NCBI RefSeq assembly: GCF_009497155.1
Contig: NZ_WINI01000003.1
Coordinates: 1-64,000, forward strand
Source: Glaciimonas soli
GTDB lineage: Bacteria > Pseudomonadota > Gammaproteobacteria > Burkholderiales > Burkholderiaceae_D
Direction of reading: 5' to 3'
DNA: 64,000 bases
The position numbers were made by a program, and so were the translations under genes. How positions within the stretch are numbered: position 1 is the first letter of the stretch; each line of letters starts with the position of its first letter. The notes below the pieces were generated by a model. It worked only from the letters and a program-made list of their open reading frames with translations. It searched no databases and was not told the DNA's origin. Shown here piece by piece: positions 1 to 64,000 of this stretch.

Positions 1-47
1 TACCTTCACTTCGCAGCTTACTTCGCGTCGTTTTTTGCAGAGGCCGA

Positions 48-76
48 ACTATAGCAACACGCCCTCAACACTGCAA
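48..76 (-). promoter_or_regulatory. Strong sigma-70 promoter reading out of the left edge
   Basis: On the minus strand a -35 box TTGCAG (71-76) is followed by a 17-bp spacer and a -10 box TATAGT (48-53). A GC-rich discriminator (TCGGCC) follows. This spacing and discriminator are typical of stable-RNA promoters in Burkholderiales. No open frame starts in the 47 bases left to the edge, so an rRNA or tRNA operon just outside the window is inferred, not seen. The -35 box lies about 34 bp past the bioC stop, so the RNA may also receive readthrough from bioC. Confidence 0.6.
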
Positions 77-109
77 GCTGTTTTATAAAATAATTTGAAA
101 TAAATGAAA

Positions 110-1048
110 TTATCTTTTTTTGCCTAAGTCCCACTGCACGATCGATTCGCCGCTGGCCGTTGTTTTGGCGGTCGGGCGAAACGCATGTCCATAGATGATT
201 TCAAACGTCAGCGCCAATTTGCCATCATTGCGGCGCGTCGCCTCTAACGCATCCAGCAATCGATGCCATCCGGCACGCCCCTGCAAACCTTTATTACGCG
301 TCGCCAAAGGATTGCCACCAAATGATCTCGCATCGGCCAGCAATTTCTCGGCGCTGTCATACGTCACCGTAATAACCTCCATATCCATTACTGGCGTTGC
401 AAAGCCTGCATTAACCAGCATATCGCCAAAATCATGCATATCAACAAACGGTAATACGTGCGGCGTATCATCCACTGCTGCGAATGCTGCCCGTAACTCT
501 TTAAAGGTATCCGGCCCAAAGCAGGAGAACATTAACAAGCCGTCGACACGTAATACACGACGCCATTCGGCAAACACACGATCCGGTTGCGGATGCCAGT
601 GCAAGGCAAGATTCGACCAGACCAAGTCGACCGCATCCCGTGCCAGAGGTAGTTGCGCAAAATCTCCGCAAATCAAATCAGATTCCAGACGGTTACTCTT
701 AATAGGTAACCATTTCTTAAGCAAACGATTAACTGATGACTGCGCCATCTGCTGCTGATCGCGCGCGGCGGCTAACATGGGAAAAGCACCGTCCATGCCA
801 ATTAACCTCGCCTCGGCAAAGCGCTGCTGCAATGTATATATATCTGCGCCGTCGCCGCAACCGGCATCAAGCACCTGTTGGGGCGCAATTTTTACCAGAG
901 CAAGGCGTTCGTGCATACGCGTTGATACTTCGCGTCGCATGAACTCTGATTCACGCACGCGTTCTGGCTGCGAAAACAATTGCCGGACGCGCTGAATATC
1001 TATAGGCGCGCTGAAATTATTGGAAGAGGATGATGTGGACATAGCCAT
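110..1048 (-). CDS. bioC: Malonyl-ACP O-methyltransferase BioC-like SAM methyltransferase
   Basis: Class I SAM-dependent methyltransferase of 312 residues. The SAM-binding glycine motif is VLDAGCGDGADI near residue 60, followed by a WSNLALHWHPQP segment near 145 that is characteristic of BioC, which methylates malonyl-ACP to prime pimeloyl synthesis for biotin. The protein is longer than E. coli BioC (about 250), with an insert after the glycine motif. A second in-frame ATG lies six bases inside the chosen start. It is divergent from comF, a pairing I recall from related betaproteobacteria. No other biotin gene is in the window, so a general methyltransferase role cannot be excluded. Confidence 0.82.
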   Translation of the reverse strand: MAMSTSSSSNNFSAPIDIQRVRQLFSQPERVRESEFMRREVSTRMHERLALVKIAPQQVLDAGCGDGADIYTLQQRFAEARLIGMDGAFPMLAAARDQQQMAQSSVNRLLKKWLPIKSNRLESDLICGDFAQLPLARDAVDLVWSNLALHWHPQPDRVFAEWRRVLRVDGLLMFSCFGPDTFKELRAAFAAVDDTPHVLPFVDMHDFGDMLVNAGFATPVMDMEVITVTYDSAEKLLADARSFGGNPLATRNKGLQGRAGWHRLLDALEATRRNDGKLALTFEIIYGHAFRPTAKTTASGESIVQWDLGKKR

Positions 1049-1107
1049 TAAAGTAGAAATCGGAGGGAGCGAAAATCGGCCTAGTTTACACCGATGTCCA
1101 ATCGAGG

Positions 1108-1914
1108 ATGCTGCATCACCATTACTCAGGGATGTTTACAAACATGTTTTCCCACATTCGCTATAGCGCACAACAACTTATCAGCAAGTTGGCTACCAGC
1201 ATGCCAACTTGCTGCGCGTTATGTGCGCAAATTGGCAGCCAGGTTATTTGCCGAGGCTGTCAGCAGCATTATTTTTTGCAACGAACGTCACGCTGCAAAC
1301 AATGCGCAAACCCACTCCCTATAATAGAGAGCGACGACGCGGGCGCAACTACGCTATGCGGCGATTGCTTGAAGCAAGCGCAGGCCTTTGACGCAACTAT
1401 CGTCGCAGTAGACTACGCCGCACCTGTCGATCATTTGGTTTTAGCATTAAAATTCGGTAGCCAATTAGCGTTGGCACCGGTTTTTGCGAGTGCTTTACGC
1501 GACGCATTACTGCAGCAGTCGGTGCAAACTGGAAAAATAGACAACTTACCTGATGTGCTGACCGCTGTCCCGCTTGGGCCTGACCGCTTAATTGAGCGTG
1601 GATACAATCAAGCATTAGAGATTGCCAAACCGTTATCACTATTACTAGGGGTTCCTTTGCAGCATACGTTAATCAAACGTATCCATGACACACAACAACA
1701 AGCGAAATTACATCCGGAAGAACGTCATCGCAATTTACGTAGCGCCTTCGTCATCCCATATCCTGCCGTGACTCAGATTCGCGGTCGTCATATTGGCGTA
1801 ATCGATGATGTGATGACGACGGGTGCCACTTTGAATGAAATTGCCCACACACTTAAGCGTTTTGGCGCCAGCCGGGTTACAAATTTTGTGTTCGCCAGAA
1901 CCTTGCCCAAATAA
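1108..1914 (+). CDS. comF: ComF family phosphoribosyltransferase
   Basis: Protein of up to 268 residues with the ComF layout. An N-terminal zinc-ribbon-like cluster of cysteine pairs (CALC, CRGC, CKQC, CGDC) precedes a type I phosphoribosyltransferase domain whose PRPP-binding loop reads VIDDVMTTGAT near residue 230. ComF proteins are linked to DNA uptake in competent bacteria, and in many others the substrate is unknown. The start is uncertain: ATGs at 1108, 1132 and 1144 are all possible and none has a good ribosome site. The stop codon TAA shares its last two bases with the inverted-repeat element that begins at 1913. Confidence 0.85.
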   Translation: MLHHHYSGMFTNMFSHIRYSAQQLISKLATSMPTCCALCAQIGSQVICRGCQQHYFLQRTSRCKQCANPLPIIESDDAGATTLCGDCLKQAQAFDATIVAVDYAAPVDHLVLALKFGSQLALAPVFASALRDALLQQSVQTGKIDNLPDVLTAVPLGPDRLIERGYNQALEIAKPLSLLLGVPLQHTLIKRIHDTQQQAKLHPEERHRNLRSAFVIPYPAVTQIRGRHIGVIDDVMTTGATLNEIAHTLKRFGASRVTNFVFARTLPK

Positions 1915-2015
1915 GTGTTTTCAAAAAACTGTTTAGACTAGGCGCTCCGACGAAGGTAGTACTTAAGTACGGCGAGGAGAAGCAACAACGTATAAACAGT
2001 TTTTTGAGAACACTT
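1913..2015. repeat. Inverted-repeat element, copy 1 (MITE-like)
   Basis: Arms of about 26 bp (1913-1938 and 1990-2015) pair with few mismatches; their cores are CAAAAAACTGTTTA and its complement. TA precedes and follows the arms. The interior carries CCGACGAAGGTAGTAC, which recurs in the copy at 30079 and in degraded form in other copies. The left end overlaps the comF stop codon and the right end lies just before the trmL ribosome site. See also 16886, 30079, 31789, 54841 and 54956. Confidence 0.85.
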
Positions 2016-2030
2016 AAAAGGAGAAATATT

Positions 2031-2513
2031 TTGTTTCACGTCGTACTGGTAGAACCTGAAATTCCACCCAACACCGGTAATATTATCCGGCTGTGCGCCA
2101 ACACTGGCGTGCAATTGCACTTGATTGAACCACTGGGCTTTCCATTGGATGATGCGAAAATGCGCCGTGCCGGGCTCGATTATCACGATTACGCCACTAT
2201 GCAAGTCCATACGAATTGGGCCGCGTTTATGGAGGCAATGGAAAAAACAGAGAATTTTGATCCGCACCGCATGTTCGCTATGACCACGCACGGCTCCACG
2301 CCATTTGCGGATATCGCATTTCACCCCGGCGACATTTTCGTCTTCGGCTCGGAAACGCGTGGGCTAGATCCAACATTGCGCGCATCATTTGCATCGTCAC
2401 AACGCATTCGCTTACCGATGCGCCCCGACAATCGCAGTTTGAATTTATCGAATACGGTAGCGATCGTGGTCTATGAAGCCTGGAGGCAAAATAGCTTTAT
2501 TGGCGGTGCTTAA
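2031..2513 (+). CDS. trmL: tRNA (cytidine/uridine-2'-O-)-methyltransferase TrmL
   Basis: SPOUT-family methyltransferase of 160 residues that 2'-O-methylates the wobble base (position 34) of leucine tRNAs. The N-terminal HVVLVEPEIPPNTGNIIR and the C-terminal trefoil-knot motifs GSETRGL and LPMRPDNRSLNLSN are diagnostic. The start is taken as TTG at 2031 because a good ribosome site (AAAGGAGA) sits seven bases upstream; a further in-frame TTG at 2004 lies inside the repeat arm. The repeat element ends one base before the ribosome site, so a stable hairpin directly abuts the initiation region. Confidence 0.93.
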   Translation: MFHVVLVEPEIPPNTGNIIRLCANTGVQLHLIEPLGFPLDDAKMRRAGLDYHDYATMQVHTNWAAFMEAMEKTENFDPHRMFAMTTHGSTPFADIAFHPGDIFVFGSETRGLDPTLRASFASSQRIRLPMRPDNRSLNLSNTVAIVVYEAWRQNSFIGGA

Positions 2514-2579
2514 CATCAGATTGCTATAATCAAAATCAACTTACGAAAACTTACTTTCCTACCGCATACAAGGATTTTT

Positions 2580-3056
2580 ATGTCAGCACGCATTTCAAGC
2601 ATTATTACTCTGACTTTATGCTCGCTCGCTTTAAGCACCTCTGCTTTTGCACATGAATACACATTGGGAGCGCTGAAAATCAGCCATCCTTATGCACGAG
2701 CAACCGTTCCCGGCCAACCTAGTGGAGCGGCTTATCTGACGATAGAAAACACGGGAAAAAATAATGACAAGCTGGTGAGCTTAAGCTCCGCCGTTGCTGA
2801 ATCAGCCGGGATTCATAGCATGAGCATGGATGGCAATGTCATGAGAATGCGGGAAAAAAACGATCTTGAGTTGAAACCATCAACAACTATCAGCATGAAA
2901 CCCGGGAATGGTTATCACATCATGCTGACGGGTTTAAAGAAACCATTGACTGCCGGGGAAACCTTCCCACTGACTTTGAACTTTAAAAATGCAGGGAAAA
3001 TTGAAGTTCAAGTCGATGTTGAAGGCTCGCAAGCACCGGCATCGCATCAACATTAA
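2580..3056 (+). CDS. Periplasmic copper chaperone PCu(A)C
   Basis: Secreted protein of 158 residues with a signal peptide (cleavage after SAFA near residue 24). The PCu(A)C (DUF461) fold carries the copper ligands: the IHSMSMDGNVMRM segment gives a histidine and methionines, and a second His-x-Met occurs in GYHIMLTG. The family delivers Cu(I) to the CuA or CuB sites of cytochrome oxidase. The C-terminus adds a short His tail. No oxidase genes are nearby. Its TAA stop overlaps the stop of rfaE2 on the other strand, so both ends share four bases. Confidence 0.9.
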   Translation: MSARISSIITLTLCSLALSTSAFAHEYTLGALKISHPYARATVPGQPSGAAYLTIENTGKNNDKLVSLSSAVAESAGIHSMSMDGNVMRMREKNDLELKPSTTISMKPGNGYHIMLTGLKKPLTAGETFPLTLNFKNAGKIEVQVDVEGSQAPASHQH

Positions 3057-3541
3057 CGTTGCTGACGTACTTTAGATAATAATTTGCTGGTCGAGCGATC
3101 ATGTTCAAACGCGATCGCGACGACCTTGCCGCCATAGGCTAACACTGCTTGTCCTTCAGGAATCTCGTCCATCTTGTAGTCGCCACCCTTCACATAGATA
3201 TCAGGCTGCCCCTCCTGCACCACGCCTAATGCAGTATCCTCGTCAAACTCCACCACCAGGCTCACCGCTTCCAATGCTGCCAATACCGCCATGCGATCAG
3301 CGCAAGTATTGATTGGTCTATCATCACCTTTACCCAAACGTTTGACTGATGCATCAGTATTCACCGCCACCACTAACGATGCACCTTGCGCACGGGCTTG
3401 CGCCAAATACGTCACATGACCACGATGCAAAATATCGAACACCCCGTTAGTCAATACTACGGGTTGCGGCAAGTTCGCCATGCGCGCTTTCAATTCCGCG
3501 CGCGGGCAAATTTTCTGTTCAAAGCTGACCATCTTCATCAA
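3053..3541 (-). CDS. rfaE2: D-glycero-beta-D-manno-heptose 1-phosphate adenylyltransferase
   Basis: Nucleotidyltransferase of 162 residues with the signature TNGVFDILHRGHVTYL (HxGH class) near residue 32 and a C-terminal DRSTSKLL that closes the ATP site. It corresponds to the C-terminal half of E. coli HldE, which makes ADP-heptose for the LPS inner core. Here it is a separate gene, as usual in betaproteobacteria where kinase and adenylyltransferase are split. The kinase is not in the window. In-frame ATGs lie at 3541, 3538 and 3532. A terminator between it and the upstream gene suggests independent transcription. Confidence 0.93.
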   Translation of the reverse strand: MMKMVSFEQKICPRAELKARMANLPQPVVLTNGVFDILHRGHVTYLAQARAQGASLVVAVNTDASVKRLGKGDDRPINTCADRMAVLAALEAVSLVVEFDEDTALGVVQEGQPDIYVKGGDYKMDEIPEGQAVLAYGGKVVAIAFEHDRSTSKLLSKVRQQR

Positions 3542-3549
3542 ACCCTCAT

Positions 3550-3578
3550 AAAAAAAGCCGCAACAAACTGCGGCTTTT
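3550..3578 (-). terminator. Rho-independent terminator of the diiron-protein gene
   Basis: A perfect 10-bp stem (AAAAGCCGCA with TGCGGCTTTT) and a 6-base loop is followed on the minus strand by a run of Ts. It lies 20 bp past the stop of the 3601-4461 gene and just before rfaE2. Confidence 0.88.
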
Positions 3579-3600
3579 GATTATCCAACCATCGATTTTG

Positions 3601-4461
3601 TTAAGCAGGCACAACAGGTGCTGTAGTTGCAGCCAGACGATTGACGATTTCTTTACGATAACGATTCAATTCTTGCACCGTCTCAAAGCTGCGCTCAAAC
3701 AGCAACGACATATTATGCAAAATCCGGTCAACAACTTTCTTTTCCCAGACACCATCAAATTTAATTTGATCATCCAACCAACGCTCCAGCCATTCAGGAT
3801 CGGGTAAGCGACTTTGTACGGTGTCATTCGGGAACAGTGATTGGTTTACATGCAAATTGGTAGGATGTAACGGCTTCTCAGTCCGACGCGCCGAAGCCAT
3901 TAATACGCCGATTTTGGCGAAAGCGGCAGAAGCACTATCACCTACTTCGTTTAACGCTTTTTTCATGTAGCGCAGATAGGCACCACCATGACGCGCCTCA
4001 TCCTGGCTGATCATTTTATAAATTTGCTTGATCACTGGCTCAGTGTGCCAATCGGAAGCACAGCGGTACCAATGATTGAGACGAATTTCGCCGCAAAAAT
4101 GCATCATCAGCGTTTCCAATGCCGGCGCTGGATCAAATTCAAAACGCACGTTATCGAGTTCTGCTTCAGTCGGCACCATCTCTGGGCGGAAGCGACGTAG
4201 ATATTCCATCAACACCAATGAATGCTTTTGCTCTTCAAAGAACCATACAGACATAAACGCGCAAAAATCACTGTCGCCGTGATTGTCACGCAAAAACATC
4301 TCAGTCGCAGGTAAAGCCGACCATTCAGTAATCGCATTCATTCGTATTGTTGTCGCCTGTTCATCTGTCAGCAGAGACGCGTCGAACTGATCCCACGGAA
4401 TATCGGTTTCCATGTTCCAACGGACTTGCTCAAGCGATTTAAACAATTCTGGATACAGCAT
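3601..4461 (-). CDS. Ferritin-like diiron protein
   Basis: Predicted helical diiron carboxylate protein of 286 residues. Two ExxH-type iron motifs are visible, FFEEQKHS near residue 75 and SQDEARHG near 150, with a further glutamate in CGEIRLNHWYR. This arrangement is that of the ferritin-like superfamily that includes acyl-ACP desaturases and oxygenases. The substrate is not known and I do not name one. Start MLYPELFKSLEQVRW is preferred over the longer in-frame reading because AAGG lies seven bases upstream. It is followed by a clear terminator, so it is probably monocistronic. Confidence 0.8.
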   Translation of the reverse strand: MLYPELFKSLEQVRWNMETDIPWDQFDASLLTDEQATTIRMNAITEWSALPATEMFLRDNHGDSDFCAFMSVWFFEEQKHSLVLMEYLRRFRPEMVPTEAELDNVRFEFDPAPALETLMMHFCGEIRLNHWYRCASDWHTEPVIKQIYKMISQDEARHGGAYLRYMKKALNEVGDSASAAFAKIGVLMASARRTEKPLHPTNLHVNQSLFPNDTVQSRLPDPEWLERWLDDQIKFDGVWEKKVVDRILHNMSLLFERSFETVQELNRYRKEIVNRLAATTAPVVPA

Positions 4462-4616
4462 ACATACCTTAAGAGTGAATGACGGGTTAAGCTGACATAT
4501 CAAGATAAATCAGAGTTAAGTCGGGATTTTACCAATTTTTTGATAAACGACCTATTTTGATACATTGTCATCGCATTTTATGCCGTGTATTACAGTTGAA
4601 AAAATAGATAAATAAT

Positions 4617-5351
4617 TTATTTTTTGACATTTCTTGTGCTGCTTGAACGCGCACCTGTTTTGCTTGCTGCCGCGCCAGACTTTACAGCCGATTTCACTGG
4701 CGATTTGCGCTTGGCTACAGGCGCAGCACGAGATGCAGATTTGCTAGGTTTCTTTACTGATTTAACTGCTGGCTTATCCTCTGCCTCGGCTGCCGTGGCC
4801 ATGGTTTTATCTGCTGCAACCACGCTGCCGACGACCTGCTTAAATTGACTCTGCAGCATATCCCACCACACATTCGCATTGGCAGCCGCCTGTTGCTCAG
4901 CATGAGCATCTTTGGTGGATGCTTGCTCAGCTTGTTCTGCAGCGGCAGGCGATGCAGGTGGCTCAGGTGTTTTCGTCGCCTCGGCAGGTTGACCAAATGA
5001 AAATGATGGTGTCATCCATGGAAAAGCTTCTGCGCCTTCTTTGGTTGCGGTTTGTCCGTCTACGGCATCCGGCACTTTCATCGCTCCCATTGCTTGCAAT
5101 GCTGACAATGTAGCGTTCTGCACTTCCAAAGCTTGTATTGTGGTGCGCAACATGTTCAGGTTCATGCTCAACCAACCTTCTACGGCTTTCAAATCCGTGA
5201 TTTTTTTATTAATTTCTTCTACCGATAAAGTCGGCACCACCATGCCGGGAACTCCCATATTGCTCCACATTTTTTTGATGAAATCGAGGCTGCCGCTCAT
5301 GGCATCGGCACTAGGAATGCCGGTCATATTTGGTATCGGTGAATTAATCAT
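4617..5351 (-). CDS. phaM: PhaM-like polyhydroxyalkanoate granule protein
   Basis: Protein of 244 residues with an N-terminal SLDFIKKMWSNMGVPG segment and a helix around residues 50-90, as in the PhaM family. The C-terminal third is rich in Lys, Ala and Ser (SVKKPSKSASRAAPVAKRK), the histone-H1-like tail that in Ralstonia PhaM binds DNA. PhaM activates PHB synthase and tethers granules to the nucleoid. The start at 5351 has the ribosome site AAGGAGATGTG. The gene follows the binding-protein gene by 14 bp, which may mean cotranscription, but no synthase or phasin is nearby. Confidence 0.75.
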   Translation of the reverse strand: MINSPIPNMTGIPSADAMSGSLDFIKKMWSNMGVPGMVVPTLSVEEINKKITDLKAVEGWLSMNLNMLRTTIQALEVQNATLSALQAMGAMKVPDAVDGQTATKEGAEAFPWMTPSFSFGQPAEATKTPEPPASPAAAEQAEQASTKDAHAEQQAAANANVWWDMLQSQFKQVVGSVVAADKTMATAAEAEDKPAVKSVKKPSKSASRAAPVAKRKSPVKSAVKSGAAASKTGARSSSTRNVKK

Positions 5352-5365
5352 CACATCTCCTTGTT

Positions 5366-6619
5366 TCAGTTTGGTCGTTGCATCTTGCAACTGGTCGGTA
5401 ACGCTGTGGTCGCAGAGGGGAAATAGCGCTCAGTTTTAAAACCGTAACCACTGCCTTCATTATCAAAACGAATGCCGCCATCACTTAATTTTTGCATCAC
5501 AGCGACATACAGCGGCTGTATCAACTGATGGTCACTGGCGCGCATCGTCGCGTCATGAAAACGACTCTTATATTGTGCGCCTTCCAGCGCTTTGGCGACA
5601 GCCACAGCATCAGTGCTGTGCGCTTTTTCGATAGCCGTCACTAGCATATCTACCATCACATCCATGCGCAAAAACAAATAATCGTCTTTAGGCTGCGGAT
5701 AGCGTACGCGGAAGTTGCGATAAAAAGCATCGCTTGCATCCCCGCCGACATTAGGATGCCATTCGGCGACGGCACGAACACTGCCAACGCCAGCATCACC
5801 AATCGCGGCTGGCGCACCTAAGCTATTCGCATAAAAAGTATAAAACTTAACATTGAGCCCGGCATCCTTCGCCGCCTTCACCAGCAACGTTAAATCATTT
5901 CCCCAGTTCCCCGTAATCACTGTATCGGCACCGCTGGCGCGAATTTTGGCGATATATGGCGCAAAATCTTTAACCTTGCCGACAGGATGAAGTTCATCTC
6001 CAGCGATCACGATGTCTGGCCGTGCCACCGCTAATTGTTGGCGCGCGGCCTTGGCAACCTGGCGTCCGAAACTGTAATCCTGGCCAATCAGATAAACCCG
6101 CTTGGCGCGGCTATCATTCTTAATCACCTGTACCAGCGCGTGCATACGCATGTCCGCATTCGCATCAAAACGGAAATGCCAGAAACTACATTGTTCATTA
6201 GTCAGTACAGGATCAACTGCGGAGTAATTCAGAAACAACACGCGATTATCCGGCATGCGCTGATTATGTTTATTCACTGCTTCTAACAGCGCGGCTGCCA
6301 CGGCAGAGCTATTGCCCTCCAATACAAAAGGAATGCGTTGATCCGTCAGTTTTTTAAACTGTTGCAACGCATCCTCAACCCCTTGCATGCTATCGAACAC
6401 TACCAGTTCCAGTGGATGACGGCCATCGGGCAACTTGACGCCACCTCGCGCATTGACTTGCTCAATCGCGAAACGCAAATTGTTTTCAACCGATACACCT
6501 GCATTAGCAAAAGCGCCAGACATTCCTTCTATCATGCCAAGACGAATTGGTTCAGCAGCCTGAACCACACTGGCAACCAGACACATCAGTAAAACTAAAA
6601 GGATTTTTCGACAGTGCAT
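5366..6619 (-). CDS. Branched-chain amino-acid type ABC transporter substrate-binding protein
   Basis: Periplasmic binding protein of 417 residues with a signal peptide ending VVQA-AEP near residue 22. The type I periplasmic-binding fold of the LivJ/LivK group is indicated by RLGMIEGMSGAFANAG at the mature N-terminus and by VYLIGQDYSFGRQVAKAA and DTVITGNWGNDLTLLVKAA further on. No permease or ATPase genes adjoin, so it is an orphan receptor whose ligand (amino acid, amide or aromatic compound) cannot be told from sequence. It ends 14 bp before phaM. Confidence 0.87.
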   Translation of the reverse strand: MHCRKILLVLLMCLVASVVQAAEPIRLGMIEGMSGAFANAGVSVENNLRFAIEQVNARGGVKLPDGRHPLELVVFDSMQGVEDALQQFKKLTDQRIPFVLEGNSSAVAAALLEAVNKHNQRMPDNRVLFLNYSAVDPVLTNEQCSFWHFRFDANADMRMHALVQVIKNDSRAKRVYLIGQDYSFGRQVAKAARQQLAVARPDIVIAGDELHPVGKVKDFAPYIAKIRASGADTVITGNWGNDLTLLVKAAKDAGLNVKFYTFYANSLGAPAAIGDAGVGSVRAVAEWHPNVGGDASDAFYRNFRVRYPQPKDDYLFLRMDVMVDMLVTAIEKAHSTDAVAVAKALEGAQYKSRFHDATMRASDHQLIQPLYVAVMQKLSDGGIRFDNEGSGYGFKTERYFPSATTALPTSCKMQRPN

Positions 6620-6759
6620 TGGGATACCATGAAAATAGATAAAGTTTTGCTATTTTACGTCGACAGATAATCATTAACCAACGTTTAAATCACTTCAAAC
6701 ATATGGCCCAAACGGCGTTGCGCAGGACAAATCCCGGCCTATACGTTTACACTACGCAC

Positions 6760-7983
6760 ATGACGACGGCATCTGCACCAACTCCATTATCAACACGCTC
6801 CCCAAAAACAGCCAATAAGGCATCACGCCGCTGGCTGCTATTGCTGTTATTGCTACTCTCGATAATTCTGCACGTACTCTTTATCAGCTGGAGCAGCCGC
6901 AATCTCGGCATTCCGGAGTCTACACAACCTAAGACGACGGTAATTACTGCTAATTTAGAACCGCTACCGCCGGTGACTAAACCAGTAATGGCGCCAGAGC
7001 CTATAGAACCAACGCCTGCTCCTAAACCAACGCCAGTAACACGCAAGCCAAAGGTTGTAGCCAAAACGACGCCGATTGAAAAACCGGTCGAGGCAACGCC
7101 GCCAGTCACTGAAACGGTCACGCCCATAGACACCGACAATACTGTGACATATGCACCAATGATATCGTCGCTGGATACCACAGATAAGGCTGAGGTCGTC
7201 CCCGACGCAGGTCCAGCAGGAAATGGGACTACCGAAGCTGCGGCCAATACCGCTGCCAAAGAAGAAAAAACAGCTCCGGTACCGCTACCGCCGCCACCGG
7301 CCGCCATTCACTACGAAACCGCACCACCACCACCAGCTGAACTAAAATACGACGTCCGGGCATTAAACAAAGGTCAAACCTATTATGGCAGCGGCAAAAT
7401 TACCTGGCAAACAGACGGCCATAGTTACACGATCAATGGTCAAGCCGGCGCCCTATTTATCACTGCGTTAGACTTCAAAAGTGAAGGAGAGCTGAACTAC
7501 TACGGCGTTTCGCCTATCCTCTACACTGAGAAAAAATTTCGCAAGTCGGCTACCAACACGCACTTCCACCGTGAACGAAATCAAATCACATTTTCCGCTT
7601 CCACCAACAGTTACCCACGTACCGGCGGCGAACAAGATCGTGCCAGCATCGTCTGGCAATTGGCCAGCATAGGACGTGGTGACCCCTCAAAATTTATCGC
7701 CGGCGCAGTGATAGACTTGTTCGTCGCCGGGACAACTGATGCGGATACCTGGCGCTTCCAGATTGCAGGTGAAGAGCCTGTTACGGTTGGTATCGGCACT
7801 GTTAACGCCTGGCATATCGTGCGAATACCGCAACCGGGCTCGCATGAGCAAAAACTCGATATCTGGCTGGCGCCCGATGATCAATGGTACCCCGTGAAAT
7901 TGCTGTTTACTGAAACCAGTGGTGACTGGCTAGAGATGTCCCTCTCCAAACTGATTCCAACTGCGCAGCCACCTCAACCGTAG
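6760..7983 (+). CDS. DUF3108 protein with TonB-like proline-rich linker
   Basis: About 407 residues. A Lys/Arg stretch and a single Leu-rich membrane segment (RRWLLLLLLLLS) are followed by a proline/threonine/lysine-rich linker of some 130 residues like that of TonB. The C-terminal 190 residues form a DUF3108 domain (YYGSGKITWQTDGHSYTING, GGEQDRASIVWQL). The domain is probably periplasmic and anchored by the N-terminal helix; function is unknown. An ATG at 6703 extends the frame by 19 residues, and neither start has a clear ribosome site. First gene of the rightward run ending with the nitronate monooxygenase. Confidence 0.8.
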   Translation: MTTASAPTPLSTRSPKTANKASRRWLLLLLLLLSIILHVLFISWSSRNLGIPESTQPKTTVITANLEPLPPVTKPVMAPEPIEPTPAPKPTPVTRKPKVVAKTTPIEKPVEATPPVTETVTPIDTDNTVTYAPMISSLDTTDKAEVVPDAGPAGNGTTEAAANTAAKEEKTAPVPLPPPPAAIHYETAPPPPAELKYDVRALNKGQTYYGSGKITWQTDGHSYTINGQAGALFITALDFKSEGELNYYGVSPILYTEKKFRKSATNTHFHRERNQITFSASTNSYPRTGGEQDRASIVWQLASIGRGDPSKFIAGAVIDLFVAGTTDADTWRFQIAGEEPVTVGIGTVNAWHIVRIPQPGSHEQKLDIWLAPDDQWYPVKLLFTETSGDWLEMSLSKLIPTAQPPQP

Positions 7984-8009
7984 TTACACAGTTGCCTGAG
8001 AAAGACCGC

Positions 8010-8789
8010 ATGACAAAAATACCCGTTTCATTTCAGCACTTTGCCGTCCACTGCATCATTGCGCTCATACTCGGCACAAATATGAGCCATGCATACGCAA
8101 CTGACAGCGATCATCCTGTCATCAAACGCAAATTTGATGTGCCTCCATCTGCGGAATTAAGTTACACCATCAGAGCCAGACAAAGCGGCTTTTCATTGAG
8201 CGGCGATGCCTTGGTGAAATGGCGTACCGACGGCAAACAATTTGATATCGAAGCGGCCACCAACGCGATGATATTTGGGAAAATCCTGGAAGCAAAAAGC
8301 GAAGGCAGCATTGATGATTTTGGTTTGGCCCCTTCGCAATTTATGGATAAGCGCATTCGCAAAGCAGCCACTATCACTACCTTCAATCGTGATGCAAATA
8401 GCAAGAACGATGGCACCATTACTTTTTCCGATTCGGACAACACTTATCCACTCAAAGGCGGAGAGCAAGATCGTACCAGCATCGCCTGGCAGTTGAGTGC
8501 ACTTGCGCGCGCCTCGCCACAGCAATTCAAACCCGGTTCAGAATGGGAATTTTTCGTTGCTGGCCAACGCGATGCGGAAGCATGGACTTTCACCGTTGTG
8601 AATCGGGAAAAAATTAGCACCGGTATCGGTGAAATCAATGCCGTGCATTTGATCAAAACACCTGATGCAAAACAGCAGAAACTGGAGATCTGGTTAGCGC
8701 CATCATTAAAATGGTATCCAATCCGTTTACGCTTCACCGATCCGAATAACGACTTCATTGATCAGACTTTAGATAAAATCAGTCAATAA
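8010..8789 (+). CDS. DUF3108 protein, secreted paralogue of the preceding gene
   Basis: Protein of 259 residues with a signal peptide (cleavage near SHAYA, residue 30) and one DUF3108 domain. It is a tandem paralogue of the upstream protein's C-terminal domain: both share the order GGEQDR-(T/A)SI-WQL, FVAG, GTVNAW or GEINAV, and WLAP with a following WYP. It lacks the membrane anchor and proline linker. It starts 26 bp after its neighbour, with GAGAAAG upstream of the ATG. Family function is unknown. Confidence 0.82.
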
Positions 8790-8808
8790 CTTAATCACCT
8801 TCATCACT

Positions 8809-9537
8809 ATGACTAACTTATCCAACACATCGACTAACACCACAAGCGGCGCCTTGGTTCTTTTCAGTGGCGGTCAAGATTCCACCACCTGTCTGGCGTG
8901 GGCTTTATCGCGCTATGACAGAGTAGAAACCATAGGCTTTGATTATGGGCAGCGCCATGCTGTCGAATTGGCCCAGCGCCCTATCCTATTAGAGAAATGT
9001 CGCGCAATGTCGTCGACATGGGATCAAAAGCTGGGAGAAGATCACATGATCGACTTGTCGCTGATCTCAAAAATATCCGCCACTGCAATGACCGAAGATG
9101 TCGAAATCGTCATGCAAGAAAATGGTCTGCCAAACACCTTTGTTCCCGGTCGCAATCTTTTATTCATGACCGTCGCCGCCACCGTTGCTTATCGACGCGG
9201 CTTGGATGTGCTGGTCGGCGGCATGTGTGAAACTGATTTTTCCGGTTATCCAGATTGCCGTGATGACACCATGAAAGCGCTGCAAGTGGCACTGAATCTT
9301 GGCATGGCAACCCGTTTAAAATTAGAAACACCTCTGATGTGGATAGATAAATCGGCCACCTGGAAATTAGCGCAAGAGCTCGGCGGCGATGCCTTGGTTG
9401 ATCTGATTCGCGCTGATACGCACACCTGTTATTTAGGTGAGCGTGGCGCACTGCATGACTGGGGATACGGTTGCGGGACTTGTCCGGCTTGCGCTTTGCG
9501 TGCACGAGGATATCAACAATTTAAAACTGCAGGCTGA
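8809..9537 (+). CDS. queC: 7-cyano-7-deazaguanine synthase QueC
   Basis: Protein of 242 residues that converts 7-carboxy-7-deazaguanine to preQ0 with ATP and ammonia, in queuosine synthesis. The PP-loop [18 protein letters not shown] is near residue 17, and the C-terminal zinc cysteines are in CGTCPAC near 225. VPGRNLLF and DFSGYPDCR are also typical. It starts 19 bp after the DUF3108 gene, so it is probably cotranscribed, and there is no room for a preQ1 riboswitch directly before it. queD, queE and queF are not in the window. Confidence 0.96.
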
Positions 9538-9585
9538 ACTAACAGCGGTCGAATTTTACGTACGCCATTGTCGCAAAGGACCAAT

Positions 9586-10644
9586 ATGTCTCATCAGTCA
9601 ACTTTCTTGGCACAATTGGGAATATCGCTTCCCATCGTGCAAGCGCCGATGGCTGGCGTCACTGACGCGCAATTGGTTGCGGCCTGTTGTGAAGCAGGTG
9701 TATTGGGCTCACTTGGCGCCGGCATGTTGATGCCAGACACGTTGGCAACAACCGTTAAGGCTATCCGAGCTGCGACGAATAAGCCGTTCAACGTCAATCT
9801 ATTTATTTTGGAAGACATGCCTTTGCAGGATTTGTCCGGCCCGGCTTTGACTGCATTGACAGCTGAATATCATCATTTGGGATTAGCGCTTTCACCGCCC
9901 GTACGCTACGCGCCATCGTTTCAAGAACAATTGGAACTGGTTTTAGCATTGGCGCCGCCCGTTGTCAGTTTCACATTCGGGATACTCGGTGCACAAGACG
10001 TTACGCGTTTCAAACAACGTGGTTGCAAGGTGATCGGTACGGCGACCAATGTTGATGAAGCTATTCTTTGGGAACAAGCTGGCGCGGATGCTCTATCTGT
10101 ACAAGGCTCTGAAGCTGGCGGTCATCGCGGTACGTTCCTGCATGAAGGTGAATCTTCACTGATTGGCCTATTCCCACTGCTAAGAGAAATACGCGCAAAG
10201 TCTACTCTTCCTCTCTTTGCTGCGGGCGGCATTATGGATGGCGCTGGCATCGCTGCTGCGCAATGCCTTGGTGCCGAAGCGGCGCAAATGGGCACCGCTT
10301 TTTTATTTTGTGACGAAGCGCCGGTGCATCCTCTTTATCGCCAACGCCTTATCAACGCACAAGGACATCACACGCGTTTGACGAAAGCATTTTCTGGTAA
10401 ATACGCACGTGGTATTGAAAATCGCTTTATGCAAAATATGGAAAATGCAGTGACCTATCCCTATCCGTTGCAAAACGCACTGACCGCACCATTGCGCAAA
10501 TGGGCAGCCGAGATAGCCGATGCTGACTATATGTCGCTCTGGGCTGGTCAAGGCGTTCCACTAGGAAGATCCATGCCTGCCGCCGAATTGATTCATCAGT
10601 TAGAAATGGAATGGCATGCTTGCCGTTATCAACAACAATCTTAA
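9586..10644 (+). CDS. Nitronate monooxygenase (NMO/2-nitropropane dioxygenase family)
   Basis: FMN-dependent TIM-barrel protein of 352 residues. LGISLPIVQAPMAGVTDAQL at the start and GSEAGGHRGTF near residue 180 (phosphate and flavin contacts, with the family's conserved His) identify the NMO family, which oxidises propionate 3-nitronate and similar alkyl nitronates. ATG 9586 is chosen over an upstream in-frame TTG because AAAGGA lies just before it. It follows queC by 48 bp and ends at a bidirectional terminator. The true substrate is not shown. Confidence 0.88.
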   Translation: MSHQSTFLAQLGISLPIVQAPMAGVTDAQLVAACCEAGVLGSLGAGMLMPDTLATTVKAIRAATNKPFNVNLFILEDMPLQDLSGPALTALTAEYHHLGLALSPPVRYAPSFQEQLELVLALAPPVVSFTFGILGAQDVTRFKQRGCKVIGTATNVDEAILWEQAGADALSVQGSEAGGHRGTFLHEGESSLIGLFPLLREIRAKSTLPLFAAGGIMDGAGIAAAQCLGAEAAQMGTAFLFCDEAPVHPLYRQRLINAQGHHTRLTKAFSGKYARGIENRFMQNMENAVTYPYPLQNALTAPLRKWAAEIADADYMSLWAGQGVPLGRSMPAAELIHQLEMEWHACRYQQQS

Positions 10645-10670
10645 TTCCTAAGATATATATAAACAGACAT

Positions 10671-10705
10671 AAAAAAATGGCCGGAATATCCGGCCATTTT
10701 CATTT
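10671..10705. terminator. Bidirectional terminator between convergent genes
   Basis: A 12-bp stem built on AAAATGGCCGGA and its complement, with a 3-base loop, has A-runs on one side and T-runs on the other. It can end both the rightward nitronate monooxygenase transcript and the leftward indolepyruvate ferredoxin oxidoreductase transcript. Confidence 0.9.
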
Positions 10706-10721
10706 TCTTCCAAGGCTGCCT

Positions 10722-13700
10722 TTACGCAGCAATCGAGTGATTAGCTGTCGACGTCGGATGATCAAACTGCGTTATCAATTGCTGTTCTTTCAAACGCGCT
10801 GCAACCAGATGACGATCTTTAACATGACCGTAACCACGAATCTCTTCAGGGATACGCGCAATTGCCACTGCGTCATTCAGATTACCCTTGGTCAAACGGG
10901 GCAACAAGGCTTCAATCACCTGACGATAATGCGTGATCAGCTCGCGCTCTTCCTTGCGCTCTGCTGTGTAGCCAAAAATATCCAGCTTGCTACCGCGCAG
11001 GAATTTGAACTTCGCCAATACACCAAACGCACGCATCATCCATGGGCCGAACTCTTGTTTGATCAGATGTCCCTTATCATCCTTCTTCGCTAGCAGTGGT
11101 GGTGCCAGATGGAATTTGATTTTGTAGTCACCTTCAAACATTGCCGCAACTTTGGCATTGAAAGCACCGTCGGTGTACAGACGCGCAACTTCATATTCAT
11201 CTTTGTAAGCCATCAACTTAAACAAATATGTCGCCACTGCCATTGTCAGTTTAGTAGATTGCAATGGCTGCTCGGCCAGCTTCACTCGTTCAACAAAGGC
11301 GCGATATTGGTCTGCATACGCAACGTCCTGATACGCCGTTAAAGCGGTAACGCGACGCGCCATTACATCGTCCAGACTTGGCGTACGCTTGAACTCAATC
11401 ACTTGCGCAGGAGTTTCACTAGCACGCGTACGTTGCTCCAATCCAGTTAAGTCGTGAGCGGCAGTACGACCCCACAAGAAGGCTTGCTTATTAAATGCAA
11501 TCTGCAATCCATTCAAATCAATCGCACGTAACAACGATGCTTCTTGCAATGGTACCCAACCCTTTTGCCAGGCATAACCCAGCATGAACATATTGGTGGC
11601 AATACCGTCGCCCATCAAGGCGGTCGCGATACGACCGGCGTCAACCAGTTCAACATGATCGCTGCCGCAAGCTGTGCGTATGGTTTCCGCAGCTTCTGCA
11701 TCAGGATATTGCCAGTCCGGATTTTTCACAAAAGCAGCAGTTGGCGTCCGAGTCGCATTGATCGCGGCATAAGTACGGCCCTCGCCCATACGCGATAAGG
11801 CATCGCGGCTGGCGCTAACGATAGCGTCGCAACCTATCACTAAATCCGCATCACCAGTACCAACCCGAGTCGAATAAATATCTTCAGGGCGATCGGCCAG
11901 GCGCACGTGCGACATCACCGCTCCGCCTTTTTGTGCCAAGCCATTCATGTCGAGTACAGAGCAGCCTTTGCCTTCAACGTGTGCCGCCATCGCCAAAATC
12001 TGACCGATGGTGACAACGCCAGTACCGCCGATACCGGTAACGATGATACCGTAAGGATTTTCTGTGGTTGGCACAATTGGCGTCGGCAAACTCGCTATCG
12101 GTGCAGCAGCTGATTGCGGCAACGCTTCAATTTTCTTAGGCTTCTTCAACTGCCCGCCTTCAACCGTCACGAAGCTAGGACAGAAACCGGTCACGCAAGA
12201 AAAATCCTTGTTGCAAGACGATTGATTGATCTGACGCTTACGTCCGAATTCTGTTTCCAGCGGTTCGACAGACAAGCAATTCGATTGCACGCTGCAATCG
12301 CCACAACCTTCGCACACGGCTTCATTGATGACAGCGCGTTTTGCTGGATCTGGGTATTCATTGCGTTTCCGGCGCCGACGTTTTTCCGAGGCGCAGGTTT
12401 GATCGTAAATCATCGCCGAAGTACCGACCATTTCGCGCAACTCTCGCTGTACTGCGTCCAGTTCACTACGATGACGGATAGTAACGCCCGGCGCCCAATT
12501 GGTATCGGCTGCATATTTATCAGGTTCGTCAGTGACCACAATAATCGGCGTCACGCCTTCCGCCGCGATCTGACGTGAAATCATTGCCGGGTCAAGCGGA
12601 CCGTCAAATGGCTGGCCACCGGTCATTGCTACGGCGTCATTAAATAAGATTTTGTAAGTGATATTGACCTTGGCGGCAACCGAAGCACGAATCGCCAGCA
12701 GGCCGGAATGGAAATAGGTACCATCGCCCAAATTGGCAAATACATGTTTTTCACTAGTGAACGGTGCTTGTCCAATCCAGTTCACGCCTTCGCCACCCAT
12801 ATGGGTAAAGGTGTTGGTCTCTCTATCCATCCACAACACCATGTAATGGCAACCAATACCTGCCAGACCACGGCTGCCTTCTGGCAGTTTAGTAGAGGTG
12901 TTATGTGGGCAACCGGAACAGAAGTGCGGAACACGATCTTTAGTTGGATCTGGTTTGCTGCTGATATTGAGCAGCGCTTCTTTCGCTTCCAGATACGCCA
13001 CGCGCTGTTTAACGCGTTGTTCTATCGGATGGCCGGCGAAATATTTTGTCACACGCGTTGCAATCGCACGGGCAATTTGCGCTGGATTCAATTCATACGT
13101 TGCAGGCAACAACCAATCGCCATGACCTTCTGGGCTGTGATTCCATTCGCCGGTATCGTCAAACTTACCGACCACTCTTGGACGTACATCGTCGCGCCAG
13201 TTGTACAACTCTTCTTTCAGTTGATATTCCAGAATCTGACGTTTTTCTTCGACCACCAGAATTTCTTCCAGACCTTGTGCAAATTCGCGCACACCTTCGG
13301 CCTCCAACGGCCATGTCATGCCGACTTTAAACAAGCGAATACCGATATCACGGGCCACTTCTTCGTCGATACCCAGATCCGCCAAAGCCTGGCGCGTATC
13401 GAGGTACGATTTACCCGCAGTGATGATGCCGATTTTTGCGCGTGGGCTATCCCAGATAATTTTGTTTAACTTGTTGGCACGCGCATAAGCCAGCGCAGCG
13501 TACCATTTGTAATTATTCATCCGCGCTTCTTGCGCCAGTACTGTATCTGGCAAACGGATATTCAATCCATCGGCTGGCAGTACAAAATCTGCTGGCAATA
13601 TGGTTTGTACGCGCTCTGGATTTAATTCAACAGCGGCACCGGATTCAACGATATCGGTCACGCATTTCATAGAAACCCACAAACCGGTATAACGACTCAT

Positions 13701-14342
13701 CGCCCATGCGTGAATACCGTAATCCAGATACTCTTGTACCGAAGATGGATACAACACCGGAATACCGCAGGCATTCAGAATATGTTCGCTTTGATGCGCG
13801 GTGGTAGAGGATTTTGCGGCGTGATCGTCGCCGGCAATTACTAACACTCCGCCGTGTTTGGAAGTGCCTGCCATATTGGCGTGTTTGAATACATCCCCGC
13901 AACGATCTACGCCGGGGCCTTTGCCGTACCACATGCCAAATACGCCATCGTATTGCGCGCCGGGGAAAAGATTGACTTGCTGCGTACCCCATACACTGGT
14001 CGCGGCCAGATCTTCATTCATCCCGGGATGAAATTTGACGTGATGTGCATCCAGATGTTTTTTGGCCTTCATCGCTGTCATATCGACAGTGCCAAGTGGC
14101 GAACCGCGATAACCGCTGATGTAACCGGCAGTATTTAATCCAGCCAGTACATCGCGTTGACGTTGCAACATCGGCAAACGTATCAATGCCTGTGTGCCTG
14201 TCATAAAGGCACGGCCACGTTCTAGCGTGAATTTGTCGTCGAGAGTAACGGCGGATTGGGACAAATCTAAATTCGCTTGAGGCGAATTATTATCAGACGT
14301 GTCAGTAGGCAGCAGTTTTGCTGTGTTCAGTGGTGCGTTCAT
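10722..14342 (-). CDS. Indolepyruvate ferredoxin oxidoreductase, fused subunits
   Basis: Protein of 1206 residues fusing what are separate alpha and beta subunits (IorA, IorB) in archaea. The N-terminal half holds pyrimidine-binding and TPP domains (GDGTYFHSG in the TPP loop, CSGCPHN). A middle segment carries cysteine clusters of ferredoxin type (CEGCGDCSVQSNC), and the C-terminal part is the gamma-like domain (GIIVTGIGGTGVVTIGQIL). The family oxidatively decarboxylates aryl-pyruvates to aryl-acetyl-CoA. Start ATG 14342 has GGAGACC upstream. It lies beside phhA and hpd, so it probably handles phenylpyruvate or related keto acids. Confidence 0.92.
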   Translation of the reverse strand: MNAPLNTAKLLPTDTSDNNSPQANLDLSQSAVTLDDKFTLERGRAFMTGTQALIRLPMLQRQRDVLAGLNTAGYISGYRGSPLGTVDMTAMKAKKHLDAHHVKFHPGMNEDLAATSVWGTQQVNLFPGAQYDGVFGMWYGKGPGVDRCGDVFKHANMAGTSKHGGVLVIAGDDHAAKSSTTAHQSEHILNACGIPVLYPSSVQEYLDYGIHAWAMSRYTGLWVSMKCVTDIVESGAAVELNPERVQTILPADFVLPADGLNIRLPDTVLAQEARMNNYKWYAALAYARANKLNKIIWDSPRAKIGIITAGKSYLDTRQALADLGIDEEVARDIGIRLFKVGMTWPLEAEGVREFAQGLEEILVVEEKRQILEYQLKEELYNWRDDVRPRVVGKFDDTGEWNHSPEGHGDWLLPATYELNPAQIARAIATRVTKYFAGHPIEQRVKQRVAYLEAKEALLNISSKPDPTKDRVPHFCSGCPHNTSTKLPEGSRGLAGIGCHYMVLWMDRETNTFTHMGGEGVNWIGQAPFTSEKHVFANLGDGTYFHSGLLAIRASVAAKVNITYKILFNDAVAMTGGQPFDGPLDPAMISRQIAAEGVTPIIVVTDEPDKYAADTNWAPGVTIRHRSELDAVQRELREMVGTSAMIYDQTCASEKRRRRKRNEYPDPAKRAVINEAVCEGCGDCSVQSNCLSVEPLETEFGRKRQINQSSCNKDFSCVTGFCPSFVTVEGGQLKKPKKIEALPQSAAAPIASLPTPIVPTTENPYGIIVTGIGGTGVVTIGQILAMAAHVEGKGCSVLDMNGLAQKGGAVMSHVRLADRPEDIYSTRVGTGDADLVIGCDAIVSASRDALSRMGEGRTYAAINATRTPTAAFVKNPDWQYPDAEAAETIRTACGSDHVELVDAGRIATALMGDGIATNMFMLGYAWQKGWVPLQEASLLRAIDLNGLQIAFNKQAFLWGRTAAHDLTGLEQRTRASETPAQVIEFKRTPSLDDVMARRVTALTAYQDVAYADQYRAFVERVKLAEQPLQSTKLTMAVATYLFKLMAYKDEYEVARLYTDGAFNAKVAAMFEGDYKIKFHLAPPLLAKKDDKGHLIKQEFGPWMMRAFGVLAKFKFLRGSKLDIFGYTAERKEERELITHYRQVIEALLPRLTKGNLNDAVAIARIPEEIRGYGHVKDRHLVAARLKEQQLITQFDHPTSTANHSIAA

Positions 14343-14483
14343 GCGGCGGTCTCCGTGCCAAAAATTATGTTTTTGCTTGCACTGCGTGGCGCTATGCCTA
14401 CGCGGTTGGAACAACATTGCCTTGTGAGCCCATTGTTCCTAGTTTTGTATTTTACCCTGTTGCAAGGTCTACTTGGTACAGCT

Positions 14484-14545
14484 TGTTACTTCAAATCTGT
14501 TTCACTCAATATTCTTACACCGGAACCTCGTAACAACTGTAACAA
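14484..14545. promoter_or_regulatory. Candidate operator: TTGTTAC and tandem GTAACAA sites
   Basis: TTGTTAC at 14484-14490 is the inverse of two direct GTAACAA copies at 14530-14536 and 14539-14545, the copies having a 9-bp period. They lie between the oxidoreductase start and the small RNA, where both promoters should be. The regulator is not known; the Lrp-type protein at 17115 is one candidate. Confidence 0.35.
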
Positions 14546-14559
14546 GGCGTAAGTCAAAT

Positions 14560-14706
14560 GGAAGGTACTCTGCGGAAAGAGTGTAATAGCAACTTGCTTG
14601 AGGCGATTGGTAACTTCCCTGTACAGTCGCCTTGGGCATTCCTCCCCCTAGTGTCCCTTTTCACTAGTTTGCGGATTCTGCTCTCCCCAGCAGAATTCGC
14701 TTTTTT
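14560..14706 (+). ncRNA. Candidate small RNA with C-rich loops and its own terminator
   Basis: No open frame covers this stretch. Four hairpins follow each other on the plus strand: 14567-14571/14578-14582; 14602-14609/14624-14631 (8 bp with one GU, loop containing CUUCCCU); 14648-14653/14662-14667 (loop UCCCUUUU); and a 12-bp stem 14671-14682/14689-14700 with loop CUCCCC followed by six Ts, a textbook terminator. The linker at 14638-14648 contains CCUCCCCC. The repeated C-rich unpaired patches look like anti-Shine-Dalgarno seeds of trans-acting sRNAs. It is convergent with phhA and no gene upstream on this strand explains the terminator. The 5' end is not defined. Confidence 0.55.
14671..14706 (+). 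terminator. Terminator of the candidate small RNA
   Basis: A 12-bp stem (one GU pair) with loop CUCCCC is followed by TTTTTTATTT on the plus strand. It cannot serve phhA, which reads the other way and lacks a T-run on its side. Confidence 0.8.
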
Positions 14707-14717
14707 ATTTCCGCGTC

Positions 14718-15611
14718 TTATTTGTTAGATAAGTTTGTTTCGCCAGCCAGCAAAGAATTTGCAGGTAATGGTTCTTGCGATTGCAATCTTGCATACATCG
14801 GTGTGAAATCTGGTGCGGTATCGTCAAACAATTGCTTAAAGTCGCGAATCACAAAATAGGTTTCTTGATAAGAATCGATTTTGTACAAAGTCCGCATGAC
14901 ACGCTCAACATCAAATGGAATTCGACGCGGTGCCGGATTGCTCAGGCAATATTCAATCTCTCCGCCCGATGACAAAATCCCGGCGCCATATACACGCAAG
15001 CCTTCCGGACTTTCGATCAAACCGAACTCGACCGTGTACCAATACAAACGTGCCAACATTCCCAAACCATCAAGCCCTAAAGCCTTCAAACCGCCCTTAC
15101 CGTACTCTTGCATGTGATCGGCAAAGATCGGATTGAACAACAGCGGAACATGTCCGAAAAAATCGTGGAAAACATCAGGTTCGACGATGTAATCAAACTC
15201 CTCCGGATCGCGCAACCAGACGGTAACTGGAAAGCGCCGATTAGCCAGATGTTCAAAAAACACTTGATCCGGTACCAAGCCCGGCACAGCAACCAACTGC
15301 CAACCGGTTGCCTGCAACAATTTCTCAGTTGTCTGTTCAAAATTCGGAATGCCGTCACCGATATCCAAACGCTCCAGACTTTCAATATAAACATCACAAG
15401 CACGGCCCGGTATCAACTTGGCCTGACGCTGATACAAACGACGCCATAAAGCATGCTGCTCCGGTGTGTAGGCATCCCAATCCTGCGCAACCACGTATTG
15501 CGCGTCAATCTTGCTGTAATCGCCGCGCAACTTGGCACCATCTGACTTTTCGGCAACTGTGGCCAAAAAATCATCAGTGTTGACTGCATTTTTTACTTTC
15601 GTATCCATCAT
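14718..15611 (-). CDS. phhA: Phenylalanine 4-monooxygenase
   Basis: Monomeric bacterial-type phenylalanine hydroxylase of 297 residues, converting Phe to Tyr with tetrahydropterin and O2 at a non-haem iron. The iron ligands are in VFHDFFGHVPLL near residue 150 (two His), with the third (Glu) in the following helix (YWYTVEFGL). Two adjacent ATGs compete for the start. It lies 110 bp downstream of hpd on the same strand with a REP-like hairpin between, so the two may share a transcript. The partner pterin dehydratase phhB is not in the window. Confidence 0.96.
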   Translation of the reverse strand: MMDTKVKNAVNTDDFLATVAEKSDGAKLRGDYSKIDAQYVVAQDWDAYTPEQHALWRRLYQRQAKLIPGRACDVYIESLERLDIGDGIPNFEQTTEKLLQATGWQLVAVPGLVPDQVFFEHLANRRFPVTVWLRDPEEFDYIVEPDVFHDFFGHVPLLFNPIFADHMQEYGKGGLKALGLDGLGMLARLYWYTVEFGLIESPEGLRVYGAGILSSGGEIEYCLSNPAPRRIPFDVERVMRTLYKIDSYQETYFVIRDFKQLFDDTAPDFTPMYARLQSQEPLPANSLLAGETNLSNK

Positions 15612-15631
15612 TTACCTTCAAAAACAGTCTA

Positions 15632-15665
15632 CTTCTCCCCCTCAACCGCTTGCGGGAGAAGGGGG
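15632..15665. repeat. REP-like CTTCTCCC/GGGAGAAG palindrome
   Basis: CTTCTCCC and GGGAGAAG bracket a short interior containing CCGCTTGCGG, between hpd and phhA. It resembles the widespread CTCTCCC-GC-rich-GGGAGAG extragenic repeat; a purer version lies at 27997-28034. It could act as a transcript-stabilising hairpin between the two genes. Confidence 0.6.
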
Positions 15666-15721
15666 CAAAGCACATAACCGCCAAAATTCACAGGCGCACA
15701 GGATACCGGATTCCGACTTAT

Positions 15722-16858
15722 TTAGCTGGCAGCGACCTTAGTTGCCTCTTTTAATGCGTCATCTTTCAGCACGCCGCGTTTGATCTGATCCAGTTCAATC
15801 GATTCAAACAATGCACGGAAATTACCTTCACCAAAACCTTGGTCGCCTTTACGTTGGATAATCTCGAAAAAAATCGGACCAATCACGTTTTGCGTAAATA
15901 TCTGCAATAACAACTCACGTGTACTAGCGTTGCTGTTGCCATCAATCAGAATCCGCAAGCGCTTCAAATCTTCCAGGCGTTCACCATGCGAAGGCAAGCG
16001 GCGGTCAACGATGTCGTAATAAGTTTCGATCGTGTCCTGGAATGCCACTTCGCGCGCTTTCATATCCGTCACGCTGGTATAAATATCATCGGTACCCAGG
16101 GCAATGTGTTGAATGCCTTCGCCATGATACAAATCCAGATACTCGGCGATTTGCGATTTATCATCGGAAGATTCATTAATCGGAATGCGGATTTTTCCGC
16201 ATGGCGATGTCATCGCTTTCGACTTCAAACCGGTCAACTTGCCTTCGATATCGAAATAACGGACTTCTCGGAAGTTGAATAAATTCTCATAAAAATCTGC
16301 CCACTCTTTCATGCGACCACGATGCACATTGTGAGTCAGATGATCAATGTAAGTTAAGCCACAACCGACTGGATTGACTTTGGCACCAGGGATCGCAACA
16401 AAATCGACATCGTAAATACTGATGTTGCCGATGGCACCTGCATCACCGGCATCCTTGCCGTGCCAGCGATCGACAAAATAAATCAGCGAATCGCCCACGC
16501 CTTTAATCGCAGGAATGTTTAATTCCATCGGGCCGGTACGATTGTCGAAACCCCAGGCACCCATTTCCAAAGCACGCTTGTAGGCAAATGCGGCATCTTT
16601 CACGCGCAAGCCAATCGCACAAACGGAAGGACCATGTTGGCGCGCAAAACGCTGCGCGAATGAATCTTTTTCAGCATTGATGATGAAATTGATATCGCCC
16701 TGGCGATACAAAGTCACATCTTTATGGCGATGACGCGCTATCGCGGTAAAACCCATTTTTTCAAATAAGGTGCCCATTGCCTGTGGATCCGGTGCGGCGT
16801 ACTCGACAAATTCAAAGCCGTCGGTGCCCATAGGATTATCCCAAGGTTGAAAGTCCAT
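15722..16858 (-). CDS. hpd: 4-hydroxyphenylpyruvate dioxygenase
   Basis: Protein of 378 residues with two vicinal-oxygen-chelate domains, making homogentisate from 4-hydroxyphenylpyruvate. Iron ligands are visible: His in LTYIDHLTHNV, His in GEGIQHIALGTDDI, and Glu in IFFEIIQRKGDQGFG. The start MDFQPWDNPMGTDGF at 16858 has GGAGACCTGC before it. The frame stays open 65 codons further upstream, but that part is an inverted-repeat element, not protein. It is divergent from an Lrp-type regulator. Homogentisate dioxygenase and fumarylacetoacetase are not in the window. Confidence 0.95.
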   Translation of the reverse strand: MDFQPWDNPMGTDGFEFVEYAAPDPQAMGTLFEKMGFTAIARHRHKDVTLYRQGDINFIINAEKDSFAQRFARQHGPSVCAIGLRVKDAAFAYKRALEMGAWGFDNRTGPMELNIPAIKGVGDSLIYFVDRWHGKDAGDAGAIGNISIYDVDFVAIPGAKVNPVGCGLTYIDHLTHNVHRGRMKEWADFYENLFNFREVRYFDIEGKLTGLKSKAMTSPCGKIRIPINESSDDKSQIAEYLDLYHGEGIQHIALGTDDIYTSVTDMKAREVAFQDTIETYYDIVDRRLPSHGERLEDLKRLRILIDGNSNASTRELLLQIFTQNVIGPIFFEIIQRKGDQGFGEGNFRALFESIELDQIKRGVLKDDALKEATKVAAS

Positions 16859-16885
16859 GCAGGTCTCCAGTGTATATTTTTGAGT

Positions 16886-16979
16886 TAGGGCTGACGCAAA
16901 ATTGTTCCAGCAAGGCATATCGACGAAAAGCGTGCGACCAGAAGATATAACGCCGCTGGGGCGGCTTTGCGCAAGTCCG
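16886..16979. repeat. Inverted-repeat element, copy 2 (MITE-like, diverged)
   Basis: Left arm 16887-16911 (GACGCAAAATTGTTCCAGC) pairs imperfectly with 16955-16978. The interior has ATCGACGAA and AGATATAA, both close to copy 31789. It sits in the hpd leader, about 28 bp upstream of the start codon and just before the ribosome site. Confidence 0.75.
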
Positions 16980-17114
16980 TTAAAAATTAGCAGAAAGTTG
17001 CTCATTACTGCGTTCAGTATAAGAGCGAGTAGTAAGCAGATAATTGCAAACATTTCCTCGCGAAACTAAAATTTGGAAGTAATATTGCGCAAATAACGAT
17101 TTTTAGGGTGTTTT

Positions 17115-17627
17115 ATGCCGACCATAGAATTAGACAAGACAGATCGTAAAATTTTGGCAATTTTGCAGGAGGACGGACGCCTTACCAATCAAGAGGTCGC
17201 TGAAAGAGTCAACTTGTCACCATCCCCGTGTCTGCGCCGCATCAAACGCTTAGAACAAGCTGGTGTGATTCGCCAATATGTCGCCTTGCTAGCACCAGAT
17301 AAAATCGGTCTCGGCTTATTAGCTTACGTTAATGTGCGCCTGGAAAAGCATAGTGATCCGCAAACCAATTTGCCCCGTTCCAGTGCAGCCAACATACACT
17401 CGCCTCGTGCAGATTTTTCTGCATCGGTTGCCAACTGGCCGGAAGTGGTGGCTTGTTATGCAATGACGGGGGAAATGGATTATCTGTTGCGAGTACACGT
17501 AGAAGACATGGCGCATTTTTCGCGCTTCATGATGGAAACGCTGTTGCGCCATCCGGCTGTGCTGGATGTGAAATCGAGTTTTGCTTTGCAGCGCCTGAAG
17601 GATACGACGGCGTTACCCTTGCTATAA
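17115..17627 (+). CDS. Lrp/AsnC family transcriptional regulator
   Basis: Protein of 170 residues: N-terminal helix-turn-helix (LTNQEVAERVNLSPSPCLRR, residues 24-43) and a C-terminal RAM effector-binding domain (VVACYAMTGEMDYLLRVHVED). About 15 residues are inserted in the middle of the RAM domain (PQTNLPRSSAANIHSPRAD), which is unusual. It is divergent from hpd with about 256 bp between, so it is a good candidate for a tyrosine- or phenylalanine-responsive regulator of hpd and phhA. That link is inferred from position only. Confidence 0.88.
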   Translation: MPTIELDKTDRKILAILQEDGRLTNQEVAERVNLSPSPCLRRIKRLEQAGVIRQYVALLAPDKIGLGLLAYVNVRLEKHSDPQTNLPRSSAANIHSPRADFSASVANWPEVVACYAMTGEMDYLLRVHVEDMAHFSRFMMETLLRHPAVLDVKSSFALQRLKDTTALPLL

Positions 17628-17689
17628 AAAATACCGGCAGCAGCCTGCTGATTTTGCAAAACATGTTTTATGTTTTCTGACGCATAAAA

Positions 17690-17734
17690 ATTGCCCATCA
17701 CTCGCTTTCCCGTTTGGGCATCGAAGATGGGCAA
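17690..17734 (-). terminator. Terminator of the Met/Ser/Lys-repeat gene
   Basis: ATTGCCCAT (17690-17698) pairs with ATGGGCAAT (17726-17734); on the minus strand the stem is followed by TTTT. A nested TGGGCA at 17714 offers an alternative pairing for the same arm. It begins 8 bp past the stop of the 17742-18062 gene. Confidence 0.7.
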
Positions 17735-17741
17735 TCAGTCA

Positions 17742-18062
17742 TTACTTCGACATATTGTCCTTTGACATATTATCTTTCGTCATATCGTCCTTGGACATAT
17801 TGTCTTTTGACATACTGTCTTTTGCGGCTGCAGGATTGTGTTTCTTGACATACTTCTTATTGCTGCTCTTAGCAGGCATTTTCGAAGTGTCTTTTCCCAT
17901 TGCATCTGTCGACATAGTGCCTTTATCCATAGCGTCCGGTTTGGACATGGTGTCTTTAGACATATTATCTTGTGCCATAGGCGTCGCGCTTTGTGCAAAT
18001 ACGCTGGCGCTCATCAACATCATCCCTGCAGCAACTAAAAAAGTAGAAATAGCTTTATTCAT
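17742..18062 (-). CDS. Secreted low-complexity protein with DNMSK repeats
   Basis: Small protein of 106 residues. A signal peptide (MNKAISTFLVAAGMMLMSAS, cleavage after VFAQ) precedes a mature part made of five-residue Met/Ser/Lys/Asp repeats of the form DxMSK (DNMSK, DTMSK, DSMSK, DDMTK), about a dozen, with a basic interruption KKYVKKHNP. Family not recognised. Similar short 'pentapeptide MXKDX' proteins occur in Burkholderiales without known role. Methionine-rich periplasmic proteins can bind copper or act as oxidant sinks, but nothing here proves it. Start 18062 has GGAGACC upstream; a terminator follows. Confidence 0.75.
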   Translation of the reverse strand: MNKAISTFLVAAGMMLMSASVFAQSATPMAQDNMSKDTMSKPDAMDKGTMSTDAMGKDTSKMPAKSSNKKYVKKHNPAAAKDSMSKDNMSKDDMTKDNMSKDNMSK

Positions 18063-18167
18063 ATTGGTCTCCAAATGTGAAAATGGCGAAAGTGCCACAG
18101 ATATCAGCGAATGCTTTTAGTGCAGATGCAAAAGCACGTAGACGATTTTCAATCTACATCGCACATC

Positions 18168-18953
18168 TCAAGATCCGCCAAACCAGTTGTACCCCTGATC
18201 TTCCCAATATCCCCCGGGGTAAGTATTCGTAACTTCAAGCGAAACAATATGCTTGGGATTTTTGTAGCCGAGTTTGGTCGGCATCCGTAACTTCATCGGA
18301 AACCCGTATTTCGTCGGCAAAATTTCACCGTCGTATGTCAGCGTCAATTGCGTTTGAGGATGCAATGCGGTCGGCATATCGATGCTGGTGTAGTAATCGT
18401 CGGCACATTGAAATGCAATATATTTAGCACTCAGATCTGCACCAATTTGTTTTAGAAAATACGCGAATGGAACACCACCCCAACGGCCAATTGCGCTCCA
18501 GCCTTCTACGCAGATGTGACGGGTAATTTGTTCTACCTGCGGTAGTTGATGTAGCTCGGACAATTTCCAGGCGTGCTTATCAGCTACCAGTCCACTTATC
18601 TCCAATTCGAATGCATCTCCATCCACTTCAGGTGCTTCGCTTTCACTGTAGAAAGCGTTAAATGGAAAAGGACGTGTCATCATCGATGCAGAATAAGTCG
18701 GTGCCAAACGAGTAGGATCAAACAGCCAGGCTTGTACGCCATCGTTATAGCGTGATATGCGTTCCAGCATGCTATTCACGGATGGCTGATCTGTGATATT
18801 GCAGCCCGTCAGCATGGACAAACCACCCAATGTCAAAACGCGTTTGGCAAACAATCGTCGCGACGGCATCGTCAAATTCAATTCTCGACGCGCATCTTTA
18901 AGAATGGATGCGACATCCAATTCTGGATTAAGTCGATTAGGTTTCTTTATCAT
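18168..18953 (-). CDS. MsrP/SuoX-family molybdopterin oxidoreductase, Tat lipoprotein-like
   Basis: Protein of 261 residues with the sulfite-oxidase molybdopterin fold. The molybdenum-ligating cysteine is in HICVEGWSAIGRWGGVPF near residue 150. The N-terminus has a twin-arginine motif SRRLFAK and, after the hydrophobic stretch, a lipobox LTGC, suggesting Tat export and lipidation, but the motif lies about 35 residues in, later than usual. The relative MsrP repairs methionine sulfoxide in the periplasm. Start 18953 follows GAGACTGCATC. The cytochrome b gene 50 bp upstream is the likely electron donor. Confidence 0.85.
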   Translation of the reverse strand: MIKKPNRLNPELDVASILKDARRELNLTMPSRRLFAKRVLTLGGLSMLTGCNITDQPSVNSMLERISRYNDGVQAWLFDPTRLAPTYSASMMTRPFPFNAFYSESEAPEVDGDAFELEISGLVADKHAWKLSELHQLPQVEQITRHICVEGWSAIGRWGGVPFAYFLKQIGADLSAKYIAFQCADDYYTSIDMPTALHPQTQLTLTYDGEILPTKYGFPMKLRMPTKLGYKNPKHIVSLEVTNTYPGGYWEDQGYNWFGGS

Positions 18954-19003
18954 GATGCAGTCTCTATGCAATTTTCAATGTATACAAAACCGTGCGCCAA
19001 ATC

Positions 19004-19609
19004 CTAACGTCCTCTCAGCATGGCGAGTAAGGTACGAGGAACCAACGCGACCATAACAACGTGGACAAAGACAAACAAAACTAAAAAACTCATCGCAAAA
19101 AAATGGATAACACGCGCATTATCAAAGCCACCCATCAGCTCACGCAGATGCGGAAATTGCACCGACTTCCACACGACCAAACCCGACAGCACCATCAAAA
19201 TCAGATCGAGAATGATGGCGATGTAAGCCAATTTTTGAACCGCATTATATTTATCCAATGCGTCATGGTGCAGCTTGCCAGTGAACGCCTTGACGGCATC
19301 TCGTATCACATCAAGCGGTCGCAGCGGCAGAAATTTTTTCCACAATCGACCAGTAATAATATTCATGCCGAGATAGAACAAGCCGTTGAAAAACAATAGC
19401 CACATCGCTGCAAAATGCCACTGCAACGCGCCGCCTAACCAACCACCCAAAGTCCAATCCACAGGAAATTTGAATGGAAAAATTGGTGAAGCGTTATAAA
19501 TACGCCAACCGCTAAAAACGAGAATGAATACCGCAATGACATTGAGCCAATGCGTAATACGCAACCAAAGCGGATGTATCGTAATTTTGCCTGCGGCGGA
19601 TGGCTTCAT
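19004..19609 (-). CDS. Cytochrome b/b6 (b561-type) membrane subunit
   Basis: Membrane protein of 201 residues with four predicted transmembrane helices. Haem-binding His candidates lie in LRITHWLNVIAVF (helix 1), LQWHFAAMWLLF (helix 2) and VIHFFAMSFLVLFVFVHVVM (helix 4). This is the Ni-hydrogenase/formate-dehydrogenase cytochrome b family. It probably passes quinol electrons to the molybdopterin enzyme downstream, playing the role MsrQ has for MsrP although it is from a different family. Start MKPSAAGKITIHPLW is chosen over an in-frame extension of 27 residues. Confidence 0.85.
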   Translation of the reverse strand: MKPSAAGKITIHPLWLRITHWLNVIAVFILVFSGWRIYNASPIFPFKFPVDWTLGGWLGGALQWHFAAMWLLFFNGLFYLGMNIITGRLWKKFLPLRPLDVIRDAVKAFTGKLHHDALDKYNAVQKLAYIAIILDLILMVLSGLVVWKSVQFPHLRELMGGFDNARVIHFFAMSFLVLFVFVHVVMVALVPRTLLAMLRGR

Positions 19610-19960
19610 TTGTATATCTTTCGCAAAGAAAATCAATAAAAATATTGGAATTATGGAAACGCATTTCAGCACAGCCTGAAGATAGCCCACGTTTATTTTT
19701 ATTGATTAGTCGTGCGGCAGAAGAAGACCTTACGCATCTCGATAATTATTTTTTAGAGTCGATAAAGTAATCCACTCATACTACTCTGTCTCTGAAATAG
19801 TGCTCAGATCGACTCTGATCAAATCGAGAATGCATGTCTTTGGATTACATGCGGATGTGTGCATTAAGACAATTGCATGAAGGAGGCAGGCATTGCGCTT
19901 ATGTTAGTTAGTAAGCACAATTTAAATTTGATAGATAAATGAAGTGCGTAAGTGCATCCT
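19610..19960. other. Intergenic stretch without recognised gene
   Basis: No conserved frame or strong hairpin is seen. It contains the cytochrome b promoter region at its left end. A 13-codon frame near 19900 has AGGAGG about 14 bases upstream but no recognisable product. The stretch is AT-rich and the YciI stop closes it. Confidence 0.4.
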
Positions 19961-20215
19961 TTATTGAGCGTTCCACTCATACACCGTCACCACTGATGAA
20001 CCGGTAGTATGCACAGGATCACTGAACGCCATTGCGCGCGCATCCTCCAGACTGGCCGCTGTCAATAAATAAGCGCCTCCTGATTTATCAGTAAATGGTC
20101 CGGCTAATTCCAGTACGCCTTTTTCTCTCAATTGTTCTAAAAAAACATAATGCAATGCAATCGCGCTTTGCTGAAAGTTTGCGGTGCGCATGGTCGTGAC
20201 CAAATAACGCGGCAT
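19961..20215 (-). CDS. YciI family protein
   Basis: Compact protein of 84 residues with the YciI (ferredoxin-like alpha/beta barrel) signature: a basic start PRYLVTTMRT, then LELAGPFTDKSGGAYLL and the conserved FSDPVH near residue 65 with the Asp/His pair. Most members have no proven activity; a few are dehydrochlorinases or isomerases. The 350 bp between it and the cytochrome b start hold no recognisable gene. Confidence 0.85.
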   Translation of the reverse strand: MPRYLVTTMRTANFQQSAIALHYVFLEQLREKGVLELAGPFTDKSGGAYLLTAASLEDARAMAFSDPVHTTGSSVVTVYEWNAQ

Positions 20216-20259
20216 GAATTTCTTTCGACAGATAAAGAAACAATGATAAATTAATTTGA

Positions 20260-20955
20260 TTAGTGTCGTTTTTTGCCCGGCAAATTATTAAACCATTTCA
20301 ACGCCGCACGCACATTCGCTTTCAACGTGTAATCCAAAGTTGCCGCCTGCTCCTGCATCGCTTCGGCAATCACGCTGGCTGGATTCGCTGGGGGCAATTT
20401 AAGATAGGCATCGGCTTCACCATAATCCCGATGTATTGTCATTCCGGCTTTTTTTGCAATGTGCATCATCACTTTGTTCGACGACAGACAGTGCATATAT
20501 AGAGTATCAATATCGGCATTGCGGCAATGTATCGCCGCGCGTTGAAACAAACGCGTTCCGACACCCATCCCGCGTGCAGCACTTGAGACAGATACGCCGT
20601 ATTCAGCAATTCTTTCTTTGGTTGTCACCGCTTTCATATTGGGAACCGTATCACGCGGTGCAAATGCCAGATGACCAACCCCAAGCAAACGCAATTTGCG
20701 GTCATACACACCAAAAATTTTATCGCGTGAAAAATCCAGATTCTCAACGTAACGCTGTATCAATTCATCCGATAATTTTGTACCAAATCGCAACAAACGA
20801 TCACGTTCGTCTAAAGCCAGAAAATGCACCAATAAGCGTTTACGCGCACGACGTGATAATTCTTTAACGAAAATGTTCGCTTTGGGCGTGGTAACAGGAG
20901 ACAGCTCGGGGTGCTGTTTCCCGGAAAATTCAGGGGGGCTGTCGATAGCGGCCAT
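20260..20955 (-). CDS. GNAT family N-acetyltransferase
   Basis: Protein of 231 residues with a GNAT core. The acetyl-CoA pyrophosphate loop reads SSAARGMGVGTRLFQRAA (RGMGVG type) near residue 130, followed by MHCLSSNKVMMHIAKKAGM, typical of the last helix and strand. An N-terminal segment of about 45 residues with a basic patch (RRARKRLL) precedes it. The acceptor substrate is not known. Ribosome site GAGAGAT precedes the ATG. It lies 128 bp downstream of cca on the same strand. Confidence 0.85.
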   Translation of the reverse strand: MAAIDSPPEFSGKQHPELSPVTTPKANIFVKELSRRARKRLLVHFLALDERDRLLRFGTKLSDELIQRYVENLDFSRDKIFGVYDRKLRLLGVGHLAFAPRDTVPNMKAVTTKERIAEYGVSVSSAARGMGVGTRLFQRAAIHCRNADIDTLYMHCLSSNKVMMHIAKKAGMTIHRDYGEADAYLKLPPANPASVIAEAMQEQAATLDYTLKANVRAALKWFNNLPGKKRH

Positions 20956-21083
20956 CTTTGCATCTCTCTATACAGAAAATCATCTCAGGTAAGAGGCAGG
21001 AAACATGCCAGGACATTGTAAAGCACGGTAGCGCCTTATTCACAATAGTCCTAAATCCAGTAAAGAAAAGCAGAGCAAGTGTT

Positions 21084-22325
21084 CTATTCGGTGGCTGACA
21101 ACAGACGTTGTGCTTGTACCAACACATCTACCGCAGCAGTACGTGCCGCATGTAATTCCTCTGGGATGCGCTGTGGTTGCTCCTGAAATTTTCCTGCTAT
21201 TTCGCCAGCATTGACAGATTGCGCTGCAGACAGTGCTGCCTGTAGATACGCAAATTGTGGGAATGGTTTATCGGCATAACCGGTTCGCCCCCGATAATCG
21301 CATTGCGTCGCTTGCAGTAAGCCGATAAAACGTTGCGGTTTGCGAAACGCATCACAACGACCCAACAAGGTGACAATGGTGTTGGCACGTAACTCAAATG
21401 CCCTGCCAACGTTGCCATGTTCGCGTGCGGTCATCACTGCTAAATCACGCACATCACCAGGTACTTTCAAACGCTGGCACACTTTTTCGACCAAGTTGAC
21501 ACCTAATCCTTCGTGACCATGATGACTTGGCCATTGCTCCTTTGGCGTCACACCTTTGCCGAGATCGTGCATCAAAGCCGCAAAACGTACCGGCAACGGA
21601 AAACCATCGCTAGCTGCGGTATCAAGCACCATCATTATATGAACACCAGTATCGATTTCCGGGTGCCATTTCTCCGGCTGCGGCACGCCCCATAATGCAT
21701 CGAGTTCAGGCAAAATTTTTGCCAATGCACCACAAGCGCGCAACACTTCAAACATGCGCGATGGTTGCGCCTCCATCAAACCACGCGAAATTTCTTGCCA
21801 CACTCGCTCCGGCACCAAGGCATCGACCTCTCCGGCTGCCACCATACGCTGCATTAATACGTTAGTTTCTGGCGCGACCGAAAACTCAGTAAAACGTGCT
21901 GCAAATCTGGCAATGCGTAAAATTCGCACCGGGTCTTCAGCAAAAGCCGCCGACACGTGACGAAATATTTTCGCCTGCAAATCCTGCTGTCCGTGAAAAG
22001 GGTCGATCAAGGTACCATCGTCAGCGCGCGCTATCGCATTAATCGTCAAATCGCGCCGCACCAGATCCTGTTCCAACGTGACGTCAGGATCAGTGTGAAA
22101 AACGAAACCTTTGTAACCAGCAGCTGTCTTGCGCTCGGTGCGAGCCAAAGCATATTCTTCATGCGTAGTTGGATGCAAAAACACAGGAAAATCCTTGCCG
22201 ACAGGTTGAAAACCTCGCGCCAGCATTTGTTCCGGCGTAGCACCCACCACCACGTAGTCGTGATCCTTCACTGCCAACCCCAGCAGTTCATCACGTACCG
22301 CACCACCGACGACAAAGATTTTCAT
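21084..22325 (-). CDS. cca: CCA-adding tRNA nucleotidyltransferase with HD domain
   Basis: Protein of 413 residues that adds or repairs the 3' CCA of tRNA. The class II nucleotidyltransferase head begins MKIFVVGGAVRDELLG, with the catalytic Asp pair in KDHDYVVVG and the ATP/CTP motif RRDLTINAIA near residue 110. The C-terminal half has an HD domain (FAALMHDLGKG) with the phosphodiesterase/phosphatase activity of gammaproteobacterial-type Cca. ATG 22325 gives the usual family start; a further ATG lies two codons earlier. The GST gene upstream ends 24 bp away. Confidence 0.95.
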   Translation of the reverse strand: MKIFVVGGAVRDELLGLAVKDHDYVVVGATPEQMLARGFQPVGKDFPVFLHPTTHEEYALARTERKTAAGYKGFVFHTDPDVTLEQDLVRRDLTINAIARADDGTLIDPFHGQQDLQAKIFRHVSAAFAEDPVRILRIARFAARFTEFSVAPETNVLMQRMVAAGEVDALVPERVWQEISRGLMEAQPSRMFEVLRACGALAKILPELDALWGVPQPEKWHPEIDTGVHIMMVLDTAASDGFPLPVRFAALMHDLGKGVTPKEQWPSHHGHEGLGVNLVEKVCQRLKVPGDVRDLAVMTAREHGNVGRAFELRANTIVTLLGRCDAFRKPQRFIGLLQATQCDYRGRTGYADKPFPQFAYLQAALSAAQSVNAGEIAGKFQEQPQRIPEELHAARTAAVDVLVQAQRLLSATE

Positions 22326-22348
22326 ATTCATTCAAAACAGCTGATTAA

Positions 22349-23050
22349 TTACTGATGATTCGGCAAAACTTCTACTTCCGCGATTGCTTCACGCATCCAT
22401 TGTGCGACCGCTGGATGTGCTTGTACACGCTCGGCGTAGGCTTGCAGCGCCGGCGCCAACGATACGCCATACGTACGGAAACGCATCACCACTGGTGCGA
22501 AATAAGCATCGGCAATCGAAAATTCGCCAAACAAAAATTGATGATGACCAAATTCAGAAAGACAGTTTTCCCAAATTTCACAAATACGACCAATGTCTGC
22601 CTGCGCTTGTGGGGTCCGACCTTGTCCCGGATGGCTAGCGCGAATATCCATAGACATGGCCGAACGCACACCCGAAAATCCAGAGTGCATTTCGCCGCAT
22701 ATAGCGCGTGCTACCGCACGGGCGGCAACATCCTGCGGCCACAAATGCGCTTCAGGAAATTGTTCTGCCAGATACTCACAAATCGCCAGCGAATCCCAAA
22801 TCTGCAAACCGTTCGCTATTAACACCGGTACTTTACCTGCATCCGAATAACGCGCAATCTCGGCCGCAGTATCCGGCTGATCCAGCAAAATTCTGACTTC
22901 ATTAAAAGCAATGCCAAACGCTTTCATCACGACCCATGGCCGCATCGACCATGATGAATAATTTTTATTCCCGATCACCAAAGTCATGCCGGATTTTCCA
23001 GCATTTTTCAATAGTTCTGAGACCATGGCATTGCGTTCCGTTGTTTGCAT
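22349..23050 (-). CDS. Glutathione S-transferase family protein
   Basis: Protein of 233 residues. The thioredoxin-like N-terminal domain has the family start LVIGNKNYSSWSMRPW with the likely glutathione-activating serine, then VPVLIANGLQIWDSLAICEYL (cis-proline and Ser-binding motif). The helical C-terminal domain contains FSIADAYFAPVV, the N-capping motif. ATG 23050 has GGAG ten bases upstream; an internal ATG at 22987 matches where most relatives begin, so the first 21 residues are uncertain. The electrophile substrate is unknown. Probably cotranscribed with cca. Confidence 0.9.
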   Translation of the reverse strand: MQTTERNAMVSELLKNAGKSGMTLVIGNKNYSSWSMRPWVVMKAFGIAFNEVRILLDQPDTAAEIARYSDAGKVPVLIANGLQIWDSLAICEYLAEQFPEAHLWPQDVAARAVARAICGEMHSGFSGVRSAMSMDIRASHPGQGRTPQAQADIGRICEIWENCLSEFGHHQFLFGEFSIADAYFAPVVMRFRTYGVSLAPALQAYAERVQAHPAVAQWMREAIAEVEVLPNHQ

Positions 23051-23112
23051 AAATCAGATTCTCCACAGTTGGTATCAATTTTACGGCGAGTTGTATTCTC
23101 ACATAATTACAT

Positions 23113-23267
23113 GATTACATCATTAAGTAAGGTCGAATAATCATTTTGAAAATACCCTCGTCATTCCCGCGAACGCGGGAATCCATCTTACGCAACTTGG
23201 ACCCCGCGTTCGCGAGGATGACAGCGGTGCTTTTCATATCGATTATTTCGAATTACTTACATGATTA
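23113..23267. repeat. Composite palindrome with CGTCATTCCCGCG core, copy 1
   Basis: The inner part (23159-23224) is the widespread CGTCATTCCCGCGAACGCGGG repeat with its inverted partner. Outside it, about 45 bp on each side also pair: ATTAAGTAAGG-CGAATAATCA on the left matches the complement of the right arm near 23236-23267. The same outer arms surround the second copy at 39225-39377, so the mobile or amplified unit is the full 155 bp rather than the core alone. It fills the gap between the GST start and the efflux operon end. Confidence 0.8.
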
Positions 23268-23313
23268 AAGCAGATGCCAATTGCAGGACGGGTGGAGTAC
23301 GGTGAGATTCATC

Positions 23314-24798
23314 CTAATTCTGAGGAATTAATTTCTCACCGTTCCACCAGCCACCGCCTAAAGCTTGTAATAGCGCAGCAGTATCGGCATAACGCGCCGC
23401 TTGCGCCGTAATGCGATCGAGGTCAGTTTGCAATCGTTGACGCTGGGCGTCTAACAGATTGAGATGACTGATACCGCCGACCTGATACTGGCGCTGAGTG
23501 ATGATCAAACTCGTGGTCGCGCTCTCAGCAGCCTGGGTACGTGATTGCAAGGTTTGCGCATCATTTTCCAGTGCGCGCAAAGTATCGGCGACTTGCTGCA
23601 GTGCTTGCAGTACGGTTAATTGATAGCTAGCGGCCGCAGCATCGTAGGCTGCAACGGCTGCGCGTTTTTTCGCACGAAGTTCGCCTCCATGAAACAACGG
23701 CTGCATCAATTGCAATCCTATGCTCCAGACATTGAGACTATTTGCAAGGTCGCCTACATGCGTTTGCTCTGTTCCTGCGCTGCCGGACAAAGTCAGTTGC
23801 GGATAAAGGTTGGCGCTGGCCACGCCGACTTGCGCACTGGCCTGACGAAGTACGGCTTCTGACGCAAGAATGTCGGGACGTTGACGTGCTAATGCCGAAG
23901 GCAGAGACAGTGGCAAAGTCTGAGGCAGCGTCAAACTATTCAAATCTAATGGCGTCAGATCAGCTTGCGCCGGCGCCTTGCCTAAATAGACAGCGAGCTG
24001 ATGGCTCACTTGTGCAAACTGCTGCTTTAATGATGGCAGTGCAGCGCTGCTTTGCGCCACCAATGTACGCTGATTTTCAACATCAAGTCTGGCGATACCA
24101 CCAGCAATCAAGCGCTGCTCCATGATGGCCAACTGCTGACGCTGTAATTGCAGCATATCTTCCGTTGTCGAAATCTGTGCATACAGTGCAGCCTGCTTAA
24201 TGGCTGCCGTCACGACATTTCCGGCAAGCGTCAATCGTACTGCCTGCAGCTCATAATTCTGCGTATCAACTTGCGCCTGCAAACCTTCCAGCATACGGCT
24301 ATTTGCGCCAAAAGCATCCACCGTATAAGAAACGTTGAGCGATGCATTGAACAGATTGAATGGCCCTGATTGCGGAACATTTGGCGCACCTAAGGTGGCA
24401 AGGTCAATTTGCTGACGGCTGCTGCCGAATTGCAGATTCGCTTGCGGATAGCGTGTAGCGCCAGTTTGCGCTATCAGATTTTCGCTAGCCTGGCGCAAGG
24501 TAGCTTTTGCCTGCGCTATTTGCGGATTATTAGTCAGCGCGGTGCGTACCATCGTATCTAATCGTGGTGAGTGAAAAAGCATCCACCACTGCGCCGGAAT
24601 GTCAGTACCGTCATGAAAATTCTGCGCGACACCACCAGCGCCATTGCTGGCAACAGTCGCCGTTGGTTGTGTACCCGATGTGTACTGTTGTACATCTGGA
24701 GCTTGAGGTTTTTGAAAATCCGGACTGACCGCACAGGCGCACAACAAGCTGGCTAAACCAAGCATGAAAATGCGTCGTATAAAATCCGCTGTCATCAT
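23314..24798 (-). CDS. Outer-membrane efflux lipoprotein, NodT/TolC family
   Basis: Protein of about 494 residues: signal peptide with lipobox LLCAC, then two outer-membrane-efflux repeats (LRQASENLIAQTGATRYPQA, residues 110-130, and VLRQASAQVGVASANLYPQL, residues 320-340). Such trimeric channels span the outer membrane and periplasm. Two adjacent ATGs follow AGGGAGG, the second being better spaced. It is the last gene of a leftward HlyD-ATPase-permease-channel operon, 7 bp after the permease, so it completes a tripartite ABC exporter. The substrate is unknown. Confidence 0.92.
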   Translation of the reverse strand: MMTADFIRRIFMLGLASLLCACAVSPDFQKPQAPDVQQYTSGTQPTATVASNGAGGVAQNFHDGTDIPAQWWMLFHSPRLDTMVRTALTNNPQIAQAKATLRQASENLIAQTGATRYPQANLQFGSSRQQIDLATLGAPNVPQSGPFNLFNASLNVSYTVDAFGANSRMLEGLQAQVDTQNYELQAVRLTLAGNVVTAAIKQAALYAQISTTEDMLQLQRQQLAIMEQRLIAGGIARLDVENQRTLVAQSSAALPSLKQQFAQVSHQLAVYLGKAPAQADLTPLDLNSLTLPQTLPLSLPSALARQRPDILASEAVLRQASAQVGVASANLYPQLTLSGSAGTEQTHVGDLANSLNVWSIGLQLMQPLFHGGELRAKKRAAVAAYDAAAASYQLTVLQALQQVADTLRALENDAQTLQSRTQAAESATTSLIITQRQYQVGGISHLNLLDAQRQRLQTDLDRITAQAARYADTAALLQALGGGWWNGEKLIPQN

Positions 24799-24805
24799 GC
24801 CTCCC

Positions 24806-25948
24806 TTAATCCAAAGTGCGGCGATAAAACCGCACCGCAATGCCCATCACGATGACCGTGAATATCATCAGAGGCCAGATGCTGGGCCATAAATCCGACC
24901 ATCCATTTCCCTTCAGCAGAATACCGCGTATCAACCGGTTGAAGTATGTCAGCGGCATTAGGTTACCAATAAATTGCGCCCACTTTGGCATACCTTGAAA
25001 TGGAAACATAAAGCCAGACAACAACATATTAGGCAGGAAGTAAAACATCGTCAGCTGCATTGCTTGCAGCTGGTTTTGCGCAATCGACGACAAGGTAATA
25101 CCAACCGTCAAACTAGCCGCAATAAATAACAACGCCGCCAGATAAATCGCCATAACACCGCCAGCGAACGGTATGTGAAAAACAAACCGCGCGCCTAACA
25201 AAATGATGGTGGACTGAATCAGTCCGATGAGGATATAAGGCATGATCTTGCCAGTCATGACTTCAAGCGGTGTAACCGGCGTAGCCAATAGGTTTTCCAT
25301 GGTTCCACGCTCACGTTCGCGCGTCATCGCCAGGCCTGTCATCATCACCATAGTCATCGACAGGATGACGCCCATCAAACCCGGTACCACGTTATAGTTG
25401 CTGACTCCTTCCGGGTTGTACAAACGATGCACCTGCACATCGAAAGCAGGCAACCCACCACTAAATTTTGCCAGGGGCCCGGTTAAATCTTTGCTGGCCA
25501 CCGACTGCACCAATTGCGGCACCGCCGCTAGTGCGAGCCCGGTAGCGGTGGGATCGGTAGCATCGGCCTCAACCAACAATGCCGGGCGTTCTCCGCGCAA
25601 CAAATCGCGCGTGAAATTAGCAGGAATATTGAGAACGAATTGCACTTTTCCTTGCGCCAGCGCGGCACGACCGGCCTCTTCATTTGGAAGTTCTCCGACG
25701 ATATCAAAGTACTCAGAATTTTGCATCGCTGCGATGTAAGAACGCGTAAACTCGCTATGATCCGCCGTAATCACTGCGGTCGTCATGTGCTTGGGATCCG
25801 TGTTGATGGCATAGCCAAACAACAGCATCTGCATCACCGGAATCACAGTGATCATCCGCACCGTCACTGTATCGCGTAGCAGTTGCAGAAATTCTTTGAG
25901 CACGATGCTCCACCAACGGGCGAAAGAAAAACCTGCGAATGGATTCAT
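24806..25948 (-). CDS. ABC-2 type efflux permease (YbhR/YbhS-like)
   Basis: Integral membrane protein of 380 residues: one N-terminal helix, a periplasmic domain of about 140 residues, then five C-terminal helices, the layout of ABC2_membrane_3 permeases. The signature stretch MTREREMGTMENLL-like (here MTRERERGTMENLLATPVTP) lies near residue 220. It overlaps the ATPase gene by four bases, so the two are translationally coupled. Only one permease gene is present, whereas E. coli ybhGFSR has two, implying a homodimer. Confidence 0.9.
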   Translation of the reverse strand: MNPFAGFSFARWWSIVLKEFLQLLRDTVTVRMITVIPVMQMLLFGYAINTDPKHMTTAVITADHSEFTRSYIAAMQNSEYFDIVGELPNEEAGRAALAQGKVQFVLNIPANFTRDLLRGERPALLVEADATDPTATGLALAAVPQLVQSVASKDLTGPLAKFSGGLPAFDVQVHRLYNPEGVSNYNVVPGLMGVILSMTMVMMTGLAMTRERERGTMENLLATPVTPLEVMTGKIMPYILIGLIQSTIILLGARFVFHIPFAGGVMAIYLAALLFIAASLTVGITLSSIAQNQLQAMQLTMFYFLPNMLLSGFMFPFQGMPKWAQFIGNLMPLTYFNRLIRGILLKGNGWSDLWPSIWPLMIFTVIVMGIAVRFYRRTLD

Positions 25949-26964
25949 GTCTGCTCCCCGAAATTATCAGCAGAACGATTCATCATGTAGATGAATACGT
26001 CTTCCAGACTAGTGGGAATTGCCTCCATGTGAAAATTATAACTTTGCATGGCACGCCGCAAAGTTTTCTCCAGCTGCGTGGCATCTTTACCGCACACATG
26101 TAGAGACGTGCCAAACGCGACCAACTGATCAACACCGGGTTGCCCATGTAAATGCTCGGACAATGCGACCAGCGCATTGCTGTTGGCGGCGCTATGGGCA
26201 CTGTTTTGATCGCCGTTAATATTGCTGTAAAGCGCCCAGGTAGCAAGTGCCTGGCCCGCAACCACTTCAGCGGCGGTGCCTTGTACCAGTAATTTTCCAT
26301 AGGCGAGATACGCCAGCTTATGGCAACGTTCGGCCTCATCCATGTAATGCGTGCTGACTAAGACGCTAATACCCCGCGCAGCCAATCTATGCAACTCTTC
26401 CCAGAAATCGCGCCGTGCAGCAGGATCGACACCAGCGGTCGGTTCATCCAAAAGTAATAGTTCCGGCTCATGCAACATGCTTGCTGCCAAAGCCAGCCGC
26501 TGCTTCCAACCACCGGAAAGCGAACCGGCGAGTTGCTTGGCTCGACTGGTCAGGCCTAGTTTCTCTAGCGCCTGATCAACGACTTCCTTGCGATTTGGCA
26601 TGGCGTAGATACGCGCAACGAAATCCAGATTTTCGCGGATACTCAAATCTTCCCAATACGAAAATCTCTGCGTCATGTAACCGACTCGACGCTTGATCTG
26701 ATCGCTTTGCTTGATGATATCGAAACCTAAACAGGTGCCATGACCAGAGTCCGGCGTCAACAATCCGCACATCATGCGTATCGTCGTGGTCTTACCGCTG
26801 CCGTTTGGGCCCAGGAAACCATATATCTCGCCGCGCCGCACTTGCAACGACAAATCCTTCACTACGTGTTTATGGCCGAAATGTTTATTGATGCGGTCAA
26901 CGTCGATCACCAGATCGGGATCCGTATGATGGTCATTCCTCGCATCATTGTTCAATCCCTTCAT
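25945..26964 (-). CDS. ABC exporter ATP-binding protein
   Basis: ATPase of 339 residues. Walker A is GPNGSGKTT near residue 53, signature LSGGWKQRLALAASM near 150, Walker B LLLLDEPTAGVDP near 172, and H-loop STHYMDEAERC near 205. The signature has LSGGW in place of LSGGQ, as in several ABC-2 drug exporters. A C-terminal extension of about 110 residues follows the nucleotide-binding domain. The N-terminal 20 residues are His/Asp-rich. It sits between the HlyD gene and the permease and overlaps the latter. Confidence 0.92.
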   Translation of the reverse strand: MKGLNNDARNDHHTDPDLVIDVDRINKHFGHKHVVKDLSLQVRRGEIYGFLGPNGSGKTTTIRMMCGLLTPDSGHGTCLGFDIIKQSDQIKRRVGYMTQRFSYWEDLSIRENLDFVARIYAMPNRKEVVDQALEKLGLTSRAKQLAGSLSGGWKQRLALAASMLHEPELLLLDEPTAGVDPAARRDFWEELHRLAARGISVLVSTHYMDEAERCHKLAYLAYGKLLVQGTAAEVVAGQALATWALYSNINGDQNSAHSAANSNALVALSEHLHGQPGVDQLVAFGTSLHVCGKDATQLEKTLRRAMQSYNFHMEAIPTSLEDVFIYMMNRSADNFGEQT

Positions 26965-26982
26965 GGCAACCTCACCTTGAAT

Positions 26983-27969
26983 TCACTTCAGTATCACTTC
27001 CAGCGGTTGTCCGGGATGCAGTTTGAGGGCATAGCCTGCAGCTGGATGCGCCTCGATCATAAAGACGAGTTTATGGCGTGACTCATTGCTATAAATGATA
27101 GGCGGGGTATATTCCGCATTGGTTGCAATGTAAGAAATACGCGCGGCTACCTCTTTCTGACAACCATCGCAACGCAGCGCCACCATTTGATTTAAGTGAA
27201 GTTTGCCTAACGCTGCTTCTGGAACAAAGAAACGCGCCTTGACGTTTTCCGGTGGCAGCATGCGCACCACCGGATTACCGGCAGCCACCCATTCGCCTTC
27301 GCGATACATCGTGTCGAAAACCAAACCGGTACGCGTCGCGCTGACAGTTTTCTGCGCCAGTTTCCATTCGGCTTGCTCCAATGCTGCCTGTGAAGCATCG
27401 ACTTGTGCCTGTTGTGCGCGAATTTGCGCGTCACGATTAGGCAAGCGATCAACCGCCAACTGACTTTGCCATTGCAGTACTTGCGCTGTCGCCATATCAA
27501 AGGCAGCGCGGCTATCATCTAGTTGTTGTTTGGCGATACCGCCTGCTTGATATTGAATTTGATCGCGGTTGAGCTGAATACTCGCTTTTTTTGCCGCAGC
27601 TTGCGCCTGTTCCAGTTGCGCACGGGTTACCGCTTGCTCTTGCGGACGCTTGCCGTGCTTGATATCGGCAAGCTGTGCTTCGGTAGCATCAAGTTGTTGT
27701 TGTGCCTGGCGTTGGGCGGCCGCTTCATTGGCCGCTTCAAGGGCGAACAGAGAAGCACCCAGCGCCACCTGCTGCCCTCGTGTCACAGACAAGTGATCGA
27801 GCCGACCTGATTGTGACGATGAAACATCAACATATTCAGCTTCAACGTAACCCTGCCAAACGGATTCACTTTCACGATTGGGCGTGCATCCTGACAGCAG
27901 AAAATAAGTTGCCGCCGCCACCGCAGCAGCAGCAATCACTAACTTATTCGCACGCTCTGGCCGCTGCAT
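26983..27969 (-). CDS. HlyD-family membrane fusion protein
   Basis: Periplasmic adaptor of 328 residues. An N-terminal membrane segment ends in LLSGC, a possible lipobox. Biotinyl-lipoyl-like halves (VDVSSSQSGRLDHLSVTRGQ, residues 46-65, and LAQKTVSATRTGLVFDTMYR) flank a helical hairpin of roughly 110 residues rich in Ala/Gln, as in YbhG and EmrA. Start 27969 follows GGGAGAGAAA. It is first gene of the efflux operon, and a 16-bp perfect hairpin lies between it and slt upstream. Confidence 0.92.
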   Translation of the reverse strand: MQRPERANKLVIAAAAVAAATYFLLSGCTPNRESESVWQGYVEAEYVDVSSSQSGRLDHLSVTRGQQVALGASLFALEAANEAAAQRQAQQQLDATEAQLADIKHGKRPQEQAVTRAQLEQAQAAAKKASIQLNRDQIQYQAGGIAKQQLDDSRAAFDMATAQVLQWQSQLAVDRLPNRDAQIRAQQAQVDASQAALEQAEWKLAQKTVSATRTGLVFDTMYREGEWVAAGNPVVRMLPPENVKARFFVPEAALGKLHLNQMVALRCDGCQKEVAARISYIATNAEYTPPIIYSNESRHKLVFMIEAHPAAGYALKLHPGQPLEVILK

Positions 27970-27996
27970 TTTCTCTCCCGTACGTGAAAAGGGAAA

Positions 27997-28034
27997 TTTA
28001 TTCCTCTCTCCCACATGCGGGAGAGAGGAATAAA
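27997..28034. repeat. Perfect 16-bp palindrome, CTCTCCC/GGGAGAG REP-like
   Basis: TTTATTCCTCTCTCCC pairs exactly with its complement across the 6-base loop ACATGC. It lies between the slt stop (28058) and the hlyD start (27969). No T-run follows the stem, so it may be a REP-type element or a non-classical terminator. Related palindrome at 15632. Confidence 0.75.
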
Positions 28035-28057
28035 GCATACAACATCAGTTCATCACA

Positions 28058-30055
28058 TCAAGGCAACACCGACGCCGTAAATTCCTTCGGCCCCACCGAA
28101 CCCAAACGCGCTTTTAGCGATTGCGGCTTACCGTCAAATAAGGCCGCGTAGTAGGTTGCATTGGCCAGCACATTTTTGACATAACCACGCGTTTCGTTGA
28201 ATGGAATAGTCTCGGCAAAAATAGCTCCTTCCACCGGACCTGCCAACGTCGCACGCCATGCCCGTGGTCGGCCCGGTCCAGCGTTATAGGCGGCTGTCGC
28301 CATCGCTTCCGAACCATCCAAGTCACTCAAGACCATGTTCAGATAATTGGTGCCCAACATGATGTTGGTACCGATGTCATTAACCTGGCTTGCCGAGAAT
28401 CCATCCATGCCGATTTTTTTGGCGACAAATTTCGCAGTCGCTGGCATGACCTGCATCAAGCCAGATGCGCCAACATGCGAACGGGCCGCTTGAACGAAGC
28501 GCGATTCCTGGCGAATCAAACCGTACACCCATGACATATCCAAACCCAATGCTTCTGTGTTTGTCGTCATGATGTCGCGATGTGGTGCCGGGTAACGCTG
28601 GCTGAAATCGATTTCCACTTTGGTACGATCGGAAGTGTTAACCATTCGATCCAATACATTGTTTTGACGCGCAAATTCTGCCGCCGCCAACAATTGTCGG
28701 TCCGTCATATTGCGCAACTCCCAATTCCATTCACGTACGCCTTCAAAGCGCATATCCATGTCAAAGAAGCGTAAGGCGCGACGGAAACCGGCATTCCTCT
28801 CCATCGGTGCTAATTCCGCTTTAGCAATACTTACTGGACCTGCGGTGACAAAGATTTTCCCTCCCAACTCTTCCAGCGCCAACTGCCCGTAAAAATTAGT
28901 TTGATCCGCAATCGATTGGAATAATTTCTGCGCTTGCTCTGAGCGTCCTTCGGCACGCAATGCGCGTCCCAGCCAATAGATCCAGGTTGGATCGTCGCGC
29001 AACGAAGCTGGCATGGCTTCGATACTGCTCTTAACCTGACGCCAGTCACCGGCACGCAAAGCGGCGCGCACACTCCACTGATATTCATCCATGGTCAGCG
29101 GTGCGCCTTTAGCTGCACGCCAATAATCTGCAGCTTGTGGATCGAGCTTCAATGACGCTTGTTGCGCAATTTGCGCCCAGCCTAATGCACGCTCTGAAAC
29201 GCTCAATTGATCTATCGCAGAAGTCAACGCATCGGCGGCTTGCGATGGGTTGCTTTTTGCAACCCGCCCTAATGCTACGATAAATAATTCATGACTCGTG
29301 CTATCTGTCCCTGGGCCTCGTGCAACGACCAATCCTGGTTTATCGATCGCTTGCGCTAATTGTGTATCGCTGGCATTGACGAAGCTTGCCAGGCGACGCG
29401 CGACCCCGGCATAGCCCGCTTCGTTGGCCAGGCGAATTTGCCACCAAACATCACTTTGACCAAATTGATTATTCTGCGCCAGGAGTCCGATCAAGTCGGT
29501 ACAACCCGGACCGTAATCTTTGGGTGTAGTCAGCAACGATCGTGCTTCGCTAACCACATTGATACCTTTTAATACTTTGGAAGTTAACGCATAACATTTG
29601 AGCTGGGTATCATCGTTCAGCACAAACAAAGGATATTGCTGGTCAAAGGTTTGCCAGTTACCGGCTTTACCCAATTCCAATAACCAGTCGTTACGCAGAC
29701 GGTCAGCAATCGCGGTGCCGTCATAGCGGTTTAAATATTCACGGATTTCAGATTCTGGCGCGACCAAATCTTTGATACGTGGTTTCAAGCGATAATAGTC
29801 TACATAAGACGGAATATCATAATCCGTCAATGTTGCGGCAAGCGCGTCTACTTTATCGGTTTTATCGGGTTTTGCGACACGCGAGGCATCGCGCAAAGCG
29901 GCGAATGCATCATCAGGATTGTCATAACCAATCCCTGCGCTGGCGCTATTGGCCGCACGTGTTTGCGCCATGACCAGCGGCGGAAAAATCGCCGCGATCA
30001 TGGCGGCACAGGCAATGACTTTTAAAGTGGTAGAGATTCTTTTTTTGGATAGCAT
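28058..30055 (-). CDS. slt: Soluble lytic murein transglycosylase (Slt70-like)
   Basis: Periplasmic enzyme of 665 residues that cleaves the MurNAc-GlcNAc bond to leave 1,6-anhydro-MurNAc. After a signal peptide (cleavage near VMAQ, residue 31) comes a long superhelical alpha domain, then the lysozyme-like domain from about residue 490: YGLIRQESRFVQAARSHVGA, with the catalytic Glu in RQESRF, then GLMQVMPATAKFV and YNAGPGRPRAW. ATG 30055 is the start; the frame stays open upstream only through an inverted-repeat element. It is divergent from fthC. Confidence 0.94.
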   Translation of the reverse strand: MLSKKRISTTLKVIACAAMIAAIFPPLVMAQTRAANSASAGIGYDNPDDAFAALRDASRVAKPDKTDKVDALAATLTDYDIPSYVDYYRLKPRIKDLVAPESEIREYLNRYDGTAIADRLRNDWLLELGKAGNWQTFDQQYPLFVLNDDTQLKCYALTSKVLKGINVVSEARSLLTTPKDYGPGCTDLIGLLAQNNQFGQSDVWWQIRLANEAGYAGVARRLASFVNASDTQLAQAIDKPGLVVARGPGTDSTSHELFIVALGRVAKSNPSQAADALTSAIDQLSVSERALGWAQIAQQASLKLDPQAADYWRAAKGAPLTMDEYQWSVRAALRAGDWRQVKSSIEAMPASLRDDPTWIYWLGRALRAEGRSEQAQKLFQSIADQTNFYGQLALEELGGKIFVTAGPVSIAKAELAPMERNAGFRRALRFFDMDMRFEGVREWNWELRNMTDRQLLAAAEFARQNNVLDRMVNTSDRTKVEIDFSQRYPAPHRDIMTTNTEALGLDMSWVYGLIRQESRFVQAARSHVGASGLMQVMPATAKFVAKKIGMDGFSASQVNDIGTNIMLGTNYLNMVLSDLDGSEAMATAAYNAGPGRPRAWRATLAGPVEGAIFAETIPFNETRGYVKNVLANATYYAALFDGKPQSLKARLGSVGPKEFTASVLP

Positions 30056-30078
30056 TTTGTTCAACCTTCTGTGCAAAT

Positions 30079-30173
30079 AAGTGTGTCCAAAAAACTGTTT
30101 AGAACAGGTGCTCCGACGCAGGCAGTACGACAACGTGAGGCAACAGTGTATAAACAGTTTTTTGCACAGACTT
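30079..30173. repeat. Inverted-repeat element, copy 3 (MITE-like)
   Basis: Arms 30079-30105 and 30148-30173 share CAAAAAACTGTTTA with copy 1913. The interior CCGACGCAGGCAGTAC differs from that copy at two of 16 positions. TA stands outside both ends. It fills most of the gap between the divergent slt and fthC genes, so both promoters must lie inside or around it. Confidence 0.85.
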
Positions 30174-30220
30174 AACTGTCTCTACAATCAGTAGCAACCT
30201 AATGAATAGGATAGCACGCG

Positions 30221-30820
30221 ATGACGGATGATCAAGATTTCAGCTTAGAGAATGCTGCCAATCAGGCGCAAAAAATACAATTACGCACCGCTCTTTTAGC
30301 AAACCGCAAAGTGATCCCGGAAAAGACACGTCTCGCCCTTGATAACGAAATAGCAAAGCGTACCATCGCTTGGATTGAAAAATTGATAAAAGTTCAATCT
30401 GACGCGGTAATTGGTGTGTACTGGCCAATTCGCGGGGAGCCGGATTTACGGCCGGCGTATGCCAAACTGGCAAGTCTCGGCGTAGCACTCGCATTACCGG
30501 TGGTAGTTGATGAAGATGCGCCATTGCGCTTCTTGCATTGGACTCCAGGAGAGGCGATGACGCAAGATCGTTTCGGCGTCGCGGTGCCCGTTAAAGAAGA
30601 CATCGTCCGGCCGCAAGCCTTACTGATTCCCTGCGTTGGTTTTAATCAACAACGAAGAAGGCTGGGCTACGGTGGTGGTTTTTATGACAGAACATTGGCA
30701 ACCACACCACGGCCGCAAACCGCCGGGATTGCTTATGACTGTGGCTTCGCAGAATTTGCAAGCGCATCACATGACATTGCGATGGATGTGATTTTTACGG
30801 AAACGAAAATATTTCTGTAA
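30221..30820 (+). CDS. fthC: 5-formyltetrahydrofolate cyclo-ligase
   Basis: Protein of 199 residues that uses ATP to return 5-formyl-THF to 5,10-methenyl-THF. Conserved motifs are visible: the N-terminal LRTALLANRKVIPEKTR with the basic ATP-contacting residues, VIGVYWPIRGEPDLRP near residue 65, and the C-terminal RRLGYGGGFYDRTL near 145. In many proteobacteria the 6S RNA gene precedes this gene, but here that space is taken by an inverted-repeat element. It converges with metF, another folate gene. Confidence 0.94.
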   Translation: MTDDQDFSLENAANQAQKIQLRTALLANRKVIPEKTRLALDNEIAKRTIAWIEKLIKVQSDAVIGVYWPIRGEPDLRPAYAKLASLGVALALPVVVDEDAPLRFLHWTPGEAMTQDRFGVAVPVKEDIVRPQALLIPCVGFNQQRRRLGYGGGFYDRTLATTPRPQTAGIAYDCGFAEFASASHDIAMDVIFTETKIFL

Positions 30821-30826
30821 ATAAAA

Positions 30827-30850
30827 ATGGGCACGGCATGCCGCACCCAT
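30827..30850. repeat. Short GGGCAC-CATGCCG-CCC repeat, copy 1
   Basis: ATGGGCACGG/CCGCACCCAT forms an imperfect hairpin seven bases past the fthC stop. A near-identical 20-mer (differing at three positions) lies at 35051-35070, also in a gene-end position. Probably a small extragenic repeat doubling as a weak terminator. Confidence 0.5.
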
Positions 30851-30920
30851 CCAGATCGCACTTAGACTTCTTCCAAAGCCGTAGCCCCTGCTAAAGCTGA
30901 GACTAGATTCCGAACGAAGT

Positions 30921-31769
30921 CTATTTCAGGCGCTGCCAGATTGCCGTAGTCGCAGCTGAATTATTCAATGTATAAAAATGCAGTCCCGGAGCACCACCAG
31001 CAAGCAAACGTTCGCACATCTGTGTGACCACATCAAGGCCAAACGCACGTATTGAATCAGTGTCATCGCCGTATGACGCTAACTTGAGACGGACCCAACG
31101 CGGGATTTCCGCGCCACACATATCGGAGAATCGCATCAACTGCGAACAGTTGGTGATCGGCATAATCCCGGCAATCACCGGTACCGTTGCGCCTAATCTT
31201 TGCGCCTCATCAACAAAACGGAAATAGGCATCCGAATTGTAAAAGTACTGTGTGATCGCGCCATCTGCACCGGCTTTTACTTTAGCGACAAAACGCTGAA
31301 CATCATCTTGCGGCGACTTCGCTTGTGGATGCATTTCTGGATAAGCGGCCACTTCGATATGAAACCAGTCACCGGTTTCTGCGCGAATAAATTCAACTAA
31401 TTCATTGGCATAACGAAATTCACCCGAAGAGAAATCCATGGCGCCATAACCGCTTGGCAAATCACCGCGTAACGCTACCAGGCGTTTGATGCCATTATCT
31501 TTGTATTGCGTCAGTATCTCCCGCAATGACGCACGCGAACTGCCAAGACAAGACAAATGCGGCGCGACGTCGTGACCTTCACGACGAATATCGAGCACGG
31601 TATCGAGTGTACCTTTTTGTGTGGAGCCACCGGCACCAAACGTGACCGAAAAATAACTCGGATGCAGTTCCGCCAATTTAGCGCGTGTTACCCGCAACTT
31701 CTCAACGCCTTCGGGTGTCTTTGGCGGGAAAAACTCTATGCTGAAATTTTTTTGTTTGGTTTGCTTCAC
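30921..31769 (-). CDS. metF: 5,10-methylenetetrahydrofolate reductase
   Basis: FAD-dependent TIM-barrel enzyme of 282 residues making 5-methyl-THF for methionine synthesis. Typical segments are FSIEFFPPKTPEG at the start, FSVTFGAGGS near residue 42, LRGDLPSGYG near 102, ITQYFYNSDAYFRF near 185 and PVIAGIMPI near 208. The start codon is GTG, with GAGAGATATC upstream. It is downstream of ahcY and the holin-like gene on the same strand; an inverted-repeat element fills the short gap before it. Confidence 0.95.
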   Translation of the reverse strand: MKQTKQKNFSIEFFPPKTPEGVEKLRVTRAKLAELHPSYFSVTFGAGGSTQKGTLDTVLDIRREGHDVAPHLSCLGSSRASLREILTQYKDNGIKRLVALRGDLPSGYGAMDFSSGEFRYANELVEFIRAETGDWFHIEVAAYPEMHPQAKSPQDDVQRFVAKVKAGADGAITQYFYNSDAYFRFVDEAQRLGATVPVIAGIMPITNCSQLMRFSDMCGAEIPRWVRLKLASYGDDTDSIRAFGLDVVTQMCERLLAGGAPGLHFYTLNNSAATTAIWQRLK

Positions 31770-31788
31770 TTTGATATCTCTCGTTTTC

Positions 31789-31888
31789 AGGACTTACACA
31801 AAATTGTTCCAGCGGGTTTACCGTTCTCTATCGACCAAGGTAGTTCCTGGGAGATATAAGCCAGCTGGAACAGTTTTTAGCGTGTCCT
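31789..31888. repeat. Inverted-repeat element, copy 4 (MITE-like)
   Basis: Arms 31789-31813 (ACACAAAATTGTTCCAGC) and 31864-31888 pair with about six mismatches. The interior ATCGACCAAGGTAGTTC and AGATATAA link it to the other copies. Its right end supplies the last two bases of the holin-like gene's TAG stop, and its left end lies 20 bp from the metF start. Confidence 0.82.
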
Positions 31889-32234
31889 ATTTTTTTCTTT
31901 GCAATAACGTTGTTAAAGCCCACGAAATGATGCTGTACACAATGGCGCCACCAATCGCAGACCAAAAGCCCATGACGTGAAAACCGCTGACCAGTTTGGT
32001 GACAAACCAGAACATCAAACCATTCAACACGAAGATGAACAAACCCAGCGTCAGCACTGTTACTGGCAACGTCAAAATCATCAGAATCGGCCGTATCAAA
32101 CTATTGACCAGGCCCAGTATCAACGCTGCAATCAAGGCTGTTGCTACGCTATCGACAGTCACGGACTGCATCAGATACGGAACGGCAAATAGTGCTGCTG
32201 CATTAATCAGCCACGTAATCAACAAAGAAGGCAT
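31887..32234 (-). CDS. Phage-holin-4-type (YvlD-like) membrane protein
   Basis: Small membrane protein of 115 residues with four predicted transmembrane helices and little else. LLITWLINAAALFAVPYL at the start, ALILGLVNSLIRPIL in the middle and VTVLTLGLFIFVLNGLMFWF match the 'phage holin family 4 / YvlD' group. These are widespread chromosomal proteins of unknown role and no phage genes are near. It commonly sits between ahcY and metF in Burkholderiales, an order seen here. Its stop codon overlaps a repeat element. Confidence 0.88.
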   Translation of the reverse strand: MPSLLITWLINAAALFAVPYLMQSVTVDSVATALIAALILGLVNSLIRPILMILTLPVTVLTLGLFIFVLNGLMFWFVTKLVSGFHVMGFWSAIGGAIVYSIISWALTTLLQRKK

Positions 32235-32320
32235 GGTGTTCTTTCTAATCTAGATTAATTTAGGAGCCCCTCTCCGACCTGCGAATACAGGGCTCCAAAG
32301 ATGAGGAAAATCCTCAAATA

Positions 32321-33751
32321 TTAATAGCGATAGTGATCTGGCTTGTACGGACCAATTTGCTTCACACCGATATAAGCAGCTTGCTCTTCAGTCAATGTGC
32401 TCAATTGCGCATTGAGTTTTTTCAACTGCAAGCGTGCTACTTTTTCATCCAAATGCTTCGGCAATGTATACACGCCGATTGGATAAGCTTTCGTGTTTGC
32501 ATACAATTCGATCTGCGCAATCGTTTGATTGGCAAACGACGAGCTCATCACATACGATGGATGGCCAGTGCCACAACCCAGATTGACCAAACGACCTTCA
32601 GCCAACAAGATAATGCGTTTGCCATCAGGGAAAATGATGTGATCGACTTGCGGCTTGATGTTTTCCCATTCGTATTGTTTGAGCGCGGCGACTTCGATTT
32701 CATTGTCGAAGTGACCGATGTTGCAGACAATCGCCTGGTCTTTCATCTTGGCCATGTGCGCGTGCGTGATGACGTGATAATTGCCTGTACAAGTGACAAA
32801 AATATCGCCATGCTCTGCCGCGTAATCCATCGTGACAACGCGGAATCCTTCCATCGCAGCCTGTAACGCACAGATAGGATCAACTTCCGTTACCCATACT
32901 TGCGCAGACAAAGCACGCATGGCTTGTGCCGAACCTTTACCAACATCACCGTAACCGGCGATGACGGCAACTTTACCGGCGATCATCACGTCCGTTGCAC
33001 GTTTGATGCCATCGACCAGCGACTCACGGCAGCCATACAGATTATCGAATTTGGATTTAGTCACTGAATCATTGACGTTAATCGCAGGGAAAGCCAGTTT
33101 GCCTTCTTTGTGCATTTGATATAAACGATGCACGCCAGTAGTGGTTTCTTCGGTCACGCCTTTGATTTGTACCAAGCGCGATGAATACCAATCAGGAGAA
33201 GTCGCCAGTTTTTTCCTGATCGAATTGAACAGGCAAATTTCTTCTTCTGAAGTCGGGTTGTTTAATACCGACCCATCTTTTTCTGCGCGAGTGCCGAGAT
33301 GCAGCAACAAAGTCGCATCGCCACCATCATCAAGAATCATATTTGCTTGCGCATTCTTCTCGTCGCCTGGCCATTCAAAAATGCGGTGTGTGAATTCCCA
33401 GTAATCGTCCAGCGATTCACCTTTGAATGCAAATACTGGCGTACCTGCAGCAGCAATCGCCGCAGCAGCATGATCTTGAGTGGAATAGATATTGCAAGAT
33501 GCCCAACGCACTTTGGCGCCCAACGCTTCCAGTGTTTGAATCAACACGGCAGTCTGGATGGTCATATGAATGGAACCGGTGATACGCGCACCTTTGAGCG
33601 GTTGCGCAGCGGCGAATTCTTCGCGGATCGCCATCAGCCCTGGCATTTCGGTTTCAGCAATGCGGATTTCTTTGTCGCCCCAGCTTGATAAGCTGATATC
33701 GGCAACGTGGTAGTCTTTAGTAGTAGAAGAGTTCATTACAGCGGCGTTCAT
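32321..33751 (-). CDS. ahcY: Adenosylhomocysteinase
   Basis: NAD-dependent enzyme of 476 residues splitting S-adenosylhomocysteine into adenosine and homocysteine. [20 protein letters not shown] (substrate domain, near residue 55), [20 protein letters not shown] with [11 protein letters not shown] (Rossmann NAD site, near 255-285) and the C-terminal KPDHYRY are diagnostic. ATG 33751 is used: GGAGG sits five bases before it, while a GTG one codon earlier is too close. The leader carries an SAH riboswitch. It has the roughly 40-residue insert of the long bacterial form. Confidence 0.97.
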
Positions 33752-33778
33752 CACGCCCTCCTTTCGTTGGAAAAAAGT

Positions 33779-33868
33779 AACGTGAGCGCAGTTGCAAAAT
33801 ACCTCAGTACCAAGCCTGGCAAAATGGGCTCGTACCCATTCCGTCGCAGCGCTCCTTGGCGTGAAGAC
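33779..33868 (-). promoter_or_regulatory. SAH riboswitch upstream of ahcY
   Basis: Read on the minus strand, the leader contains the conserved blocks of the S-adenosylhomocysteine riboswitch in order: AAGGAGCGCTGCGACGG (33843-33859), GCCAGGCTTGG (33810-33820) and AACTGCGCTCACG (33781-33793). GAGCGC and GCGCTC can pair to form the helix that closes the ligand site. The aptamer ends 28 bp before the ahcY start, close to the ribosome site. In known examples SAH binding turns expression on. Confidence 0.93.
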
Positions 33869-33919
33869 GTTATTTTAAATCAAAAATCCTGAGCATTCTT
33901 ATGAGTATTCGCCCGAGTA

Positions 33920-35008
33920 TTAAACCCAGCCCATTTCATGCAACTCGCTTTTGATATACGCATAATAAATCGGCGCAGCGATCACCCCCGGCACACCAAA
34001 TGCCGCTTCAGCTAACAACATCGCCGTGAGCAATTCCCAACTGCGCGCATTAATTTGCGAACCGACAATACGCGCATTCAGAAAATATTCGAACTTGTGT
34101 ATGACAATCAGAAATACCAGCGCTGCGATAGCTACATACAGCGACACTGACAAGGCAATCAGCACTATCACTGTATTGGAAATCAAGTTACCAATAACTG
34201 GCAATAAACCCGCCAGAAAAGTGACGACAACCATGGTTTTAGTCAACGGTAAATGCAAGCCCAGTAAAGGCAGTATCACCATCAAGAAAATCGCGGTAAA
34301 CACGGTATTAAGCAGCGATATTTTGATCTGTGCAAAAACGATGCGATGAAAAGCATCCGCCAGCAGTCTTATTCTTTCTAGCAATTCGCCCGCTAATGGC
34401 TGCAATATCGGCATGGGATGTGCCGCATTAAGTGCCACCATTGCGCCCAATATCATCCCGACCAAAATATGAATAAAGATCTGGACTGCCTCTTTGCCTG
34501 CCAGCGTTAACGCACCACTATGTGACTGCATCCAGTCGCTCAGCATTTGCTGGGTATCCGCGATGTCGTCCGGCAGATAATCCTTCAATAACGCGGGAAC
34601 CTGCGCACGCGCCTGATTGATCACCTCCATTAACTTTGTCTGTATCACCAGAATGCGATCCGGGCCACCGTGAAAGAAAGCGACGATGCCAAGTATCGCT
34701 GCTGTCAGCAGACCAATCACCACTGCCGACAATAGGACAACCGAAATCAAATGCGCGCGTTCACTCGTGAGTCGCTTTTGCACCAGTGGCGTCAAACTGC
34801 GTACTAGCTCAAAGACTAGCAAGCCGGCTAATAATGCGGACACCAAATGTAATGTCATCACCAGCAACAAACCAACCAACGCAAGCGCCCAGGCAACGAT
34901 TTTGAACGATGAGGCGGTACGCAAAACCGGACGCTGATGCGTTAACAATGGCAATGGTGAGTCAACTTGGGGATTTACGTGCGGAGTGGATGAAGCGGAT
35001 GGGGTCAT
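33920..35008 (-). CDS. AI-2E family transporter (permease)
   Basis: Membrane protein of 362 residues with the AI-2E (PerM/TqsA) layout: two N-terminal helices, a third, a periplasmic or cytosolic loop region with TKLMEVINQARAQVPALL, and a C-terminal cluster of helices ending in the family motif AEAAFGVPGVIAAPIYYAY. Members export autoinducer-2 (TqsA), ions or unknown solutes; the name does not settle the substrate. It lies between metK and ahcY on the same strand, ending before the riboswitch leader. The link to AI-2, a product of SAH recycling, is suggestive only. Confidence 0.85.
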   Translation of the reverse strand: MTPSASSTPHVNPQVDSPLPLLTHQRPVLRTASSFKIVAWALALVGLLLVMTLHLVSALLAGLLVFELVRSLTPLVQKRLTSERAHLISVVLLSAVVIGLLTAAILGIVAFFHGGPDRILVIQTKLMEVINQARAQVPALLKDYLPDDIADTQQMLSDWMQSHSGALTLAGKEAVQIFIHILVGMILGAMVALNAAHPMPILQPLAGELLERIRLLADAFHRIVFAQIKISLLNTVFTAIFLMVILPLLGLHLPLTKTMVVVTFLAGLLPVIGNLISNTVIVLIALSVSLYVAIAALVFLIVIHKFEYFLNARIVGSQINARSWELLTAMLLAEAAFGVPGVIAAPIYYAYIKSELHEMGWV

Positions 35009-35050
35009 AGTGTTTTCTGACTAGGCATGAAAAACGTACAAAAATATAGA

Positions 35051-35070
35051 GGGCACAACATGCCGCGCCC
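35051..35070. repeat. Short GGGCAC-CATGCCG-CCC repeat, copy 2
   Basis: A 20-mer nearly identical to the one at 30827-30850. It lies between the metK stop and the AI-2E start. The self-complementary outer GGGC/GCCC could form a short hairpin. Confidence 0.5.
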
Positions 35071-35148
35071 AAACTCCAATTGCCCATCAACATATCATTA
35101 CGCGTATCACTGCGGGTACGAATATCCCCCGCAGTGCACTACAACTAA

Positions 35149-36309
35149 TTACAAAGCTGCACTTCTGAGAGCTGCGGCCTTGTCGGTGCGCTCCCAGCTG
35201 AACTCAGGTTCTTCACGGCCAAAGTGACCATATGCAGCTGTTTTTTCATAAATAGGACGCAGCAAATCCAGCATTTGTACGATGCCTTTTGGACGCAGAT
35301 CGAAATGTTCCAACACCAGTTGTGCCAGTTTTTCATCGCTGATTTTACCAGTGCCGAAAGTAGTCACCATCACGGAAGTCGGTTTCGCAATACCAATTGC
35401 ATACGACACCTGAATCTGGCAGCGCGTGGCCAAACCAGCTGCGACGATATTTTTGGCGACATAACGACCAGCGTACGCGGCTGAACGATCCACCTTGGAT
35501 GGATCTTTACCTGAGAACGCACCGCCACCGTGTGGCGCTGCGCCACCGTAAGTATCAACAATGATTTTACGGCCAGTCAAGCCGCAATCGCCTTGCGGTC
35601 CACCGATCACGAAACGACCAGTCGGGTTAATCAAATAGCGGGTATTTTTCAACCATTCTTTTGGTACCACTGGTTTGATGATTTCTTCGATAGCAGCTTC
35701 TTCAATCGCACTGTGTTGCATCTCTGGCGCGTGTTGTGTCGACAAAACAATAGTGTCAATTGCGACAGGTACACCATCGACATATTTCAATGTAACTTGT
35801 GATTTTGCATCGGGACGTAGCCATGGCAAACGGCCATCTTTGCGCAATTGAGATTGACGCTCAACGATGCGATGGGCGTAATAAATTGCAGCAGGCATCA
35901 ATTCCGGCGTTTCATCGCAAGCGTAACCAAACATCAATCCCTGGTCACCCGCACCTTGATCTAAATCCAGACCTTTGCCTTCATCTACACCTTGTGCGAT
36001 GTCGGGGGATTGTTTGTCATAAGCGACCAGCACGGCGCAGCTTTTGTAATCAATCCCATAGTCGGCATTGTCGTAGCCAATACGTTTGATGGTTTCGCGA
36101 GCGACGTTGATGTAATCGACGTTTGCATGTGTTGTAACTTCCCCAGCCAATACAACCAGGCCAGTATTGACTAAAGTTTCGGCAGCAACACGTGCTTTGG
36201 GGTCTTGTGTGAAAATAGCATCCAGAATCGCATCAGAGATTTGATCGGCGACTTTGTCTGGATGACCTTCCGAAACGGATTCAGAAGTGAAGAGATATTC
36301 GTGTGCCAT
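35149..36309 (-). CDS. metK: S-adenosylmethionine synthetase
   Basis: Enzyme of 386 residues making SAM from methionine and [21 protein letters not shown] (methionine/ATP site) is near residue 10, [20 protein letters not shown] near 118, and the P-loop-like [16 protein letters not shown] near 262. [13 protein letters not shown] and [11 protein letters not shown] also match. ATG 36309 follows TAGGAGCCTGTC. Neighbouring ahcY and metF complete most of the activated-methyl cycle; the methionine synthase is not here. The 125-bp leader shows no riboswitch I recognise. Confidence 0.97.
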
Positions 36310-36524
36310 GACAGGCTCCTAAGTAAAAATAAAGCGGTGACCATATGCCGCAGTCCTGTACTTTGGTGCCTGCGACGCTTTAGCGAAATTTGTATACCGC
36401 TTCGCAAGTTGTCTATTAACTCGGCGGGTACTTCTTGTGCATTGACATACCTTCATCAATCCAGCAATGTGCTATTTTACGCCTCTTACTGGTTTTCAGC
36501 AAAATTACTCACGTTTTCCTCCCC

Positions 36525-37388
36525 ATGCTTGTTACATTATTCAGACTTTTAGCCCTCCTCCCCTTGCCTATTTTGCATGCTATTGGCGCTATTATTGGCT
36601 GGTTGGTTTATTTACTATCGCCGTCTTATCGCCGTAAATTAAAAGATAATGTGCAGCGCGCTGGCTACCAAGGACATCTATCGCAGGCAATCCGCGAATC
36701 CGGCAAAAGCATGTTTGAATTACCATTTGTCTGGTGCGCGCCGCCAGATAAAGTCTTACGTACCGCCACTATCGAAAACTGGGAATTGGCACAAACGGCC
36801 TTGGATGCCAAAACAGGTGTGATTTTTTTGACACCACATCTTGGTTGTTTTGAAATTATCGCGCAAGCTATCGCCACCAAAACACCACTTACTGCACTAT
36901 ATAGACCACCACGCAAAGCGGCACTGAAACCGTTAATCGAAGGTGCGCGCGCACGTCATAATTTGCTATTGGCGCCGGCAAATCTGAGTGGGGTTCGCGC
37001 TTTATTAAAGGCATTGAAAAAAGGGCAAGCCATCGGCTTGCTACCGGATCAAGTACCGCAAAACGGGGAAGGCGTTTGGGCTGATTTTTTTGGCAAGCCG
37101 GCTTACACCATGACCTTGTCGGCCAAACTTCAGCAAATGAGTGGCGCACCTATCATTCTTTCGTACGCAGAGCGACTCTCATTCGGCCGCGGCTTCGTGA
37201 TTCGTTTTGTGCCATTTGAAGAAGCGCTCGGCGACACGCCAGAACAACAGGCACATGCCATCAATATCGCGATGGAAAAACTGATTGCACGCTGCCCGTC
37301 GCAATATATCTGGAGCTACAACCGTTACAAAACTCCGCCTGGAGTGAGTGCCCCACCGCCATCAGCTGACGCGAAGGACGCCATATAA
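36525..37388 (+). CDS. LpxL/HtrB-family acyltransferase, first of two
   Basis: Inner-membrane acyltransferase of about 287 residues. An N-terminal helix (LFRLLALLPLPILHAIGAII) is followed by the Kdo2-lipid A acyltransferase domain with catalytic His/Glu in FLTPHLGCFEII near residue 105 and PDQVPQNGEGVW near 180. The family adds secondary acyl chains to lipid A. ATG 36525 is chosen; an earlier in-frame ATG would add 30 residues not typical of the family. Its TAA is immediately followed by the ATG of the second acyltransferase. Confidence 0.9.
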   Translation: MLVTLFRLLALLPLPILHAIGAIIGWLVYLLSPSYRRKLKDNVQRAGYQGHLSQAIRESGKSMFELPFVWCAPPDKVLRTATIENWELAQTALDAKTGVIFLTPHLGCFEIIAQAIATKTPLTALYRPPRKAALKPLIEGARARHNLLLAPANLSGVRALLKALKKGQAIGLLPDQVPQNGEGVWADFFGKPAYTMTLSAKLQQMSGAPIILSYAERLSFGRGFVIRFVPFEEALGDTPEQQAHAINIAMEKLIARCPSQYIWSYNRYKTPPGVSAPPPSADAKDAI

Positions 37389-38261
37389 ATGAGAGCATTG
37401 ATTTTTTTGTTATGGCTTACTCACTGGTTGCCGCTATGGATACTCGGACCGATTGGTGAAGCACTGGGCTCACTATTATTCCTTATCATGAAACCGCGTC
37501 GCCATATCACGCTCACCAATCTGCGACTATGCTTTCCCGATATGCCAGAAGCAGAACGCATTGCGCTGGCACGCCGTCACTTCCAAGCCTATTCGCGCAG
37601 CGCGCTGGAGCGTAGCGTATTGTGGTGGGCCTCTGAAAAGCGACTGAAGCGCTTGATTAAAATTGAGTCTGATTTACCTTTAGATACCATCCAATCGAAG
37701 CCAACTATTTTGTTGTGCCCACATTTTGTTTGCCTGGAAATCCCGGGTATTGCGCTAGTGCTTAATTCACCACTGTCTATTTGTACGATTTATTCGCGCC
37801 AACAGGATCCTATCGTTGATGAAGCTTTACTCAAAGGCCGGTCACGCTTTCGTCCAGTGAAATTATTTACGCGCGAACAAGGAGTTAAACCGATTATCCG
37901 CGCCATGCGCGAAGGCTTCCCATTCATTATGTTGCCGGATATGGATTTTGGAACGAAAGACGCTGAATTCGTGCCGTTTTTTGGCATTCCTGCCGCGACA
38001 CTAACTGCAACTGCCAGAATCGCCGCCGCGACCCGTGCCAATGTGGTGCCGATGATTGCAACTTTTTTGCCGCGCTACCAAGGCTGGAGCGTAAAGTTTT
38101 ACCCCGCATGGGAAAACTATCCGGGCGACGACATCACCGAGGCAACGCGCCGCATGAATGCATTTATTGAAGAACGCGTACTGGAAGCACCAGCCGAATA
38201 TTTTTGGGCGCATAAACGTTTTAAAACACGACCAAACGGCGAACCCAGTTTCTACGAATAA
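37389..38261 (+). CDS. LpxL/LpxM-family acyltransferase, second of two
   Basis: Protein of 290 residues, same family as the preceding gene but clearly diverged. The helix LIFLLWLTHWLPLWIL is followed by the His/Glu motif LLCPHFVCLEIPG near residue 115 and LPDMDFGTKDAEFVPFFG near 180, with the FFG acceptor-site motif. Its ATG abuts the upstream stop, so translation is probably coupled. The two enzymes likely add the two secondary acyl chains of lipid A; which is lauroyl- and which myristoyl-type cannot be told. dapF follows after 42 bp. Confidence 0.9.
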   Translation: MRALIFLLWLTHWLPLWILGPIGEALGSLLFLIMKPRRHITLTNLRLCFPDMPEAERIALARRHFQAYSRSALERSVLWWASEKRLKRLIKIESDLPLDTIQSKPTILLCPHFVCLEIPGIALVLNSPLSICTIYSRQQDPIVDEALLKGRSRFRPVKLFTREQGVKPIIRAMREGFPFIMLPDMDFGTKDAEFVPFFGIPAATLTATARIAAATRANVVPMIATFLPRYQGWSVKFYPAWENYPGDDITEATRRMNAFIEERVLEAPAEYFWAHKRFKTRPNGEPSFYE

Positions 38262-38303
38262 TGCGCAAATAATCTTAGCTACGATTTACTTTACAATACT
38301 TCC

Positions 38304-39170
38304 ATGAAACTCAAATTTACAAAAATGCATGGCGCCGGCAATGATTTCGTTGTTATTGACGCCGTCAATCAACACATTAACTTCACTCCTGCACAGTGGA
38401 AGGCGTTGGGCGATCGCCGCTTTGGCATTGGCGCCGATCAAATGCTGGTAGTCGAAAAATCACATACCGATGGCGTGGATTTTCGCTATCGCATTTATAA
38501 CGCCGATGGCGGTGAAGTTGAACAATGTGGGAATGGGTCGCGTGCGTTCGTTAAATTCGTGGTCGACAAAGGCTTGACGACCAAACGCGCAATCAAAGTA
38601 GAAACTATGTGCGGCATCATCGAACCTGTACTGGAAAGCGATGGCAGCATCACCGTCGATATGGGGTTGGCTATCCTGGCACCTGATCAAGTACCGTTTG
38701 ACAGCTCACAGTTATCTGGTGAAATTCAAGGAGCTGACACTCTGTGGCCGCTGGAAATTCATGGAAGACGCACGCTGTTTTCCGTCGTCTCCATGGGAAA
38801 TCCGCACGCTGTACAAGTAGTTGATGATGTAGATACTGCACCAGTGTTAATAGATGGACCTGCCATCGAGCATCATCCGCGCTTTCCTAAACGCGTCAAC
38901 GCTGGCTTCATGCAAATCGTAGATCGCCATCAGATTAAATTGCGCGTCTTCGAGCGCGGAGCTGGAGAAACATTAGCGTGTGGCACCGGTGCTTGTGCTG
39001 CAGTAGTGGCAGGCATTCGACGCGGTTTATTAGACACGCCTGTCAAAGTCGATACCCGTGGCGGACAGTTATCGATTGCGTGGGAAGGCAATGGCAACGC
39101 CGTCAAACTTAGCGGACCTGCGGTGACTGTGTTTGAGGGCGAGATCGATATGGATAATCTCACCAATTAA
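38304..39170 (+). CDS. dapF: Diaminopimelate epimerase
   Basis: Cofactor-independent epimerase of 288 residues converting LL- to meso-diaminopimelate for lysine and peptidoglycan. The two catalytic cysteines are in [10 protein letters not shown] near residue 75 and [10 protein letters not shown] near 227. The N-terminal [16 protein letters not shown] is the family start. It follows the acyltransferases on the same strand. In relatives dapF adjoins DUF484 and xerC; here a Sel1 gene and a porin lie between, so the conserved cluster has been split. Confidence 0.96.
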
Positions 39171-39224
39171 ACAAAATTTTGACATTAAAAACGAGAGCCG
39201 GGTTGCACAACCGGGTTATCGCTG

Positions 39225-39377
39225 CTAAGTGATCCAACGTAATCAATTTTAAAAATCCGTCATTCCCGCGGACGCGGGAATCCATGTCAAACGTAAGATG
39301 GATCCCCGCGTTCGCGGGGACGACGCAGATTGGATTGAGGTCATTTTCATTAAACTGATTACGCTGCCTTACTTAAT
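39225..39377. repeat. Composite palindrome with CGTCATTCCCGCG core, copy 2
   Basis: The inner repeat (39258-39325) is CGTCATTCCCGCGGACGCGG with its inverted partner. Outer arms CTAAGTGATCC-CGTAATCA (39225-39245) and the complement of 39354-39377 match each other and the arms of the copy at 23113. A weak bulged GCCGGGTTG/CAACCGGG hairpin, possibly the dapF terminator, precedes it. It occupies the gap between the convergent dapF and Sel1 genes. Confidence 0.8.
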
Positions 39378-39403
39378 ACCTAATGCGAATGGCCTGACCG
39401 GCT

Positions 39404-41068
39404 TCACGCTGCCGCAAGCTCCAAATCATCATCCGCCTTAGGCAATGCCGCTTTGAAACGATAGACGCGTTGCCGATAATTTCCTTCCGGACCATTCGGA
39501 CCACAATCAACATCCTCAAACAAACGCACTATCCTATCCAGGGATTGGCGCTGCTCGCCAGTCTCAATCAACACCAAACGACGTTTGCTGCGCGCATAGT
39601 CAGCACGAATATCGACCACCAGACAATGACCACGATCAGCTTGATTCAAATCTAGCAACAAGGCTTCCGGTCGACTCAAACCGAATAACACCGCCAATTC
39701 AATACGTGCGGTCAGAAATGGATAGGAGTTAATCAACTCTCTGGACAGCTGCTGCTTTGCATTCAAAGCCCAAGCCATCGCTTCTGGATAATCGGCGATT
39801 TTTTCCAATAACACTTGCGCCTCTTCTCTGCCTTGGGCGGCCGATTTTTGCAGCCAATAGACCGCTTGCACGTCATTGTTCAATTTTTCACGACGATTGC
39901 GCCAGGCGCTGACACCACACTCTAACTGTGCTGTGCTGTGTCCCATTTCTGCTGCGTGCTCCAGATGACGCAGCATATCCACCAGATTCCGCTGCGAAAA
40001 TTCAGACTTAAGATAAATTTGCGATAAGGCATACCAGGCATCGGCCGAACCGCGCTCGCCTGCCGCAGTGAGCCAACGAATGGCTTTTTTGTAATTAGCC
40101 GAACCCGTACCGACCGTAGTACGCTCCCCATTAATATCCATGCGGGCGTACCACAAACCCAAGGTCAATTGCGCCACCTTGTCATCTGCGGTTGCAGCCA
40201 ACTCCAAAAATTGCTGCATTTCATTCAGATCGGCATCAGCATCAGCTATCGCCATCAGTGCTTGCGCACAGCGCGTCAGCAGCAATAACTGCTCGCTACT
40301 CAACTGCCGTGCCAGCGCATCCGATGGCGTGTGCAACTGCAACAAACTAGCACTATATTGCTGCATGACCGTACGCGCCAAAGGTAAAGCACGCGCAAGA
40401 AAAACAGACATATCCTCGTCATCCCAGGAAATTTGCGCCAACGAGTACTGGGCTTGCATCACACCCGCATTGGCTGCGCGTGCGGTCCATTCCAATGTTG
40501 AACCGCCATCACTGCCAATGCCATCACCCTGTTCTTTAGGTGCTGCGAAATGATCAACCTCGTGTCCATCGTCTGCCAGATGATCAAGTTTAGGTGTCGC
40601 CTTAGCATCATCCAATTTGCTTGAGTATTGCGCCAGTAGCCATTGCGCCTCGGCGATTCCGGCATGCGCAGCAGCAGCCAATGCCTTCATTGCTTTTTCA
40701 CGAAACGCTTTCAGTGCCGGACGTTGATGCACATGACTATGAACCAGCGCATTGCAATTTAAGACCAACTGCGCCAGCACTAATCCAGCCTGCATGACCC
40801 CAGCATCGAAAGCGCGCTCATACCAGGTGCATAAATCCAAAGGATTGCTGGCACCGCGGGCGATCTCTAAGGGTATATGGCTACCGATCATGATCCACGC
40901 CTCAGCCTCTTGCTGCTGTGCCGCGCGATCCAGCCAATGCAAGGCGGTCGGCAAACTCTGTGGCAAACCATTGCCGCCGAACAGATAACGCTTACCTAAC
41001 GCAAGCTGCGCCGCTCCTTGACCTGCACGAGCCGCGCGAATAATTGCCAAATCTTCTCGTTTAGCCAT
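39404..41068 (-). CDS. Sel1-repeat (TPR-like) protein
   Basis: Protein of 554 residues without signal peptide or membrane segment. It is built of Sel1-like helical repeats of the form A-LG-Y-G-GLPQS-A-WL-AA (YLFGGNGLPQSLPTALHWLD near residue 28; AIRWLTAAGERGSADAWYAL near 337; AVYWLQKSAAQGREEAQVLL near 405). The C-terminal 90 residues are distinct. Such repeats are protein-binding scaffolds; the partner is unknown. It lies between dapF and the porin, on the opposite strand to both. Confidence 0.85.
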   Translation of the reverse strand: MAKREDLAIIRAARAGQGAAQLALGKRYLFGGNGLPQSLPTALHWLDRAAQQQEAEAWIMIGSHIPLEIARGASNPLDLCTWYERAFDAGVMQAGLVLAQLVLNCNALVHSHVHQRPALKAFREKAMKALAAAAHAGIAEAQWLLAQYSSKLDDAKATPKLDHLADDGHEVDHFAAPKEQGDGIGSDGGSTLEWTARAANAGVMQAQYSLAQISWDDEDMSVFLARALPLARTVMQQYSASLLQLHTPSDALARQLSSEQLLLLTRCAQALMAIADADADLNEMQQFLELAATADDKVAQLTLGLWYARMDINGERTTVGTGSANYKKAIRWLTAAGERGSADAWYALSQIYLKSEFSQRNLVDMLRHLEHAAEMGHSTAQLECGVSAWRNRREKLNNDVQAVYWLQKSAAQGREEAQVLLEKIADYPEAMAWALNAKQQLSRELINSYPFLTARIELAVLFGLSRPEALLLDLNQADRGHCLVVDIRADYARSKRRLVLIETGEQRQSLDRIVRLFEDVDCGPNGPEGNYRQRVYRFKAALPKADDDLELAAA

Positions 41069-41678
41069 AAATACCCGTATATAAAAGCGTAAATTCTCAT
41101 CAAGAGAGCATCAATTTTGTATTTGACTGCTATTTTAGATAAAGTTCGCATCTTTTACACAACACCGCATATTTTTTTGCTGCAATGCAAGGCAAACGAC
41201 AATGCTTCATTTAATGCAACAAAAATACAGTGCCCGTTTCGACCAAAGACCACTGCATTAACCATTTTTTTTACAAATAGCGATCTGCATGCTCGCTACA
41301 ATAGTCGGCATGTAAATGTCGCCATCAGCGCAAACGCAATATATGCACGTGCAGCATCTAAAGTACTTTACGACAACCAGAACAAAGATCGTGCACGAGA
41401 TTTCGCCGCATTTTTACGGCTTGGAACCACATACAAAACACCAATTCATGGCTTTATTAATAATGTTTTTTCAAAAGAACGCGAATTAGCTACCCTGATC
41501 AAACATTCGTTTAGTGTCACTAAAATACAACATATTTAGTAATCCCTCCTCATTTCGACCAATTAATAGTCCCACAGCATACCAAACCGACAGCATAGAC
41601 AGCGGGACCCCTTAATGTTCATACATCCGACAGATGTACGGATCCTTAAGGCAGTTTTCTAAAATTAAAGGACGTCAA
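41069..41678. other. 610-bp porin upstream region without recognised gene
   Basis: AT-rich sequence upstream of the Sel1 and porin starts. The only long frame (41117-41539, starting TTG) has no recognisable domain, ribosome site or sensible composition, and I do not call it. The right end is the porin leader with a hairpin at 41609-41651. AGTGTCACT (41513-41521) is a small palindrome. The length suggests a large regulatory region or a decayed gene. Confidence 0.5.
41609..41651 (+). promoter_or_regulatory. Leader hairpin of the porin mRNA
   Basis: CTTAA (41611-41615) and TTAAG (41646-41650) enclose TACATC/GATGTA (41622-41627, 41633-41638) with loop CGACA. It ends 28 bp before the porin start. 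5' hairpins stabilise many abundant porin mRNAs or are sRNA targets; role here is inferred. Confidence 0.45.
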
Positions 41679-42869
41679 ATGAAGAAATCACTAATCGCAC
41701 TGGCAGTACTAGGCGCAGTTGCAGGTGCAGCACAAGCTCAAAGCTCAGTTACTATCTACGGCCTGATCGACGAAGGCGTTACTTTCTCAAACAACGTTGC
41801 TACTGGTAACGTTAACTCACCAACCGGCGGTAAAGTTGGTTTGACTTCTGGCGTTATTCAAGGCTCACGTCTTGGTTTCAAAGGCGTTGAAGATTTGGGT
41901 AATGGCTTGAAAGCAGTATTCCAATTGGAAGCTGGCTTCAAAGCTAATACTGGCGCATTAAACGGCGGCAACAGCAACAACAACAGCAACGGCCTGTTCA
42001 ATCGTAAATCGGTTGTTGGTTTGTCTAGCGACACTGCTGGTACTGTATTGTTGGGTCGTCAAACTGACCTGTTGGATGATATCGGTTCATACACATCAGT
42101 TAAAGATTTCGGTAACGTAGTTGGCACAGCGCATGCGCTAGATCGTACTGAAGGCGTTCGTACACAAAATTCGATTCGCTATAACTCACCTAACTTCAGC
42201 GGTTTCACTGCTAGCGCAATCTACGGCTTCGGCGGTCAAGCTGGTAGCACAACAGCTGGTCAATCGTTCGGCTTGGGTGGTATCTACGCTAACGGTCCAT
42301 TGGCTGCATTCGTTTCTTACTACCAATCAAAAGTTGGCACTCCTAACGCAACCGGTGTTACTGGTAGTGACGTAGCTATCGGCAGCTACCCTCTGTCAGG
42401 CTTGTTAGAAACTGGCGATACAGCACTGAAAACATTCACACTGGGTGCTAGCTACCAAGCTGGTCCAGCACGTTTGTACGGTAACTGGTCACGTAGCACG
42501 AATCAATCGATCAATTTCGCTACTACTGCCGGCGACGTCTACATCCCACGTCTGAAATTAGACATGTTTGAATTGGGTACTGACTACGCTCTGACAGCAC
42601 CTTTGCATTTGTTGGCTAGTGTTCAATACGGTCAAGCAACTATCGGTTCGTCAGACAATGGTAAAGGTAAATTGACTCAATTCAACTTGGGTACTGATTA
42701 CTGGTTGTCGAAGCGTACTGACGTGTACGGTTTCGTGTCATACCAACAAACTAAAAACGGCTACGGCAGCGTTTTAGGTACTGGCATATTTGACCCATCT
42801 GTCTACAACACATCGACAGGCGATGCTAACCAAACTTCAGTTAGCGTTGGTATCCGTCACAAGTTCTAA
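41679..42869 (+). CDS. Gram-negative porin (Porin_4 / OmpC-like)
   Basis: Outer-membrane beta-barrel of 396 residues. Signal peptide MKKSLIALAVLGAVAGAAQA and mature start QSSVTIYGLIDEGV are hallmarks of betaproteobacterial trimeric porins. RLGFKGVEDLGNGLKAVFQL, VGLSSDTAGTVLLGRQ and the terminal Phe of VSVGIRHKF (the Bam signal) confirm. AAAGGACGTCAA precedes the ATG. Codon use is strongly biased to GGT, GCT, AAC, as in very highly expressed genes and unlike neighbours. It is monocistronic: long upstream region and a strong terminator. Confidence 0.96.
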   Translation: MKKSLIALAVLGAVAGAAQAQSSVTIYGLIDEGVTFSNNVATGNVNSPTGGKVGLTSGVIQGSRLGFKGVEDLGNGLKAVFQLEAGFKANTGALNGGNSNNNSNGLFNRKSVVGLSSDTAGTVLLGRQTDLLDDIGSYTSVKDFGNVVGTAHALDRTEGVRTQNSIRYNSPNFSGFTASAIYGFGGQAGSTTAGQSFGLGGIYANGPLAAFVSYYQSKVGTPNATGVTGSDVAIGSYPLSGLLETGDTALKTFTLGASYQAGPARLYGNWSRSTNQSINFATTAGDVYIPRLKLDMFELGTDYALTAPLHLLASVQYGQATIGSSDNGKGKLTQFNLGTDYWLSKRTDVYGFVSYQQTKNGYGSVLGTGIFDPSVYNTSTGDANQTSVSVGIRHKF

Positions 42870-42921
42870 TTTAAGTTAATCGGCAGCGTGGTAACACGGT
42901 GTTGATTACTGAACTAGAAAT

Positions 42922-42959
42922 AAAAAAGGCTCGCATGAGAAATCATGCGAGCCTTTTTC
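42922..42959 (+). terminator. Porin terminator
   Basis: AGGCTCGCATGA and TCATGCGAGCCT form a perfect 12-bp stem with a 4-base loop, flanked by A-run and T-run. Confidence 0.92.
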
Positions 42960-43072
42960 TATTGGGCACCCTTGATTTCCATTCTTGACAGGGTTTGTCA
43001 TAGTGGTTGTCATTAAGTGCAATAGCAGCGATACTTCAGCTCAACCGTCAATCTTGTCACTCACAACACATC

Positions 43073-43750
43073 ATGAACAACCATCTGGAATCTGATAGCG
43101 TCGCGCAATATCTGATCGAAACACCGCATTTTTTTGAAGAACACGCGGAGTTGCTGGGGAAAATCAAATTAACCAGCCCCTTGCTCGGTCGCGCTATTTC
43201 GCTGCAAGAGCGGCAAATGGAAGTGTTGCGTGAAAAAATTAAAGTTCAGGATTTACGTTTGGCCGAGATGATGCGCCACGCACACGAAAACGATGGCATT
43301 GCCGACAAGCTGCAAACATGGTCGCGCAGTCTGCTACAAACGCACCAAACTGCCGATATGCCTCAAGTCCTGATTGCTGGACTGCAAACCATCTTCGCGG
43401 TGCCACAAGCAACCTTGCGTATCTGGGACGTTGCCTCGGAGTTTGAGCACATTCGCTTTGCAGAAGCAGTATCAAGTGATTCTAAAATTTTCGCGAGCGG
43501 GCTAAGTGCGCCGTTTTGCGGCAGCAATAATGATTTTGAGGCAGCATCATGGCTGGATCAACCAACAGAAATCCGGTCAATTGCGATGCTACCGTTGCGT
43601 ACAGCCAATGCGACGTTTGGCTTATTGGTGCTTGGCTCTCCTGATAGCGAACGATTTACGTCAGACATGGCAACCGATTTTCTCAGTAAATTAGGCGAAA
43701 CCGCCAGTGCTGCATTATCTGGCTTACTGCCGCTTAGTTCGCCAACTTAA
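43073..43750 (+). CDS. DUF484 family protein
   Basis: Protein of 225 residues of the DUF484 (YigA) family. The N-terminal YLIETPHFFEEHAELLGKI helical motif is typical, then ISLQERQMEVLREKIKVQD forms a short coiled coil, and the rest is a GAF-like domain. Function unknown; it nearly always precedes xerC. ATG 43073 is used; an upstream in-frame GTG would add 22 residues. It ends 37 bp before the likely xerC start. Confidence 0.9.
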   Translation: MNNHLESDSVAQYLIETPHFFEEHAELLGKIKLTSPLLGRAISLQERQMEVLREKIKVQDLRLAEMMRHAHENDGIADKLQTWSRSLLQTHQTADMPQVLIAGLQTIFAVPQATLRIWDVASEFEHIRFAEAVSSDSKIFASGLSAPFCGSNNDFEAASWLDQPTEIRSIAMLPLRTANATFGLLVLGSPDSERFTSDMATDFLSKLGETASAALSGLLPLSSPT

Positions 43751-43787
43751 TATCCACTTAGCCATCATCACTAGCATCGACGACACC

Positions 43788-44819
43788 GTGAGCAATCCAG
43801 ATCAAGATCAAATCGCCGCATCATGCGACGGTTTGATTCGTCATTATCTGCAATTTCTCTCGACTCAGCGCATGCTATCCAAACACACCACCGGCAACTA
43901 TGCTCGCGATCTCGCTGAACTGCTGACATTGAGCCAAAGTCTTTGGAGTAACGCTCCCGAATTACCGCAAAAAACGCAACAAAATTTCAGCAATCTTACC
44001 CATGCGCACGTGCGTAAATTTGCTATGCAACTGCATTCGCGTGGTTTAAGTAGCCGGTCGATTGCCCGCAAACTTTCTGCCTGGCGCGGCTTTTTCGAAT
44101 GGCTGACATCACAAACTCCTCTCGCCAGCAATCCGGTCGATGGCGTAAAGGCACCAAAACGTGCCAAGCCACTACCCAAAGCGCTTGCCACCGATGATGC
44201 TGTACGCCTGGTCGCCAATGCAAATCCCAGCACCGGAAGCAATACGACTCTTACCCTCTGCAATCATGCAATGTTCGAGTTACTGTACTCCAGCGGCTTA
44301 CGGGTATCTGAACTGGCCGCGCTTGATGTTCAGTTTATTAAACAGTCCGGTTATACGTCTACCGGTTGGGTAGATCTGGATGCGGCCGAAGTACAAGTGA
44401 CCGGGAAAGGCAACAAAGTACGCATTGTTCCAGTTGGTGAGTTAGCGATAGCCGCCATTCGCGATTGGCTTGCAGTACGTGCCAACTTGCTAAAAAACGA
44501 CATTGCCGACGAGGCTAAAAACGCGCATGCGCTCTTTCTCAGCGAACGAGGGACGCGTGTATCATCTCGTGTAATCCAACTGCGGCTAAATACACATGCG
44601 CAAGCCCTGGGTATGCCGACGCATGTTCATCCGCATGTTTTACGCCATTCATTTGCCTCACATATGCTGCAAGGTTCTGGTGATTTGCGCGCGGTGCAAG
44701 AAATGCTTGGCCACAGTTCGATAACATCAACCCAAATTTACACATCCCTCGATTTCCAGCGATTGGCGCAGGTGTACGATGCGGCACACCCGCGCGCCAA
44801 GAAAATCACTGAAAAATAA
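43788..44819 (+). CDS. xerC: Tyrosine recombinase XerC
   Basis: Site-specific recombinase of about 343 residues that with XerD resolves chromosome dimers at dif. The N-terminal SAM-like domain has LIRHYLQFLSTQRMLSKHT. Catalytic residues are visible: Arg in SSGLRVSELA, Lys in VTGKGNKVR, His-x-x-Arg in HVLRHSFASHML, His in LGHSSI and the nucleophile Tyr in TQIYTSL. GTG 43788 gives the usual N-terminus; no in-frame ATG lies near, and the frame stays open upstream over DUF484. It is slightly longer than E. coli XerC (298) by an insert near VANANPSTGSNTT. Confidence 0.93.
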   Translation: MSNPDQDQIAASCDGLIRHYLQFLSTQRMLSKHTTGNYARDLAELLTLSQSLWSNAPELPQKTQQNFSNLTHAHVRKFAMQLHSRGLSSRSIARKLSAWRGFFEWLTSQTPLASNPVDGVKAPKRAKPLPKALATDDAVRLVANANPSTGSNTTLTLCNHAMFELLYSSGLRVSELAALDVQFIKQSGYTSTGWVDLDAAEVQVTGKGNKVRIVPVGELAIAAIRDWLAVRANLLKNDIADEAKNAHALFLSERGTRVSSRVIQLRLNTHAQALGMPTHVHPHVLRHSFASHMLQGSGDLRAVQEMLGHSSITSTQIYTSLDFQRLAQVYDAAHPRAKKITEK

Positions 44820-45027
44820 CCTGCTCTTCAACTCCCTGCACGCCAGAACTTCCACAAAAGCAGCACATCAGTGATTTTTTGCTCCAAAACTGCGAATCTC
44901 CGTTAGGAAAAATTTAATTCCAAAGGTCGCTACACCAGCATCGCTCTCATTGCCACCATCGTCAAAAGATCGTGAACAAAGAATCACTGACGCACTACTT
45001 TTGCGGAAGCCGCCACACCCAAGAATA

Positions 45028-45042
45028 TGCAACTCAATTGCA
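45028..45042. promoter_or_regulatory. Candidate operator palindrome before the Fur/Zur gene
   Basis: TGCAA-N5-TTGCA, extended to ATGCAA and TTGCAT when one more base on each side is counted (45027-45043). It lies 42 bp upstream of the regulator start. It does not match the standard Zur box well; an autoregulatory site is possible. Confidence 0.3.
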
Positions 45043-45084
45043 TTTGAGGCATAATGAGCCTTTCATCACTGCAGCACCGTCAGC

Positions 45085-45681
45085 ATGAGCGCAAATGCCA
45101 AACATAGCACCAACAGCACTGTAGCAAGCGCTCCAGCGCACTTATCAGCCTCTGCGGAAGCACAATTACGCCTGGCATCCGTGCGCATCACCAGCGCTCG
45201 CGTGAAAGTGTTGGCGGCCTTGTTAGATGCTCGTTGCGCCGTATCGCATCAAGATATGCAGGACCGTTTTGTCGATATGGACAGGGTTACTCTTTACCGT
45301 GCCTTAGATTGCCTGACCGACGCCGGCTTAGCACATAAAATTGCTGGTGATGATCGCGTGTTTCTATACAGTGCTGGCGCCGAATTTGCCGCCGATGGCG
45401 ACAGCCATCCAGCACTCCATGCACAACATCAACACGGTCACTTCAAATGTACACGCTGTGCAAAAGTGTTTTGTCTTGATGGCAGCAGTGATGCCGGCTT
45501 TCTAGGTGATGTTTTGACGCCCGTCCATAGCACCCAGACAGGCGCATCCTCACCTCCTCCGTCACCAGCTACCTTGCGCCAGCATTTGCAACAAGCGCTG
45601 CAAGATACCCTGGGCAAGGGATTTGAAGGCCACGATATAGAATTGACTATCAAAGGCTGGTGCGCCGATTGCGCACATTGA
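45085..45681 (+). CDS. Fur-family metalloregulator (Zur-like)
   Basis: Protein of 198 residues. The winged helix includes VSHQDMQDRF and DRVTLYRALDCLTDAG (residues 55-90). The dimerisation domain has the structural zinc cysteines in FKCTRCAKVFCLDG (near 127) and CADCAH at the C-terminus, and His-rich HPALHAQHQHGHF for the sensing site. An Ala/Ser-rich N-terminus and a serine/proline insert near 155 are unusual. Because the next gene is a COG0523 metallochaperone, zinc (Zur) is the best guess for the sensed metal. Confidence 0.85.
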   Translation: MSANAKHSTNSTVASAPAHLSASAEAQLRLASVRITSARVKVLAALLDARCAVSHQDMQDRFVDMDRVTLYRALDCLTDAGLAHKIAGDDRVFLYSAGAEFAADGDSHPALHAQHQHGHFKCTRCAKVFCLDGSSDAGFLGDVLTPVHSTQTGASSPPPSPATLRQHLQQALQDTLGKGFEGHDIELTIKGWCADCAH

Positions 45682-45737
45682 CTCACAATAAGTCTGCCGC
45701 TCTTTACTTCCTTTCATTTTAAAATCCAAACACACTC

Positions 45738-46790
45738 ATGGCACTGATTCCCACTACCATTCTGACCGGCTTTCTTGGCGCAGGAAAAACCACCCTGCTC
45801 AATCGCATTCTGCAACAACCTCACGGCCACAAAATTGCCGTTATCGAAAATGAATTTGGCCAGGAAAATATTGATAATGAAATCTTGGTACAGGACAGTA
45901 CCGAGCAAATTATCGAAATGAATAACGGTTGTATTTGCTGTACGGTGCGCGGGGATTTGATCGTTGCGCTCAGCACGCTGGCACGTCGTCGTGACGCAGG
46001 TGAGCTGACATTTGACCATGTCATTATTGAGACCACCGGCATGGCCAATCCGGGCCCAGTGGCGCAGACCTTCTTCGTTGATGACGAAGTTGCCAGCCAC
46101 TACATGCTTGATGCCATTGTCACCGTGGTCGATGCCAAACACGCCATGCAGCAATTGGATCAACAAGAAGAAGCGCAACGGCAAGTTGGCTTTGCAGACA
46201 AATTGCTATTGTCCAAAACTGATCTGGTCAATGCTGAAGAAATTGCCACATTAAAGACCCGTTTGACGCACATCAATCCGCGCGCAACCATTGTGCGATT
46301 GGACCCTGACAACACGCCAATAGACGAAATTCTCGACATCCGTGGTTTTAACCTGAATGCAAAATTAGAAATTGACCCCGATTTTTTAGCTGCGGAAGAA
46401 GCGCATGCTGACCATGATCACAGCGACGAACATTGCGATCACCCATCACATCAACACGATCATCACCACGACCACCATCACGCACACCATGCTGACGATA
46501 TCGCTGCCTTTGTTTTCAAAAGCGAGCGACCGTTTAATACAGCGAAGCTTGATGAGTTTCTCGGCGGCATCGTCCAAGTATATGGCCCTCGCATGCTACG
46601 TTACAAAGGTGTATTGTTAATGGAAGGCGCGGATCGCAAGGTGGTATTTCAAGGTGTTCATCAGATTATGGGCACGGATGTTGGGGCAAAATGGGGTGAG
46701 CATGAAACGCCAGGCAGTAAAATGGTCTTCATCGGCAAGCACCTGCCCAAAGACATCTTTATTCGCGGTTTAGAGCAATGTCTGGTATAA
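45738..46790 (+). CDS. COG0523 (CobW-family) GTP-binding metal chaperone
   Basis: G3E-family GTPase of 350 residues. Walker A is GFLGAGKTTLLN near residue 10, the metal-binding CxCC is in NNGCICCTVRGD near 63, and SKTDLV near 156 is the base-recognition loop. A histidine-rich insert (DHDHSDEHCDHPSHQHDHHH, near 225-245) separates it from the C-terminal CobW_C domain. Zinc-starvation GTPases (ZagA, ZigA, YeiR) share this layout. It lies 56 bp downstream of the Fur-type regulator and is likely cotranscribed. No cobalamin genes are near. Confidence 0.9.
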   Translation: MALIPTTILTGFLGAGKTTLLNRILQQPHGHKIAVIENEFGQENIDNEILVQDSTEQIIEMNNGCICCTVRGDLIVALSTLARRRDAGELTFDHVIIETTGMANPGPVAQTFFVDDEVASHYMLDAIVTVVDAKHAMQQLDQQEEAQRQVGFADKLLLSKTDLVNAEEIATLKTRLTHINPRATIVRLDPDNTPIDEILDIRGFNLNAKLEIDPDFLAAEEAHADHDHSDEHCDHPSHQHDHHHDHHHAHHADDIAAFVFKSERPFNTAKLDEFLGGIVQVYGPRMLRYKGVLLMEGADRKVVFQGVHQIMGTDVGAKWGEHETPGSKMVFIGKHLPKDIFIRGLEQCLV

Positions 46791-47113
46791 AGTATGGCGT
46801 TTTTGTAGTCGATAGAAGGAAATTTCCTGAGTGATATCTTAAGCATTAAAAATCAGTTCGGAGGTTTCCTTGTTTTGAGATACCTTAATGACAAACCTGT
46901 TGTAAAATCGCAGGCCAATAACGTGATCCAAGCAACAACTATACGGTAACAAAAAGAATAGTTGACTATAGCCAAGATGCAAAGCAAGCTATTAAGAAAA
47001 TGCATTCCACGCCCCTATCCGGCATCAGCAATAACAACGTTTAAGTTGTTCAATTGTGCAAATGGCCGGATTAACGGATATTTTTAAAATACGTCGTATT
47101 GAAAGTAAGCGAA
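46791..47113. other. dksA upstream region
   Basis: About 320 bp without a gene. Contains a GGAAATTTCC palindrome near 46817-46828 and an A/T-rich stretch. No conserved leader or clear -10/-35 pair is seen. No convincing terminator follows the COG0523 gene, so readthrough into dksA is possible. Confidence 0.4.
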
Positions 47114-47563
47114 GTGGCTACCAAAACAACCAAAACAACTCCTGCTGTCCCTGCCCTCCCGTTAACCGAAGAGCAAATCCTGAAGATGGACGACAAGGAC
47201 TACATGAACGAGGCGCAATTAGCCTTCTTCAAAGCGCGCCTGGAGCATCTGCGAAAAGATCTGCAAAAAAATGCGGATGAAACCACTGAGCATCTGCGTG
47301 AAACCGTTTTGGTTCCAGATCCCGCAGATCGGGCCACGATTGAAGAAGAGCATGCGCTGGAATTGCGTACACGTGATCGCGAACGCAAACTACTGAAAAA
47401 AGTAGAGCAATCCATTGCAGCGATTGATGCTGGCGATTACGGCTGGTGCGAAGAAACCGGCGAACCTATCGGCATTCCACGTTTGTTGGCACGGCCTACC
47501 GCGACCCTGTCGCTGGAAGCGCAGCAACGACGCGAATTAAAGCAGAAGTTATACGGGGATTAA
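47114..47563 (+). CDS. dksA: RNA polymerase-binding transcription factor DksA
   Basis: Protein of 149 residues that works with ppGpp in the RNA polymerase secondary channel. The coiled-coil tip with the essential Asp pair is in VLVPDPADRATIEEE (DxxDxA, near residue 70). In the zinc finger only one of the four Cys of E. coli DksA remains (WCEETGEPIGIPRL...ATLSLEAQ; the other positions are Thr, Ser and Ala), so it probably does not bind zinc. GTG 47114 is the likely start; a TTG five codons earlier is possible. Neighbours are zinc-homeostasis genes. Confidence 0.93.
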   Translation: MATKTTKTTPAVPALPLTEEQILKMDDKDYMNEAQLAFFKARLEHLRKDLQKNADETTEHLRETVLVPDPADRATIEEEHALELRTRDRERKLLKKVEQSIAAIDAGDYGWCEETGEPIGIPRLLARPTATLSLEAQQRRELKQKLYGD

Positions 47564-47589
47564 TCTCTTCTGCCTCTCAGCTACCAATA

Positions 47590-47632
47590 TCTGCTTAGCC
47601 TAAAGTTACGCTGCACAAAGTAAGGCTAAGCA
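47590..47632 (+). terminator. Possible dksA terminator
   Basis: TGCTTAGCCT and AGGCTAAGCA pair exactly over 10 bp across a 21-base loop, about 30 bp past the dksA stop. Only a loose T-rich stretch follows, so termination is probable but not textbook. Confidence 0.5.
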
Positions 47633-47990
47633 GCATATCTCTTTATTTTTCCAAACGTTACACTATCTGTCGCACCAACCGGGTCGGCTTGCTTCATGGC
47701 GCCTTGAATTCATGCGGCCATCATCTTTATATCTACTGTTACAACATTTATGCATAATTTATAGTCGTTTAATTACTATAATTGCGTTGTGGCATGTTAC
47801 TCTATAGAAATGCACTATCGTGCTTTTCGTGCGTGCCATTCCAGCATTTCTAATATGCAGTCAGAACTTAAATGTTCACCAGAACATGCTCTAGTTAACA
47901 GCACCGCTGTATAGTTTCGCTGTATAGCTTATTTAGGCTTAGTTTTGGAATTTAGCACCGATCGCCAACCACAAAGACATTAGGATTAAC
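47633..47990. other. Upstream region of the STAS protein
   Basis: About 360 bp without a gene. A TATAAT box occurs near 47776, without a good -35. CGCTGTATAG is directly repeated at 47905-47914 and 47918-47927 (13-bp period), possibly a regulator site. Nothing else recognised. Confidence 0.4.
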
Positions 47991-49403
47991 GTGGGGATTT
48001 TCTCGCTTTTTGGTAAGAACAATCGCTTGAGCAGTGATGCGCCTGCAACGACGCCTAACACTACTCGCGACGACACCGTCCGCGCTGAGACATTGTCTCG
48101 CCCCGTGCAGCAACGTAACACACGTGATCACAACGATGCTGGCAATACCACCATCCAGACTGCCACAGCATCAACGAGCATGAAAATTGATGCGATCGAG
48201 TCGGAGATGTCCTCGGAATTCATGTATCTGTCTGCCGCCAATAGCAGCGTATTAGGCAACTCGACCAAAATCGGCAATACAAATGATATAAATTTGGAAG
48301 CTACGCATGTCACTATCCCCATGCAATATGCCTCCAAGAAGTCTAAAGCTGAATCAAGCGATCTAAATACTCAGGGCAATCCAATCGAAGTTACTGTTTC
48401 CGAAACACTAGCCGTAATTGAAGAGGCAGCGGTACTTTTTGCCAATCAACAAACTGAGATTGCTGAACATTTATTGTGCCAAGCAGTTGAAGACGATGAC
48501 CTCGGCAACTCTGCTCACACCGTATGGTCGATGCTGCTAGACATCTATCAAATCAGCGGCAAGCAGCAAGAATTTGAAGATCTATCCGTCGCGTACGCCA
48601 ACAAATTCGCGTCCTCTCCTCCCGCATGGAACGACCAGCTCAGCATAGTCTCGACCTCCCAAAAGAAGGGTGACGCCGGATCAACGCCGGCAGTCTCATT
48701 CTCTGGAAAACTCGACGCGAGTATCACCAAGCAACTTGAGCGCGTACAAAAACTTAGCCTGACTAACACTGTATTAAAACTCGAGTTTACCCGCATCCAA
48801 TCCGTTGATTCCATCGGCTGCGGTTTGCTTCTGCGTACACTGCAGCGCCTGCAAAAATTAGGGCTGGAACTAGTCCTCGTCGGCGCGGCCGATCTGGCCA
48901 AAAAGATTCAAGCCATCTTGCAAGTTGGACGGCGAGACGAAACAGCAACACCGTGGTTATTATTGCTAGAATTGCATGCAATGTTAAATCAGGAACTCGC
49001 TTTCGAAGACACGAGCATTGATTACAGCATCACTTTTGAAGTGTCGCCTCCCCCATTTGTACCTCCAGTTACCAAAATCACCGCCGAACAAAATACCGAT
49101 AGCAAAAATGAAAACACCGTTTCAGGTGGCTATATGGCATTACCAGTTGTGATTGAGGGCCATCCTGGCGAATTGCTGACGCAAATCCAGACTTACGCCA
49201 ATCTGCAACAACCGGCGATCATTGATTGCTCACGTCTGGCGCGCGTTGACTTCAGCGCTGCCGGGCAGTTGTTAAATGGTTTGCTGCTGCTAAGCAGCGA
49301 GGGAAAGCACATCGAATTTCATCATGTTAATCATTTGGTCATCGCTTTATTTAAAGTGATGGGAATGCAAGACATTGTTCGTATTTACCCGCGCAAAAGC
49401 TAA
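47991..49403 (+). CDS. STAS-domain protein
   Basis: Protein of 470 residues, start GTG. The first 130 residues are low-complexity (Thr/Ser/Asn/Asp) and probably disordered. A helical segment near 140-210 (VIEEAAVLFANQQTEIAEHL) is followed by a STAS-like domain (FSGKLDASITKQLERVQ...SVDSIGCGLLLRTL, residues 230-310) and a second at the C-terminus (IIDCSRLARVDFSAAGQLLN, residues 400-465) with the central serine or its neighbourhood (DSIGCG; DFSAAG). STAS pairs act in anti-sigma antagonist or phospholipid-transport systems. In Burkholderiales it usually precedes hslV; role unknown. Confidence 0.82.
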   Translation: MGIFSLFGKNNRLSSDAPATTPNTTRDDTVRAETLSRPVQQRNTRDHNDAGNTTIQTATASTSMKIDAIESEMSSEFMYLSAANSSVLGNSTKIGNTNDINLEATHVTIPMQYASKKSKAESSDLNTQGNPIEVTVSETLAVIEEAAVLFANQQTEIAEHLLCQAVEDDDLGNSAHTVWSMLLDIYQISGKQQEFEDLSVAYANKFASSPPAWNDQLSIVSTSQKKGDAGSTPAVSFSGKLDASITKQLERVQKLSLTNTVLKLEFTRIQSVDSIGCGLLLRTLQRLQKLGLELVLVGAADLAKKIQAILQVGRRDETATPWLLLLELHAMLNQELAFEDTSIDYSITFEVSPPPFVPPVTKITAEQNTDSKNENTVSGGYMALPVVIEGHPGELLTQIQTYANLQQPAIIDCSRLARVDFSAAGQLLNGLLLLSSEGKHIEFHHVNHLVIALFKVMGMQDIVRIYPRKS

Positions 49404-49515
49404 AGCGCACTTGCTGACATCAACACGCCGCCGAGATTATATTTTCAATAATTTTGCATTGATGTTAACTTGATACGGCCCTCACCCACCTCCTCTTAAA
49501 TTCAAAAAATCACCG

Positions 49516-49543
49516 CTTGCAATCAAGCTCGCTGCCCCCATTT
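49516..49543 (+). promoter_or_regulatory. Sigma-32 (heat-shock) promoter of hslVU
   Basis: CTTGCAA (49516-49522), a 13-bp spacer, then CCCCATTT (49536-49543). The RpoH consensus is CTTGAAA-N13-15-CCCCATNT, so only one base deviates. It lies about 88 bp upstream of hslV, a known heat-shock operon. Confidence 0.85.
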
Positions 49544-49630
49544 TTGTGAGAACATCGGGTTAAACCGATCAGTAACCACATCTGAGCACGCTCGATTTTC
49601 GGGCAACGCATGTTTTTTGAGGTAAGCAAA

Positions 49631-50167
49631 ATGGAACAATTTCACGGCACTACCATTCTTTCTGTGCGACGCGGAAACATCGTAGCACTGGGCGGTGATG
49701 GTCAAGTCACGCTGGGCAATGTAGTGATGAAAGGAACCGCACGCAAAGTGCGCAAACTTTATCAAGGTAAAGTTTTGGTCGGCTTCGCTGGTGGCACTGC
49801 CGATGCTTTCACTCTGCTCGATTTGTTTGAAGCCAAATTAGAGAAACACCAAGGCCATCTGATGCGCGCGTCAGTCGACTTAGCCAAAGAATGGCGCACT
49901 GATCGTATGTTACGTCGTCTGGAAGCCATGTTACTGGTCGCAGATCGCGATAGCACTCTGGTTATTACCGGCAATGGCGATGTGTTGGAACCAACTGACG
50001 GCATCGGTGCCATCGGCTCCGGCGGCACTTTCGCTCAGTCAGCGGCTAAAGCATTGCAAGAAAATACCGATTTATCGCCAGCAGACATTGTCAAGAAATC
50101 GTTGGTGATCGCTGGCGAACTTTGCATTTACACCAATTTGTCGCACATCATTGAGACCTTGGATTAA
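49631..50167 (+). CDS. hslV: ATP-dependent protease subunit HslV
   Basis: Proteasome-beta-like peptidase of 178 residues forming the HslVU complex. MEQFHG is removed to expose the catalytic N-terminal Thr of [22 protein letters not shown] and the ending SHIIETLD match the family. ATG 49631 follows GAGGTAAGCAAA, better than an in-frame ATG seven codons earlier. It heads the heat-shock operon with hslU. Confidence 0.97.
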
Positions 50168-50245
50168 GCCCGGGCATCACGGCCGACCTCTCATTTTCTC
50201 GATCATTTTGATGTGATCGGTTGCACACTTACAGAAGCTAACATC

Positions 50246-51601
50246 ATGAACATGACACCCCAAGAGATTGTTTCCGAACTCGATAAACACGTAGTTGGTC
50301 AGGATAGGGCAAAACGTGCTGTCGCCATCGCCCTGCGTAATCGCTGGCGCCGGCAGCAGGTCGCAGAGCCGCTGCGCCACGAAATCACCCCTAAAAACAT
50401 TTTGATGATAGGCCCGACCGGCGTCGGAAAAACCGAGATTGCTCGCCGTCTGGCCAAACTTGCGGATGCGCCTTTTATCAAAGTCGAGGCGACCAAATTC
50501 ACAGAAGTCGGCTACGTTGGCCGTGATGTTGAAACCATCATCCGCGATTTGATCGACATCGGCATTAAACAAACCCGCGAATCGGAAATGCGCAAAGTAC
50601 GCACTCGTGCAGAAGATGCCGCTGAAGATCGCGTACTGGATATTTTGCTGCCGCCGGCACGTGATTTCGGCTTTCATCCAGAACAAAATGAAATCGCGCC
50701 TCAAGGCAGCGAAAGCAAAGATAGCAACACCCGCCAAACTTTCCGCAAACGCCTGCGCGAAGGCTCGTTGGATGATAAAGAAATTGAAATCGAAATTGCC
50801 GAAGCCAGTGCGCAAATGGAAATCATGGCGCCACCGGGCATGGAAGAAATGACTGAGCAAATCAAATCCATGTTTTCTGGCATGGGTAATCAGCGCAAGA
50901 AAAGCCGCAAAATCAAAATCAAGGAAGCGCTCAAGCATTTGATTGAGGAAGAAGCCGGCAAACTGCTTAACGAAGATGAATTGAAACAAAAAGCCATTTT
51001 CAACGTAGAGCAAAATGGCATCGTTTTCCTCGATGAAATCGACAAAATTGCGACGCGCTCGCAAAATAGCGGCGGTGCCGATGTTTCGCGCGCTGGCGTA
51101 CAGCGTGATTTGCTACCGTTGGTTGAAGGTACGACTGTCAGTACCAAATACGGCATGATCAAAACCGACCACATTTTATTCATCGCATCCGGTGCGTTCC
51201 ATCTGGCCAAACCATCGGATTTGATTCCTGAACTGCAGGGTCGTTTTCCGATTCGCGTAGAACTGGAATCACTATCGATTGCTGACTTTGAACGTATCCT
51301 GACCAGCACCGATGCATGCCTCACCACGCAATACGAAGCTTTGCTGGCGACTGAAGATGTGAAGCTGGAGTTCACGCCTGAAGGCATTAAACGTCTGGCG
51401 GAAATCGCTTATTCAGTCAATGAAAAAACTGAAAACATTGGGGCACGACGACTGCATACAGTGATGGAAAAAATGCTGGAAGAAATTTCTTTTGCGGCGA
51501 CCAATACCACCGAAACGACACTTAAAATCGATGGCGCTTATGTCGATCAACGACTCGGCAGTTTAGCGGTGAATGAAGACTTATCGCGTTACGTTCTGTA
51601 A
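50246..51601 (+). CDS. hslU: ATP-dependent protease ATPase subunit HslU
   Basis: AAA+ unfoldase of 451 residues that feeds HslV. Start [20 protein letters not shown]; Walker [10 protein letters not shown] near residue 56; [17 protein letters not shown], the pore motif GYVG; Walker [11 protein letters not shown] near 260; sensor 2 GARRLHT near 400; C-terminal YVL that docks into HslV. An intermediate I-domain occupies roughly 110-240. It follows hslV by 78 bp and shares the sigma-32 promoter. Confidence 0.97.
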
Positions 51602-51612
51602 ATCAACGCAAA

Positions 51613-51661
51613 GTAGGATGGGTCGCCATTGGGTGACTCATGCGGCGATACCCATCCTATA
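51613..51661. repeat. Inverted repeat TAGGATGGGT/ACCCATCCTA
   Basis: TAGGATGGGT (51614-51623) pairs exactly with ACCCATCCTA (51650-51659); an inner CGCC/GGCG adds a second short stem. It lies between the convergent hslU and gpsA ends and could end either transcript, but no T-run follows. It resembles the common GTAGG(G/A)TGGGT extragenic repeat; see also 61902. Confidence 0.65.
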
Positions 51662-51672
51662 TCCAAAACCAT

Positions 51673-52692
51673 TTACGCCGATTCCCCACGAGGATCACGC
51701 GCCAATAAATTCTCTACCATCGTCCGTGGTGCAACGCCATCAAACAAAACGCCAGCCACCGCTTGGGTAATCGGCATCTCAATTTGATACTGTTGCGCTA
51801 ATCTGCGTACCGCCGCTGCGCAACGCACACCTTCGGCAACATGGCCTAACTCAGCGACTACGGTATCCAAACTTTTACCTTGCGCCAAACCCAAGCCGAC
51901 TTTTCGGTTACGTGACAAATCACCGGTGCAGGTGAGTATCAAATCGCCCATCCCCGACAAACCCATAAAAGTTTCGCTGCGCCCGCCGAGTGCAATACCG
52001 AGGCGTGTAATTTCCGCCAGGCCACGTGTGATCAATGCAGCGCGTGCATTCAATCCCAACCCAAGGCCATCGGCAACTCCCGTTGCAATCGCCAAAATGT
52101 TTTTAACCGCACCGCCAACCTCGACCCCCACCATATCATCGGTCGAATAGACGCGAATCTGGCCGCCATGCACCGCCGATACCACGCATTGCGACAACGC
52201 CGCAGAATCGGTTGCAATAGCCAATGCGCAAGGCAAACCACGCGCAACTTCCTGTGCAAATGAGGGACCGGAAAGCGCGCCGACAGGAATGGTCTTTCCT
52301 AATACTTCATCGACAATTTGATGCGGCAATAAACCGGTTTCTTCTTCAAACCCTTTACACAGCCACACGATATTGGGGATAGCCGAACCACGTAGTTGCT
52401 GCGCCAAAGAACGCAATCCGGCAACCGACGACGCAACAATCAATAAATTACTTTCGACTTTCCCGGATTGCAATGTGGCGCCACTGATGTGGCCAACAGC
52501 TTGCTCAAAGTCGGCGGTCAAGCGCAACGTATCGGGTAGTGCAAAACCGGGCAAAGCTGCATTTTCACGCTGTTTTGCAGCAGCTGCCATCGCCGCTTGA
52601 TTACGCCCCCAGAGCACAACATGATGGCGTGGTGCCAATGCAATCGCTAGCGCGGTTCCCCATGCACCTGCACCGAGTATGGTGATGTTCAT
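51673..52692 (-). CDS. gpsA: Glycerol-3-phosphate dehydrogenase [NAD(P)+]
   Basis: Enzyme of 339 residues reducing DHAP to sn-glycerol 3-phosphate for phospholipid synthesis. The Rossmann start [19 protein letters not shown], the [14 protein letters not shown] loop, the catalytic Lys in [17 protein letters not shown] near 190, and [20 protein letters not shown] near 250 are diagnostic. Start MNITILG is chosen over an ATG three codons earlier. It is downstream of the SH3 gene and secB; a terminator separates it from the former. Confidence 0.96.
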
Positions 52693-52721
52693 TGCTGTCA
52701 TTATGTTCAGTTCTGCAAAAA

Positions 52722-52760
52722 GAAAATGACGACAACCATATCATGATTGTCGTCATTTTC
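52722..52760 (-). terminator. Terminator of the SH3-domain gene
   Basis: GAAAATGACGACAA pairs exactly over 14 bp across an 11-base loop. On the minus strand the stem is followed by TTTTC and more Ts. It lies about 90 bp past the SH3 gene stop and 30 bp before gpsA starts. Confidence 0.85.
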
Positions 52761-52851
52761 GATAATGATACGATGTTGTTAAGACAGTACTTTAGGTATG
52801 GCAAAGAGGACTCGCTCTGCTGGAGCAGCTTTACGTACGTCCTATATTAAT

Positions 52852-53307
52852 TTAGCCACCCCACACGTCGACTGCTTTAACATAACCAGTCTGCCCATCG
52901 CGATGGCGTACTTTATACCAGCCTGACGTCGTCGGCTCAACCAGTTCAAGCAACACGCCTTTGTCAGCGGTAAACACCGGGCTTGCGCTGTCGTTTGGAC
53001 TACTGCGAATTTTTGCGTTACTTACCCTAACCTGGACATTATGCCTGTTGTCCAAAGCTTTCGACTGCACCCAGGACAAATCTCCACTGGCATCACGTAC
53101 TTTAGTCCACTCGCCATAAGTCAATACCACTTCGACCGGCATGCCACGCGGCGCAACAAAAACGCGACGCCCTTTTTCCGAAGGGGCATCATACAAAATC
53201 ACTGGCGATGCACCAACCGTTTTGTAATCGAGCGCATGCGCTACGCCAACCAAACCCATGCTTGCCAAAACTAGCGCCAAGGCCGCACTTATGCGTACAA
53301 ATTTCAT
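52852..53307 (-). CDS. Secreted SH3b-domain protein
   Basis: Protein of 151 residues with a signal peptide (MKFVRISAALALVLASMGLV, cleavage near AHA) and two bacterial SH3-like repeats: VILYDAPSEKGRRVFV...EWTKVRDASGDLSWV and VRVSNAKIRSSPNDSASPVF...GWYKVRHRDGQTGYV. Such domains bind peptidoglycan or peptides; the target is unknown. ATG 53307 follows GGAG. It lies between secB and gpsA, as usual in Burkholderiales. Confidence 0.88.
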   Translation of the reverse strand: MKFVRISAALALVLASMGLVGVAHALDYKTVGASPVILYDAPSEKGRRVFVAPRGMPVEVVLTYGEWTKVRDASGDLSWVQSKALDNRHNVQVRVSNAKIRSSPNDSASPVFTADKGVLLELVEPTTSGWYKVRHRDGQTGYVKAVDVWGG

Positions 53308-53405
53308 TCGAATCAACTCCGGTTACTACGTCACGCTGCTCAGACTACTTTCGCCTGAACAGCGTGCTCACGCGATGCGCGCAAATGGTTCCAACGGACG
53401 ATTAA

Positions 53406-53924
53406 TTAGTTAATCGCTTGGCTACCTTCAACTTTGACGCTGTCTTTACTACCTTGTTGCTCTGCCATCGCCTGCAAACGCTGTTGGTAGAACACTTCGA
53501 AGTTGATTTCAGCCAAATGGATAGGAGGGAAACCTGCACGTGTAATCACGTCAGCGATATTGGCACGCAGGTATGGATACACGATATTCGGACAGCCGAT
53601 ACCCAACAGTGGATCAAGCTGCTCTGCCGGAATGTTGCGCACTTCGAAAATACCAGCTTGTTTACCTTCAACCAGAAAAGCGACTTTATCTTTCACTTTA
53701 GCTGTCACAGTAATTGTCACCGTCGATTCAAAAATGCCTTCAGCCAATGCTTCGGCACCGACATCAACAGCAACTTCGATTTGCGGAGCATCTTGTTCCA
53801 GGAAAACACCTGGAGAATTTGGTTGCTCTAACGACATATCTTTAAGATAAACGCGCTGAATCTGAAACACAGGCTGTTGATCAGCCGCAGCGTTGTCTTC
53901 TGTTTTTTTAATTTCTTCTGCCAT
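53406..53924 (-). CDS. secB: Protein-export chaperone SecB
   Basis: Homotetrameric chaperone of 172 residues that keeps precursors unfolded for Sec[20 protein letters not shown] near residue 20, [14 protein letters not shown] near 107 and [20 protein letters not shown] near 130 are the family motifs. The N- and C-terminal tails (about 18 and 20 residues) are Glu/Lys/Gln-rich. AAAGAG precedes the ATG. It follows grxC and rhodanese genes on the same strand. Confidence 0.96.
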
Positions 53925-54029
53925 AAAACTCTTTCGGTAAATTTTTTAAATCAATAGTGTGCTGCGAGCTGCATACTATCCATGAACTTAATCGGTGACG
54001 CAAGAAATATCAGCGGCCGATGGATGATC

Positions 54030-54305
54030 TCAAGAACCTTGCAACATAGGCAATAATTTACCGCTATGATCAAGTGCACTCAAATCATCAAAACCACCGA
54101 CATGCGTGTCACCAATATAAATTTGCGGAACGGTGCGGCGGCCGGTTTTTTCCATCATTTCGTTGCGCTGTTGCGGATCAAGGTCAATACGCACTTTTTC
54201 GATATTTTCCACGCCACGCGATTTCAATAACCGCTCGGCCTGAATGCAATATGGGCAGACAGCAGTGCTGTACATTAAGACGCGCGGGGTACCATTTTCG
54301 CTCAT
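54030..54305 (-). CDS. grxC: Glutaredoxin 3
   Basis: Dithiol glutaredoxin of 91 residues with active site CPYC in MYSTAVCPYCIQAERLL near residue 17, the cis-proline RTVPQIYIG near 58 and GGFDDLSAL near 70 (glutathione contacts). It overlaps the rhodanese gene upstream by four bases (ATGA type), so translation is coupled. secB follows after 105 bp. Confidence 0.95.
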   Translation of the reverse strand: MSENGTPRVLMYSTAVCPYCIQAERLLKSRGVENIEKVRIDLDPQQRNEMMEKTGRRTVPQIYIGDTHVGGFDDLSALDHSGKLLPMLQGS

Positions 54306-54748
54306 GCTTTCACCTTATTTCCGGTCTTGTTTTCGACTTTACTTTCTTTGCTGATCGTCGGCAGACCTTGAGTTTGCCAGGCTGCCATACCGCCTTCCAG
54401 GTTATATACCTGCTCGAAGCCGGCGGCTGACAACTGGGAAGTTGCCTTAGCCGATTGCACGCCAGTCTGGCAAACGACAATCACGTTTTTTGCTTTAAAT
54501 TTATCGATTTCGACCAGACGCTGCGCCAAATCCTTTAGCGGGATGTTTTTTGCATCCAACAAATGGGCGGCAGCAAAACTATCCGCATCACGCACATCAA
54601 GCACCAACGACTTGCCTTGGTTAATTAATTGTGTTGCTTGCAATGTTGTCACTTTGTTGCCTCGCCCACGTAACATGGGAAATAACAATGCGCCACCTGA
54701 CAAAACAACCAATCCGAGTAAAAAAATATTATCAATCAAGAATTTCAC
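54302..54748 (-). CDS. Membrane-anchored rhodanese-like protein
   Basis: Protein of 148 residues: an N-terminal membrane helix (LIDNIFLLGLVVLSGGALLF) and one rhodanese domain with the sulfur-carrying Cys in VVCQTGVQSAKA near residue 91. A Lys-rich tail ends the chain. Similar to YibN, always near grxC and secB. Sulfurtransferase activity is likely; the acceptor is unknown. It overlaps grxC by four bases. Confidence 0.9.
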   Translation of the reverse strand: MKFLIDNIFLLGLVVLSGGALLFPMLRGRGNKVTTLQATQLINQGKSLVLDVRDADSFAAAHLLDAKNIPLKDLAQRLVEIDKFKAKNVIVVCQTGVQSAKATSQLSAAGFEQVYNLEGGMAAWQTQGLPTISKESKVENKTGNKVKA

Positions 54749-54840
54749 AGTAATCCAATGGTTTTAGTTAACCTCAGCATTATAAAATAGAAGCTGGGCA
54801 GAAGCTGTAAAGTGTCTAACTTACATTTACCGTATTATTC

Positions 54841-54945
54841 TGGACTTCTGCAAAATTGTCCCGGCAACGCGTTTACTAAACCTTGTTGACGATATTTCCG
54901 GTACGGTAGTCATTCCGTTGTCGGGGCGATTTTGCAGAAAGCGAC
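54841..54945. repeat. Inverted-repeat element, copy 5 (MITE-like)
   Basis: TTCTGCAAAATTGTCCCGGC (54846-54865) pairs with 54918-54938; the whole unit is 105 bp. The interior has GGTACGGTAGTCA and GTTGACGA, looser versions of the shared core. TA is not evident at its ends. It stands in tandem with copy 6, ten bases away. Confidence 0.75.
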
Positions 54946-54955
54946 TTTCCTGTTT

Positions 54956-55045
54956 AGGATTTACGTAAAATTGTCCCCTCAAAGCGTATCGAGCGCCCGC
55001 AGTACGGTTGTGCTGCGCAGTTGGGGGAGGTTTTACGTAAATCCT
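54956..55045. repeat. Inverted-repeat element, copy 6 (MITE-like)
   Basis: AGGATTTACGTAAAATTGTC (54956-54975) pairs with 55026-55045, nearly perfectly in the outer 15 bp. TA flanks both ends. The interior contains CGCAGTACGG. It lies 28 bp upstream of gpmA, in tandem with copy 5. Confidence 0.82.
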
Positions 55046-55073
55046 ATTTTTATCACTCTTGTTGGTCCACACT

Positions 55074-55823
55074 ATGTATAAACTTGTTTTAATGCGCCAC
55101 GGCGAATCTACCTGGAATCTGGCTAATCGTTTCACTGGCTGGGTCGATGTTGACCTGACCGATAAAGGCATCGCCGAAGCAAAGCAAGCTGGCCAACTGC
55201 TCAAAGCTGCTGGTTTGACTTTTGATCTGGCTTACACCTCCGTACTTAAACGAGCCATTCGTACGCTCTGGGGCACGCTAGACGAGATGGATTTGATGTG
55301 GCTGCCGGTAAAACACGATTGGCGTTTGAATGAACGTCACTATGGTGCATTGCAAGGACTGAACAAAGCCGAAACTGCCGCCCAATATGGCGATGACCAA
55401 GTCAAGATATGGCGCCGCAGTTACGATACGCCACCACCAGAATTAGATGCAAACGATCCACGCACTTCCTATGACGATCCGCGTTACGCACATCTGGAAC
55501 GCCAACAAATCCCACTCACTGAATGCCTGAAAGATACAGTGGACCGCGTAACCCCGGCGTGGAATGACAGCATTGCACCAGCGATCAAGAGTGGCAAACG
55601 CGTCATTATTTCTGCTCACGGTAATAGCTTGCGCGCGCTCATCAAGATGCTCGACAACATCAGCGATACAGATATCGTCGGTCTCAATATCCCTAATGGT
55701 CAGCCATTGGTCTATGAACTCGATGCCAATCTAAAGCCGATCAAGAGCTATTATTTAGGCAATCAAACTGCCATTGCCAGCGCCATGAGCGCCGTCGCTA
55801 ATCAGGGGGAAAGCAAGGCCTGA
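55074..55823 (+). CDS. gpmA: 2,3-bisphosphoglycerate-dependent phosphoglycerate mutase
   Basis: Glycolytic enzyme of 249 residues interconverting 3- and 2-phosphoglycerate. The phosphohistidine motif [18 protein letters not shown] is at residue 7, [16 protein letters not shown] near 87, and the second His in [12 protein letters not shown] near 182. ATG 55074 gives the usual [11 protein letters not shown] start. Two tandem repeat elements lie directly upstream. The next gene's ATG overlaps its stop by one base (TGATG). Confidence 0.96.
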
Positions 55824-57403
55824 TGAAGCGACTTCATTTGAAGCACCGCGCCCTTTCCTCGCCTGCAAGCGCGGGCGGGGTGACAGGCGCATGGCGTGCG
55901 CCTGTCTTGACGCTTCTGCTTGCACTCATATTCACGGCAGCTCCTGGCGTTCATGCGGCAGCAAAAATCACCGAGCGCAGCAAGCAAAAGCAAGCTGCAG
56001 AAAACGCTCGTGCCGATTTGAGCCAGAAACTGCAAGCCCTCAAGCGCGACATCAATCAAACTGAAACCGAAAAAGACAGCGCTGAAGATGCGTTAGCTGA
56101 TTCGGAAGCGGCGATCTCGGATGCCAATCGCTCGTTACGCGATTTGAGCGACGAACAAAAGCAGACGCAAACCAAGCTGGCACAACTATCAAAGAAGCAC
56201 GACGAATTAAGCCAGACCGTTAAAGCACAACAAACGCAAATGGCGACTTTGCTGCGACAACAATACGTTGCTGGCAATGAGGATCGCATCAAACTGTTAC
56301 TTTCTGGCGATAATCCCAACCGGATTAATCGCGAGTTACAGTACATGGGTTATGTCTCCCAAGCCCAAGCCAAATTAATTGAGGCCTTACGCGCCAGCAT
56401 ACAAGCGGTCGAAGCGAATCAGACCGATATGCGCAACGCCCAGGATGATCTGGATGAAATCGCACAAGATCAGCGTGATCAGAAAAGTAAGCTGGAAACA
56501 GAGAAAAACAAACACGCTACGCTACTGACTCAGCTCTCGAGCAAGCTAGTCGCGCAACGCAAAGAAGTTGGCAAAACGGAACGTGATGATCAGCGACTGG
56601 CTGGGTTGGTCGATAAACTCGGTCAATTAATCGAGGATCAAAAGAAAATCGACGCCGCCAACCGAGAAAAGCAGCGTCAAGCACAATTGGCAAAAGCACA
56701 AGCAGCTCAGGCAGCACGGGCCGCGCAAGCAGCAGCGCGCGCAGAACAAGCTGCACGTGCGCTGGAAAAACAACGTCAGCGTGCAACCAATGCAGCTAAG
56801 TCCACTCCAACTGTAAATAATCCACAACCCCCGAGCACCTTCCATCCAGACCCAATTGATGACGATCAGCCGCCACCAGCGTTAGCACAAACACCAGCAC
56901 CGGCAGCATCAACTGTGGCGCCCGAACCTGCGTCAGTCACCGCTGCCGCGCCTTTGGAACGTAATGAAATAACGCCGGAAGCTAGTCCAGACGTGGCTTA
57001 CGGCCGTTCGTTTGCCTCTTTAAAAGGTCAATTGCGGCTGCCGGTAAAAGGTGAATTGATGAACCGTTTTGGCAGTTCGCGGGGTGATGGCCCGCCTTCC
57101 AAGGGCTTATTCATCCGCGCGCCAGAGGGGGCAGAAGTCAAATCCATCGCCGCTGGCAGAGTTGTTTTTGCAGATTGGTTGCGTGGATTCGGAAACTTGA
57201 TCATTATTGATCATGGGAATCAATATTTAACGATTTATGGCAATAATCAGTCGCTGTTGAAGCGACCTGGGGACGTCGTAAAGCCGGGTGATGTCATTGC
57301 CAGTGCCGGCAACAGCGGCGGCAATGAGCAATCCGGTTTATACTTCGAGATTCGGCATCAAGGCCGTGCGTTCGACCCAATCGGTTGGGTAACTACTAGG
57401 TGA
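55823..57403 (+). CDS. envC: EnvC-like murein hydrolase activator (degenerate M23)
   Basis: Protein of 526 residues: signal peptide, two long coiled coils (residues 55-150 and 185-320, Gln/Ala/Lys-rich), a Pro/Ala-rich linker, and a C-terminal LytM (M23) domain from about 395. The zinc ligands of active M23 peptidases are missing: HLHFE is replaced by SGLYFEIR and the first His site reads KGLFIRAP. This is the pattern of E. coli EnvC, which activates AmiA/AmiB amidases at the septum via FtsEX. It is translationally coupled to gpmA and followed 3 bp later by ctpA. Confidence 0.92.
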   Translation: MKRLHLKHRALSSPASAGGVTGAWRAPVLTLLLALIFTAAPGVHAAAKITERSKQKQAAENARADLSQKLQALKRDINQTETEKDSAEDALADSEAAISDANRSLRDLSDEQKQTQTKLAQLSKKHDELSQTVKAQQTQMATLLRQQYVAGNEDRIKLLLSGDNPNRINRELQYMGYVSQAQAKLIEALRASIQAVEANQTDMRNAQDDLDEIAQDQRDQKSKLETEKNKHATLLTQLSSKLVAQRKEVGKTERDDQRLAGLVDKLGQLIEDQKKIDAANREKQRQAQLAKAQAAQAARAAQAAARAEQAARALEKQRQRATNAAKSTPTVNNPQPPSTFHPDPIDDDQPPPALAQTPAPAASTVAPEPASVTAAAPLERNEITPEASPDVAYGRSFASLKGQLRLPVKGELMNRFGSSRGDGPPSKGLFIRAPEGAEVKSIAAGRVVFADWLRGFGNLIIIDHGNQYLTIYGNNQSLLKRPGDVVKPGDVIASAGNSGGNEQSGLYFEIRHQGRAFDPIGWVTTR

Positions 57404-57406
57404 AAC

Positions 57407-58909
57407 ATGGGAAGTAAGCTCAAAAATATCGGCCTAATCAGCTTAGGCGTCGTAGCAGGTATTGCTGCGTCAGTCCAATTTGATGCTGTTGCGCAAAAAA
57501 GCGCGGCGGCGCCATTGCCTTTGGAAGAAGTGCGGCAGCTGGCTGATGTCTTCGGATTGATCAAGTCAGATTACGTCGAGCAGGTCGACGACAAGAAGCT
57601 ATTATCGGAAGCAATTGCCGGTATGGTGGCTTCGCTTGATCCGCACTCTTCCTATCTGGACAAAAAAGGCTACAAAGACTTGCAAGAAATGACGCAAGGT
57701 AAATTTGTCGGCGTCGGCATCGAAATCGGCATGGAAGATGGCTACGTCAAAGTCATTTCGCCAATCGAAGATTCGCCAGCTTACCGCGCTGGCATCAAAG
57801 CCGGCGATTTGATTACCCGCATTGACGCGACACCAGTCAAAGGCTTGACGTTGGATCAGGCCATGAAGCGTATGCGTGGTGAAGCCAATACCAAAATCAA
57901 ATTAACTGTCGCCCGCAAGGATGAAGATAAGCCACTCATTTTCAACATCGTGCGCCAGGAAATTCGCGTGCAAAGTGTTAAAGCGAAAATGGTAGAGCCG
58001 GGTTATGGCTGGATTCGCATTACCCAGTTCCAAGAGCCAACCGTAGCCGACATGGCCAAGAAAATCGCCGCCATGTACGCTGAGAACCCTAACATGAAGG
58101 GATTGGTACTGGATTTACGCAACGATCCGGGTGGTGTATTGCCGGGTGCAATTGGTGTTTCTGCCGCGTTCTTGCCTAAAGACTCTGTCGTCGTTACGAC
58201 CAATGGCCAAATCCCTAGCTCGAAAATGAGCTTCACCGCTAAACCGGAATTTTATGCCGTAGCGCCCGGCCAAGACCCACTGGCAAAATTGCCAGAAGCC
58301 TTGAAGAAAATCCCTATGGTGGTGCTGATCAATACCGGTTCGGCTTCGGCTTCTGAAATCGTCGCTGGTGCGTTACAGGATTACAAACGCGCCACGATCA
58401 TGGGCACGCAATCTTTCGGCAAGGGCTCCGTACAATCCGTGATTGCACTGCCACCAGATCGCAAGACCGCAGTGAAGTTGACCACGGCACGTTATTACAC
58501 GCCTAGTGGCCGTTCAATTCAAGCCAAAGGCATTACGCCAGACTTGGCAGTGGATGAATATGCAGATGGCGACATCCTCAAAAACTTGCGCATCCGCGAA
58601 GCTGACTTGACCAAGCATTTGACCAATGACAAGGACAAAGATGCCGAGCCTGCAGCGGCATCAAAAGTCGATGAGGAAGAAGAAGAGAAAAAAGCTGTTG
58701 CTCTGTCCAAAAAGCACAAGCCATACGAATACGGCTCCAAAGAAGACTTCCAGCTGACTCAAGCGTTGAATCATTTGAAAGGCTTGCCAGTGCAATTGGC
58801 GAAAGCCAAAGCGAAGGGCGATGTCGAAGCGGATAACGACGACAAAGACAGTAACAAGAAGGACGATGCGGATGATAAAAAAGACGACAAAACTGACGAT
58901 AAAAAATAA
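57407..58909 (+). CDS. ctpA: S41 family C-terminal processing peptidase
   Basis: Secreted or membrane-anchored serine protease of 500 residues. An N-terminal helix (IGLISLGVVAGIAASVQF), a PDZ domain (residues 95-185, VGVGIEIGMEDGYVKVISPI), and the S41 domain with catalytic Ser in NTGSASASEIV (312-316) and Lys339 in SFGKGS. The last 60 residues are a highly charged Asp/Lys tail. CtpA processes C-termini of periplasmic proteins, often murein hydrolases. It starts 3 bp after envC, an order typical of Burkholderiales, and ends at a strong terminator. Confidence 0.95.
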   Translation: MGSKLKNIGLISLGVVAGIAASVQFDAVAQKSAAAPLPLEEVRQLADVFGLIKSDYVEQVDDKKLLSEAIAGMVASLDPHSSYLDKKGYKDLQEMTQGKFVGVGIEIGMEDGYVKVISPIEDSPAYRAGIKAGDLITRIDATPVKGLTLDQAMKRMRGEANTKIKLTVARKDEDKPLIFNIVRQEIRVQSVKAKMVEPGYGWIRITQFQEPTVADMAKKIAAMYAENPNMKGLVLDLRNDPGGVLPGAIGVSAAFLPKDSVVVTTNGQIPSSKMSFTAKPEFYAVAPGQDPLAKLPEALKKIPMVVLINTGSASASEIVAGALQDYKRATIMGTQSFGKGSVQSVIALPPDRKTAVKLTTARYYTPSGRSIQAKGITPDLAVDEYADGDILKNLRIREADLTKHLTNDKDKDAEPAAASKVDEEEEEKKAVALSKKHKPYEYGSKEDFQLTQALNHLKGLPVQLAKAKAKGDVEADNDDKDSNKKDDADDKKDDKTDDKK

Positions 58910-58947
58910 TCGTCGCTGATGTCTCGAATCGCGCTTCAAGCTACACT

Positions 58948-58979
58948 AAAGCCGCATCAAGTTTGATGCGGCTTTTTAT
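58948..58979 (+). terminator. Terminator after ctpA
   Basis: AAAGCCGCATCAA and TTGATGCGGCTTT make a perfect 13-bp stem with a two-base spacer, followed by TTTT. It ends the gpmA-envC-ctpA operon. Confidence 0.92.
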
Positions 58980-59050
58980 TGCGTAAAGCAGGTCAAAAGG
59001 CGCTGTGTTTTTCCGACCTCCGTGCGGCTCTGCATTTGGATGTATAACTC

Positions 59051-59803
59051 ATGAACGACCAACAACTACTCCGCTACTCTCGCCACATCTTGCTCGATGA
59101 AATCGACATTGCTGGTCAGGAAAAATTATTAGCTGCGCACGCCTTAATTATTGGTGCTGGCGGACTCGGTTCACCAGCGGCTTTATACATGGCATCGGCT
59201 GGTGTCGGCACTATCACGCTGGTCGATAACGACACGGTAGATCTCACCAATTTGCAGCGCCAGATACTGCACACGACCGAGCGCGTTGGACAGGCCAAAG
59301 TGGATTCGGCAAAAATCGCTCTCACACACATCAATCCGACGATCAACGTCATCGCCTTGGCTGAACGCGCAGATGATGGGCGATTAAGTGAACTGATTGG
59401 CGGTGCCGATGTGGTGCTCGATTGCAGCGATAATTTCAGCACGCGACACGCCGTCAATCACGCTTGCGTCACGCACCGTGTACCTTTGGTTTCCGGAGCG
59501 GCGATCAAATTCGATGGTCAGATCAGCGTCTTCGATCCGCGCAGCGCGACCTCACCGTGCTACGCCTGTTTATTCCCGCCAGATCGCGAATTCGAAGAAG
59601 TGCAATGCGCCACCATGGGTGTCTTCGCACCACTGGTTGGCATCATCGGTAGCATGCAAGCAGCGGAAGCGTTGAAGTTGATTATGGGAATTGGCACTTC
59701 GCTGGCGGGACAATTGTTAATGCTCGATGCACGTAACATGGAGTGGAATAGCATTCGTGTTGCTCGAGATGCCTGTTGCCTGGTCTGTAGTACTTCAAAA
59801 TAA
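59051..59803 (+). CDS. moeB: MoeB/ThiF-family sulfur-carrier adenylyltransferase
   Basis: E1-like protein of 250 residues. ATP site GAGGLGSPAALYMASAGVG near residue 36, substrate Arg/Gln loop DLTNLQRQILH near 68, zinc cysteines in CYACLFPP near 171 and CCLVC at the C-terminus. It activates the C-terminal Gly of MoaD or ThiS. The family cannot be split by eye into MoeB, ThiF and HesA; MoeB is usual in this gene order. Confidence 0.9.
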   Translation: MNDQQLLRYSRHILLDEIDIAGQEKLLAAHALIIGAGGLGSPAALYMASAGVGTITLVDNDTVDLTNLQRQILHTTERVGQAKVDSAKIALTHINPTINVIALAERADDGRLSELIGGADVVLDCSDNFSTRHAVNHACVTHRVPLVSGAAIKFDGQISVFDPRSATSPCYACLFPPDREFEEVQCATMGVFAPLVGIIGSMQAAEALKLIMGIGTSLAGQLLMLDARNMEWNSIRVARDACCLVCSTSK

Positions 59804-59836
59804 ATCATTTCTACTTTTTCAAATACAGGCCGCAAC

Positions 59837-60739
59837 TCAATTTTCTTCTTTAAGAAAATCGACAAAGGCCCGCAACGGCGCGGGCATATGAGTACGACTA
59901 GGATAGTAAAGAAATGGTCCGGAAAAACTCTGCCACCAGTCGGCAAGAACAGGGACCAATGCGCCGCTTTTAATCAGCGGTTGCAAATATTCCTCAAACA
60001 TATAAATCAAGCCAAGACCAGCAACCGCAGCTTCAACTTCAAGTTCAACCACAGAAGCAATCAATGGCCCCTCCGGACTAATACGCACAGTTTTATTGCC
60101 GCACTCAAACTCCCAAGGAGCAACCACACCGCTCTGGAAGCGGTGGCGAATACCCGCATGTGTGAGCAAATCTTTAGGATGAGTCGGTACGCCATACCGG
60201 TCAAAATAAGTCGGCGCTCCAGCCAACACAAAGCGCTGCCTACGCGGCCCGATGGGCACTGCAATCATGTCGCGCTCTATCCTTTCCTCGTAACGAATAC
60301 CCGCATCAAAACCCGCTGCGAGTACATCGATGAAAGTGTCACTCATCGTCACATCCAGCGTAATTTCAGGATATGCCGCCATAAAACGCATTGCAATCGA
60401 CGGCAATATCTGACGAGCGACTACCGACGGTACATTAAGCCGCAACGTTCCTTTAGGGCTGGTACGAAAACTGTTGACGACATCTAATGCGCCTGCAATC
60501 TCGCCCAGTGCTGGCAATAGCCGCTCCAGCAAGCGCTGCCCAGCTTCAGTCGGTGTGACGCTGCGTGTAGTCCGATTAAGCAAACGCACGCCGAGCTGCG
60601 CTTCGAGCCGACGTAAAGCTTCACTCAGCGCGGATGCAGAAACGCCACGCAAGGCGGCGGCTCCGCGAAAGCTATGCGCTTGCGCGACGGCGACAAAAGC
60701 ATCGAGATCGGCTAAATTAGACAAGTTAATATCATTCAT
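59837..60739 (-). CDS. LysR-family transcriptional regulator
   Basis: Protein of 300 residues: N-terminal winged helix ([40 protein letters not shown], residues 14-60) and a periplasmic-binding-like effector domain. It is divergent from an aldo/keto reductase with 160 bp between, the usual set-up for LysR control of the neighbour. The effector is unknown. In several bacteria such pairs respond to oxidants or aldehydes. Confidence 0.93.
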   Translation of the reverse strand: MNDINLSNLADLDAFVAVAQAHSFRGAAALRGVSASALSEALRRLEAQLGVRLLNRTTRSVTPTEAGQRLLERLLPALGEIAGALDVVNSFRTSPKGTLRLNVPSVVARQILPSIAMRFMAAYPEITLDVTMSDTFIDVLAAGFDAGIRYEERIERDMIAVPIGPRRQRFVLAGAPTYFDRYGVPTHPKDLLTHAGIRHRFQSGVVAPWEFECGNKTVRISPEGPLIASVVELEVEAAVAGLGLIYMFEEYLQPLIKSGALVPVLADWWQSFSGPFLYYPSRTHMPAPLRAFVDFLKEEN

Positions 60740-60901
60740 TGTGCGTTATTCCGTACGATATGTGCATCATTATCAGGATTATCGCACGGCGTATCTTGCC
60801 GCATAATGCGTACAGCTTCTCTGCATTACCGCAGAGTTTGCATCACTTTTGATCAACCACGCCAGCACACTCGCCGTGCGGCGATGATAAGGAGTTTACA
60901 C

Positions 60902-61900
60902 ATGCAACAACGTCAACTAGGTACAAACGGCCCACAAGTCTCCGCTCTCGGCCTTGGCTGCATGGGCATGTCTGGCATGTATGGACCTGCCGACCGTGTG
61001 GAAAGTATCGCCACCATACATGCTGCACTGGACGCGGGTATCACGCTACTGGATACCGGTGACTTTTACGGCATGGGGCACAACGAAATGCTGATTGGAG
61101 AAGCGCTAAAAGGCAGCAAGCGTGACGGTGCATTGGTTAGCGTCAAATTCGGTGCATTGCGCGATCCGGCCAATGGCTGGTCGGGGTATGACGCAAGACC
61201 AGGGGCGGTTAAAAATTTCCTGGCCTATTCTCTACAGCGACTGGGATTAGACCACATCGACATCTATCGCCCTGCTCGCCTGGATCCTAACGTACCGATC
61301 GAAGAAACCATAGGCGCAATTGCCGACATGGTGAAAGCGGGCTATGTGCGCCACATCGGACTGTCCGAAGTCGGCTCGGAAACCATCAAACGCGCCGCCG
61401 CCGTGCATCCGATTTGCGATCTGCAAATTGAATACTCGCTGATATCACGTGGCATAGAGGATGGGATACTCGCCACCTGTCGCGAACTTGGTATCGGTAT
61501 CACGGCTTACGGCGTGCTGTCACGCGGCCTGATCAGCGGACACTGGAAAAAGGAAAATGCCGGGGCCAAAGATTTCCGCACCTTCAGCCCGCGCTTTCAA
61601 GCTGAAAATATCGACAAAAATCTCGCACTGGTCGAAGCACTGCGCAAAATTGCCGACGCCAAAGGCGTCAGTGTCGCCCAGATCGCTATCGCCTGGGTGG
61701 CCGCGCAGGGAAAAGACATCGTCCCACTGATAGGCGCAAGGCAACGTGCCCGGTTAAGCGAAGCATTGGGAGCGCTGGATGTCGCCCTGACCGCAGCGGA
61801 TTTGAGTGCGATTGCGAATGCCGTGCCTAAAGGTGCTGCGGCTGGCGAGCGTTATGCGGCCGTTGCGATGGCGCATTTGGATAGTGAAGGTAAACATTAA
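60902..61900 (+). CDS. Aldo/keto reductase, catalytic His replaced
   Basis: NADPH-type aldo/keto reductase of 332 residues, (beta/alpha)8 barrel. Asp and Tyr of the catalytic tetrad are in LLDTGDFYGMG near residue 54 and Lys in SVKFGAL near 82. The His position, normally in YQHRVDP, reads YRPARLDP: Ala takes its place. RARLSEALGALD near 280 contacts NADPH. ATG 60902 follows AAGGAG; the frame upstream extends 32 codons without support. It is divergent from the LysR gene, its likely regulator. Confidence 0.92.
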   Translation: MQQRQLGTNGPQVSALGLGCMGMSGMYGPADRVESIATIHAALDAGITLLDTGDFYGMGHNEMLIGEALKGSKRDGALVSVKFGALRDPANGWSGYDARPGAVKNFLAYSLQRLGLDHIDIYRPARLDPNVPIEETIGAIADMVKAGYVRHIGLSEVGSETIKRAAAVHPICDLQIEYSLISRGIEDGILATCRELGIGITAYGVLSRGLISGHWKKENAGAKDFRTFSPRFQAENIDKNLALVEALRKIADAKGVSVAQIAIAWVAAQGKDIVPLIGARQRARLSEALGALDVALTAADLSAIANAVPKGAAAGERYAAVAMAHLDSEGKH

Positions 61901-61901
61901 A

Positions 61902-61935
61902 TATGTGGGGTGGGCTGAAAGGCCCAACCCACATA
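61902..61935. repeat. Inverted repeat, possible terminator
   Basis: TATGTGGGGTGGGC pairs with GCCCAACCCACATA (one mismatch in 14 bp) across six bases, one base past the aldo/keto reductase stop. No T-run follows. The stem recalls the GTAGG-TGGGT repeat at 51613. Confidence 0.6.
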
Positions 61936-62021
61936 CAGCTAAGCAGCCACATGTTTTTCGAATTGCTGTATCTTGCTCTCTCACATTTAGGTCATCTGGC
62001 TTAAATGTTTGAGAGTGTCGC

Positions 62022-62438
62022 TCAACTGGATTCAGCATCCATCCCAGCCATATATTGTTCGTCGCTGACATGTTCCAGCCAATCAACACCCTTGCCGTTG
62101 AGTTGCTCAACAATGGCGATATGCGTCATGGCTGTATCCTTGGTAGCACCGTGCCAATGCTTATGACCGGGTGGACACCAGATCACGTCGCCCTGCCGTA
62201 TCACCTTGACCGGACCATCCCAGCATTGCGTCCAGCCGCATCCGGCAGTGACGATCAAGACTTGGCCCAGAGGATGGGTATGCCAGGCGGTTCTGGCACC
62301 GGGCTCGAAGGTAACATTGGCCCCCAGCATGCGTGCCGGCTCTGGCAAGTTAAAGAGAGGATCGATGCGGACATTACCAGTGAAATACTCTGCTGGCCCC
62401 TTGACCGAGGGCTGTGAGCCGCTGCGCTTGATTTCCAT
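62022..62438 (-). CDS. Cupin-domain protein
   Basis: Single-domain cupin of 138 residues. Metal ligands are visible: [16 protein letters not shown] (His-x-His, near residue 54) and [11 protein letters not shown] (near 92). The order resembles the cupins often found with carboxymuconolactone decarboxylases or tied to SDR and AKR genes in aldehyde/quinone-responsive clusters. Function not established. It is downstream of the SDR and the second aldo/keto reductase on the same strand. Confidence 0.88.
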
Positions 62439-62472
62439 TGTCAGACTCCTTTATTTGTCGTGTCATTACGCA

Positions 62473-63219
62473 TTAATAAACCTGCCGTGTGGGCCTGAAC
62501 AAGATTTCGTTCACATCTATGTCCTCAGGTTGACTGATGGCGAAAGCAACTGCACGCGCGAACGAGTCCGCTGGAATAGCGACCTCTTCGTAAAGCTGGT
62601 GGACGCGTTCGGCGATTGCCGGATCGGTCACTGAATTGGGAAGTTCGGTGGCAACCGCGCCTGGAGAAATGACCGTCGTGCGAATGTTGTAGGGCTTTAC
62701 CTCCTGACGCAGTCCTTCTGATAGAGCCAGCACCGCATGCTTGGTCGCCGAATAGACTGCGCCGCCTGGACCAACCTTGTGACCAGCCACGGAAGAAACA
62801 TTGATGATGTGTCCGGACTTTCGATCTTTCATATAGGGCAGCGCCGCGGCAATACCATAGAGCACTCCTTTGATATTAACGTCGATCATGCGATCCCAAT
62901 CATCAACCCTCAAGCTTTCGAGCAATGATTGTGGCATTAATCCGGCATTGTTGATCATGACGTCGACCCGTCCAAAAGTTTGCACAGCCGCATTAACCAA
63001 TCGCTGTACCTGTTCACGATCCGTGACATCCGTTTCCACAGCAATCGCCGTACCACTGTTACCGGCCAGCTTTTGTGCCAGCGCATGAATACGATCTGCG
63101 CGCCGCGCACCAAGCACGAGATTTGCACCTTGCGAGGCAAGATAAAGAGCGGTCGCTTCACCCAGACCACTGCTTGCACCGGTAATTACGACGACTTTTC
63201 CTTCGATGTTATTGCGCAT
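62473..63219 (-). CDS. SDR family NAD(P)-dependent oxidoreductase
   Basis: Short-chain dehydrogenase of 248 residues. Cofactor loop [16 protein letters not shown] near residue 13, NNAG near 90, catalytic Ser in NVSSVAG near 142 and Tyr/Lys in [16 protein letters not shown] near 155. An Arg after the second strand (GARRADR) suggests NADPH preference. Substrate unknown. It lies 29 bp after the aldo/keto reductase at the right edge and ahead of the cupin, so the three are probably an operon. Confidence 0.93.
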
Positions 63220-63248
63220 TTCTTACTCCAGATTGAATATTGTTTCGA

Positions 63249-64000
<752 letters not shown>

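What the first reader, a model, noticed from the sequence alone, without database searches (positions are those of the whole stretch)
1913..55045. Six copies of a 90-105 bp inverted-repeat element, probably one MITE family
Copies lie at 1913-2015, 16886-16979, 30079-30173, 31789-31888, 54841-54945 and 54956-55045. Two arm types occur (CAAAAAACTGTTTA and GCAAAATTGTTCC), yet interiors share a YCGACGAAGGYAGTAC-like core and, in two copies, AGATATAA. TA stands on both sides of at least three copies (1913, 30079, 54956) and on one side of 31789, as expected of TA-targeting transposons of the IS630/Tc1 type. No copy encodes protein. All are intergenic and most lie just upstream of a ribosome site.
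Basis: partly seen in the sequence, partly recalled or inferred. Interest (0 to 1): 0.8.

Follow-up and report, generated by a model that had tools for sequence, protein, structure and literature searches.

The report
Correia-type mini-transposons, all facing one way
The six repeats are real and belong to the same family as the Correia elements known from Neisseria; in this genome nearly all of about eighty scored copies point the same way relative to DNA replication, which would surprise for small transposons with matching ends.

Summary
Observation confirmed: six 90-105 bp inverted-repeat elements lie where stated. Both arm types surround one ~55-nt core, TAGGCGnnCCGACGCAGACAGTACnnnnGTACGGCAAGGnGGnnGCAACgaCGCC (degenerate in 54841 and 54956). 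They are mobile: one copy elsewhere in the genome sits inside another with a TA duplication, and the 31789 site is empty in 4 of 4 congeners. The core is that of Correia elements (CREE/NEMIS): a model built from 25 own-genome copies has 104 matches in a N. gonorrhoeae record, and 25 of 60 genomes searched, own included, have matches. It may equal the published repeat BRE (not checked). 'One MITE family, TA target' holds; an IS630/Tc1 origin is not supported. B arms equal ends of IS701-like insertion sequences, another arm type resembles DUF4096 (IS5-type) ends, A arms match none found. New: arms differ freely yet stay complementary, and orientation follows replication. Copies agree with local GC skew 77:2 in this genome and 22:4 in a genome of another family, but not significantly in N. 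gonorrhoeae (24:17) or three congeners. Fork-coupled insertion with the core as polarity signal is inferred, not shown.

The parts
1912..2016 (+). type A copy, TA at both ends; arm TAAGTGTTTTCAAAAAACTGTTTA, core CCGACGAAGGTAGTAC
   Evidence: R1 118.8 bits
16886..16980 (+). type B copy (arm AGGGCTGACGCAAAATTGTTCC), shortened core with AGATATAA
   Evidence: R2 84 bits
30078..30174 (+). type A copy, TA at both ends
   Evidence: R1 91.9 bits
31788..31889 (+). type B copy between the MTHFR-family gene (30921-31769) and the next ORF; site empty in four congeneric genomes
   Evidence: (R2 62.5 bits)
54840..54945 (+). degenerate type B copy, first of an adjacent pair
   Evidence: R2 69.6 bits
54955..55046 (+). 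type B copy, second of the pair, TA at both ends; by coordinates the intergenic region is 182-198 bp shorter in G002-G004
   Evidence: (R2 70.7 bits)

Best explanation
These are non-autonomous mobile elements of the Correia (CREE/NEMIS) family. Shown: a ~55-nt strand-specific core lies between ~24-bp complementary arms; one copy was inserted at a TA that it duplicated; a site is empty in relatives; arms differ between lineages but stay complementary. Inferred: the arms are the end sequences of whatever DDE transposase (IS4/IS5/IS701 kind) moves the element in trans, so that the core has come to ride between ends of different insertion sequences. Shown in two genomes: copies lie with the core strand on the negative-GC-skew strand, taken as the lagging-strand sequence. 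Inferred: insertion is coupled to the replication fork and, since the two ends are nearly alike, the asymmetric core (or its strand-specific hairpin) sets the orientation.
For: Family: R1, built from 25 own-genome type A copies, has 104 matches in N. gonorrhoeae record NZ_CP119140.1 (best E 9.1e-14) and 9 in a Cupriavidus megaplasmid; blastn of a type A copy finds 34 places in that record at E<=10, the best 81% over 58 nt, E 5e-4. Mobility: nested insertion at C23:327560-327790; empty site at 31789 in 4 of 4 congeners. Arms: 91.4% of 1092 pair cells standard, all 20 pairs of the arm helix change on both sides, covariation score 0.727 against 0.184 shuffled; mean information 1.29 bits in the core, 0.42 in the arms. 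Transposase ends. Orientation: own genome 77 agree, 2 disagree (26:0 on C23, 20:2 in the C1 sample, 31:0 in stretches of other contigs), and the strand changes on C1 where GC skew changes sign, between 148 and 192 kb; G059 22:4. Gene direction does not explain it: on C23 copies are + between two - genes (11 of 27) and between two + genes (5 of 27) alike.
Against: No transposase with A-type ends was found, and the only IS701-like match in the own genome is a decayed fragment (50 bits, cut-off 250). Orientation is not significantly biased in G001 (8:4), G002 (6:3), G003 (11:9) or N. gonorrhoeae (24:17), and the BRE paper says its repeats are not co-oriented with the fork (PMC3110155). Leading and lagging are inferred from GC skew alone. 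The core strand also folds better, so later loss of the other orientation is possible. Most scanned stretches outside C23 were chosen around known copies, and tandem or nested copies were counted singly, so the counts are not fully independent.
Confidence: 0.5

Rival explanations
1. Insertion is random in orientation, but copies whose stronger hairpin falls on the lagging-strand template are deleted or selected against.
For: With DNA parameters the core strand folds better in 32 of 39 own copies (p 1e-4) and 45 of 49 copies from elsewhere; with RNA parameters in 24 of 39 (p 0.07) and 38 of 49. By GC skew the core strand would be the leading-strand template, as this predicts.
Against: Seven of 39 own copies fold better on the other strand with DNA parameters; the six of them in scanned stretches (L011, L018, L026, L029, L034, L035) still have the agreeing orientation. 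Similar hairpins show no significant bias in N. gonorrhoeae or three congeners.
Confidence: 0.27
2. The core strand is a functional RNA hairpin (for example an RNase III substrate, as reported for NEMIS), and selection on the RNA explains the conservation and perhaps the orientation.
For: Unmatched arm pairs on the core strand are G.U rather than A.C: 70 to 17 in A3 and 72 to 39 in 39 own copies. RNase III cleavage of transcripts with Correia elements is reported (passages of PMC10969869 and PMC2649163).
Against: Orientation does not follow the direction of flanking genes on C23, so read-through cannot set it. No Rfam family over gathering score on the elements in the window; in ten own loci at E<=1 only a chance-level hit (mir-2831, E 0.1, far below its gathering score) overlaps an element. 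Single-stranded DNA would also favour G.T over A.C. No expression data were seen.
Confidence: 0.25
3. A single-strand mechanism (HUH/Y1 or a retro-type one) moves the hairpin, as in IS200/IS605.
For: Orientation that follows replication is described for IS200/IS605 (PMC5371812, passages); strong hairpin with strand-specific pairing.
Against: A TA duplication and ends shared with DDE insertion sequences point to duplex DNA; that IS200/IS605 makes no target duplication is recalled. Y1 transposases were not searched for.
Confidence: 0.08

Closest known systems
Correia elements / CREE / NEMIS (Neisseria)
   Same: Core homologous by blastn and covariance model; commonest lengths 104-108 and 153-157 bp, target TA with some CA, no protein, mobilising mechanism not determined (PMC2649163, passages)
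   Different: Arms differ from the Neisseria inverted repeat as seen in L179; strong orientation bias here, none significant in N. gonorrhoeae (24:17)
BRE, Beta-proteobacterial repeat element (PMC3110155, section 14 read)
   Same: ~90 bp, mostly intergenic, tandem copies, signs of mobility, in Polaromonas, Rhodoferax, Acidovorax, Bordetella and others; host range overlaps that
   Different: Sequence only in a figure, so identity not verified; stated not to be co-oriented with replication; section 14 names NEMIS only as another small repeat
IS701-like insertion sequences (NF049921, ISPlag1 kind)
   Same: B arm TAGGACTTACGCAAAA is their end: exact 35 bp from a transposase over the curated cut-off in G055 and at the ends of a 1.12-kb IS on a Paraburkholderia plasmid
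   Different: They carry a transposase; no Correia core was looked for inside them systematically
DUF4096 (IS5-type) insertion sequences
   Same: In G018 the IS end GAGCGTCTAACAAAATG matches an arm of a Correia-type element at 14 of 17
   Different: Autonomous; only 2 of 30 fetched loci have such ends on both sides
RUP, ERIC and other TA-targeting bacterial MITEs
   Same: Size, palindromy, TA site (recalled)
   Different: No sequence relation tested

Membership tests
Correia / CREE / NEMIS | conserved core sequence | tested here: met
   R1 has 104 matches in a N. gonorrhoeae record; best blastn place 81% over 58 nt
Correia / CREE / NEMIS | mobile, TA target duplicated | tested here: met
   one nested copy; empty site at 31789 in 4 of 4 congeners, where the TA itself cannot be read
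Correia / CREE / NEMIS | the 26-bp Correia inverted repeat | tested here: not met
   arms differ from those of L179 (compared by eye); so same family by core, not CREE in the narrow sense
Correia / CREE / NEMIS | promoters, IHF site, RNase III processing | not tested
   no expression data
BRE | BRE consensus sequence | not testable with these tools
IS630/Tc1-derived MITE | IS630-type transposase (DDE_3) in the own genome | tested here: not met
   0 matches at E<=0.01; relatives not searched for it
IS701-derived MITE (B arms) | ends equal to those of an IS701-like IS | tested here: met
   2 of 5 plasmid relatives examined (L322, L323) showed no such ends
IS701-derived MITE (B arms) | intact IS701-like helper in the own genome | tested here: not met
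   one decayed fragment
IS701-derived MITE (B arms) | same target duplication as the IS | tested here: inconclusive
   flanks of L321 read TCTA and TAAC around the ends; not settled
REPIN / RAYT | REP pair with GTAG tag and a Y1 transposase | not tested
   not searched

The most novel reading that the evidence does not exclude
The Correia core is an independent parasitic module: a strand-specific hairpin that borrows the ends of unrelated DDE insertion sequences and couples their insertion to the replication fork, giving polarity to an otherwise nearly symmetrical element.
Probability: 0.25. Interest if true: 0.85.

Novelty: new variant of a known kind. Interest (0 to 1): 0.62.

Why it matters
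What moves Correia elements is described as not determined (PMC2649163, passage). Copies whose arms equal the ends of known insertion sequences name candidates that can be tested. A 77:2 orientation bias in an element with nearly symmetrical ends makes it possible to ask directly what reads its polarity, insertion at the fork or later loss.

Tried and rejected
IS630 origin: no DDE_3 match in the own genome. DDE_Tnp_1 transposases of the own genome: 6 matches; end repeats of the kind GTTGCACAAATC were found for three of them (L172-L174), none convincing for the other three, and no A or B arm with up to 2 mismatches in any of the six loci. Own DUF4096 copy L274: no convincing ends and no arm match; the second own match (C27:24695) was not fetched. 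Rfam: nothing relevant. Phages: no match to one B copy; plasmids: 4 records for that B copy at E<=1 and 6 for one A copy at E<=10. attC/integron and REPIN readings were thought of and dropped without a search. A MAFFT alignment of the empty site failed because three of four loci lie on the other strand; the blastn alignment replaced it. Artefact of the candidate cap: tested by scanning C23 whole on both strands, not the cause.

Counting rules and dropped rows. Orientation: places with E<=1e-3, the better strand of each place, local skew under 0.01 set aside (C23 336906; G059 1, G001 2, G002 1). The first count of C23 (27:0) took the contig's skew as negative throughout; with local 20-kb skew it is 26:0 with one set aside, hence 77:2. 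Dropped: C23:147932 (strands within 1.3 bits, slightly favouring -), three weak places with E > 0.02 (window 44844 -, C23:354195 +, C23:104266 both strands), and one N. gonorrhoeae place present in two overlapping stretches counted once. L114:17029, a near-tie, is one of the two disagreements. One search used 27 intervals, one of them (268450) only a partial blastn hit. A3 keeps one reverse-strand echo row (L059).
Full report
What is there. The six elements lie at the stated coordinates. The window is contig C23:1-64000 of a 4.27-Mb genome in 30 contigs. Two arm types occur in the window, but in an alignment of 39 own-genome copies both surround the same core. By eye the A arms of the genome fall into at least three variants.

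Family. A covariance model (R1) built from 25 type A copies of this genome has matches in 25 of 60 genomes, the own one included, with 62 matches there; that call scored at most 66 candidates per genome and lists only part of the matches. R1 also has 104 matches in a 2.17-Mb N. gonorrhoeae record labelled a plasmid, by its size the chromosome, and 9 in a Cupriavidus metallidurans megaplasmid. The published count of CREE in strain FA1090 is 123 (PMC2649163, passage). blastn with one A copy finds 34 places in that record at E<=10, the best 81% over 58 nt. I therefore place the elements in the Correia family by core. The Correia end repeat is absent here, so the narrow definition of CREE is not met. 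The ~90-bp BRE of Bordetella and other Betaproteobacteria (PMC3110155, section 14 read) may be the same thing, but its sequence is only in a figure.

Anatomy. Across 50 matches from 49 loci the core carries 1.29 bits per column and the arms 0.42, yet 91.4% of pair cells are standard pairs and all 20 pairs of the arm helix vary on both sides. No shuffle of 500 reaches the pairing, the number of doubly changed cells or the covariation score; the number of pairs with a double change (23) is reached by 23 of 500. Sliding the partners by 1-3 columns drops pairing to 35-43%. The alignment was fitted to the R1 structure, which favours pairing. Unmatched arm cells on the core strand are G.U 70 times and A.C 17 times; in own copies 72 and 39. 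A duplex-DNA end requirement alone would not tell these apart. Some matches are longer (181 and 177 nt in G000, about 155 nt in N. gonorrhoeae); one own case (C28:357075-357249) has its extra sequence between the two halves of the core.

Mobility. At C23:327560-327790 an element sits in another copy; taking it out with one TA restores a continuous outer copy. At 31789 the own flanks, joined without the element, align straight through in G001-G004, 4 of 4; the TA itself cannot be read there because the flanks have diverged. At 54841/54956 the intergenic region is 198, 198 and 182 bp shorter in G002, G003 and G004 by coordinates; G001 has an element there in the opposite orientation.

Which transposase. 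The own genome has no DDE_3 match. B arms: the exact 16-mer TAGGACTTACGCAAAA occurs in 10 of 60 genomes, mostly in short elements. In G055 it lies 35 bp from an IS701-like transposase over the curated cut-off (323.5 bits, one stop inside), the only such match over the cut-off in 60 genomes. In G028 it follows a transposase piece that NCBIfam calls IS701-like below the cut-off (122.6 against 250 bits on 114 aa). A 1.12-kb IS with these ends lies on a Paraburkholderia plasmid (L321). Of five plasmid relatives examined, three share the end motif (L321, L324, L325) and two do not (L322, L323). C arms: 2 of 30 fetched DUF4096 loci (L267, L277) have TAGAGCGyCTAACAAAATG-like ends on both sides; in G018 such an IS and a Correia-type element with a matching arm (14 of 17) occur together. 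A arms: none found. The mobiliser in this genome remains unknown; its IS701-like match is a decayed fragment.

Orientation. C23 was scanned whole on both strands: 27 places with a clear strand, all with the core on +; blastn on the joined contig gives 30 clusters, each with its best hit on +. With local 20-kb skew 26 agree, none disagree and one is set aside. On C1 the skew changes sign between 148 and 192 kb; the three copies left of it are on -, those right of it on +, except 878549 and a near-tie. Over all scanned stretches of G000 the count is 77 agreeing, 2 not. In G059, of another family and with other arms, it is 22:4. In G001, G002, G003 and N. gonorrhoeae it is 8:4, 6:3, 11:9 and 24:17, none significant. 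Genes called on C23 by a simple script are 149 on + and 221 on -, and copies keep the + orientation between two + genes (5 of 27) and between two - genes (11 of 27); 6 lie between divergent genes, 5 overlap the called 5' end of a - gene, and none lies between convergent genes, which make up 37 of 228 intergenic regions of 60 bp or more.

Mechanism. The two ends of each copy are nearly alike, so whatever sets the orientation is likely to read the asymmetric core or the strand-specific fold. Orientation that follows replication is described for Tn7 (TnsE), IS200/IS605 and several IS families whose transposase binds the sliding clamp (PMC5371812, passages; the primary paper was not held). I think fork-coupled insertion by a DDE transposase the likeliest reading (0.5 for the whole statement), ahead of later loss of the other orientation through its hairpin, for which the stronger fold of the core strand speaks. 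Genomes without bias may hold older copies or be rearranged; this is a guess. In the listings of eight paper searches and the passages I saw, no such bias is mentioned for Correia elements; the word 'orientation' does not occur in the three Correia or MITE papers looked into (PMC5039591, PMC10969869, PMC2649163). The library holds open-licence papers only, and the main Correia promoter paper was not held.

Noticed in passing
window 33777-33863 (-): SAH riboswitch above the Rfam gathering score, upstream of ORF 32321-33754.
   Followed up: no
window 23159-23186 and 39258-39285: A second palindromic repeat, CGTCATTCCCGCGnACGCGGGAATCCAT, with inverted partners.
   Followed up: no
window 17746-17829: 15-bp tandem repeat that lies inside two overlapping ORFs on opposite strands, 17742-18098 (-) and 17755-18120 (+).
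   Followed up: no
L100:7541-7790 (C23:327541-327790): One element nested in another at a TA.
   Followed up: yes
L328 (G000:C28:585351-585626): Decayed IS701-like transposase fragment in the own genome.
   Followed up: partly
L177: A Pseudanabaena plasmid carries a short element with AGGACTTACGCAAAA ends but a different interior.
   Followed up: partly
L131:5133-5456 (G003): Three neighbouring copies in the same orientation, as the BRE paper describes for its repeat.
   Followed up: no
L266 (G008): A DUF4096 IS has ends TAAGTGACAGTTTAAAAACTG, loosely like A arms; not a match by the test.
   Followed up: partly
contig C23: None of 27 copies lies between convergent genes; by the simple gene calls each is on the 5' side of at least one gene.
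   Followed up: partly
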